A stretch of DNA of 35,223 nucleotides from positions 1 to 35,223 of IMG/VR virus record IMGVR_UViG_3300030333_003718; one strand, 5' to 3'. Each line of letters begins with the position of its first letter. Position 1 is the first letter of the stretch. Source of the DNA: a virus. The notes beneath the pieces are model-generated. The model was not told the origin of the DNA. It saw nothing but the letters and a program-made list of their open reading frames with translations, and ran no database searches. Of the stretch, positions 1 to 35,223 are shown one piece after another. The position numbers and the translations under genes were made by a program.

Positions 1-957
1 CGGGGCACCTACCATCATTTGTTGGACTGGGTTATTTTCTTCCCACTCAGGGATCTCTCCCATGGTGGCATCCATAACCCCTGTACCTATAGCCCCAAGT
101 TCCATGAGCCAGCCGCCGACAAGGGTGTTTTCTTGATTCTCTAGGGCACCAATGATGGTGTTAACCATAGCATCTGATGCTTGTCGGCTTAGTGCATCAT
201 TACCTGAGCGGCCTGATCTGTTGAGAGACCCCAATGCCATCTTTGCAGCAGCAATTGCGTTGTCTGACATGGGCTGTGGGTTTGCGACCCCGGGGATGGA
301 TGCGTCTCCTGCCCCGGCAATATCGTTAAGGCTTCGCATGAAGTGATTCTGAATGTTGAATGACTTCTGGGGAGCAAACATACCCGTAGCAGCGGCCATT
401 GGGGGGTACGTGAAAGCGGGGGTTTGGACGAATGCATCGTTGATGCCACCCCGATAGTTCATCATCTGTTCATCACTAGAGAACGGGCCAACAGGGTTGG
501 AGACTAGTGATGCAAGGTTACCGATACCCCGGTGGATCGCAAGGACTTCATCGTTGGCTTGCAGACGAGAGAGAGCGGTTTGCATCTCCTCTAGGTTGGA
601 TGCACCATAGATAGACAGATTGTGTCTCTGTCGATTGAGTTCGTGCATCCGGATGAGATGGTTCAGTTTGTATGCCTTCTCATCAAGGTTGTGGCTGGCC
701 CACCATTGCTTCTCGCTAGCCTTCCGAGCGTTGACTGCTTCTTGGAGACGCTGTTGTTGAAGTTGGAAGTCTTGTTGAAACTGAGTGGCTTGCTGTTGGG
801 CAGCCTGCTGTTCCATTTGCAACGCACGCTGCTTAAGGGCAGCGGCTTGGTTGGCCTGCCTTGCATCCTCTCTTCGGCCAGCCTGTGCGACACCCTGCTG
901 GGCGAATTGGCCCATGAGTTGGATGCCTTGAGGCGTGAATGGTGATTGCATTGCCAT
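1..957 (-). CDS. Partial Gln/Ala-rich virion (possible ejection) protein
   Basis: This frame is open for 319 codons from an ATG at 957 to the window edge, so the C-terminus is missing. Residues 1-75 are rich in Gln, Ala and Arg with no Pro after residue 8, which predicts long helix or coiled coil; the rest is mixed and ends with small Gly/Ala-rich hydrophobic stretches. An AAAGGT-type ribosome site lies just before the ATG. It follows the 536-residue Ala/Gln/Met-rich protein by 13 bases and closes the tail gene block, the usual place of internal or ejection proteins in podoviruses. The role is inferred from place and composition only; no family was recognised. Confidence 0.75.
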   Translation of the reverse strand, partial: MAMQSPFTPQGIQLMGQFAQQGVAQAGRREDARQANQAAALKQRALQMEQQAAQQQATQFQQDFQLQQQRLQEAVNARKASEKQWWASHNLDEKAYKLNHLIRMHELNRQRHNLSIYGASNLEEMQTALSRLQANDEVLAIHRGIGNLASLVSNPVGPFSSDEQMMNYRGGINDAFVQTPAFTYPPMAAATGMFAPQKSFNIQNHFMRSLNDIAGAGDASIPGVANPQPMSDNAIAAAKMALGSLNRSGRSGNDALSRQASDAMVNTIIGALENQENTLVGGWLMELGAIGTGVMDATMGEIPEWEENNPVQQMMVGAP

Positions 958-970
958 CTAAAGATTACCT

Positions 971-2581
971 TTACCCGGGGAAGGTTCCTTCTGTCGAAGA
1001 GTAACCGAAGTTCTGCATAAACGCCGCTTCGTAGTTGCTCATGCCAAGGAACATGTCTGCCAAAGAGATGGGGTGTGCTTGGTAACTACTGAAGTAATCC
1101 GCAGCACTGAACATTCCTTGGAACGCTTGGCTGAATGCCCCCATCTGAGCGGACAAAGACTGAGCAAGACCACTGGCGTATGTTTGTCCCCCACTAATAA
1201 GACCCTGCGTTTCAGCATTTGCCGAGGCTTGGAAGATTTCCGATTGAGCCATAACATCCGCTTGGTGGGAAGCCATCACAGCGTTTGCTTGAATCTGTCG
1301 TTGACCATTCATCCAACCTGTAGTGAGATCAGTGAGGTGCATCTGCATGTTCAAAGCGTTGAGGGCCACAGCATTTTGCTGGTTGAGGGCGGTCAGTTCC
1401 CCTTGGAGAGCAGCGAGTTTTCCTTGCTCGCCCTGCATCAGTAGTTCTTGTGCTTGTGTCGCAGCAGCCATGCCCGACTGCATGAACCCAAGACCAGTCT
1501 TTGCCATGTTGGAGGTGTTCAACTGGGCATATGACATCGCACTACCCATCGCACCCATGAGGTTGCCCATGGATTGATTGGCAGCACTAAGAGCCCCAGC
1601 AGCCCCGAGTTGGGTTTGGGCTACACCCTGTGCTACACCGTACGATGCCATCTGGTGGTCGTTGTGTAGTTTGCTGACCATGCCTTGGTATGCAGATGCG
1701 GCTTCCCAATCAGTCTTCTGAAGAAGGGAGGCTTTGACTTGATCGGGGAGGTCGGACCCGTTGATCTGGTGCTTCTTATCCGCAAGTTGACTGTCGAAGC
1801 CTGCCTTCATGGCTTGGGCTTGAGCAGCGGTCTTCAGTTCGAATTGGTTCTGAGCAGCCTTGACTGTTTGAATGGCATCCTCTGCCCAGTCCCCCACTTC
1901 ATTACGCCATTTCTCCGCCTTCTCAAGATTACCGCTGACCCACTCCTCCACTTGGGGCATGAAACTCTCGGCCATCTCGAAGGCTTTTTCACCATAGCCT
2001 TGGAGTACGCCCGACCATTCCTCAAGTTTCGCGGCACCTTCCTCGCCAAGTTGTTGGAATCTCTCACCAGACTCAGCGAATTCACCTGCAAGGGCCCCGT
2101 ACTCCTCACCGAACTTGGTGCGGTAGTCGTCAACCTCGCCACCCATCTGCCCCATCATCTCTTCGAACTTCGAGGTGAAATCCCCGAGTGTGTTCGAGAG
2201 TTGTTCCATCATCTGGGCGTTAGCGTCAGCGATCCCTTCTTGGTAGTCCCCGCCCAACTGGCGAACAGAATCACCAGCCTGATCCCCAAGATTGCGGAGG
2301 AAGCCTAGTTTTCCTTCGTAGTCACTGATACCTCCTTGTGTTGATTCAAGGAAGTCCTCAATACCCTGACCCATCAATCCACCACTAGCACCAAAGCGAC
2401 TCCAACGATCCTGCTCAGAGGCCATGAGGTTGGCCCGGTCAGTTTTGAGAGAGCCCAGCATCATGTCAAACATGGAGGTTCCGGCCCACGGATCAATGTT
2501 ACCGGGAAGTCCGAAACCCTCCCATTGGGGGCCGCTGAAGTCGGTTCCGTATAGGTCTTGGAATTGTTGAGATACGGCCAT
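971..2581 (-). CDS. Helical Gln/Ala/Met-rich virion protein, possible internal/ejection protein
   Basis: A 536-residue protein. Residues about 90-280 are strongly charged and heptad-like (many Glu, Lys, Gln with regular Leu/Phe/Met), consistent with coiled coil. Residues about 300-450 are Ala, Gly, Met and Gln rich and low in charge, as in proteins that line or cross membranes during DNA ejection. No signal peptide and no enzyme motif is seen. The ATG at 2581 lies 8 bases after the stop of the nozzle-like gene, with AGGTT before it. Position beside the tail nozzle and another Gln-rich protein supports an internal virion protein, but a tail-fibre or chaperone role cannot be excluded. Confidence 0.72.
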   Translation of the reverse strand: MAVSQQFQDLYGTDFSGPQWEGFGLPGNIDPWAGTSMFDMMLGSLKTDRANLMASEQDRWSRFGASGGLMGQGIEDFLESTQGGISDYEGKLGFLRNLGDQAGDSVRQLGGDYQEGIADANAQMMEQLSNTLGDFTSKFEEMMGQMGGEVDDYRTKFGEEYGALAGEFAESGERFQQLGEEGAAKLEEWSGVLQGYGEKAFEMAESFMPQVEEWVSGNLEKAEKWRNEVGDWAEDAIQTVKAAQNQFELKTAAQAQAMKAGFDSQLADKKHQINGSDLPDQVKASLLQKTDWEAASAYQGMVSKLHNDHQMASYGVAQGVAQTQLGAAGALSAANQSMGNLMGAMGSAMSYAQLNTSNMAKTGLGFMQSGMAAATQAQELLMQGEQGKLAALQGELTALNQQNAVALNALNMQMHLTDLTTGWMNGQRQIQANAVMASHQADVMAQSEIFQASANAETQGLISGGQTYASGLAQSLSAQMGAFSQAFQGMFSAADYFSSYQAHPISLADMFLGMSNYEAAFMQNFGYSSTEGTFPG

Positions 2582-2589
2582 ACGCTAAC

Positions 2590-5500
2590 CTACGTCGTTG
2601 AAGGGAAATCGCTACGGTAACTAGGTAGAATTTTACCGTTTACAAGCACTGACATCAATCGGAAATCAACATCGGGGACTACCACTTCCACTCCGGGGGA
2701 TAGTGTACCACCGATGACCCCATAGTTACCTGCCAAGTCAGAATCGGTGCCGAAGGACACCCATCGGTCAGACTCACCATCCTTCACAGATTGGACCTTG
2801 GTACCTTCCTGATCGACCACCCAATTCTCTGACTTGGTGGAGCCGATAGAGCCTTCCACCACAGTCCCCTTGAACCGGGAGTATGGGTCATAGGAGGAGT
2901 CGGGAGAGGAAACCTCTACGAAGGAGCAACCCAGAGAGTCAATCTGCTTGGTGCGGTGTAGGTCTTGAGATACCCGTCCAGTGCTTTCACTGGTTACAGG
3001 GAGGGGGTGCCCAATCCACCGGAAATAGACAGGTGACAAGGCCAAGATTGATCCGTCTGGGATGTTGGAGAAGATGCTATCCCCGAAGTAGAATTTGTCT
3101 CCACCCGCATCATTCTCGACCCCGATAACCTTGCTCTTTTTGCCGATAAACGAGGAATCTGAGGATTCGAGGCAATAGATGTAGGAACCAATCCACGGGT
3201 TACCCACAACATCTCCAGCATCAGTGGTGAAGGTAATGTCGATATTCGTGCTGGCAACCTGAACCCCGGAGGTCCACGGTTCCTCTACCACAAGGCTGTC
3301 TATGGTGGTGAGGAGTGTATCTCCGTGGCCATCCTGCATGGTGAGACGAGGGTTGGAGCCCCCGTCCGCCGTTCGCTTCTCCCGCTTGTAGTCAAGGATG
3401 AAGACCCGGGGGACTCCCGTTGCAGCGTTGGTACTAGAGAGTGGGGGATTCTGAAGGAACATAGCGCGCTCAACGAGGGCGGTCTTGAGGTCTGCCTCGG
3501 AGAGGTCGCCCTTGTCTTTACTCGCGGCTTCAGGCCACACACCCGTTCGGGTTTCTTTGAAGGTAGCGTCTTTGATCGTGGTGGTTCTGGAGGAGTTGAA
3601 CCACAGGACTTGGATCTCTTCGTTGTCCGGTGAGAGCAGGAACATGGCCGAAGAACCGGGGTCGTAAGAAAGGGAGCAGTTGGAAAGGACCGAAGCCCAG
3701 TCATCTGTGATGACCTTGTCGAAGGCCCGGACATCGTCGAGACGGCCTTGGGTACTTACCGTCTTTACGCCCCGCGTGGTAAGGAAGTAGATGAATGAAC
3801 CAATGGCCGCGACAGTTCTGCCGCTGATGGTCCCGAAGCCTTCGTGCATTTCCACGATCCGCATGAATGCGGAGCCTCCCCCGCCTTCCTTCTGGATGAA
3901 GTACATGCGGTCTCGGGAGAACCCGATCAACTTACCCGACACCGTAGCCATTGCGATGATTTCGTTGGTTGGCGTGTCGGGAATAAAGAAGTTCTCTACG
4001 GGGAACATCTCGGGTGAATAGTTGGTGAGGGAGGACCACCGGAGTTCACCCAGTCCTCGCTTGATCTCGTTAACTACGTCCTCTGTCGAGATGGGGGCAG
4101 GAGAGTTAGTGATATTTGAAACGAAGAGGGTGTTGTTGTAGAACTCCAACTCACCCCCATAGGGGACCTCCTCATCGTAGATCGGAGTCTGCCCATCGAA
4201 GGTGGGCTTGTACAGAAGGGCTTCGTCGGTAAGAGCGAAGGTGTAGAAGGACTGGTCCCGCACATCATTACCGTGGCCAACTCCCGAGTCGTCGTTGTCA
4301 TCCGTGAACAACTGGTGGTCCTTCAGATTAACGATGGCTTCGAGAGACAGAATGCTAGCCACCTGCGTCCCACCTGTGGTCTCTTGGGCAAGGGTGCGGT
4401 ACACATACATCCTGTCGAACTCACGAGGATCGTATGTTACGTCGATGGAGATATAGTGGGTTGGTACCTCCCGAGGGGCTTCCGATGTTTCTATAAACGT
4501 GTCGGGGATAGTGAACCGGCAAATATCAGAGAGACTACTTTGTCGGCCCGTGGTGGAGTCGTACAACATATACGCGACCCCATAGGTGTAAGGACCAAAC
4601 TTCTGGGCATTAGCGAGAATGTTCTCACCATTGGAAGTCCCGGGGACACCTGCCCCTGAAGATCCGATGTCCACGGGGTTATCGACTGACCACTCAGTTG
4701 TCATGCTCTCCATCTCTTGGAGATCTATGAGTAGTGGATTCACATTGAACTGGACAGTTCGATATGCGTAGTCATTTCGTTCCACAATATTTCCGCAGAT
4801 AGCACGAACAGTCCACTCGTACGTATAAGTTCCTGCACCCCAATTGTCATTGCTAAACGAATCTGTGATATTTGCAACAACTCGGTAGTAGTGAGTAGAG
4901 CCAGCATCGTTGACGGGGCCAAGATCCTCAACCACCACATCCAAGTTGTACTTGGCCCCCTTCTCAGGAGTGGGAGGAGCCGCAGGTGCAGTAGTTGTAC
5001 TACCGAAACTACTAGCGTAGACAAAGGGGACTTCACCCTCATCACCTGCAACAGCATTCACAACATGGACTTTGGACCCGTCAACGTAGACTCTCATCTT
5101 CGCAGTGCCGTGGCCGTTAGAACTTTCGACGATCTGTTTGAAGTTTGCTGCGGTATTTGCCGAAGTAGTAGAAGCCTCAAACTCTTTAAGTTCCGGGTTT
5201 GCTGTGTAATCGTTTTTGATCTTGTAGGTTATGCCGGTCCCGTCTTTGGAGGTCACTTTAACCGTTCCCCCATTGACACTGTTAAACGCAGAGGAATCAA
5301 ACTCAAACTCTGCGTAGGCACCACCGCCCCCCGTAAAGGCCATGGGGAGGAGGTCGGTCGAGAGAAGGCAGTTGTCGAAGTTCGCGGCGGTTGTGATCTG
5401 AGTCTGTCCGTCAGGTCCCCCCACTCCTTGGGTGATGGTGATCGTAGGTTCGGAAACCGCGACTGAGGACTTGCCGCCGGTGAAGACCACGGGGAAGGTG

Positions 5501-8226
5501 CTGGGAGGAGTGTAGCCAGTTGCGTCGGAGTCGGAACTCAGTTCGGAGACGCTGCTGGTTTCGGAAGTGTTGTAGGTCCCTGAGTCACTGGTGGTTTCAG
5601 ACCCACCACTGCTGGAGGTTTCGGAGTGCGAGGACCAGAAGTTTGAATCGTCCGAGGTCTCCGAGCCCGATGATGAACTGCCCGAGGGATGAGAGGTTTC
5701 CGATCCGGAGGAACTAGTTGTCTCTGACCCCGATTCACTGGAGGTGATGGACGAGTCAAGGGGGTTGGAAACCGAAGACGTTTCGGAACCCGAGGTAGTG
5801 CTGTCTGAAGTTTCAGTGGAACTCTCCGAAGTCTCAGAGGCACCGCCGCCCGTGAACTTGCGGGCAACGTTGCCCACAACAATCTTGCTCCAGAAGTAGT
5901 CACTGATACCCTTGTTGCCCGAGGAACCCCCGAGGAGTTGGGTGAGGGTAACTTGACCACTTCCATTGTCAACTGCGGTGATTTTGCCATTGTGACCGTT
6001 GGCCCCATTGACGAGTGACACAAAGTTTGCAGCGGCTACGGTATTGGCGGCTCCCGCCTCAAACTCGTGGTCTGTGGCTACTGCGGTGTAGTCAGTCTTA
6101 ATCGTGTACTGGATCTCAGTGTTGTCGGTGGACCGGATCTTGATCCAAGCACCGTTGACGCTGTTCCACGTGGTTGGGTCGAAGGTGAAGGTGAGAGATG
6201 CTGTGGTGACATCGACAAGACTTGTGAAGTTGCCCCCTGTCTCAATCATTCGGTTACCGGCGAGACCCGCAGTTGCTTGGGTTAGGGTCAAAGTGCCCGC
6301 AACTGCGGAGGCTGTAATGGTGCCATTGTGGCCATCAGAACTGTTAATGAGGATTGCAAGATTGGCGGCTGCAACTGTTGCGCTTGCTCCAAGATTGAAC
6401 TCCTGATTTGCAGCCACAGCGGAGTAGTCATTCTTGGCGGTATATGTGATCCCGGTACCAGCGGCATCTGTGAGTTTGATGGTTGCGTTGTTGACATCGT
6501 CGTATTCGGTGTTACCGAACTTGATGACAGCGGAGGCTGCGACCGCAGCGGCGGCTGATTGGCCGGGGTTGACCTTTACCTTGAACTTGCCTTCGTGTCG
6601 ATCTTCGACAATGGTTTTGAAGTTCTCTGCAAACTCTTGGGGTGTGCTGCCAGCATTGAACTCGTTGTTGGCGGCTACTGCGGACCCGTCATTCTTGACG
6701 GTGTACGTGATGGTTGTACCGTCGGTAGATTTCAGAAGGACCGTACCGTTGTTGACACTATTGAAGTTCGTCGTGTGGACCCGGGTGGAGGCTTCCGCGA
6801 AGGGGGCTTCGCGGAGTGTGTAGTAAGTGCCCCCGTCTGCGGAGGTGTTGGACTCAATGTAACTCTCGTAGTGACCCCCCTTGAGGACACGGTTTGCACC
6901 TTTTACGATTGGGGTGAAGGTTGTCCCATGAGAAAAAGGCCCCTTCTTCATCCCCAAATCAAAAACGATTTTGTCATCGTCAACAAGACTTCTATCTACG
7001 TAGAAGTACCCATGGATGGTACAAGTTTGGTCAATCACTTGGTCTACAGGAACTGTATCGGGATCCACAATCCACGATACATTGTTGACGTTATCTCCTC
7101 CCGGGTGTCTTCTGAACCCCGGAGTTGACCCGATGAATTGGATTGCGTCACTCAAGTCTACTGTTGTACGACTGGATGCTTCGTTATCGAATGTTACAAC
7201 ATCTGTTGTGTTGTGCATCGAAATCGTTTGATCGTTACTGAGTCGATAGTAAGAGGAGTCTTCTCCAATATCCAAACAGTCAAAGTCTGGCCTTACTTTA
7301 AGGATTTCCGCAATGACCTCATCATCACTTTTGCTGTAGACGGAATATCCCGCAAAAGTATTTGAGGGCAAGAAGTTATTGGTGCTTCCAAACTGGAACC
7401 AAATCTCAGGAGGCATCGACTCGTGAAGGAGTATGCTTGCCTTCCCCGGAACATTGGGAACCCCCCCTTGCCAATTTCTTATCCCGTCCATAGAGGATTG
7501 TCCTCGGAACCAATATTCGGTCTCCACAATCTCTGCAAAGTCCGTGTGGGTCCCAGTAGGAGAACCTGTGTTTCCTACATGATCCTCTCGAAGCAAGAGA
7601 GGCTGCGAGTCGAGATGGGGTTGCTTGCCCGGGCCGGGGGTGGTTTCGATGATGAGTTGGAAGTCCTTGGCACAGTCGGGGCCTTCAGAGGTCTCGTCGA
7701 GAGAGTCTGAAGAAATCTCCCCTTGTTCCGGATCCTTCTTGTCGATGTAGAAGAGAGTGGTGGCTTGGCCCCGGATACCAACAAAGACCATGCGGCCCGT
7801 GGTAACAACAGACATTGCTTCTGTTGTGGATACGCTTGAGCGGATGCTTTCACCCTTCTGCCACGTACCACATTCCTCGATGTAGTAGTCAAGGAAGATG
7901 TCAGCGACAGTTGGGGACCCCGGACGGATGGCTCGGTAAACGAAACCATAGGCGTAGGTTTCGTGTTCGATCTTGAAGTTTACTGGGTAAAAGTCTACGA
8001 GTTCTGAAGACGCATCGTGGTTGGAGTCTGATTGGAACCCGTCGAAATCATGGATCTGCCGGAATCCGGAAAGAGGACGCACGCCGCCCTGCACGAGCCC
8101 ATCAATCCCCGCCAACTCACCCGCATAGGGAGCACGCACCGCCGACAGAGGAACATTCTTCGCTTGACTGGTTTCGGTCAGCGAGTAGGGCCAGTTCATC
8201 TCGATTTGTCGGCCAAGGTTACCCAT
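2590..8226 (-). CDS. Giant tail protein, nozzle/stabilisation-like C-terminus, with repeats and Ser/Thr/Glu linker
   Basis: An 1878-residue protein. Residues 1-480 open with PYAGELAGIDGL and lack a clear family. About 485-780 holds three copies of an ~85-residue module (N-S/D-V-N, then GT-I-Y-x-x-KND, then EF, then GH-G). About 792-904 is a linker made almost only of Ser, Thr, Glu, Gly and Asp. About 975-1060 is a fourth module, followed by an Ig-like stretch. About 1190-1878 looks like the beta-propeller type nozzle or DNA-stabilisation proteins of podoviruses (motifs NNTLFVSN, GKLIGFSRDRMYFIQ, IGSFIYFLTTRGVKTVS). I chose the ATG at 8226, which overlaps the upstream stop by 8 bases; an in-frame GTG at 8250 has no better ribosome site. 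Function is inferred. Confidence 0.82.
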   Translation of the reverse strand: MGNLGRQIEMNWPYSLTETSQAKNVPLSAVRAPYAGELAGIDGLVQGGVRPLSGFRQIHDFDGFQSDSNHDASSELVDFYPVNFKIEHETYAYGFVYRAIRPGSPTVADIFLDYYIEECGTWQKGESIRSSVSTTEAMSVVTTGRMVFVGIRGQATTLFYIDKKDPEQGEISSDSLDETSEGPDCAKDFQLIIETTPGPGKQPHLDSQPLLLREDHVGNTGSPTGTHTDFAEIVETEYWFRGQSSMDGIRNWQGGVPNVPGKASILLHESMPPEIWFQFGSTNNFLPSNTFAGYSVYSKSDDEVIAEILKVRPDFDCLDIGEDSSYYRLSNDQTISMHNTTDVVTFDNEASSRTTVDLSDAIQFIGSTPGFRRHPGGDNVNNVSWIVDPDTVPVDQVIDQTCTIHGYFYVDRSLVDDDKIVFDLGMKKGPFSHGTTFTPIVKGANRVLKGGHYESYIESNTSADGGTYYTLREAPFAEASTRVHTTNFNSVNNGTVLLKSTDGTTITYTVKNDGSAVAANNEFNAGSTPQEFAENFKTIVEDRHEGKFKVKVNPGQSAAAAVAASAVIKFGNTEYDDVNNATIKLTDAAGTGITYTAKNDYSAVAANQEFNLGASATVAAANLAILINSSDGHNGTITASAVAGTLTLTQATAGLAGNRMIETGGNFTSLVDVTTASLTFTFDPTTWNSVNGAWIKIRSTDNTEIQYTIKTDYTAVATDHEFEAGAANTVAAANFVSLVNGANGHNGKITAVDNGSGQVTLTQLLGGSSGNKGISDYFWSKIVVGNVARKFTGGGASETSESSTETSDSTTSGSETSSVSNPLDSSITSSESGSETTSSSGSETSHPSGSSSSGSETSDDSNFWSSHSETSSSGGSETTSDSGTYNTSETSSVSELSSDSDATGYTPPSTFPVVFTGGKSSVAVSEPTITITQGVGGPDGQTQITTAANFDNCLLSTDLLPMAFTGGGGAYAEFEFDSSAFNSVNGGTVKVTSKDGTGITYKIKNDYTANPELKEFEASTTSANTAANFKQIVESSNGHGTAKMRVYVDGSKVHVVNAVAGDEGEVPFVYASSFGSTTTAPAAPPTPEKGAKYNLDVVVEDLGPVNDAGSTHYYRVVANITDSFSNDNWGAGTYTYEWTVRAICGNIVERNDYAYRTVQFNVNPLLIDLQEMESMTTEWSVDNPVDIGSSGAGVPGTSNGENILANAQKFGPYTYGVAYMLYDSTTGRQSSLSDICRFTIPDTFIETSEAPREVPTHYISIDVTYDPREFDRMYVYRTLAQETTGGTQVASILSLEAIVNLKDHQLFTDDNDDSGVGHGNDVRDQSFYTFALTDEALLYKPTFDGQTPIYDEEVPYGGELEFYNNTLFVSNITNSPAPISTEDVVNEIKRGLGELRWSSLTNYSPEMFPVENFFIPDTPTNEIIAMATVSGKLIGFSRDRMYFIQKEGGGGSAFMRIVEMHEGFGTISGRTVAAIGSFIYFLTTRGVKTVSTQGRLDDVRAFDKVITDDWASVLSNCSLSYDPGSSAMFLLSPDNEEIQVLWFNSSRTTTIKDATFKETRTGVWPEAASKDKGDLSEADLKTALVERAMFLQNPPLSSTNAATGVPRVFILDYKREKRTADGGSNPRLTMQDGHGDTLLTTIDSLVVEEPWTSGVQVASTNIDITFTTDAGDVVGNPWIGSYIYCLESSDSSFIGKKSKVIGVENDAGGDKFYFGDSIFSNIPDGSILALSPVYFRWIGHPLPVTSESTGRVSQDLHRTKQIDSLGCSFVEVSSPDSSYDPYSRFKGTVVEGSIGSTKSENWVVDQEGTKVQSVKDGESDRWVSFGTDSDLAGNYGVIGGTLSPGVEVVVPDVDFRLMSVLVNGKILPSYRSDFPSTT
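3439..3448 (+). repeat. GAGTGGGGGA dispersed motif
   Basis: Antisense inside the nozzle-like gene, read there as Pro-Pro-Leu codons. Confidence 0.8.
5050..5300 (-). repeat. Fourth copy of the ~85-residue module
   Basis: The segment starting AFNSVNGGTVKV and continuing GITYKIKNDYTA matches copies 1-3 in motif order and spacing, but lies after the Ser/Thr/Glu linker. Confidence 0.75.
5515..5850 (-). repeat. Ser/Thr/Glu low-complexity linker with SETS-type units
   Basis: About 110 residues in which Ser, Thr, Glu, Gly and Asp make up nearly everything, built from irregular SETS, GSETS and SSGSET units. It splits module copy 3 from copy 4. Codons for Ser vary (TCC, TCA, TCG, AGT and others), so the protein sequence rather than the DNA is what has been kept. 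Confidence 0.85.
5890..6770 (-). repeat. Three tandem ~85-residue protein modules (copies 1-3)
   Basis: Copies at about 6560-6770, 6240-6520 and 5890-6175 each start with Phe/Tyr/Trp-Asn/Asp-x-Val-Asn and a beta hairpin, continue with GT-x-I-x-Y-T-x-K-x-D, Ala-x-x-x-EF and Ala-Asn-Phe/Leu, and end after a GH-G segment. The copies have diverged but keep spacing, so they arose by old duplication and probably form a string of beta-rich domains in the tail. Confidence 0.8.
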
Positions 8227-9196
8227 TCTTCTTCGCCTTAGTTCCCCCACTCTTAGGTTCGTTTTCGTACCACCCGAGGGTGTCGTAGTCCTTCTTCTTG
8301 TATTCCGACTCGTAGTGGATAGCGTCTTCGAGATCCTTGTGGGGGAAGACCTCTAGGGCACTATTTGGATTGCAATTATACACGGAGAGACCGTGTCCTT
8401 CAAAGTGTCCTTTCATGGCTTCGAACCTCTTTCCAAGGGCGTAGTAGGTCCGGTTGTTGCCCCTAATGGAGCCCTTGCTACGGTGCTGAGCGAAGGCGTA
8501 TCGCTTGGTGCGGCTCATATGGAAGTCGCAGCCCAAGAGGTAGATGTTGCGGATCCCGAGGACGTAGAGGATCTTGATCGCCGCTAGCATCACAGAACGG
8601 CAACTGTTGATCCCAAGAGAACAGGGCTTCTTGGCCGCTTGGCCCCAGTTGATGGAGGTCTCTGTCAAGTAAGTTTGGTGGTTGAACTGGGCGTTGCGGT
8701 GGAAGAGGAAGGTGTTTGGGGTATCACCAGCACGCATGTTGGTTGGGACCCAATCCTCAGGACCAGCCTTCCACCGGAGGGTTTTGTTCTTCAACTTGTG
8801 GGGAATGAACTTCATCACTTGGGGGTTCATCCAACCCGAGTAGAGGAACTTCTCCGGAGGGTCCACGCAGGTCCAGAGGTCTGGAGTGAAGACACTCCAA
8901 CTGTTATTGACCCCCATAGTGAGGGCACCACATTCAGCCAAAGGGTCAAGGTTCACACTTGCGAGAGACGGCCCACTCAAAAGGAGGAATGCACCCGTTC
9001 GACGGGGGCTCCAGAAGTGATTGATAAGGTTCATCGGCTCCATCAATCGGTTCACGAAGACCGGCTTCTTTGTGGGGTCGTGGGGGATTGCCTTGTTGGT
9101 GATGTTTCCGTAGTTAGTCCTCGCAGCCTCAAGGAGAGCCTTGGGGTCTTGGAGGGCCATGGCAGATACGTTGATCTTGTCGAAGTCGATAGCCAT
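8219..9196 (-). CDS. Putative glycosyltransferase, DUF115/Maf-like or GT42-like Rossmann enzyme
   Basis: A 325-residue protein. The core has a Rossmann-type opening LLLSGPSLASV (about 71-81), a strand-turn ending TMGVNNSW (93-100) and a second strand GIRNIYLLGCDFHM (214-227). GPSL followed by GVNN and then a hydrophobic strand ending G-x-D is the pattern of the DUF115 (MptE-like) group, which includes Maf flagellin glycosyltransferases, and of GT42 sialyltransferases such as CstII. The sugar donor and acceptor cannot be read from sequence. It is coupled by TGATG to the Ser-rich protein upstream and overlaps the Ser/Thr-rich nozzle-like gene downstream, so these may be its substrates. The C-terminus is Lys-rich. 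Alternatives are a pterin-type kinase or a host-surface modifying enzyme. Confidence 0.72.
   Translation of the reverse strand: MAIDFDKINVSAMALQDPKALLEAARTNYGNITNKAIPHDPTKKPVFVNRLMEPMNLINHFWSPRRTGAFLLLSGPSLASVNLDPLAECGALTMGVNNSWSVFTPDLWTCVDPPEKFLYSGWMNPQVMKFIPHKLKNKTLRWKAGPEDWVPTNMRAGDTPNTFLFHRNAQFNHQTYLTETSINWGQAAKKPCSLGINSCRSVMLAAIKILYVLGIRNIYLLGCDFHMSRTKRYAFAQHRSKGSIRGNNRTYYALGKRFEAMKGHFEGHGLSVYNCNPNSALEVFPHKDLEDAIHYESEYKKKDYDTLGWYENEPKSGGTKAKKNG
8243..8252 (-). repeat. GAGTGGGGGA dispersed motif
   Basis: Sense strand, in Ser-Gly-Gly codons near the end of the putative glycosyltransferase gene and 16 bases before the nozzle-like ATG. Confidence 0.8.
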
Positions 9197-12009
9197 CAGA
9201 TGGGAGTTCCCGCATCAAGTGTCGCGTAGTTTGAGGTTACTTTGTAGCCCGCAACAAGATCACACACAAACGTACTGAACCCCCCAGCCTCATTTGGGAG
9301 TTTCCATTCCCCGTAGAAGGTTTGATATTCAGGAGGGTTGGTATCAGCAACTGGAACTTCATATCGGTAGCGACACTCGAAGAGCCCATAGAACTCAATC
9401 GGCATTACCTTAACGTCCCCGTAAATTACTGTGTTTATCGGATCGCCACCTTCTGAAGCATCACACATTGGATCAAATAGCCTCATCATGTGAAGGAATC
9501 GACCCGGGGCTCCGTCATAGAGAGGGTTGCCCCACCACCCTCCGGTAGCGTGGTCGTAGAACCGAGAGTCGGTAGATGTTGCCGCTTTGAAGGTATCGTC
9601 GCAGTTTCTCTTGAATCCTCTGTCATAGATGCTGTCTGTGTAACTGTGGGCCAACCCGTCGTCGTCGCTACAACATTTGAAGTCAGGGGAGCCCCCAGAA
9701 AGAAGATCCCACCCCCCGTAGTAGTCGGAGTCTGGGACTCCGTGTTGGTACCAACGGAAATAGTTAGCGAACCACACAGGCCCTGTGATCCGAGGGAGGC
9801 TACCGGTGTGCCCGTCTCCAGCAACTACGTCACCCATGAGGGTGTTGTTTGTGTCGATGTCTTCCCACAACCCGCCGTTGTAGTCGCCTGCGAAAGCAGC
9901 CCCGGCCATGGGGTCACAGTCTTCTTGGACGTAGTTAACCTGTGTAGCACAATCTGTCGCTATGGTTACGATTGGGGAGACCAATTGACTCTGGCCTCCG
10001 AAGTAGATTGTTTGGTAGGTATCGTCAAAGGGGCAATCGTCTAAGGATCCACATACTCGCTTCCATCTCAACTTCGGAGAAGAGGAGGGGATCACTTGGA
10101 CATAATCGAAGGGGAGTTGGACAATCTCCCCGTCCTGATTGAACTCGCACCCGTAAGGAGAGTCTCCACTAAATCGTCTAGAGATCGCAGGGTGCCCTTG
10201 GAAATTACCAACCATTTCCAACTTGACAGCAAGATCATTCCACGCGGAGCCCTCACCGTCGAAGATGAACGAACTTGCCATGTCTTGTCCACCCCCGTTG
10301 CAGTCAACACAATCTCCTTCACAAGCGTTGGGGTGGACACAACCCTGACCATTTAAGTTAGTATCGTCCGGGCAATCGTCTGCAAGAGGGGGCCAAAAAC
10401 CACCAGCCTCTTGGAAGTCTCGGCAGATGAACCATTCAGTGAGCCCCGGACCGTCGGGGTCCGCTACTTGATGATGGCACGGGGTATCTTCGGTATCTTC
10501 GTAGCACTCTTGACACGCAAGGCCCCAAGCGTTGTCGTTGGTTGTGTCGTTTGGACAGTCGCAGTTCTCCTGCATAGGAGACCCGTAGTGGTGCCACAAG
10601 CAACCGCGAACACCATGGTAGGTATTGAACCTCTCCCCGGTTTTGTTTTCTTCGTTGACCGCTGTGTAGTAATCGTATGCTTCTTCCCCGTCTGCACCGT
10701 ACCTCGCGGTGCTTGTTCCCCCGCAATGTTTGAGGGAGAAGAAGTCTGACCCGAAGTGTTCTGGAATCTCCGCCTGTGCAACTGTGCTGAAACATTCCTG
10801 TTGAGGACAGGGCATGTGTGGGTCGGAGGGGTCTTGGATCCCACGAGCCTCCAAATATCTATCCTGCCAACTATCCAGCATTGCCATGGGCCATCCGAAG
10901 TACAGGTTGGTGAAAGGCAGTGTGGAGGTGAAAACACCTGAGTTGATCTGTGTACGGATGAACTCCATCAGTTCCCCGTGGTCAAGATCGAGAATGTCTA
11001 CGTCGATGATTGCCCCTGTATTGTTCGCGGGCTCCCACTTGCACGGTTTGTATTCACCAATGTCGCAGTCTGGGCAAGAACCTTCACCGTAGATACAACT
11101 AGAAGGCTTAAGGTCATAGTGTGCCGTGATGCTGCGGGTTTTGATGGTGCCCCGCATGTCCCCCAAGAACCCCAAGCCTTCCCCGTTGCCGGTGTCCGAC
11201 CCCGAGACATACCCAATTGACCCCATGAATCGGGAGGATAGATCCCAAGAAGAAGTGCATTCGCAGAGGGGGTCGAACCCCGCAATCCATCCGTGTAAGT
11301 TTGGTCCAGTCCATGAACAACCCGCGTGGTTTCCGGCGTACTTTCGTTGGTCCAAAAACACACGAGTGCCTTCAGGCATTGGGGTGTCGTTACCAAACCC
11401 CGCACTTGGAGGGTAATTGAGATACCCCGAAGAGGGACGGATCATGAAGTCAACATTGACCTTCCACGTGATGCTGTGTCGAATGTTGCTAAATACCGCA
11501 TTAGCAAAACGGGATGCGGTGAATGGCGAGTCCCCAGACTCTAGGGGAGTGTTGCAGCCTGTGCATCCACTGTCCCCGGAAGAAGCAGAACCCCCATCGT
11601 CCGTAGATGTTGGGCTTGTTGGGGACGAACTACTACTACTACTTGAAGTTTCTGACGGGTCTGTGATACTTGTGGATCCGTCGTCACTGTCTACATCTGT
11701 TGGGGTGCCGGTTGTTCCTTCAGAGGAGGAAGAGGAGGAAGAGGAGGAAGAGAGGATAAAACTGCTGAAGGACGAGAACTCCGGTGGGTCTGGAAGCCCA
11801 ATGGACACAAACGGCAACTGAGTGAACCGTTTCTTGTTCAGGTCGGGGGAGGGCAATGCGTATTCGAACTGGGGATCTTCAGGAAACTGGTTGATCTGCA
11901 TGAACCCAGAACGAAACGAATCCAACTTCTCATCGGAGAAGGAAGGATTCAACTTACTCAACAACAGGTAAAGTTGAGAGGTCGGCTTGTTGCCGTAAAA
12001 CTCAGCCAT
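9196..12009 (-). CDS. Cys-rich tail/adhesion protein with serine-tract linker
   Basis: A 937-residue protein. Residues 1-80 form a short N-terminal part, probably for virion attachment. Residues about 82-155 are a Ser/Thr/Asp linker with runs of eight to ten Ser. The remainder contains about 35 Cys, many as CxxC, CxC or CC pairs (for example CTGC, CPDC, CEGDCVDC), with abundant Gly, Asp, Trp and Tyr and no membrane segment. Such Cys density is unusual for a phage virion protein and suggests disulfide or metal-bound beta domains exposed outside the cell. It lies between the tail adaptor and the putative glycosyltransferase and is joined to both by TGATG. A receptor-binding or fibre role is inferred; no family was recognised. 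Confidence 0.75.
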   Translation of the reverse strand: MAEFYGNKPTSQLYLLLSKLNPSFSDEKLDSFRSGFMQINQFPEDPQFEYALPSPDLNKKRFTQLPFVSIGLPDPPEFSSFSSFILSSSSSSSSSSEGTTGTPTDVDSDDGSTSITDPSETSSSSSSSSPTSPTSTDDGGSASSGDSGCTGCNTPLESGDSPFTASRFANAVFSNIRHSITWKVNVDFMIRPSSGYLNYPPSAGFGNDTPMPEGTRVFLDQRKYAGNHAGCSWTGPNLHGWIAGFDPLCECTSSWDLSSRFMGSIGYVSGSDTGNGEGLGFLGDMRGTIKTRSITAHYDLKPSSCIYGEGSCPDCDIGEYKPCKWEPANNTGAIIDVDILDLDHGELMEFIRTQINSGVFTSTLPFTNLYFGWPMAMLDSWQDRYLEARGIQDPSDPHMPCPQQECFSTVAQAEIPEHFGSDFFSLKHCGGTSTARYGADGEEAYDYYTAVNEENKTGERFNTYHGVRGCLWHHYGSPMQENCDCPNDTTNDNAWGLACQECYEDTEDTPCHHQVADPDGPGLTEWFICRDFQEAGGFWPPLADDCPDDTNLNGQGCVHPNACEGDCVDCNGGGQDMASSFIFDGEGSAWNDLAVKLEMVGNFQGHPAISRRFSGDSPYGCEFNQDGEIVQLPFDYVQVIPSSSPKLRWKRVCGSLDDCPFDDTYQTIYFGGQSQLVSPIVTIATDCATQVNYVQEDCDPMAGAAFAGDYNGGLWEDIDTNNTLMGDVVAGDGHTGSLPRITGPVWFANYFRWYQHGVPDSDYYGGWDLLSGGSPDFKCCSDDDGLAHSYTDSIYDRGFKRNCDDTFKAATSTDSRFYDHATGGWWGNPLYDGAPGRFLHMMRLFDPMCDASEGGDPINTVIYGDVKVMPIEFYGLFECRYRYEVPVADTNPPEYQTFYGEWKLPNEAGGFSTFVCDLVAGYKVTSNYATLDAGTPI

Positions 12010-12959
12010 CAGTCAAGGATCTGCCACCCGTGGCGGTTATCAACAGTCTGCTTGTCGAAGTGCTTGGGGATCCTGTTCTGCATGTATGAGAGGTTGTCTC
12101 CGATGGTCTTGATGGCGGACTTGTACTGGAGGACAAGAAACTGCATCTGCTTCTGAGAGATGTTCCGCATGGTGCCCAACTTGATCGCAGCCGACGCGGT
12201 GATGGCTTGCCAGAGAGATTGGAACCCTGCCGGAATCAACTCGAAGCGGAGATCATCTGTACCTCCTGCTTCGATATCTGCGGTGAACGCGGAGCGGACG
12301 GTTAGGGTTGAATCCCCTGACCCATCCTTAACGTCATAGGACGCAACCACCCGTTCTTCAACGAGGGTATTTGAGTCGTTCCAGAGCCGGAGGGTGGCAC
12401 CCGCGTAGGCGTTCTCCCGGAAGTCAAGAGCCCCAAGAGTGGGGGAAGGTGTAGTACTAGTGGCAACCGTCAGCACCTTACGGTCAGCGTCGAGGCGACC
12501 CGCCTTGGCGGCGGCGGAGCCATCGAAGTAACAGGCCCTGAAATCGCCGTTGGGGATGTAGAAGATGTCGAAGGTCTCTGCGTTCGCGGTTGGGAACGGC
12601 ATAATTGAGAGAAGATTGCCTTCGATGGACCACCCCTGCCCCCGAGGGTTGTAAAGGGAACGAGGGAGGGTTTCCTTGGTGACTCGTCCGTTGTCGTCAA
12701 CCTCTGCAACCCGGAGGATTTCTCCAATACTGGGGGGCAGTTGGTAGTATTGCTGGTCCTCTACGGTCGTTAGTTCGTGACGGAGGATGATGGGATTGTC
12801 ATACGTCATCGAGAGACGAGACAACACCTCCACCATGGAGGGGGAGACCAAGTGGTCCACCATGAAGTTGTTGGAGTATTTGGCATCTGCGGTAGGCTCG
12901 TCGAGGAATGCTCGAAGCCTCTCCAAGATGGTGTACAGCATTGATCCAGATGAGTGCAT
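12009..12959 (-). CDS. Tail adaptor / tail tubular protein A-like (gp11-like)
   Basis: A 316-residue protein with the layout of podovirus adaptor proteins. An N-terminal helical part (LYTILERLRAFLDEP) is followed by the beta segment PIILRHELTTVEDQQYYQLP, which matches the usual Tyr-x-Leu-Pro core, then a beta-rich insertion at about 130-235 and long C-terminal helices (SLWQAITASAAIKLG to the end). Such proteins form the ring under the portal that joins head to nozzle. Its place after portal and capsid and before the large tail proteins agrees. The ATG at 12959 has a weak ribosome site; an internal ATG at 12941 is possible. Confidence 0.75.
   Translation of the reverse strand: MHSSGSMLYTILERLRAFLDEPTADAKYSNNFMVDHLVSPSMVEVLSRLSMTYDNPIILRHELTTVEDQQYYQLPPSIGEILRVAEVDDNGRVTKETLPRSLYNPRGQGWSIEGNLLSIMPFPTANAETFDIFYIPNGDFRACYFDGSAAAKAGRLDADRKVLTVATSTTPSPTLGALDFRENAYAGATLRLWNDSNTLVEERVVASYDVKDGSGDSTLTVRSAFTADIEAGGTDDLRFELIPAGFQSLWQAITASAAIKLGTMRNISQKQMQFLVLQYKSAIKTIGDNLSYMQNRIPKHFDKQTVDNRHGWQILD
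12437..12446 (+). repeat. GAGTGGGGGA dispersed motif
   Basis: Antisense inside the adaptor gene, in Ser-Pro-Thr codons. Confidence 0.8.
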
Positions 12960-12962
12960 GGG

Positions 12963-13514
12963 TTACCCCGAGGTGATGATTCGGCCACTAGCCATTGAGG
13001 TGAGTTCTTCTTTCAACTGTTCGAGACTCTCTCCACCTTGCTGATCGCCAACGTAAGGACCACTCTCGATCATAGCAGCCATTTCGATGTCACCCATTCT
13101 ACGGTAGTACGCCGCAGTTTCCTGCCTCTTCTCCAAACTATCGTTACGCATGGAGTCCTTGATGGAAGCGGCTTTCTTGATCCGATCTCGAACCGCAGCA
13201 GCCTGCTCGTGGAAAGGCCGACAGCGTCGGATCAACCAATCCGTATCCATCCAACCCCCACGGTCTGGGGGGATGTCCATGGTGTGGAGTTCGGTTGCTA
13301 CTCCAATCCCCCACTCTTTGGGGTCGTAGACCCACCCGGCGAGGACAAACTTGCCCGTTAATTTGTGGCGATAGATGAAGAGTTCCGGGTGCTTTGTCAC
13401 TCGCCGGGCGAATCGGATCCATTCCCCGTCCGGAAGGAGTTCGTGGTTCTCATTGATGAGAAGCCCACTCTCCACTGCTGCGGCGATGGGGTCATATACG
13501 ATTTCCATTTCCAT
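12963..13514 (-). CDS. Unrecognised structural-block protein
   Basis: A 183-residue protein that I do not recognise. Residues 20-90 are compact and Trp-rich (EWIRF, GKFVLAGWVYDPKEWG), and residues 100-175 are helical and charged. GGAAGGAGC lies just before the ATG at 13514, a strong ribosome site, and the upstream stop is one base away. The Trp-rich first half resembles a small globular domain found in other podovirus head-tail regions by feel only; no motif fixes the function. Its place between the 572-residue protein and the adaptor suggests a virion or assembly role. Confidence 0.7.
   Translation of the reverse strand: MEMEIVYDPIAAAVESGLLINENHELLPDGEWIRFARRVTKHPELFIYRHKLTGKFVLAGWVYDPKEWGIGVATELHTMDIPPDRGGWMDTDWLIRRCRPFHEQAAAVRDRIKKAASIKDSMRNDSLEKRQETAAYYRRMGDIEMAAMIESGPYVGDQQGGESLEQLKEELTSMASGRIITSG
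13307..13316 (-). repeat. GAGTGGGGGA dispersed motif
   Basis: Sense, in Glu-Trp-Gly codons of the 183-residue gene. Confidence 0.8.
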
Positions 13515-13515
13515 C

Positions 13516-15234
13516 CTACGCTCCTTCCGAAGTTCCCGCTGCTACTCCAATACCCAAAGCGGCAAGCAGGGCCGCGATTGCGGTGTCCTTGTGCTTGTAC
13601 GCGAATTGGGGGATAGACCGGCCCCTTGTCCTAATTGCTTCCATGAGTGCCCGGAATTGTTGAGCCTTGTTGAAAGCCATCTTTCCATGGTCTTTTGCTT
13701 TGGGGTTCGGTTGTCGTCCTACGGTGACAACCAAACGCTCACCAGCCTTGCCCCCGTATTCGGGGGGGAATCCAACTTGTCCGAGACCCTTCAAGCGAGG
13801 ATCACGGTACCTCTCAAGCCGCGTCTTGCCTGCTTCTTCAGCATCAATTTGAACTTGGCGTTGAGGGGGGATCTTAAAGTCCTTCAACTTCTCACCCGTT
13901 CGTTTCTCGTGAGCCTGTTTTTGTTTCTCTGAGGATCCTACCTTTCCAAACTCGCTCCGAACACTTTTCACATCTACGTTGACGCTGCCCACTCTAGCCG
14001 TGGGGTCTCGAACCACTTCAATGGGGGTTTCGTACAGAGTGTGTGCGACGTTTCCTCCTTCGGGGGTCAACTCAAGAGCGGTAGCCAGTTTGATGAGATC
14101 AGGATCCAAACCCCTACCCTTAGCCAACGACTGGTTGATGTGTGCCTTCAGTCTCTTCTTGGAGACCTTAGGGTCAGTCGGAACTGTTCTTTGCCCCACA
14201 CCCAAACTCACTGTCTTAGGCTTTGGCATCGTGTGGCCATGTTCCATGTCCGCAATGCCCATACGGGAAAAGTCTGTGGCGTGAGCCCTTGCTCGTCTCA
14301 GAAGTTCCAGTCGTCCACTGGGCTCCCTTCGACGGAGACGGTTCTCTTCTTCAATCATCGACTCCCCGAAAGTCTTCCAAGGTCTTGTCACTTCACCTGT
14401 TTGAGGGTTAACAACCTTTTGCCCCTTAACCCCCACGTTGGCCATCTTCTCCAGTTCACTTTCTTTGATGTCTACGCCAGTACCCGCTTCAGAGAGGAAT
14501 TTTCCCCCTTCTACAAAGACACCCTGCTCCGCTCCTCCCAAGGACAAAGTCATTGTTTGCCCAAGACGAGCAAGTGCATCCTCAACCTGCCCCCACCTAG
14601 GGCTACCAATTTGAGCCGGTGTAAAGCCTCTCACTGTTTTGGGGTATTTCCTCTTCAGTTCCGGTTCGATAACTGATTCATGAGCCGCAACGAGTTTCTG
14701 CACCTTTTCCCTTGGGGAAAGATTCGCTTCCTTGAAGACATCCCCCTTAAGTTCAAGACCTGCCTTTACCCATTTGGATGCCTTCTTGTTTTTAGCATCG
14801 CGGATAAATTTCCGCCATCCCTCAAGATCAGCAACGCCTTGCTTATGCCACCTCTTTAGGGTATTTGCAATGTACCCCGTACCCTTGATGTCTTTGGGGT
14901 CCCGAATGTTCCCCTTCATTGCGACCGCTTCAAGGAGTGTCCGGACTCGCGGGCCCACACCCGCATGTGCCTGACTCAACGCAACTGCCTCGTCTTGTGA
15001 AGCGATTGCGGCTTTTACTTGTTCCAAAAGTTCTGCGGATCTTGGGGGGCCGATGGGCCCCGTCCCGGTGGACTTGAGTGGGGGGATCAGATTCGATCCT
15101 GTCCCCCCTTCCATCATGTGCATACTTACAGAGGGGTATGGTCTAGCCGCTACGTCTACTGGATGGATATCAGTCCCCACCCCTTCACGGTAGGGTTGAA
15201 GTCCGGCAAGTAACATTTCTAGTTGGCTAGCCAT
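13516..15234 (-). CDS. Unrecognised 572-residue basic protein with C-terminal hydrophobic helix
   Basis: The protein is rich in Lys, Arg, Pro and Gly. It has no catalytic motif I can name. The last ~25 residues (DTAIAALLAALGIGVAAGTS) form one hydrophobic, Gly/Ala-rich helix, as in proteins that touch membrane or pack in an oligomeric core. The ATG at 15234 is the first gene after the capsid terminator. Middle segments are helical and charged. A minor virion protein, an internal core protein or a polyvalent packaged protein are all possible; none is supported by a motif. Confidence 0.7.
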   Translation of the reverse strand: MASQLEMLLAGLQPYREGVGTDIHPVDVAARPYPSVSMHMMEGGTGSNLIPPLKSTGTGPIGPPRSAELLEQVKAAIASQDEAVALSQAHAGVGPRVRTLLEAVAMKGNIRDPKDIKGTGYIANTLKRWHKQGVADLEGWRKFIRDAKNKKASKWVKAGLELKGDVFKEANLSPREKVQKLVAAHESVIEPELKRKYPKTVRGFTPAQIGSPRWGQVEDALARLGQTMTLSLGGAEQGVFVEGGKFLSEAGTGVDIKESELEKMANVGVKGQKVVNPQTGEVTRPWKTFGESMIEEENRLRRREPSGRLELLRRARAHATDFSRMGIADMEHGHTMPKPKTVSLGVGQRTVPTDPKVSKKRLKAHINQSLAKGRGLDPDLIKLATALELTPEGGNVAHTLYETPIEVVRDPTARVGSVNVDVKSVRSEFGKVGSSEKQKQAHEKRTGEKLKDFKIPPQRQVQIDAEEAGKTRLERYRDPRLKGLGQVGFPPEYGGKAGERLVVTVGRQPNPKAKDHGKMAFNKAQQFRALMEAIRTRGRSIPQFAYKHKDTAIAALLAALGIGVAAGTSEGA

Positions 15235-15259
15235 GGCTGCATTCTACCCTGTGATCCCC

Positions 15260-15294
15260 AAAAAGGAAGGACTCCCCACCGAAGTGAGGAGCCC
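15260..15294 (-). terminator. Rho-independent terminator after the capsid gene, C(UUCG)G loop
   Basis: On the minus strand, arm GGGCTCCTCAC pairs with GTGGGGAGTCC (11 pairs, two of them G-U) around the very stable loop TTCG. A T-rich tail CTTCCTTTTT follows. It lies in the 114-base gap after the capsid stop and would cap high capsid expression and lower that of the tail genes behind it. Confidence 0.9.
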
Positions 15295-15348
15295 CTCCCA
15301 AGGAGGAAGGAGGACTAATTGAAACCTCCCGCGAACACTGATTAAGAA

Positions 15349-16947
15349 TCAGTTATCGCTGTAGACCTGATCGGTCGTGCAGTTCGTCAACTTGATGCCT
15401 GCGGGCTGATCCGGGACCAACTGCATACGCAGGAGGCCGGGCATCTGCACGCCTTCCGTCACCATGTTGCGGTTACCGGAGGCCGAACTGTCATAGATCG
15501 GCAACTTGTTGGTACCCGTACCGGTGAGGGCAGAGGCGATGAAGTTGAACGGGGCGAACGAATCGGCCCGGTCGAACGTGCCGTAACCCGTGGGGGTCGG
15601 CGGGACGTACCGCTTCCAGTTCGAGCCACCCTTACGGATACCGTAAACTTCGCCATCGGAGACGTAGTTTGAGGTGTAACCCGTGTAGGTGCGACCGTCC
15701 ATGGAGAAGGAGAAGCCTTCCTGCGAACCCTCGGAGGAGAGGCTCGAAAGGCGACCCGTACGGTCCAGACGCTCACGACCGATCTTGGTGGCTTCGTATG
15801 CGAGCCACACGCCATCGGAAGCGATAAGGCAATCGATGTACTGACCGTACTTGCCCTTCGCAGCGTGGAAGCGACGGAGGTACTGACGCAACTTGTGCTC
15901 CGTCAGAACGCCCGAAACGTCCTTGGTGAACGACTTGAACTCCGGATGGATGTTCACGTCGATCTGGTTGGACGTATCACGCTCATCACCAAGGAGGTAC
16001 GTGTTGGCATTGCCCGAAGCACCGCTCTTGATCCACGAGTTCATGCCCGCGCAACCCTTCGCGGTCGTAGGTGAAGAACCACCGACGTTGTGGGAGTTGG
16101 CGTACACGAGCAGATCGTTTGCAGCAGTCGTGCCGGTTGCAGCACCACCGGAGTGGAACGCAGTGGTTTCGCTACCGAGGAAGACGTAACCCTTGAGTTC
16201 ATCCACGCGAGTCACATACACCTCAATGCGAGAACCGAGGCTCTGTCCATCGTCCGCAGCCGTATCGTTACGGCGTACGTCGGCGGTCGAATCGATGATG
16301 TCGATACGCTGACCGACGAAGAAACGGTCGTGGGTGTTTTCGGTGATCGTGCAACGAACCTCCTTGGTATCGCCATCCACCGCAGCGAGGTCGTCCGCGT
16401 CAACGACGGCGGAGATGGTGCCCAACTTGTAACTGTCGTTCTGGTTGATGTACCAGTAGTTACACAGGGTGTGCGAAATGTTCTTCGCAAAACCCTCCAA
16501 CTTGGGGGCAACCACCTCGCCAATGAAGGCGGGGACGGCTTCGGCCTGAAGTTCACCCAGCGTGAACATGATGTTGGACATCATGGAACGCATCGGGATA
16601 CCCAGACGGAACGGATTGGCGTTGGGACCGTTGAGGGGGTCCGGCCAAGTCTGTGCCAGATTCTGGGCATACAACTTCTCGGAAATGACATCGGTGTCGT
16701 CGCCGTACAGGCCAACGTCACCACGAACATGACCCTGTTCGAGAACGCCCGTCATGCCGCCCATGTAGACCTTGAGGATCTTCATGTCACGGCCAATCGC
16801 GTCTGCGGGGCCCACACCCTGTGAAGTGACAACGGTGTCACGCCACACGGGATCGAGCGACGGCAGGAAGACATCAATGTTCTTATTGATGACCTCTTCG
16901 ATGCGATCTGCGTGCTTGTCGAACAGAGAACCAGTAGTAGCAGCCAT
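15349..16947 (-). CDS. Major capsid protein (HK97-type fold inferred)
   Basis: A 532-residue protein. N-terminal helices (about 1-60) lead to a segment rich in Gly and Met (GRDMKILKVYMGGMTGVLEQG), then a central A-domain-like region with LRQYLRRFHAAKGKYGQYIDCLIA (about 360-385) and a C-terminal Thr/Tyr/Gly-rich beta part. Codons end mostly in C or G, unlike nearby genes, which fits the most heavily made protein. It follows the scaffold-like gene and is directly followed by a strong terminator. No delta domain or protease was found, so scaffolding is probably the separate upstream gene. A jelly-roll-like insertion at about 180-290 may decorate the shell. Confidence 0.85.
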   Translation of the reverse strand: MAATTGSLFDKHADRIEEVINKNIDVFLPSLDPVWRDTVVTSQGVGPADAIGRDMKILKVYMGGMTGVLEQGHVRGDVGLYGDDTDVISEKLYAQNLAQTWPDPLNGPNANPFRLGIPMRSMMSNIMFTLGELQAEAVPAFIGEVVAPKLEGFAKNISHTLCNYWYINQNDSYKLGTISAVVDADDLAAVDGDTKEVRCTITENTHDRFFVGQRIDIIDSTADVRRNDTAADDGQSLGSRIEVYVTRVDELKGYVFLGSETTAFHSGGAATGTTAANDLLVYANSHNVGGSSPTTAKGCAGMNSWIKSGASGNANTYLLGDERDTSNQIDVNIHPEFKSFTKDVSGVLTEHKLRQYLRRFHAAKGKYGQYIDCLIASDGVWLAYEATKIGRERLDRTGRLSSLSSEGSQEGFSFSMDGRTYTGYTSNYVSDGEVYGIRKGGSNWKRYVPPTPTGYGTFDRADSFAPFNFIASALTGTGTNKLPIYDSSASGNRNMVTEGVQMPGLLRMQLVPDQPAGIKLTNCTTDQVYSDN

Positions 16948-16962
16948 TGCTTTCTACCTTTC

Positions 16963-17874
16963 TCAGAGTTTGGATTGATCGCCTGTCGAGAGATCCTCCG
17001 CGAGACGACTCAAAGCATCGACGTTGTACTCCCTTGCTTTGGAGTCCATCGTGCCCATGTTGTCACCATCTGCGAATTGAGGAGCCTCTACAGGCTTCTT
17101 GTTAGCGAAAAACGAGTCCAGACCCGATGCTGTTTCCGGTGCACGCCCAATTTTGTTGGGGTCTCCGATTACCGTCGAGATTCTGTTGTAGATGTTATCA
17201 GCGGCTTTCGTTGCTTCATCAGAAAACCACGACAAATTGAAGTTTTCCCCACGACTTTTTCTAGATCGAACATTGTCCATAAGACTCCGCTCGATCTGGC
17301 TCCGCAAACTCGAACGTCGTTCTGCGTCATCTGAGTTGGGGTTCATCTCTGAACCCTTGTCGAGAAGCGTTCGGATCTTGGGGTTTGACTCCATCACTCG
17401 ATCAAGTGTCTCGTTGAGATTCTGACGGAGGAAGTCAGCGTTCATACGACGCTGGTTGTTTTCCAAACTCTCAAGGCGTTGCTTGTTTTCGTTCGAGAGA
17501 GGATCGGGGGTGGTCATTGGTGCTTCCTCCTGTGGTTGTTCGCCCTTCAGGGACGTAACGTATTCGTCAATCTGATCGGGCTGATACCCTTCAGCATTCA
17601 TGAGGTACCGAACCGCTGCTTCCTTGTCCGTATCCGATGCACCTTGCTGCATCAACACAGAAGCATGTTGGTTGTACTCATGGATGCCAGATGCCTGTTT
17701 AGCCACATCAACCAACTGGCCAACCGTGACCTCGACACCATCAACTTGGACTGTCGCATCCAAGTTGATATTCGGGCTAGGGGCTGGCGCAGGGGTGGGG
17801 GGAGCCTCTTGAGTGGGGGCATTATCCACAGGAGCGACGGGGGTGGGATCCGGGGCCGGAGTTTCTTCAGACAT
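16963..17874 (-). CDS. Scaffold-like capsid assembly protein
   Basis: A 303-residue acidic protein. It opens with a Pro/Ala/Glu-rich disordered stretch (about 1-40), has a small domain at about 40-110, and then a long charged helix containing NKQRLESLENNQRRMNADFL (about 127-146). The end is again polar and low in structure. This order, acidic and helical just upstream of the capsid gene and downstream of the portal, is that of scaffolding proteins of T7-like phages. GAAGGAGAC precedes the ATG at 17874. Identification rests on position and composition. Confidence 0.78.
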   Translation of the reverse strand: MSEETPAPDPTPVAPVDNAPTQEAPPTPAPAPSPNINLDATVQVDGVEVTVGQLVDVAKQASGIHEYNQHASVLMQQGASDTDKEAAVRYLMNAEGYQPDQIDEYVTSLKGEQPQEEAPMTTPDPLSNENKQRLESLENNQRRMNADFLRQNLNETLDRVMESNPKIRTLLDKGSEMNPNSDDAERRSSLRSQIERSLMDNVRSRKSRGENFNLSWFSDEATKAADNIYNRISTVIGDPNKIGRAPETASGLDSFFANKKPVEAPQFADGDNMGTMDSKAREYNVDALSRLAEDLSTGDQSKL

Positions 17875-17886
17875 CTAAGGTCTCCT

Positions 17887-19968
17887 TCAACGAGGGGTTG
17901 GCGTTGGAGGTGCGGCCCCTTGTGGCCGTCCTCCTCCTTGGGGTTTTGGTTGGGGCTTTCCCGATCCTCCGGGAGACCCCATCTGCTGGGCTTTCATTTG
18001 TGCTTTGCCCACCATGTTGTTTGCTTGTCTCTGTGCATCCATAAGCACAGCCATATCATCTGGGGATGGTACTGCATTTGGCAGAGTAAGACCAAGGCTC
18101 TGCATCAGAAACTCTCGGTACTTCATGAACTCATCCTGCACCTCAGGAGAGGCCATGGACATTGAAGGACTCGTCATAAACGAAGTCAGGACCCTCATTT
18201 GGAACGAGGGACGAGCCGTATGGGGAGTCAAGATAATCTGCCCGGGATCCTCACCGTTTCCATAAAGAAGCAAGCAGTTCTTGATAACCGACTCATATGC
18301 GGCTTTCTCTTCGTCCATCCAGATCGCTAGATCAAGACCTTCCTTCAACGCGAAGAGTTTCAATCCGTCCGGGTCTGTAAGCCCCTTCTCCAACCACTCC
18401 AATGCTTCCTTCTTCCTCGCCACGAGTGAACGAGGATTCACTTGTTGGATAGTAACTTGGAGGTTGGTGAGGGTTGGGACGGGGTTGGTTTCGAAAGAAA
18501 CGGATCCCTCCACCGGATCAATAATCGCACCCGCAAGATCCAGAGTCATATGGTTCACGGGGATGGGTCGTGGTGAGAAAGCCATAGTCCTTGCTGCGGC
18601 AGAGAGAACAGCCCTGTAACAAGAACCGAAAGCCCGCTCCATACCCCGCGACGGATTTGTCATCGCCTTATTGGTTTCTTCCTCAAGGAAGTTCAAGCCA
18701 GCAGCGGAGTCAATGCGGCCTTTCTCCTCGATGAGATCCCTCACCGGAGTAAGACCATCCATCAACTGTTTGGCATATGCAGCAGTTCGACCGGGGACAT
18801 CCCCCGCGTTGTGGGGCGTGATCGAGAACGGTCGGAAGTTATCTCCAACCGGATCCGGTTCGAAGGGAACAACCCGGAGACCACGCCCCACGTCGCGGAG
18901 CATAGCACGCTCGTTGAACTGTCCTTGAGGCATCACAAGAACACCATAACGGTCGATGTCCCGGATGTTGTTGAAGAGGGACTTGAGGAGACGTTCCATC
19001 TCACGATTGATAGAGAACAGAAGATCAAAGAGACCAGCACCATGGAAGGTGCCATTCTCCATGAAGCGTGCAAACCCAATGGGGCAATAAGTCTCGATCC
19101 CCTCCAGATCCATGTCCTCAAGAACATAGTCACCTGAGGTGACCACGTACCTTGTCACAAGTTCCCCCACTCCAAATGTCCAGACCTCACGGATCTTTAC
19201 AACACCCATGGACTCGGGAACACGGGACGGCGCGCCGGGACCTCCATTGTTGTCTTGATAGTCAAAGGCTCCCTCCTCCGCAGCGTCAGCAGTTTCGTCG
19301 ATGTGTTCACCAACCTGCTGCTCCCAGTATTCCATCTTCTCAAGATTCTGCATGACCTTCCGGCCAAACCGTTCCTTGAGGAATTCCAGTGGGACCGAAC
19401 GCTGACGCATCAAGCCACTCAGTTTGGTGTAGTCCACACCAAGGGAGGGGAAGGGGAACAACTCACGAGGGTGAACCACCTCGATGTCGGCAGTGAGGCC
19501 GATGGAAGGAGTATCCTTCAAGTGTCCTGCTAGGCCACAACAACCAAGGGTGGTGAAGATGTGGGCGAACTCTGTGGCAATCTTGTCAACCTGATCGCTA
19601 CTTACGAGGGAGTCCACGAGAATCTGGGCTACAGACCGTTCGCGGATACCACTAAGGTTGCTGCCTTCCCTTAGGATCTTGGGTCGAAGATCCATGGAGG
19701 AGAGCCGGGCAGATACTTTGTCGATGGCTCGAAGGAGTTCCGTTGACTGGAATTCCATGTTGCCTTCTTCATCTAAGAAGTGAGGCCGGAGAGCACCGGC
19801 CTCGGGATCGAATACGTCGAAGCGTCGGGCACCATTGAGGTAGTACCACGCCAGAAGCCACATAGTTCGACGGTAAGAGAGACGAGACTCCTCACGGTCA
19901 GCGTGCTGGTCGATGATCCTAGCAAGGGCTTCTTTATTCTTCGGCAGTTTGATCGTGTCGCTTGCCAT
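17887..19968 (-). CDS. Portal protein
   Basis: A 693-residue protein of the size of podovirus portals. It forms the twelve-fold ring through which DNA enters and leaves. Seen: an N-terminal region with RRTMWLLAWYYLNGARRFDVF (as separate parts), a central region with FSINREMERLLKSLFNNIRD and the stem-like helix region, and a C-terminal Pro/Gly/Gln-rich tail (about 655-693). It sits between terminase and scaffold/capsid genes, as expected. The ATG at 19968 overlaps the preceding gene by 35 bases; AAGAG is the only ribosome-like site close to it. Confidence 0.85.
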   Translation of the reverse strand: MASDTIKLPKNKEALARIIDQHADREESRLSYRRTMWLLAWYYLNGARRFDVFDPEAGALRPHFLDEEGNMEFQSTELLRAIDKVSARLSSMDLRPKILREGSNLSGIRERSVAQILVDSLVSSDQVDKIATEFAHIFTTLGCCGLAGHLKDTPSIGLTADIEVVHPRELFPFPSLGVDYTKLSGLMRQRSVPLEFLKERFGRKVMQNLEKMEYWEQQVGEHIDETADAAEEGAFDYQDNNGGPGAPSRVPESMGVVKIREVWTFGVGELVTRYVVTSGDYVLEDMDLEGIETYCPIGFARFMENGTFHGAGLFDLLFSINREMERLLKSLFNNIRDIDRYGVLVMPQGQFNERAMLRDVGRGLRVVPFEPDPVGDNFRPFSITPHNAGDVPGRTAAYAKQLMDGLTPVRDLIEEKGRIDSAAGLNFLEEETNKAMTNPSRGMERAFGSCYRAVLSAAARTMAFSPRPIPVNHMTLDLAGAIIDPVEGSVSFETNPVPTLTNLQVTIQQVNPRSLVARKKEALEWLEKGLTDPDGLKLFALKEGLDLAIWMDEEKAAYESVIKNCLLLYGNGEDPGQIILTPHTARPSFQMRVLTSFMTSPSMSMASPEVQDEFMKYREFLMQSLGLTLPNAVPSPDDMAVLMDAQRQANNMVGKAQMKAQQMGSPGGSGKPQPKPQGGGRPQGAAPPTPTPR
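19163..19172 (-). repeat. GAGTGGGGGA dispersed motif
   Basis: Sense, in Gly-Val-Gly codons of the portal gene, a frame different from the copy at 20522. Confidence 0.8.
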
Positions 19969-20239
19969 CTCTTAGTTCTGCCTTACGCTTCGCTACGCCC
20001 TTGGGCTCAAACCCCGCAGGGAATTCTGTTCTAACAAACATATCCCTCATCTGATCTACATCATACGAGGGTTCTGTGGGCTCTGGGAGTTTAACAGACC
20101 TGTCAACAGGCTGTTCGCCCTCCCGTGGCCCGTATCCGTAGTAGCACTTTAGCAGACGATCCAAAAATGCGATAGGAACCACTGCACAGAATCTTGAGTC
20201 GAACCCGATTTGGTCAGTGTCAAATTCTTGATTGTCCAC
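19934..20239 (-). CDS. Unrecognised small protein between terminase and portal (GTG start)
   Basis: A 101-residue protein that I do not recognise. I chose the GTG at 20239, because AAGGAGGT lies seven bases before it; an in-frame ATG at 20257 would overlap that site. Residues 20-40 are hydrophobic with FCAVVPIAFLDRLL, too short and interrupted for a clear membrane span, and residues 45-75 are acidic and Pro-rich. It overlaps both the terminase end (20 bases) and the portal start (35 bases). A packaging or portal accessory role is possible from place alone. Confidence 0.65.
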   Translation of the reverse strand: MDNQEFDTDQIGFDSRFCAVVPIAFLDRLLKCYYGYGPREGEQPVDRSVKLPEPTEPSYDVDQMRDMFVRTEFPAGFEPKGVAKRKAELRDGKRHDQTAEE

Positions 20240-22160
20240 CTGTCGAACCTCCTTCATGTCGATCAAGTGCCTCGATGATATCAGCCGCACTGACTTTACT
20301 CATGTCTAATCGGTGGGCATATGGGTTACCTTCTTCATCGAGAAGGTTCCCCTTCTTGATTTCCTCAAGAGGGTCCTTCGCCCTTTGCTCCTCCATCTGG
20401 AGAGACTTAAGACGGCCCTTGACCACGAATTGAGACATAGAGACACAGTCGATCTCGTCATCATGCTGGAGTCCGCCGTCCTTGGCTTCGGGATTGAACT
20501 GCTCGAACTGGTCGAATAACCTCCCCCACTCACCCCTATGTCGGTAAGCGAGGGGCATCTTGATCTTCCCGTGCTCGGTACGCATGAGGAGGGTGGCGAT
20601 CTTGGAGGCCTTGTCGAGTTGGCCCGGGTTGAGTTTCTTAATTCCGGGAAGGTGAGTTACACCCGCCATGTCTGAGGCCCGGGTCCGGACAATGGAGTCG
20701 AGGGCGTGAAAGAGGCCGATGCCCTGCTTGATCGTTTCGGGGTGCATGGTGGGGCACTTCCAACGGTCAGCGAGTTTGAAGGACTCTTGGACGAGCATTT
20801 GCTCTTGGCACTGCCGGGACCAAATATCGAGGACAAAGAGTTCGTTTTGGGAATTGATCCCCATCAGACACGCGACTTTGTAGTCGGAGTCCTTAGTAGC
20901 CGTGTAGGAAGTATCCAGTGTCATAAAGAGACGGGTACGTTTGAGGAAGTCTTCCATAGGGATGCGTTGGAGTTCCCCCTCGGAGTACCAACACATGAGG
21001 GCCTTAGATTCCCGGGGGCTATTCTCGTAGACCTCGTCAACCTTTTCGAGCCACCACCCATGGGACTCCTTAGTGAGTGGGGGAAAGTACGAGTCTTCAG
21101 ATTGTCCGGGGGAAGCCATGTACTCCGCAAGGAAGTTGGCGGAGCCGATGATTTCACGGATCTCTTCGAGCGAGACGCGGTCAGAGTACTCAGGGTTGTC
21201 CTTCTTGAACTGCTTAGTGGGGGGCCACATTTCGGGCCAACAAGAGACAAGGTTACCGTCAGAGTCTTCGTGGGCTGCCCGGACAATCATGCGACCCCAC
21301 ATGTTGAAGCGGGGATCGACGGCTACGTTCTCACCTTCAGCGTTCTGTTCAGTTTGGAGAGCGTGCCATGCGTAGTGCCGACGAGACACGAAAGTAGCAA
21401 GCCAATCAACACCGCACCCACGACGCATAACCATAGGCAGAACAATCTTAAACAGAAGATCGTCCATATAGCCACGAATGATAGACATCGAAGTGGATGC
21501 ACGGGGATCGTATTCAGGGTCATCTAGAACATACCTACGAGGGCGACCACCACGTTGACGAGATTCGGCTGAGATGCAACGGAGCCAAGAACCATTCTTG
21601 AGGTGCATCAGTTCCGTTCCGAACGGGGCCTCGCCCCTTCGGGGGGCGAGCCGCCCGTCCGGGAAGTCGGGACCGAAATCATTGTTGATACGGAGGTTGT
21701 TGATGAACTGATCTTTGATCGCTTGGCCAGTCCCCTTAGCGTTGTCGTTGGTAGAGGTGGCATAGAGAATCGAGAACGCGGAGCGGGAGAGCATCCGGAA
21801 GAGGATGGACTTACGAACGAGGAACGACTTCGCAGAACCACGCGGGGCAATCACAATGTTCCGGGGGGTGGTGGCCCACAAGCGTTGAATGTCGTAGTGG
21901 AAGTCTGGGGTTCGGAGAGGGTCATCGTCATAGAACATCGGGTCGAAGTCGATGTCGTGGTTGGCGGTGAGATAGTACATGTCGAAGAACCGCATCCCGG
22001 CGACAAACGCTTCCGCGATATCGACCGGGCTACGGTTCTGTGAAGTCCACAATCTGCACGCATTTGTGCGTGCTTGCCTCTGTCCTTCCTCCGACAACTC
22101 CTCGTAATCTGTCGGCAAGGGGTAGAGAGGATTGTTCTTCCTCTCAATCCACTTAGCCAT
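20220..22160 (-). CDS. terL: Terminase large subunit
   Basis: A 646-residue DNA-packaging motor. The ATPase half has a Walker A-like APRGSAKS (105-112) and a Walker B-like YVLDDPE (210-216). The nuclease half has the first acidic residue in LDTSYTATKDSDYKV (Asp416, then Asp424 and Asp426) and the late acidic cluster HDDEID (566-571), which would bind two metal ions. Length and order fit podovirus terminases. I chose the ATG at 22160 (MAKWIER), which overlaps the upstream stop by 8 bases; further in-frame ATGs at 22172 and 22205 lie deeper in the preceding gene. The portal follows after one small gene. Confidence 0.95.
   Translation of the reverse strand: MAKWIERKNNPLYPLPTDYEELSEEGQRQARTNACRLWTSQNRSPVDIAEAFVAGMRFFDMYYLTANHDIDFDPMFYDDDPLRTPDFHYDIQRLWATTPRNIVIAPRGSAKSFLVRKSILFRMLSRSAFSILYATSTNDNAKGTGQAIKDQFINNLRINNDFGPDFPDGRLAPRRGEAPFGTELMHLKNGSWLRCISAESRQRGGRPRRYVLDDPEYDPRASTSMSIIRGYMDDLLFKIVLPMVMRRGCGVDWLATFVSRRHYAWHALQTEQNAEGENVAVDPRFNMWGRMIVRAAHEDSDGNLVSCWPEMWPPTKQFKKDNPEYSDRVSLEEIREIIGSANFLAEYMASPGQSEDSYFPPLTKESHGWWLEKVDEVYENSPRESKALMCWYSEGELQRIPMEDFLKRTRLFMTLDTSYTATKDSDYKVACLMGINSQNELFVLDIWSRQCQEQMLVQESFKLADRWKCPTMHPETIKQGIGLFHALDSIVRTRASDMAGVTHLPGIKKLNPGQLDKASKIATLLMRTEHGKIKMPLAYRHRGEWGRLFDQFEQFNPEAKDGGLQHDDEIDCVSMSQFVVKGRLKSLQMEEQRAKDPLEEIKKGNLLDEEGNPYAHRLDMSKVSAADIIEALDRHEGGSTGGQSRI
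20522..20531 (-). repeat. GAGTGGGGGA dispersed motif
   Basis: Sense, in Glu-Trp-Gly codons of the terminase gene. Confidence 0.8.
21075..21084 (+). repeat. GAGTGGGGGA dispersed motif
   Basis: Antisense in the terminase gene, read there as Pro-Pro-Leu. Confidence 0.8.
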
Positions 22161-22527
22161 AGAGATCCCCATAACCCATTGACTGGGCGAACGGGTGAAC
22201 GTCATCCCGGAAGTAGGAACGAGAGCCGGGGATTCCTGTCATGGTTTCCATCCCGTAGGGGTTTGCGTGTTGCCCCCGACCGGCGTAACGATCAGCAACA
22301 TCCATTGCACCTTGAGTTCCCATCTTGTAGCGAGAACCGGAGATGGGGTCGAGGATCATGTCGGACCCCGCACCTGTTGCGCCCTCCCAATATGCGGGGG
22401 GCTTGATGGAACTACGGGGGGTGGCCCGCACGAAGTCACTGAGACTAAAACGGAGTGAAGGGCTCCCCTGTCCGGTGATGTAGTCCTGCATCTCTCCCAT
22501 GAGTCCAAGTGATTCTTCAAACGCCAT
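22153..22527 (-). CDS. Unrecognised small protein upstream of terminase
   Basis: A 124-residue protein that I do not recognise. It is Gly, Met, Ser and Tyr rich with little predicted helix after residue 20, and ends MGYGDLYG. The ATG at 22527 has GGAGAAT before it. Its ends overlap the neighbours by 11 and 8 bases. Flexible Gly/Tyr-rich composition suggests a virion or packaging accessory protein, but nothing in the sequence proves this. Confidence 0.65.
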   Translation of the reverse strand: MAFEESLGLMGEMQDYITGQGSPSLRFSLSDFVRATPRSSIKPPAYWEGATGAGSDMILDPISGSRYKMGTQGAMDVADRYAGRGQHANPYGMETMTGIPGSRSYFRDDVHPFAQSMGYGDLYG

Positions 22528-22924
22528 CTTTATTCTCCGTGAAGGCCGAGATTGTTGCACACCGAATCACAGCGTCAGAGAGGTTCGAAAACATCTTGAA
22601 GGTGTGACCCATCTTGTGGAGTTTATCCGAGATCTTCCGATATCTCTCCTTGAGTTTTCCCTCTTCCTCAAGAAGTTCAGCACGGATCAACGATGCGGCT
22701 TTGAGATGATCGTCGTTGGTCCACCACCGAATGGGGTTGTCAAGTCCAAGGTCTTGAAGAATGTACGCACCAGAGCGAACGAGGCTCAGGTCATCCATCT
22801 TCCCCACCATCATCGCCACCATCGCTGATGCCTCTGAGTAGGGGTATGTTTTCTTCTTGGCCGGAGGCGGTGTGGATTTCGTACGCGAGGTTTTCTTGCT
22901 CACTTCTTGACTCGTTGTGTTCAT
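22517..22924 (-). CDS. Unrecognised Lys-rich then helical protein
   Basis: A 135-residue protein. Residues 1-28 are a disordered Lys/Thr/Pro tail (PPPAKKKTYPYSE), which could bind DNA. Residues 65-110 are helical with ELLEEEGKLKERYRKISDKL. AAGGA lies four bases before the ATG at 22924. The first 134 bases also encode the end of the preceding gene, an overlap far longer than any other here. The true start may be the Met at about 22822, which would shorten it to about 101 residues and reduce the overlap. Basic tail plus helices upstream of terminase would also fit a small terminase. Confidence 0.6.
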   Translation of the reverse strand: MNTTSQEVSKKTSRTKSTPPPAKKKTYPYSEASAMVAMMVGKMDDLSLVRSGAYILQDLGLDNPIRWWTNDDHLKAASLIRAELLEEEGKLKERYRKISDKLHKMGHTFKMFSNLSDAVIRCATISAFTENKDGV

Positions 22925-23267
22925 TTTCCTTCCTCAGGTCTTGGAGAAGACCACTGGTTGAAACGGTTTGAGTTACGGCACCATCGTCGGTGACCGTGTG
23001 TTGTGCTGTTGCGATCATACCATTCATGCCCACGATTTCCTTCATAACAGAACGGAATTGCTTGAGGGCAGAGAGGGAGACCTTGGGGTCGGGGTCACGG
23101 ACATGTCGAATGATGGTTTCGATCTCCTCGTGGACATCGAAGTCCGACCGGCGGAGAGCCATGTCGAGACCGTTGACACCATAGAAGCCGAGGACGGCGG
23201 AGTCATTCCCCGCGAATTCGATACTTCCAAGCGTTTTGTTTTGCTTGCTTAATTGCTTTTTCGTCAT
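22791..23267 (-). CDS. Small helical protein, candidate small terminase subunit
   Basis: A 158-residue protein with the helical segment EEIETIIRHVRDPDP and KVSLSALKQFRSVMKEIVGM (about 47-85), then MIATAQHTV and an acidic Gly/Asp tail ending GGDDGGEDG. The phrase DPDPKVSLSALKQFR followed by a second helix is often seen in phage proteins annotated as small terminases, but I cannot confirm the family and no helix-turn-helix is obvious. The ATG at 23267 overlaps the upstream gene by 65 bases and lacks a clear ribosome site; the open frame extends to 23516 without a better start. Its end overlaps the next gene by 134 bases. Confidence 0.6.
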   Translation of the reverse strand: MTKKQLSKQNKTLGSIEFAGNDSAVLGFYGVNGLDMALRRSDFDVHEEIETIIRHVRDPDPKVSLSALKQFRSVMKEIVGMNGMIATAQHTVTDDGAVTQTVSTSGLLQDLRKENEHNESRSEQENLAYEIHTASGQEENIPLLRGISDGGDDGGEDG

Positions 23268-23721
23268 GCTTGCGTTGCTCGATAGAGGGCATGTACCGCA
23301 TGGTGGTTTCGGCAAGTCGCTCTGCGGCGACTCTGGCTGCGGTGCGGACTTCTTTGGTGATTGTACCGTCCGTGATGACTTTTGCAGCCATAAGTTCTGC
23401 GAGAACTGTTTCAAGGTTCTCTTTGAACTTCTCTGTGTCGAGACTTGTTGCCTTACCTTTGGTCTTGTTCTTCTTGATAGAGTCGCAACCGGGGGCAAGG
23501 AATGTAGGTTCACCAATGCGAGTTACGGCCCGCATCGCTAAGAGAAAGGTTGTCATCTCCACATAACGGGTGGAACCGATCTCTACCATGGGGACACTTA
23601 GGGCTTTGCACAGGGCGCGGAATCCTCGTTTGGTGAGGGCCTTGAGTTCGTTCAGGTAAACATCTTCGGCCATAAGTCGGACCCCGGACCCGAACGAGAT
23701 GTAGAGTTGTTTGTCTTCCAT
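23203..23721 (-). CDS. Unrecognised helical 172-residue protein
   Basis: I do not recognise this protein. Residues 20-75 contain LKALTKRGFRALCKALSV and RYVEMTTFLLAMRAVTRIGE, which predict paired helices and could include a DNA-binding fold. Residues 95-165 are charged helix, ending with many Lys and Arg. It starts by TGATG overlap with the Pro/Gly-rich gene and so has no ribosome site of its own. Position two genes before terminase makes a regulatory or packaging role conceivable. Confidence 0.68.
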   Translation of the reverse strand: MEDKQLYISFGSGVRLMAEDVYLNELKALTKRGFRALCKALSVPMVEIGSTRYVEMTTFLLAMRAVTRIGEPTFLAPGCDSIKKNKTKGKATSLDTEKFKENLETVLAELMAAKVITDGTITKEVRTAARVAAERLAETTMRYMPSIEQRKHDEKAIKQAKQNAWKYRIRGE

Positions 23722-25415
23722 CAGGGCATCGGGTGCCTAGCGAAACCCATGAAGGTCCAGTTGTCATAATTAATCGGTCGAGACTCTGGAAGTTCAAACT
23801 GAACGTATTGACGAGGTTGCGGTTGATACTTACGGATGTTGTTCTGAGGGTCCGTACCCGGAACCCCTGCTTGTGTCCCGTCTTGTGGGGGTTGTCCGCC
23901 CATGGGTTGACCCCCTGTTGTACCGGGTTGTCCCCCGTAGGGACTCGTTCCCGGGTATCCACCTTGCGAGGGCTGGGGGGGTTGCACCCCAAGTCCACTC
24001 TGAGTTGTGTGTGGGGGAGGTGCGGATGGGACAGACGCGGCCTGTGAAGGAGTTGACGGACCAATAGTGCCCCCCGTAGCCCCCGGTGCAACACTTGGGT
24101 GGGGCTTTACATTTGAAAGGTCAAGTTGGGGTGGCGAAGTTAGGTTAGGACCCTTGGTTACGTCGATGGGTGTTGGGATCGCCGTTGCTGTGGGGTCTGT
24201 TGGTTGTGGTACGGTGTGGAGTCGAGGGTCCACGTAGACCCCGTCGAGGATAGGGTCAGCATCCATTCCCTCAACCTCAGAAGGGGGTCCAGTTGCAACA
24301 CCGGGGTGTTGCATGGGTTGGTAGACCCCGTCAAGGATAGGGTTATCATCCATACCCTCAACGTCAGAACGAGGACCGGTTGCAACACCGGGGAACTTGT
24401 GATCGTGGAGAGCGTCGTCAAAGACTTGGTCACCTTGGTTGAGCATATCCCACCACGCCCACGGGGTTGCGTAGGGAACAACTGTGCGGTCAGGTCGAGA
24501 CACCATAGCCATCTCCTCCTCGGAAGGAGAAGGTGCTGCGGCTTGTAGGTCGGTTACTCGGGCGCTGTAGTCCGCTTCGAATTGTTCGAGTCTTGCTTGT
24601 TCTTCTGCAAGCATCTTTTGGAGACGGGTGAGTCTCCATGCTGCGGTCCCGGGTTCGGAAACACGGTGCTTGCGGTGCGCACGGTCAAGGCTTTTGTTGT
24701 ACGCCTTGCGCTCGGCAGCACTCATCTTTTTGAGTTCGTCAGGGGTGGCTTCAACGAATCCGACACCTTCGAGCCCCTTATCTTTAGCGACGATACTTTC
24801 GTTGTACGCGATCTCTCGTTCGAGTTGGGAGATCTTTCCCTGAAGTCGTTTGCGTCGTTTGTCAGAGAAGCGACCTGTTTCGGTTCCGAGGGTGGGATGC
24901 TTCTTCATGTGTTCCTGAAGCATCTCTTCGTCACCACTGTCCGCGAGGTCTTGTGCGACGGTACTCCACTCAGCCAACGCCTTGTTGGTGCTGCTTGGAT
25001 CCATGATGTCGTCGAAGGTGGGCACGGAGGCCGGGGGATCGTGCGGACCCCTGATACCGTCTGGGTTGTAGACAGCGTGCCAACGATTTCCATTTTCCTT
25101 CCACTGCATCGACAACTCACCAATTCGTGCTTCAGTGTCGATGGGTTCGGGTTGACTGATGGGTTCGGTGTCGGTATAACGGAAGGGCCAATTGGGACTC
25201 GTCATCATCAAGTACGGGTCCGGTTCAATTAGGCCCGATTCGAGTGCGGGACCCGCGATTTCGAAAGCAGAGCCGATCCGATCCGCAAACTCGTCGTCTT
25301 GACCCTCGAAACCTTGTGTGAACGTGTAAAGGTCGCTGATGTCCTCTGGGCCCAGAGCGTCGATGTCGATGCCCCCAAGGAGATCACTAAGTTGTTCGTC
25401 TCTGTCTTTCGCCAT
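23721..25415 (-). CDS. Pro/Gln/Gly-rich protein, first gene of the leftward block
   Basis: A 564-residue protein. Residues 1-60 are acidic. About 170-300 is a charged coiled-coil region (KISQLEREIAYNESIV; RLQKMLAEEQARLEQFEADY). About 340-395 holds two copies of a 29-residue unit (PGVATGPxSxVEGMD...PILDGVY). About 400-545 is disordered, with Pro, Gln, Gly, Ser and Thr dominating. Such Pro/Gln tails occur in phage structural or DNA-delivery proteins, but no family is recognised. The ATG at 25415 lies only 12 bases from the start of the divergent helicase gene, with no clear ribosome site on this strand. Confidence 0.7.
   Translation of the reverse strand: MAKDRDEQLSDLLGGIDIDALGPEDISDLYTFTQGFEGQDDEFADRIGSAFEIAGPALESGLIEPDPYLMMTSPNWPFRYTDTEPISQPEPIDTEARIGELSMQWKENGNRWHAVYNPDGIRGPHDPPASVPTFDDIMDPSSTNKALAEWSTVAQDLADSGDEEMLQEHMKKHPTLGTETGRFSDKRRKRLQGKISQLEREIAYNESIVAKDKGLEGVGFVEATPDELKKMSAAERKAYNKSLDRAHRKHRVSEPGTAAWRLTRLQKMLAEEQARLEQFEADYSARVTDLQAAAPSPSEEEMAMVSRPDRTVVPYATPWAWWDMLNQGDQVFDDALHDHKFPGVATGPRSDVEGMDDNPILDGVYQPMQHPGVATGPPSEVEGMDADPILDGVYVDPRLHTVPQPTDPTATAIPTPIDVTKGPNLTSPPQLDLSNVKPHPSVAPGATGGTIGPSTPSQAASVPSAPPPHTTQSGLGVQPPQPSQGGYPGTSPYGGQPGTTGGQPMGGQPPQDGTQAGVPGTDPQNNIRKYQPQPRQYVQFELPESRPINYDNWTFMGFARHPMP
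24234..24306 (-). repeat. Direct repeat copy A (73 bases) in the Pro/Gln-rich gene
   Basis: It begins GTAGACCCCGTC on the plus strand and ends CAACACCGGGG. It recurs 87 bases further on with about 10 mismatches, giving the tandem 29-residue unit. Confidence 0.85.
24321..24393 (-). repeat. Direct repeat copy B (73 bases)
   Basis: Same ends as copy A; most differences are synonymous or conservative (Asp/Glu, Arg/Pro, Asp/Ala and Asn/Asp), so the protein unit seems kept. Confidence 0.85.
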
Positions 25416-25427
25416 TAGGAGGCCACC

Positions 25428-26849
25428 ATGGAATTGGTTGTCGGAACGTCCGCGAGGCCCATGGGTTCACCCGAACCTATGAAGGTTGCCCGGGACTTGG
25501 TAAATCACTCATTCTGCACTCCCAACCGGAAAGGAGGGCTTTGGTTCTACAACGGATCATACTATCAATGGTACGGAAATCAATGGCATCTTAGGGACGA
25601 GGTGTGGTTGGAGGATACGTTGTGGGTGCTGTTGGAGGATGCGTATTACACAGAGAATACCATCAACGGTCCTGAGTTGAGGCGTATGAAGCCCAACCGG
25701 GGGAAGATTGAAAACGTGATGCGGGCTATTTCTGCCTGCACAAGGGTCCCCCACTCAAGTGTTCCGTTGTGGCTGAATGGGGACGGCCCGTTCGATGCAA
25801 CGAGAGCGTTGGCGTTTCAGGATGTGGTGTTTGACGCGAAGACGGGGAAGACGGTTGAGCGGAATGAGGATTGGTTTGATCCGGTGACGTTGCCTGTGGT
25901 GTATGACCCGGAGGCGGAGTGTCCTCGTTGGATGCAGTGCTTGGAGGAATGGGGTGGAGGAGACCCAACGTGGGTTGATTTGTTACAGAGATGGATGGGC
26001 TATTGCCTTTTGCCCCACAGGAGATTTGCCAAGTGGATGCTGATGTACGGGAAAGTGCGAGCAGGGAAGGGAACGATTGCGAGGATTCTCGAAAGGCTTA
26101 TTGGCAGGGAGTGCTACATGGGTACCTCGCTGGACGATCTGGCTGGAGACTTCGGATTGGACGGCTTGGAGAAGAGCAGGGTTATCTGTGTGAGCGAAGT
26201 GAGCGAGTTGGACGGGAAGGACGGAGAGCGTTGTGTTCGGGTGTTGAAGAACATTGTGGGACAGGACCCGATCACCGTGAATATCAAGTTTCAGAGGCAG
26301 ATGAGGAATATCGTCGTGAACGCTGCACCGATGATGCAGGCGAACGAGATTCCGATGTTGCCCAATAAGGGGAGGGGCTTGAGTAGCAAGATGTTGCTAT
26401 TGCCGTTTGATCGGACTTTTGAGGGGAAGGAAGATCCGGACCTACTGGAGAAGTTGGAAGAGGAGATGGTGGGGATTGCGGCTTGGGCTGCGGAGGGGGC
26501 ACGGAAGGTGGAGTCGTGTAGCGAGAGTTCGAGACGGTTTCCGATGCCGAGCAGGGCGGAGGAGGCGGTGAAGTTGTATCACATCCAGAACAACCCGTTT
26601 GACCACTTCTTGGAGGAGAGGTTCTTGAGGAGTGAGACCGGGTTTGTGGCGACGGACATGTTGTGGTGGCAGTGGAAGGATTGGCTGAAAGCGAACGGGA
26701 TCAGGAATATTCAGGTTGCTAGGAATCAGATTGCGATGAAGATCGAGTCGGGTAGCAGTTGGGGCGTGTATAGGCATCGGCCCGGTGCCAACAGTAAGCG
26801 TGGGCTCAGAGGTTTGAGTCTACGGAAGAATTTCGAGGATGTTTCCTGA
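25428..26849 (+). CDS. D5-like superfamily 3 helicase (replicative helicase, primase part absent)
   Basis: A 473-residue protein. About 35-75 resembles the D5 N-terminal region (WFYNGSYYQWYGNQWHL). The SF3 ATPase core has Walker A GKVRAGKGT (208-216), Walker B RVICVSEV (251-258) and motif C IVVNAAPM with the sensor Asn298. The family unwinds DNA at phage and plasmid origins, usually as a hexamer, often fused to a primase; no primase domain is present here, so priming must come from elsewhere. AGGAGG lies six bases before the ATG. It is the first gene of the rightward block, and a structured, gene-free segment that could be its origin follows soon after. Confidence 0.88.
   Translation: MELVVGTSARPMGSPEPMKVARDLVNHSFCTPNRKGGLWFYNGSYYQWYGNQWHLRDEVWLEDTLWVLLEDAYYTENTINGPELRRMKPNRGKIENVMRAISACTRVPHSSVPLWLNGDGPFDATRALAFQDVVFDAKTGKTVERNEDWFDPVTLPVVYDPEAECPRWMQCLEEWGGGDPTWVDLLQRWMGYCLLPHRRFAKWMLMYGKVRAGKGTIARILERLIGRECYMGTSLDDLAGDFGLDGLEKSRVICVSEVSELDGKDGERCVRVLKNIVGQDPITVNIKFQRQMRNIVVNAAPMMQANEIPMLPNKGRGLSSKMLLLPFDRTFEGKEDPDLLEKLEEEMVGIAAWAAEGARKVESCSESSRRFPMPSRAEEAVKLYHIQNNPFDHFLEERFLRSETGFVATDMLWWQWKDWLKANGIRNIQVARNQIAMKIESGSSWGVYRHRPGANSKRGLRGLSLRKNFEDVS
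25747..25756 (-). repeat. GAGTGGGGGA dispersed motif
   Basis: Antisense in the helicase gene, read there as Val-Pro-His-Ser. Confidence 0.8.
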
Positions 26850-26860
26850 AGGAGGCCAGA

Positions 26861-27112
26861 ATGGCTTTGTGGACTGTTAAGGAGTTGGTCAAATTTGTCC
26901 GAGGGCATCATGCCCGAGGACGCGACCGGTTTGGGTTCGTGGCGGAGAACGGGGACATGTTCAACGTGTGGCCCGCAGAGGACGGGAACGGAGTCAGGGT
27001 GGCTCAGGAGGGAGGGGTGTTTGGGATCCAGTTGTGCGAGTGGGACCCTCTGGAGGACCTTGGAGACGAGGAGGCGTGGGGTGGTGATCCGGGGGACGAG
27101 TGGGAGGCTTGA
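26861..27112 (+). CDS. Unrecognised acidic 83-residue protein
   Basis: GAAGGAGG lies six bases before the ATG at 26861, twelve bases after the helicase stop, so it is almost surely translated from the same message. The first 20 residues are basic and amphipathic (KELVKFVRGHHARGRDR), while the rest is acidic and Trp-rich, ending GDPGDEWEA. A compact beta domain around FGFVAENGDMFNVWPAEDG is likely. I do not recognise it; a helicase partner or a small regulator would fit its place. Confidence 0.7.
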   Translation: MALWTVKELVKFVRGHHARGRDRFGFVAENGDMFNVWPAEDGNGVRVAQEGGVFGIQLCEWDPLEDLGDEEAWGGDPGDEWEA

Positions 27113-27115
27113 AGA

Positions 27116-27125
27116 GAGTGGGGGA
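27116..27125 (+). repeat. GAGTGGGGGA dispersed motif, intergenic
   Basis: Four bases after a stop codon, at the left edge of the structured gene-free gap. Confidence 0.85.
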
Positions 27126-27137
27126 ATGTTAAGTGCC

Positions 27138-27227
27138 AGGTGTGCCGGGTGTGCGCGTACCTTTTACGCTTTTGGGGTCTCTTCCGCAAAGGTTGCTGAA
27201 GACCCGGCATACCCGGCACAAACACCT
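27138..27227 (+). ncRNA. Three-way-junction inverted repeat, candidate structured RNA or origin element
   Basis: Outer stem: 27141-27154 (TGTGCCGGGTGTGC) pairs with 27207-27220 without a gap, one G-U, and AGG/CCT add three pairs beyond a four-base bulge. Inside, GCGTA-CCTTT-TACGC (27155-27169) stacks directly on it. A second arm (27175-27205) has GGGTC/GACCC, then TTC/GAA after a two-base bulge, then GCAA-AGG-TTGC. No T run follows, so it is not a plain terminator. The strand is unknown; it is written as plus because genes on both sides read that way. Confidence 0.55.
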
Positions 27228-27571
27228 AACAAGTACCTAAAGTGGGGCGGTTGATACCAAACAGGCCCATAACATTACTGTTGGATGGGGAGGGGTTGGG
27301 TTAAGAGCAAACCTGCCGGGAGGAAAATCCTAGACGGGAACGGTGTTTCTTCCACAGACACGACCCACGTCCCGGGGGCCGGACGGTGCCGGACACACGA
27401 ACACACAACTGGAGGTCGGATGCCTCACCACCTTGCTGCGCACTGCAACTGAGACAACCAACCTGCAATCTACCACCAACTGACTATGGAAGTTCACCGA
27501 GAGAAAGAAACCAAACGGTAAACCGACCTGCACTCAACACTTACCGCAAGACGGAGACGGACAGACATATC

Positions 27572-27614
27572 GGCGACCTGCTGGTGACTGACCGGCCCCA
27601 AGGGGCCAGTCGCC
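27572..27614 (+). promoter_or_regulatory. GC-rich hairpin in the leader of the 123-residue gene
   Basis: GGCCCC-AA-GGGGCC (27594-27607) sits inside GGCGAC...GTCGCC. It lies about 50 bases before the start codon and outside the ribosome site. It could stop upstream transcription, mark an RNase cut or stabilise the 5' end. Confidence 0.5.
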
Positions 27615-27661
27615 AGCGGTTGGTGGCTGGGTTTAGTTTCTCTTTATCTGGAGGTTTTGCC

Positions 27662-28033
27662 ATGAGCATGACCAAGTCCGAAATGGTGCGTTTGGGCCTG
27701 TCCACTGAGACGGTCAACGACGAGCGCACTGAGATTGCCGTTGACGAGAAGGCCAACACTGTTCGCGTCTCCTTCGTCTTTCCCCTCTCATCGTTTGGAG
27801 ATCCTTCCGAGTTTGATGGGCGTTGGTCGCTCTCGAAGTTCGTGAATCTGCCGGGTCCAGTGCCCCAGTGGCACAACAACGTCGGGTTGTCGCTGATCGT
27901 GAAGGACGGCAAGCCGATGATGTTCGCCAAGGTGCTGATGCCTGAAGGCTGGACCCCGCCTAACGGCACGAAGGTCTACGTGCCCAAGGCCAGTCCGAAG
28001 GCCGCGGAGACCGACAAGTCGAAGGTCTTCTGA
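27662..28033 (+). CDS. Unrecognised, probably highly expressed single-gene unit (123 residues)
   Basis: The frame is open further upstream, but I take the ATG at 27662 because CTGGAGG lies just before it. The protein has a beta-rich core (NTVRVSFVFPLSSFGD, VGLSLIVKDGKPMMFAKVLM) and a Lys/Ala tail. No family was recognised. A single-stranded-DNA-binding role is conceivable for a compact beta protein with a flexible charged tail next to the helicase, but no motif shows it. Codons end largely in C or G, as in the capsid gene, unlike the small genes that follow. A hairpin before and a strong terminator after isolate it, suggesting a message made in high amount. Confidence 0.75.
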   Translation: MSMTKSEMVRLGLSTETVNDERTEIAVDEKANTVRVSFVFPLSSFGDPSEFDGRWSLSKFVNLPGPVPQWHNNVGLSLIVKDGKPMMFAKVLMPEGWTPPNGTKVYVPKASPKAAETDKSKVF

Positions 28034-28052
28034 CTCCTCGCTCCATCCCGCA

Positions 28053-28095
28053 GGGTGGGAGGTGGCCACTGTGCTGCCTCCCGCCCTCTTTTTTT
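28053..28095 (+). terminator. Strong rho-independent terminator
   Basis: GGGTGGGAGG (28053-28062) pairs with CCTCCCGCCC (28077-28086) in ten pairs with one G-U, followed by TCTTTTTTT. It lies 20 bases after the stop of the 123-residue gene. Confidence 0.92.
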
Positions 28096-28140
28096 GAGCA
28101 CTGGCTGGGGGAAGCAATAGCAATGGAACGGACTCATCAT

Positions 28141-28166
28141 CTGCCCGCCGCCCTGCGGGCGGGCAG
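28141..28166 (+). promoter_or_regulatory. GC-rich leader hairpin with shared 13-mer
   Basis: CTGCCCGCC pairs with GGCGGGCAG; alternatively GCCC-TGC-GGGC forms inside. It contains CGCCCTGCGGGCG, found again at 29528-29540. It stands 30 bases before the start of the next operon and lacks a T run. Confidence 0.6.
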
Positions 28167-28196
28167 AGGACTCGCTGTGAACATAAGGAGTAAATC

Positions 28197-28436
28197 ATGT
28201 CACACGTATTGGATTGTTCTAATTGTTGTTCGTCGGGTCTAGTGATTGAAGGTTTGGGCGTATTGCCTAGCGATCTTGGCCTTGAGGGAGAGACATTCGT
28301 TATTGCCAACAACGATCAGATCTTCTGTGAAGGATGTTGGGAGGATGTCAATGATGGGAGTCCCGATGCAGAAGAGTACTACGGTGGTTCTGAATCAGAG
28401 CGTGAAGTTGCATTGTTGCCGACCCATAAGGAGTAA
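28197..28436 (+). CDS. Small Cys-rich protein, possible zinc ribbon
   Basis: A 79-residue protein. CSNCCSSGL at about 7-15 and FCEGCW at about 43-48 give two CxxC-type knuckles spaced as in small zinc ribbons. The end is acidic (DGSPDAEEYYGGSESERE). AAGGAGTAAATC before the ATG is a strong ribosome site, so this starts a new operon of small genes. Zinc binding is inferred from Cys spacing; its partner is unknown. Confidence 0.75.
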   Translation: MSHVLDCSNCCSSGLVIEGLGVLPSDLGLEGETFVIANNDQIFCEGCWEDVNDGSPDAEEYYGGSESEREVALLPTHKE

Positions 28437-28439
28437 GTG

Positions 28440-28721
28440 ATGACTGAGGTTGTAAATCTGAGAAATAGCACGTTTGATGTGTATATCGGGCGTGCTGGAC
28501 GCGGTGAGGACGGTTATTTCGGTAATCCATTCCCGATCAGTAAAGGCGGACGCGATGAGTGCATTGCACGCTACCGTGAATGGTTTGAGTTTCGCATCGA
28601 GAATGATGAGGAGTTCAAAGCACGCGTATTGGAGTTGAAAGGCAAGCGTTTGGGGTGTTTCTGCAAGCCTCAAGCATGTCATGGTGATGTTATTGCAGAG
28701 TGGCTGGAGAACAACGGATGA
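28440..28721 (+). CDS. DUF4326 family protein
   Basis: A 93-residue protein matching the DUF4326 pattern: an N-terminal YIGRAGRG, the GNPFPI motif, a central R-x-x-CIARYREWFEFR helix, and the end LKGKRLGCFCKPQACHGDV with its conserved Cys and His. The family is common in phages and bacteria and its reaction is not known; the Cys/His set could bind a metal. AAGGAG lies seven bases before the ATG at 28440; a GTG at 28437 is in frame but less well placed. The stop overlaps the next start as ATGA. Confidence 0.88.
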   Translation: MTEVVNLRNSTFDVYIGRAGRGEDGYFGNPFPISKGGRDECIARYREWFEFRIENDEEFKARVLELKGKRLGCFCKPQACHGDVIAEWLENNG

Positions 28722-28921
28722 CCGACAAACGCACACTCATGGAGAAGATTTACCCCTTCTCCTGTCCCAACAAGTGGCTTGAAGCAAAGCGTGAGGAACA
28801 CCGCACCAAGACACTCAGCATCGCTGATGACCCTGTCTTGAACCCCAAAACCAGTCCCCCACTCGTCATTCTTGGGCAGGGAGACTACAAAATCATCATC
28901 ACAGAGGACGATCTCAAATGA
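28718..28921 (+). CDS. Unrecognised 67-residue protein
   Basis: It starts by ATGA overlap with the DUF4326 gene and ends by the same overlap with the next gene, so translation is probably coupled. Residues 10-35 are basic (PNKWLEAKREEHRTKT), residues 37-52 are Pro-rich and the end is GDYKIIITEDDLK, a likely beta hairpin. No family was recognised. One copy of the 10-mer lies in its coding part. Confidence 0.65.
   Translation: MTDKRTLMEKIYPFSCPNKWLEAKREEHRTKTLSIADDPVLNPKTSPPLVILGQGDYKIIITEDDLK
28855..28864 (-). repeat. GAGTGGGGGA dispersed motif
   Basis: Antisense in the 67-residue gene, read as Ser-Pro-Pro-Leu. Confidence 0.8.
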
Positions 28922-29085
28922 TATATGACGATTCCGAACAGACCAACCAACAGACCGCATGCAATGAGTGCTGGTGGCCAATTGGCATGCATGACCCAGA
29001 AGAGAAAGCCTACTTCACAGAAGACGGGAAATGCTTCTGCGATGCTTGCATTCAAATCGTTCGAAAGAGGAATAGCCCCAAATGA
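28918..29085 (+). CDS. 55-residue putative zinc-binding protein
   Basis: A frame of 55 codons bounded by ATGA overlaps on both sides. It has CNECWW (about 15-20) and CFCDACIQIV (about 39-48), a four- or five-Cys set like small treble-clef or zinc-ribbon proteins, with basic IVRKR before the end. Its size hides it from ordinary length cut-offs, but overlap, coding character and Cys pattern support it. DNA, RNA or protein binding is possible. Confidence 0.7.
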   Translation: MIYDDSEQTNQQTACNECWWPIGMHDPEEKAYFTEDGKCFCDACIQIVRKRNSPK

Positions 29086-29228
29086 CCGAAAACGTGACTT
29101 TACCTGATCTCGAAGAGGACATCCAAACCCTCTTCGAAGCCCAAAACCGCAACGCAATACTGATCGAGATGCTCTATGAGAAACTGGGCATCGAGATCCC
29201 AGAAGACCCACAGGAGGCAGCAGAATGA
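29082..29228 (+). CDS. 48-residue acidic helical protein
   Basis: It starts and ends by ATGA overlap. Residues 9-36 (LEEDIQTLFEAQNRNAILIE and beyond) form an amphipathic helix with heptad-like Leu/Ile spacing, so it may dimerise. The tail is PEDPQEAAE. AGGAGGCAGCAG at its end also serves as ribosome site for the next gene. No family was recognised. Confidence 0.62.
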   Translation: MTENVTLPDLEEDIQTLFEAQNRNAILIEMLYEKLGIEIPEDPQEAAE

Positions 29229-29506
29229 AGAAGGTTAACGCAGAAACCATGGTCGAACGACTTGAATTCATCGTTCAGGGCGGTCGTATCGTCGAAGGGC
29301 TCATCACCAAACTGAAGGATCAGAACTCCATGGTGGACTACGATGACTTCATCCATGTCGTCCGAGGAATGAGGGAGATCCGTGTCACCTTCAACGAGAT
29401 CTTCAAAGATCTTGGAAGCGACTTCTTGATCCTCATGAATGATCTTGAAACCGCAAACACCCCTGAACCGGCTGAAGAGCCTCCGATGTGGGAAATCCAC
29501 CGTTGA
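29225..29506 (+). CDS. Unrecognised helical 93-residue protein
   Basis: The last gene of the ATGA-linked series. CAGGAGGCAGCA before the ATG is a good ribosome site. The protein is almost wholly helical (TMVERLEFIVQGGRIVEGLI; FIHVVRGMREIRVTFNEIFKDL) with a Pro/Glu-rich end EPAEEPPMWEIHR. No family was recognised. Composition fits a small adaptor or inhibitor protein, as many early phage proteins are. Confidence 0.68.
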   Translation: MKKVNAETMVERLEFIVQGGRIVEGLITKLKDQNSMVDYDDFIHVVRGMREIRVTFNEIFKDLGSDFLILMNDLETANTPEPAEEPPMWEIHR

Positions 29507-29517
29507 GGGACCGAAAC

Positions 29518-29546
29518 GGGTGCCGCTCGCCCTGCGGGCGACACCC
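29518..29546 (+). promoter_or_regulatory. Hairpin between small-gene units, shares a 13-mer with 28149-28161
   Basis: TCGCCC-TGC-GGGCGA is extended after a four-base bulge by GGGTG/CACCC. Only a pyrimidine-rich stretch follows, so termination would be weak. It lies 11 bases after a stop codon. Confidence 0.6.
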
Positions 29547-29591
29547 CTTCCGTTCCTTCTCTAGTAGCAAATCTCATGGAAAGAGGACATC

Positions 29592-30131
29592 ATGACATAC
29601 ACAGTTCAATTCGAACAGATCACTCGCAAGGATTGCGAAATCATGGGTGGCAACATCCCATGGCGTGAAACCCGTCATCGCTATCTCTTTGGTAGCAAAG
29701 GACGAAGCGGCATCATCCGCAAGTTGGATCGAAACCCCAATGCTCCGAAGCCATTCTGGTTCTGGGATTACTTCCAGCCACCACAGCGCATCAGCATCAT
29801 CAATGGCACGCCATTGTTGGACCATGAAGGCAACCCCATCGGTACGGTTGAGAACCCGTACCCATCAGGGGCTCGTGTTGTCCGAAAGGGGACACCAACA
29901 CCCCTCATCATCCTCATTCGTCGTGAGGAACGTCGCTCCCGTCGAACTGAATCTCTCCATGTTCGACGAGTTGTAGCGAAGCAGCAACCGACCTTCAATG
30001 CGGTACCTGAGGATATCCTCTGGCACATGCATCGTCGCGGTAAAACACTCGACAATTGGAGTCTCCAAGTATTGAAATCTAAGAACCGTCACACCCTCAA
30101 CTCACCCCGAAAGGAAAAAGCAAATGGCTGA
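29592..30131 (+). CDS. Unrecognised basic 179-residue protein
   Basis: GAAAGAGGAC precedes the ATG at 29592, opening a new unit after a hairpin. Residues 25-65 are aromatic-rich (FGSKGRSGIIRKL, FWFWDYFQPPQ), then beta strands and a very basic region at about 108-130 (IRREERRSRRTESLHVRRVV). The C-terminus is also basic. Such a charge suggests nucleic-acid binding. No family was recognised. It overlaps the next gene by 8 bases. Confidence 0.68.
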   Translation: MTYTVQFEQITRKDCEIMGGNIPWRETRHRYLFGSKGRSGIIRKLDRNPNAPKPFWFWDYFQPPQRISIINGTPLLDHEGNPIGTVENPYPSGARVVRKGTPTPLIILIRREERRSRRTESLHVRRVVAKQQPTFNAVPEDILWHMHRRGKTLDNWSLQVLKSKNRHTLNSPRKEKANG

Positions 30132-30459
30132 CCCAAAAATGACTCTAACCCTTGATATGACAGGGGTAACTGTTGGCAAAGAACCGGTGGCTCAAACCCA
30201 CATTGATATCACCAAGTTCTTTCTTGAATCAGAAGAATTCACATCTGAACTAGAGCAAATCGTGTGTCAGGTTCTTCAGAAAACCGCAGACAAGTGTGGT
30301 AATGAGAATTACCCCAACGGGACAATCACATTCGACGAGATGTGTGACTTGTTCATGTTCCTTCGTGAGCGAAAAGGAATACTTGAGTCATACACACGTG
30401 ACATCGAGATCCTTATTCGAAATGCTGCTCGAACCCCAGAGGAGGTCACAAATGAGTGA
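30124..30459 (+). CDS. Unrecognised 111-residue acidic protein
   Basis: It starts inside the end of the previous gene, with AAAGGAAAAAGCAA before the ATG. A short beta part (MTLTLDMTGVTV) is followed by helices (DITKFFLESEEFTSELEQIV; MCDLFMFLRERKGILESYTR). Two Cys are present but no metal pattern. No family was recognised. It overlaps the next start by 8 bases. Confidence 0.66.
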   Translation: MADPKMTLTLDMTGVTVGKEPVAQTHIDITKFFLESEEFTSELEQIVCQVLQKTADKCGNENYPNGTITFDEMCDLFMFLRERKGILESYTRDIEILIRNAARTPEEVTNE

Positions 30460-30727
30460 ACTGGAAACCTACTACAAGGGCAAAACGCCCGATGAGATCG
30501 CCAGCCTCCCGTTCGGTATGGTGTTCCTTGACTTTGTCATGGCCCGTACCGAAGCAGGTTACCCTGAAGATCTCCACCATGCCCCAGAGATCGAACGAAT
30601 CTTGGGGAGTGGGGGACCCGAACTTGAAAGGCAATGGAAGCAATTGCCATTCATCCAAGAAGAGGTGTCACCAAACGCCAACACAGACACTCCAGTGTGG
30701 CTGTGGATCATGTTGAACCCGGTATGA
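30452..30727 (+). CDS. Unrecognised 91-residue protein
   Basis: An open frame extends upstream, but GAGGAGG lies just before the ATG at 30452, which I take as the start. The protein is acidic and helical, with DEIASLPFGMVFLDFVM near residue 20 and a WLWIMLNPV end that is hydrophobic but too short for a membrane span. No family was recognised. It carries a copy of the 10-mer in its coding part. Confidence 0.65.
   Translation: MSELETYYKGKTPDEIASLPFGMVFLDFVMARTEAGYPEDLHHAPEIERILGSGGPELERQWKQLPFIQEEVSPNANTDTPVWLWIMLNPV
30607..30616 (+). repeat. GAGTGGGGGA dispersed motif
   Basis: Sense in the 91-residue gene, read as Gly-Ser-Gly-Gly. Confidence 0.8.
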
Positions 30728-30736
30728 CACTCGACA

Positions 30737-30766
30737 CCCGGCCCCCTGCTTCGCGGGGGGGCCGGG
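30737..30766 (+). terminator. GC-rich hairpin, probable weak terminator
   Basis: CCCGGCCCCC pairs with GGGGGCCGGG (ten pairs) around a loop that can add GC-TTC-GC. A T-rich but interrupted stretch (TGTTGTTTCATTTCTTGTTTC) follows about ten bases later. It separates two gene units. Confidence 0.65.
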
Positions 30767-30821
30767 ATGCCTCGCGTGTTGTTTCATTTCTTGTTTCAGT
30801 AAATCGGAAGGAGTAAATCCG

Positions 30822-31169
30822 ATGACGTACACACAAACCAAAACCCAATCAGGAACTGATGCACAGTTCATCAACATTCAACAGGTGCCTGCCCAAGAAG
30901 CATTGGCACATCTTCAGGCCTTGGTAGAAGCGGGGAGCGTGATTGCATTCACTGACCCCAATGGGTTCATGATGTTCCAGAGTGAGGAAGTCCTCGTCTC
31001 TGAAGCATGTCACAGTGAGTGGAAGGAGCGTACTTCGCTTCGTCGCAACTGTGCTGGCCGCAAGAACAAGGAAGGGAAGAGTGGTCCCGTTACCAAGTTT
31101 ATCACTTCCAGTGGACTTGAAGGGAACTTGTGGGGCGGTTTCAGCCTCGACATTCCCGTTGATTCCTGA
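30822..31169 (+). CDS. Unrecognised 115-residue protein
   Basis: GGAAGGAGTAAATCCG before the ATG is a strong ribosome site, of the same form as at 28197. Residues 15-55 form an alpha/beta part (FINIQQVPAQEALAHLQALV; GSVIAFTDPNGFMMFQ). A basic stretch RTSLRRNCAGRKNKEGKSG follows, then a Gly-rich end. No family was recognised. It is a single-gene unit between a hairpin and a strong terminator, which suggests independent control. Confidence 0.68.
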   Translation: MTYTQTKTQSGTDAQFINIQQVPAQEALAHLQALVEAGSVIAFTDPNGFMMFQSEEVLVSEACHSEWKERTSLRRNCAGRKNKEGKSGPVTKFITSSGLEGNLWGGFSLDIPVDS

Positions 31170-31208
31170 CCCATCTAAGACCGGTAAGTCTTAAAACTGC
31201 CATAACCC

Positions 31209-31250
31209 GGGGTGTGTAGTGGAAACGCTACACACCCCATTTGTGTTTTT
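31209..31250 (+). terminator. Strong rho-independent terminator
   Basis: GGGGTGTGTAG (31209-31219) pairs perfectly with CTACACACCCC (31228-31238) around an eight-base loop, followed by ATTTGTGTTTTT. Confidence 0.92.
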
Positions 31251-31259
31251 CGTTTTCAT

Positions 31260-31269
31260 TCCCCCACTC
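31260..31269 (-). repeat. GAGTGGGGGA dispersed motif, intergenic
   Basis: Between a terminator and the ribosome site of the TTG-started gene. Confidence 0.85.
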
Positions 31270-31287
31270 CAAGGAAGGAGCATAGTT

Positions 31288-31614
31288 TTGCACTTCAAAC
31301 TGCAAAAAATCGTGGAGCAGTTGGCAGAATCCAACGGCCACATGTCAGATGCGTTGGTGGCCCACACCAAAAATGGGTTGCCAACCCACAGCACAGACAT
31401 TGTTGGAGCCAGAATGTTCTACGCCCAACTCGAATTGCTTTCAGCAATCAGGAAAGCAAATAACCTCCTACTTGATTTGGAGGAGCAGCACAGGCAGAAC
31501 GAATTCGAATTGCATCAAGAACAAAAAGATTACATCGCAGACACAACTACGCCTAGCATCTTTGGTAACCCTTCATGGTCCTCAGATGCAAAGGTGGTGG
31601 AGGATGTCAGGTGA
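31288..31614 (+). CDS. Unrecognised helical 108-residue protein with TTG start
   Basis: The frame is open to 31219, but that part runs through the terminator. AAGGAG at 31275-31280 is seven bases before TTG at 31288, so I take this rare start, giving MHFKLQKIVEQL. The protein is helical throughout (YAQLELLSAIRKANNLLLDL; EEQHRQNEFELHQEQKDYIA), with possible coiled coil at about 55-80. No family was recognised. Its end overlaps the small membrane gene by 11 bases. Confidence 0.68.
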   Translation: MHFKLQKIVEQLAESNGHMSDALVAHTKNGLPTHSTDIVGARMFYAQLELLSAIRKANNLLLDLEEQHRQNEFELHQEQKDYIADTTTPSIFGNPSWSSDAKVVEDVR

Positions 31615-31693
31615 TGCAGGAGTTGTTGCATTCGTAGCATTGTTTCTAATTGGCATCGTTGGCCATTTATGTAGTCCAAAGAAGGAGAAATAG
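31604..31693 (+). CDS. 29-residue single-span membrane peptide
   Basis: The frame runs from an ATG with AAGGTGGTGGAGG just before it to a TAG two bases before the next gene. Residues 5-23 are hydrophobic (AGVVAFVALFLIGIVGHL) and the end is basic (CSPKKEK), so the topology would be N-out, C-in. AAGGAG inside its last codons serves the next gene. Size, overlap and span are typical of tiny phage membrane proteins; holin-like or host-regulating roles are guesses. Confidence 0.6.
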   Translation: MSGDAGVVAFVALFLIGIVGHLCSPKKEK

Positions 31694-31695
31694 CC

Positions 31696-32529
31696 ATGGC
31701 TACTAGCATGGGTCGTTGGGGAGAAGAAGTCTCCCGTGACCAACTCGCCACACTCGAAAACCCCAAGAAATTGGGGTCTCGTCACTATCCCACTCGTCAT
31801 GATGTCTTCACCAATACCATTGAAGACTCATTCAACGCAATGGGTTACAAGTTGAATAACTGGAAGTTCCAACTGTCTTCAAATGGTGACAAGATGTTCA
31901 CTGAGTTCAGCATTCAGTCTGGGGATAACCGTTTCCAGACTGATAGTTGGCAATTGGTTGGAGCAGCAATCAACACACATAACCAGTCTATGTCCACCCG
32001 AATCCTCTTCGGTGATGAGACATTCGTGTGTTCCAATCTCCAGTTCAGTGCAGAGTTCATGATCCGTCGTAAGTCAACACGCGATGGACTCCAAGACCTC
32101 AAGCATCTCATCTGGGATAACGCAGAACAGATTCCTGTTGTGTTCTCTCAACTCTTGGCGGATAAGCAGCGGCTTGCAGATCATGACATGAGTTCTTCTA
32201 CTCAAGTCAATGACACCCTTGTCCGTATGGCAAAGGCTGGACACACCACATGGCAGTCCATTCCTCACATCCTGAAGCATTGGGAAGAGCCTGAGCATCC
32301 CGAGTTCCAAGACCGAAACGGTCTCGTCTTCTTCAACGCATTCACCAGCAATTGGCGTGGATCGAACCCCTTTGAACTCCACAACAAGAGCAAGCGTGTC
32401 ATGAACTTCCTCCTCGATGAGGCCACCAAGGAAGATCGTGAGTACGCAATGGAAGCAGCACCATCGCATGACCCAACCCCAGAGGAGGTACAAGATGACT
32501 GGGAACACGCAACCTCAGACTGGCCCTGA
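31696..32529 (+). CDS. DUF932-like phage/plasmid protein
   Basis: A 277-residue protein. The segment VGAAINTHNQSMSTRILFGD followed by ETFVCSNLQFS and then a basic RRKSTRDGLQDL matches the order seen in DUF932 proteins (a short strand with SHD or NSH, then VCxNL, then R-x-H/S-T). Function in that family is not established. The C-terminal third is acidic (EDREYAMEAAPSHDPTPEEV). AAGGAG lies ten bases before the ATG. It overlaps the next gene by 35 bases. The assignment rests on motif order only. Confidence 0.72.
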   Translation: MATSMGRWGEEVSRDQLATLENPKKLGSRHYPTRHDVFTNTIEDSFNAMGYKLNNWKFQLSSNGDKMFTEFSIQSGDNRFQTDSWQLVGAAINTHNQSMSTRILFGDETFVCSNLQFSAEFMIRRKSTRDGLQDLKHLIWDNAEQIPVVFSQLLADKQRLADHDMSSSTQVNDTLVRMAKAGHTTWQSIPHILKHWEEPEHPEFQDRNGLVFFNAFTSNWRGSNPFELHNKSKRVMNFLLDEATKEDREYAMEAAPSHDPTPEEVQDDWEHATSDWP

Positions 32530-32707
32530 TCGGCCCGAAGTTGTAACAGACGAGCACCTCATATACCTTGATGGTCTCCGTGAATCGGGGGCTATCAACA
32601 TGTTTGGTGCTTCCGAGTACATCGAACGTCGCTTCGACGTGTCCAATGCAGACGCACGTAATATCCTCGTCTACTGGATGAACACGTACGGAAGAGACAC
32701 ACGATGA
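32495..32707 (+). CDS. Unrecognised 70-residue protein
   Basis: An open frame continues upstream, but AGAGGAGG lies seven bases before the ATG at 32495. Residues 1-16 are a polar tail, and residues 20-65 hold helices (HLIYLDGLRESGAINMFGAS; YIERRFDVSNADARNILVYW) like a small winged-helix or TerS-type fold, with a loop rather than a wing visible. It might bind DNA. It starts inside the DUF932-like gene and ends by ATGA. Confidence 0.66.
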   Translation: MTGNTQPQTGPDRPEVVTDEHLIYLDGLRESGAINMFGASEYIERRFDVSNADARNILVYWMNTYGRDTR

Positions 32708-32895
32708 ACAAGTACCTCATCACGTACTTGGTTACCGCGTCCGAGGCAATTGGTCGGTTCCAAGAGGACTTTCACGGAGTCACATGGGCTGAAAACCCTG
32801 AAGCCTATGAGTGGAATCAATCACTCACCAAGATCAGAGAGATCATGGACAACGTGGCTACTCGAATGGCGAAAGCCGCGAAAGAAAAGGCATGA
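32704..32895 (+). CDS. Unrecognised 63-residue helical protein
   Basis: It starts by ATGA overlap with the previous gene. The sequence predicts two helices around a Trp-rich turn (FHGVTWAENPEAYEW) with a basic Ala-rich end MAKAAKEKA. It is the last gene before the strong terminator. No family was recognised. Confidence 0.65.
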   Translation: MNKYLITYLVTASEAIGRFQEDFHGVTWAENPEAYEWNQSLTKIREIMDNVATRMAKAAKEKA

Positions 32896-32907
32896 CCTTC
32901 TCTTCTG

Positions 32908-32958
32908 CCCCCCGCCCCGCTAGATTCGTCTAGGTCTGGGGCGGGGGGTTTTCTTTTT
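32908..32958 (+). terminator. Very strong terminator with nested UUCG hairpin
   Basis: CCCCCCGCCCC (32908-32918) pairs perfectly with GGGGCGGGGGG (32938-32948); inside, CTAGA-TTCG-TCTAG adds five pairs. TTTTCTTTTTT follows. The last codons and stop of the opposite-strand gene lie in this element. Confidence 0.95.
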
Positions 32959-33172
32959 TGTTGCATTTACGACAAGGCTTGTACGGAAGCAATTTGTTGA
33001 GAGCATCGCGTCTCTTCTTGCAACCCCCGCAAGATTTGACTCGACCACCACTCACACGGTGTATAATCTTCTCAACAGTGTCCCCCACTCCCTTAGAGGG
33101 AGCAGAGGGTCGCTCCTTCCAAGCCTCTCCGGAGGATTCGTTCTTCTTGTTTACACCACGAGCGTGACCCAT
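32930..33172 (-). CDS. Small zinc-knuckle protein, lone minus-strand gene of the right block
   Basis: An 80-residue protein. GVGDTVEKIIHRVSGGRVKS leads to CGGCKKRRDALNKLLP and then CRKCNKK: two CxxC pairs about 15 residues apart, a zinc-ribbon pattern with the phrase C-G-G-C-x-x-R-R-x-x-LN that I know from many small phage proteins. AGGGAG lies seven bases before the ATG at 33172. The frame is open further upstream, but that part is antisense to another gene. Its reading direction opposes its neighbours, its start is one base from the divergent gene, and its stop lies inside a terminator stem. Role unknown, perhaps nucleic-acid binding. Confidence 0.78.
   Translation of the reverse strand: MGHARGVNKKNESSGEAWKERPSAPSKGVGDTVEKIIHRVSGGRVKSCGGCKKRRDALNKLLPYKPCRKCNKKENPPPQT
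33081..33090 (-). repeat. GAGTGGGGGA dispersed motif
   Basis: Sense in the lone minus-strand gene, in Gly-Val-Gly codons. Confidence 0.8.
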
Positions 33173-33173
33173 T

Positions 33174-33509
33174 ATGAATCTCCCTGATAACGAGCATTTC
33201 AAGTCTCTCTTCAAGTTGATTGTACAGTCATGTGAAGACGAGAAACTAGCCATTATGCGAGTAAAACACCGATCAACAGGTGTTATCCATATGGCCATCG
33301 TGTCTGTCTCTCTGGAGAAAGTAGAAGATGACTCCTTCTCAGTAGAGGTAACCCCTCTTGCTCTCCTTCTCTCCCCGGAGATGGCCAAATCAATCGACCC
33401 CCTTATCGACTTCGACCACAGGGACGAATGGGACATCCAATTCGATGATACCCCCATCGAACTCGACGATAGAAACCATTGGAGGCCACCAACCAAGGGA
33501 CTCCTATGA
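33174..33509 (+). CDS. Unrecognised 111-residue acidic protein
   Basis: The first in-frame ATG is at 33174, directly after an in-frame stop; no ribosome site stands close by (GGAGG is about 40 bases away), so the start is uncertain. A strand-rich core (GVIHMAIVSVSLEKVEDDSF; VEVTPLALLLSP) is followed by an acidic end (DFDHRDEWDIQFDD). No family was recognised. It ends by ATGA with the next gene. Confidence 0.65.
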   Translation: MNLPDNEHFKSLFKLIVQSCEDEKLAIMRVKHRSTGVIHMAIVSVSLEKVEDDSFSVEVTPLALLLSPEMAKSIDPLIDFDHRDEWDIQFDDTPIELDDRNHWRPPTKGLL

Positions 33510-33934
33510 AAGTTGAGTGGGAATTCGACGACATTGACGACCACGAAAACGTGTGCTGGGAGTACACGACAGATGGACTTCTCGCCTACGAAGAAAGTGG
33601 ATGGGATCAGGTCGATGATTCCATGTACACCCGAATGCATCCTAAGGTTAAAGGTCTTATCCAAGCATCCAAAGATGTTCATTTAGCCCAAATCAACCCA
33701 ACCAATATGATCGAGTGGAAATACCGCCTTGATTGTTTGTTTGATGCAGGTAAGTACTACCTCACATCAGACACAGATGAAGGCGATATTCCCATCCGAT
33801 ATCGCTTTAGCGACCTCAAGACTTATGAGGGCCTCAAGATCTCCATTACAGCATGGACTAAAGAGAAGTTCGATTCTTCTATCCGAGAGGTTCGGATGAA
33901 GCGAATCATCTCAAGCAACGACTTCGAGATTTGA
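33506..33934 (+). CDS. Unrecognised 142-residue acidic protein
   Basis: It starts by ATGA; a longer open frame begins at 33479 but has no ribosome site, and CAAGGGA before 33506 is modest. The N-terminal 30 residues are acidic and Trp-rich (VEWEFDDIDDHENVCWEY). Helices and strands alternate after that, with a mixed-charge C-terminus. No catalytic pattern was seen and no family was recognised. Confidence 0.66.
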   Translation: MKVEWEFDDIDDHENVCWEYTTDGLLAYEESGWDQVDDSMYTRMHPKVKGLIQASKDVHLAQINPTNMIEWKYRLDCLFDAGKYYLTSDTDEGDIPIRYRFSDLKTYEGLKISITAWTKEKFDSSIREVRMKRIISSNDFEI

Positions 33935-33941
33935 GGCAACA

Positions 33942-34274
33942 ATGGAAACAAACGAATGTCCAATCTGTCAGACTAAAGAGTTAGCCCAAGTTCAGCACGA
34001 CTTGAATGAGTGCAAGAAGCGGGGGAAGACAAAAGATCGACAGATCAAGAAACTCAATAAGCAAGTCTTTATCTTGACCATGATTGCTATCGGTATTGGA
34101 GCGATCTTTGGAAAAGAAACGCTGGACTCAATTACAGAATGGCTTGGTTCAATCAAGTCGTTCAAGTCTAGTGTTCAGGATCTCAGTGGGTTTATTGTCC
34201 CAGCACCGGGATCATTAGGACTCTTGGCTATTGCCTTTCTTGTATGTAGACCGACAAGAAAACGAACAAACTAA
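33942..34274 (+). CDS. Two-span membrane protein with PEP-CTERM-like C-terminus
   Basis: A 110-residue protein. CPIC near residue 6 and a basic coiled-coil-like stretch (about 11-40) precede a first span (VFILTMIAIGIGAIFG, 42-57). After an outer loop come VPAPG (86-90), a second hydrophobic segment (LGLLAIAFLVC, 92-102) and basic RPTRKR (103-108). The last three parts copy the order of PEP-CTERM sorting signals (VPxPx, helix, Arg cluster). But no N-terminal signal peptide is present. A two-span holin with both ends inside is the simpler reading. A GAGGCAA ribosome-like site lies before the ATG. Confidence 0.7.
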   Translation: METNECPICQTKELAQVQHDLNECKKRGKTKDRQIKKLNKQVFILTMIAIGIGAIFGKETLDSITEWLGSIKSFKSSVQDLSGFIVPAPGSLGLLAIAFLVCRPTRKRTN

Positions 34275-34276
34275 TT

Positions 34277-34286
34277 GAGTGGGGGA
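34277..34286 (+). repeat. GAGTGGGGGA dispersed motif, intergenic
   Basis: In the short gap before the glycosylase gene, directly ahead of its AAGGAGG. Confidence 0.85.
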
Positions 34287-34299
34287 TTAAGGAGGAACG

Positions 34300-34998
34300 A
34301 TGAACCTACCTGTATTAGGTAGCAATCCTAATTGCACTGACTGCGAACTGCATGAGTTCCCCCACTCAGTGTGTATCCCTACGCACCACTACCCGAGGTC
34401 GTTGGACCTACCGGGTAATCCCCTGATCTTCTTTATCGGCCAGAATCCCGGCTACTACGAGGATCAGAAGAATGAACCATTCGTCGGGAAGTCGGGGGAT
34501 CTCGTCAAGCGTGCGTATATTGGCGGTACTCTCCTCCACGAGCGTGCCTCCGTCTGGTTGGGCAATGGAGTTCGTTGCCATACTGAAGCAAACGAAACAC
34601 CCAAACCAAAGCACTACCGATCTTGTCAACACTATTTACTTGATGACCTCCAGTACCTATTCTCCGCAAATCACGATGAGGGTCAAGTAAAAATCGTCGT
34701 AACCCTTGGCGCACCAGCAACTACCGCGTTCTACAAGAACATCGTAGAGGCTGGAACCACCTCCCTCTCTAAAGCATTCATGATGAATGGGATGGAGTAT
34801 GAGTTCCAACTTACTGGTAACACATCCACCCCTTTCCGTCTCTTCTCGACCTACCATCCCGCAGCAGTGTTGAGGAACAACAACCTCATCAACAGCGTTC
34901 ATTCGCATATGCAGATGGTTTCGGATTGCCTCGATGGTACTATGGCAACCCCATCCGACCCAATCATCGTACCGACAAGGAGCCCATACAATGGCTGA
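34300..34998 (+). CDS. udg: Uracil-DNA glycosylase, family 4-like with Fe-S cysteines
   Basis: A 232-residue enzyme expected to cut uracil from DNA. Four Cys in the family 4 arrangement (Cys12, Cys15, Cys93, Cys109) would hold a 4Fe-4S cluster. Motif 1 reads FIGQNPGYYED (45-55) with the following PFVGKSGDLV; the middle has GNGVRCHTEANETPKPKHYRSC; the end has TYHPAAVLRN. Motif 1 has Gln-Asn where GE(A/G)PG is usual, so subfamily is unclear. AAGGAGG lies six bases before the ATG, and the 10-mer GAGTGGGGGA stands just before that. Repair, or protection of a genome with or without uracil, cannot be told apart here. It overlaps the next gene by 8 bases. Confidence 0.9.
   Translation: MNLPVLGSNPNCTDCELHEFPHSVCIPTHHYPRSLDLPGNPLIFFIGQNPGYYEDQKNEPFVGKSGDLVKRAYIGGTLLHERASVWLGNGVRCHTEANETPKPKHYRSCQHYLLDDLQYLFSANHDEGQVKIVVTLGAPATTAFYKNIVEAGTTSLSKAFMMNGMEYEFQLTGNTSTPFRLFSTYHPAAVLRNNNLINSVHSHMQMVSDCLDGTMATPSDPIIVPTRSPYNG
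34358..34367 (-). repeat. GAGTGGGGGA dispersed motif
   Basis: Antisense in the glycosylase gene (Phe-Pro-His-Ser), only 72 bases from the previous copy and in the opposite sense. Confidence 0.8.
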
Positions 34999-35223
34999 GC
35001 GAAACAAGTTCGGGTGTTGGGGGGACTACGAGCCCCTCAAACAGTGCGAAGAAAAGTACGAGTACAAGGGGTATTGGATCTGCCTCTTAGACACGCACAC
35101 CGACGACGATTGCATCAAGCGAGACCATGTTCTAGTAACCAAGGAAGGAGTCTGCATCTATGGACCCGGATCCCCCTACGACGGAGACTACGAATGCGAG
35201 CGGGTGGTGGACCACCTTAATGG
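34991..35223 (+). CDS. Partial unrecognised Cys/Trp-rich protein
   Basis: It starts by ATG at 34991, overlapping the glycosylase end by 8 bases, with ACAAGGAGCCC before it as ribosome site. The 77 visible residues include GCWGDY, QCEEKYEYKGYWICLL and DDDCIKRDHVLVT, with five Cys and a strand-rich look, then VCIYGPGSPYDGDYECE. The end lies beyond the window. No family was recognised. Confidence 0.7.
   Translation, partial: MAERNKFGCWGDYEPLKQCEEKYEYKGYWICLLDTHTDDDCIKRDHVLVTKEGVCIYGPGSPYDGDYECERVVDHLN

Follow-up and report, generated by a model that had tools for sequence, protein, structure and literature searches.

A clade-specific DNA word evenly spaced on each strand in a family of uncultured bacterial viruses and its possible role as a start signal for DNA synthesis

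The window (the whole stretch of DNA analysed, 35,223 bases, IMG/VR virus record IMGVR_UViG_3300030333_003718) is a fragment of a genome from an uncultured tailed-phage family. It encodes a terminase large subunit, a gene taken as portal, a D5-like SF3 helicase and a uracil-DNA-glycosylase (UDG)-like protein. Scattered among these genes are 15 exact copies of the 10-mer GAGTGGGGGA, three sites sharing its first nine bases and three further sites with the core AGTGGGGG. All features are listed in Table 1.

Table 1 Copies of the word and genes in the 35,223-base window
Position	Strand	Feature	Remark
1187..1196	-	core-only site TAGTGGGGGA	
1890..1899	-	core-only site AAGTGGGGGA	
3439..3448	+	GAGTGGGGGA site	
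5417..5426	-	near-exact site GAGTGGGGGG	
8219-9196	-	gene in the late gene block	protein matches a PHROG annotated as alpha-2,3-sialyltransferase
8243..8252	-	GAGTGGGGGA site	
12437..12446	+	GAGTGGGGGA site	
13307..13316	-	GAGTGGGGGA site	
15076..15085	+	near-exact site GAGTGGGGGG	
17811..17820	+	near-exact site GAGTGGGGGC	
17887-19968		gene taken as portal	
19163..19172	-	GAGTGGGGGA site	in the gene taken as portal
20522..20531	-	GAGTGGGGGA site	in terminase large subunit gene
21075..21084	+	GAGTGGGGGA site	antisense in terminase gene
21215..21224	+	core-only site TAGTGGGGGG	
25428..26849	+	SF3 D5-like helicase gene (473 aa)	without a primase domain; the replication gene used to find the family
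25747..25756	-	GAGTGGGGGA site	antisense in helicase gene; also present at the matching place in relative G002/G003 by interpolation of the alignment
27116..27125	+	GAGTGGGGGA site	
28437-28721	+	DUF4326-domain protein	unknown function
28855..28864	-	GAGTGGGGGA site	
30607..30616	+	GAGTGGGGGA site	
31260..31269	-	GAGTGGGGGA site	
33081..33090	-	GAGTGGGGGA site	
34277..34286	+	GAGTGGGGGA site	just upstream of the UDG-like gene
34300..34998	+	UDG-like gene	in relatives the PolA - tandem HTH - ERCC4 nuclease operon lies beyond it, outside this fragment
34358..34367	-	GAGTGGGGGA site	in UDG-like gene

An earlier note, made from the sequence alone, had claimed that this 10-mer is scattered far above chance, and this observation is correct. 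All 15 exact and three nine-base sites were found at the coordinates and strands that it gave. Dinucleotide shuffles of the window gave a mean of 0.14 copies (maximum of 1) and a third-order Markov model gave 0.17. The word is the top 8-, 9- and 10-mer of the window, and the next 10-mers either overlap it or have only 4-5 copies. Thus, neither of two outcomes that had been named in advance as grounds for dismissing the word, a background model predicting about 15 copies or other unrelated 10-mers at equal density, was observed, and chance from codon or dinucleotide use was rejected. The flanks carry little further conservation in this phage. The note had also counted three intergenic sites, which we did not check site by site, and had seen no orientation bias relative to transcription, which holds.

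When the terminase and helicase were used as queries, an initial set of relatives (loci L001-L008) was obtained, and a helicase alignment then extended the family to about 37 members; in total about 40 relatives were gathered. No cultured phage among 50,697 matched the terminase of the window or the portal of the relative G024 (G numbers denote genome records), and PolA and the helicase gave only generic matches. The same helicase alignment found no relative in 84,980 GTDB genomes. Members of about 49-56 kb (G001, G023, G024, G031, G032, G035, G037, G041, G042, G045, G046 and G053) belong to an apparently undescribed phage family. In several of them early genes continue across the contig ends, suggesting circular permutation.

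The full records were read and the top k-mer of each was determined without assuming the motif. Nearly every genome has one dominant G-rich asymmetric word, a clade-specific version of one word (CAGTGGGGGT, GAGTGGGGG, TAGTGGGGAA, AGCGGGGAA, TTCTGGGGGA, CCTTGAGTGGGGG), with roughly 10 to 40 copies per near-complete genome. Beside the 15 copies of GAGTGGGGGA in the window, examples include CAGTGGGGGT in G035 (27 against 0.10 expected) and G040 (23 against 0.03), GAGTGGGGG in G023 and G031 (28 against 0.5), TAGTGGGGAA in G045 (11 against 0.08), AGCGGGGAA in G024 (18 against 0.38) and TTTCTGGGGG in G001 (9 against 0.15). In G001 (L020-L022) the palindrome CTTTTAAAAG is also over-represented (8 against 0.95, both strands counted). 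G046 has a weaker, less certain version, and short records such as G003 and G043 are weak. The more distant members G053/G054 (helicase 32 %, PolA 34 % identity) carry CCTTGAGTGGGGG in over 20 copies, against 0.2-0.3 for its 10-mers, while still more distant helicase relatives (L058-L067) show no comparable word. When a tree was drawn from four proteins, the versions fell into clades.

Conservation was then examined in aligned DNA of the relatives. The 7-base core is kept exactly in 48, 56, 79 and 85 % of cases over rising identity bands, against 12, 16, 24 and 36 % for 7-mers of the same composition. Shared ancestry alone was therefore rejected as the explanation of the sites, as conservation far exceeds these controls and the versions differ by clade. 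The note had proposed asking whether positions or only density are kept between relatives. Against its closest relative G002 (about 70 % DNA identity), the window keeps one site at the matching place by coordinate interpolation (25747-) while most others have moved, whereas the density and a clade-specific version of the word are kept throughout the family.

The sites are evenly spaced on each strand separately. Taking each strand alone, the coefficient of variation (CV) of the gaps is 0.45-0.65 in most genomes, against about 0.9 for random placement. On 13 less redundant genomes Fisher's P is 1.6e-14, although the genomes are related and these P values are optimistic. When strand labels were permuted at fixed positions, the mean per-strand CV rose from 0.586 to 0.745 +- 0.036, with 0 of 2000 shuffles as low. 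In the window itself the two strands gave CVs of 0.55 (P 0.03) and 0.63 (P 0.17), so the pattern is a family result and only suggestive in the window alone. Same-strand pairs occur at 0.06x below 100 bp, about 0.4x at 100-750 bp and 0.65-0.75x to 2 kb. Opposite-strand pairs are not generally depleted, except for a dip at 750-1000 bp (0.56x) that we cannot explain. Close opposite pairs are mostly divergent (78 of 103 below 500 bp before de-duplication; by homology cluster, about 10 purely divergent against 2 purely convergent by our count). Two records (G033 and G006) were not oriented in these counts.

Across the family the sites favour the late-coding strand by 363:209, or about 65 %. The bias has the same strand sense in late genes (109:71) and in early genes coded on the other strand (60:25), so it does not follow transcription. 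The GC skew at four-fold sites, averaged over the late and early arms, is positive on that same strand in most near-complete genomes. Both suggest a process that crosses the genome in one main direction, such as unidirectional replication, although fork direction is only inferred from skew. Sites are not concentrated between genes, as 210 of 237 lie in coding DNA against 220.7 expected.

To see whether the word occurs elsewhere, 2.9 million viral contigs were scanned for divergent pairs. Of the 42 stretches found, every record with clear enrichment shares genes of this family and the unrelated ones have chance-level counts. A search of viral contigs for same-strand close pairs gave only isolated pairs, at chance-level counts. 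The same kind of divergent-pair scan of GTDB genomes (84,980 species) with the CAGTGGGGGT version found no genome with scattered enrichment; these paired scans are limited to pairs 90-120 bases apart and to the versions searched. The one strongly enriched genome, a Coriobacteriales MAG (JAISGJ01; G078, L173-L174 and L177-L188), carries CAGTGGGGGT 238 times against 7 for the reversed word, often in inverted pairs with near-fixed spacing and in short tandem arrays, and looks like an unrelated repeat element. Gracilibacillus orientalis (G080, L176) carries 22 copies of CAGTGGGGGT against 0 of the reversed word, several as inverted pairs 14 bp apart.

Near-complete relatives encode PolA, an ERCC4-type nuclease, a PD-(D/E)XK exonuclease, a Sak4-like annealing protein and in many cases UDG. 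Profiles of Prim-Pol, Toprim_3, T7-type zinc-ribbon primase and tyrosine integrase found nothing in 12 near-complete genomes, with working controls. The predicted structure of the window's helicase resembles SaPI5 Rep and poxvirus D5/E5 helicase regions. A primase domain in the N-terminus of PolA was considered, but in our reading its conserved motifs are those of a 3'-5' exonuclease. PolA is directly followed by a 90-115 aa protein with two helix-turn-helix (HTH) domains and then by the adjacent or overlapping ERCC4 gene. The model of the HTH protein is confident (pLDDT 90) and consists of two trihelical domains, of which the best, weak match is the bipartite Tc3 transposase DNA-binding domain. 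A scan with this protein found records that share genes of this family wherever checked. It was not detected in G053/G054 (a profile search of G053 found none), although these carry the word. Its first recognition helix differs by clade as the word does, but both follow the same tree and their agreement is not independent evidence.

The word is thus probably a phage-encoded, strand-read signal of a polar whole-genome process. The analysis itself establishes the enrichment, the clade-specific versions in nearly all members, the conservation above controls, the even spacing on each strand independently, the global strand bias and the lack of scattered enrichment found outside the family; that the process is replication, and which protein reads the word, we infer. 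Our best guess, held tentatively and at somewhat less than even likelihood, is that the sites are distributed, strand-specific starts of DNA synthesis, with one every 2 to 5 kb or so on each strand. In this view density, evenness, independence of the strands, bias and the missing primase are explained together: the phages encode a helicase and a family A polymerase with a proofreading domain but no primase that we could recognise, so new strands would probably be started at these sites, as Okazaki fragments would be. The even coverage of each strand is as expected for primase recognition sites. However, there is no replication experiment, starts of primer synthesis were not mapped, and the absence of profile matches leaves undecided whether a cognate primase is encoded, as a novel, diverged, PolA-based or host primase is not excluded. 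The leading candidate reader is the tandem HTH protein, which would mark the site and direct either priming by PolA, as the small protein MP does for the A-family polymerase CCPol of SCCmec (PMC7581432), or, less likely, nicking by the ERCC4 protein. It is a weakness of this model that an HTH protein normally reads double-stranded DNA whereas primases read single strands, that the intact-looking exonuclease domain of PolA is unusual for a priming enzyme, and that the protein missing from G053/G054 may not be the reader. A bolder reading, which we consider doubtful but not excluded, is that the family replicates without a conventional primase and uses a long, self-defined word, evenly distributed on each strand and co-evolving with a small phage DNA-binding protein, to place the starts of its DNA strands, as a replication start code written into its coding sequence.

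The interpretation offered in the earlier note, which listed a primase or helicase site, a stoperator, a Chi-like site or a modification site, is partly supported. A functional, selected phage signal is strongly supported, and a primase-type site fits best but is not demonstrated. Site-specific nicking, in which the HTH protein guides the ERCC4-type nuclease or another nickase to cut one strand, with the 3'-OH extended by PolA or the nicks persisting in virion DNA as in T5, phiKMV-like and tf-like phages, is not ruled out but seems unlikely. It has the closest published pattern: in tf and about 60 relatives a 9-bp asymmetric motif marks nicks, lies in coding DNA in proportion to coding density and is kept across the group (PMC3517423, PMC11780129). 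However, those motifs lie on one strand only, and here both strands carry sites. Opposite-strand pairs occur only 15-37 bp apart, which stable nicks would turn into breaks, and coverage every 2-5 kb is not needed for nick-primed strand displacement; no data on nicks at the sites were examined. Among cultured phages only a Halorubrum virus has a detectable homologue of the ERCC4 protein. A Chi-like signal, read in one orientation by a phage or host nuclease that enters at DNA ends, is likewise unlikely but not ruled out. The word is G-rich, asymmetric and spread over the genome with a strand bias as expected if ends are exposed on one side, and the exonuclease and Sak4-like protein would fit. 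Against this, a host-wide Chi or uptake word is disfavoured by the GTDB scan, although with the host unknown and one version searched the scan does not settle whether the host chromosome is enriched. Incomplete recognition, as for Chi, would also favour extra nearby sites rather than same-strand repulsion.

Operators or stoperators of a two-domain HTH repressor, as in Cluster A mycobacteriophages, are very unlikely, even though the sites are asymmetric and similar in number, a monomeric two-domain reader is known (PMC9283540) and a tandem HTH protein is encoded here. Stoperators lie in short intergenic spaces and follow transcription direction (PMC9283540), and the sites show neither of these two defining features. 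That no tyrosine integrase was found in 12 near-complete genomes and no relative in GTDB genomes also argues against a temperate phage with an immunity repressor, but serine integrases were not searched for and this point is left undecided. A packaging, DNA-condensation or modification mark with no role in replication is also unlikely. It is not excluded for a phage-only word, modification was not tested, and the strand bias could reflect unidirectional packaging. However, such a mark does not by itself predict even spacing on each strand independently, nor same-strand repulsion without general opposite-strand repulsion.

These results show that a phage family can impose a genome-wide, strand-resolved spacing code on its own coding DNA and rewrite that code between clades. 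If the sites are starts of DNA synthesis, they would reveal an unrecognised way to prime replication and let lagging-strand start positions be read directly from sequence. The per-strand spacing test can be applied to other phages, including those with the unexplained nick motifs.

Among known systems, mycobacteriophage stoperators share with this word the presence of more than twenty asymmetric sites per genome and a possible two-domain HTH reader, but differ in location and in alignment with transcription. Chi sites are also G-rich, asymmetric, strand-read and polar. However, Chi is enriched in the host chromosome, where no enriched host was found here, and known Chi sites are 5-8 bp against 9-13 bp for this word. 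Primase recognition sites are strand-specific, template-read sequences used with a helicase plus polymerase module, such as the template GTG required by pRN1 primase (PMC8076596), GTGG or TTTGGTTA required by NrS-1 PrimPol (PMC8718748), and the CCPol-MP system of SCCmec; most versions of the present word contain GTGG. Known sites are short (2-5 nt) or, for the 8-nt NrS-1 word, only two per genome (PMC7102993), so that NrS-1 is a mechanistic but not a distributional precedent for a 9-13 nt word distributed genome-wide. The nick motifs of tf/LUZ24-like, phiKMV-like and T5 phages (TACT/RTGMC in tf) are likewise asymmetric words of about 9 bp, enriched and of unknown function, whereas the word described here lies on both strands, is evenly spaced on each strand and itself switches between clades.
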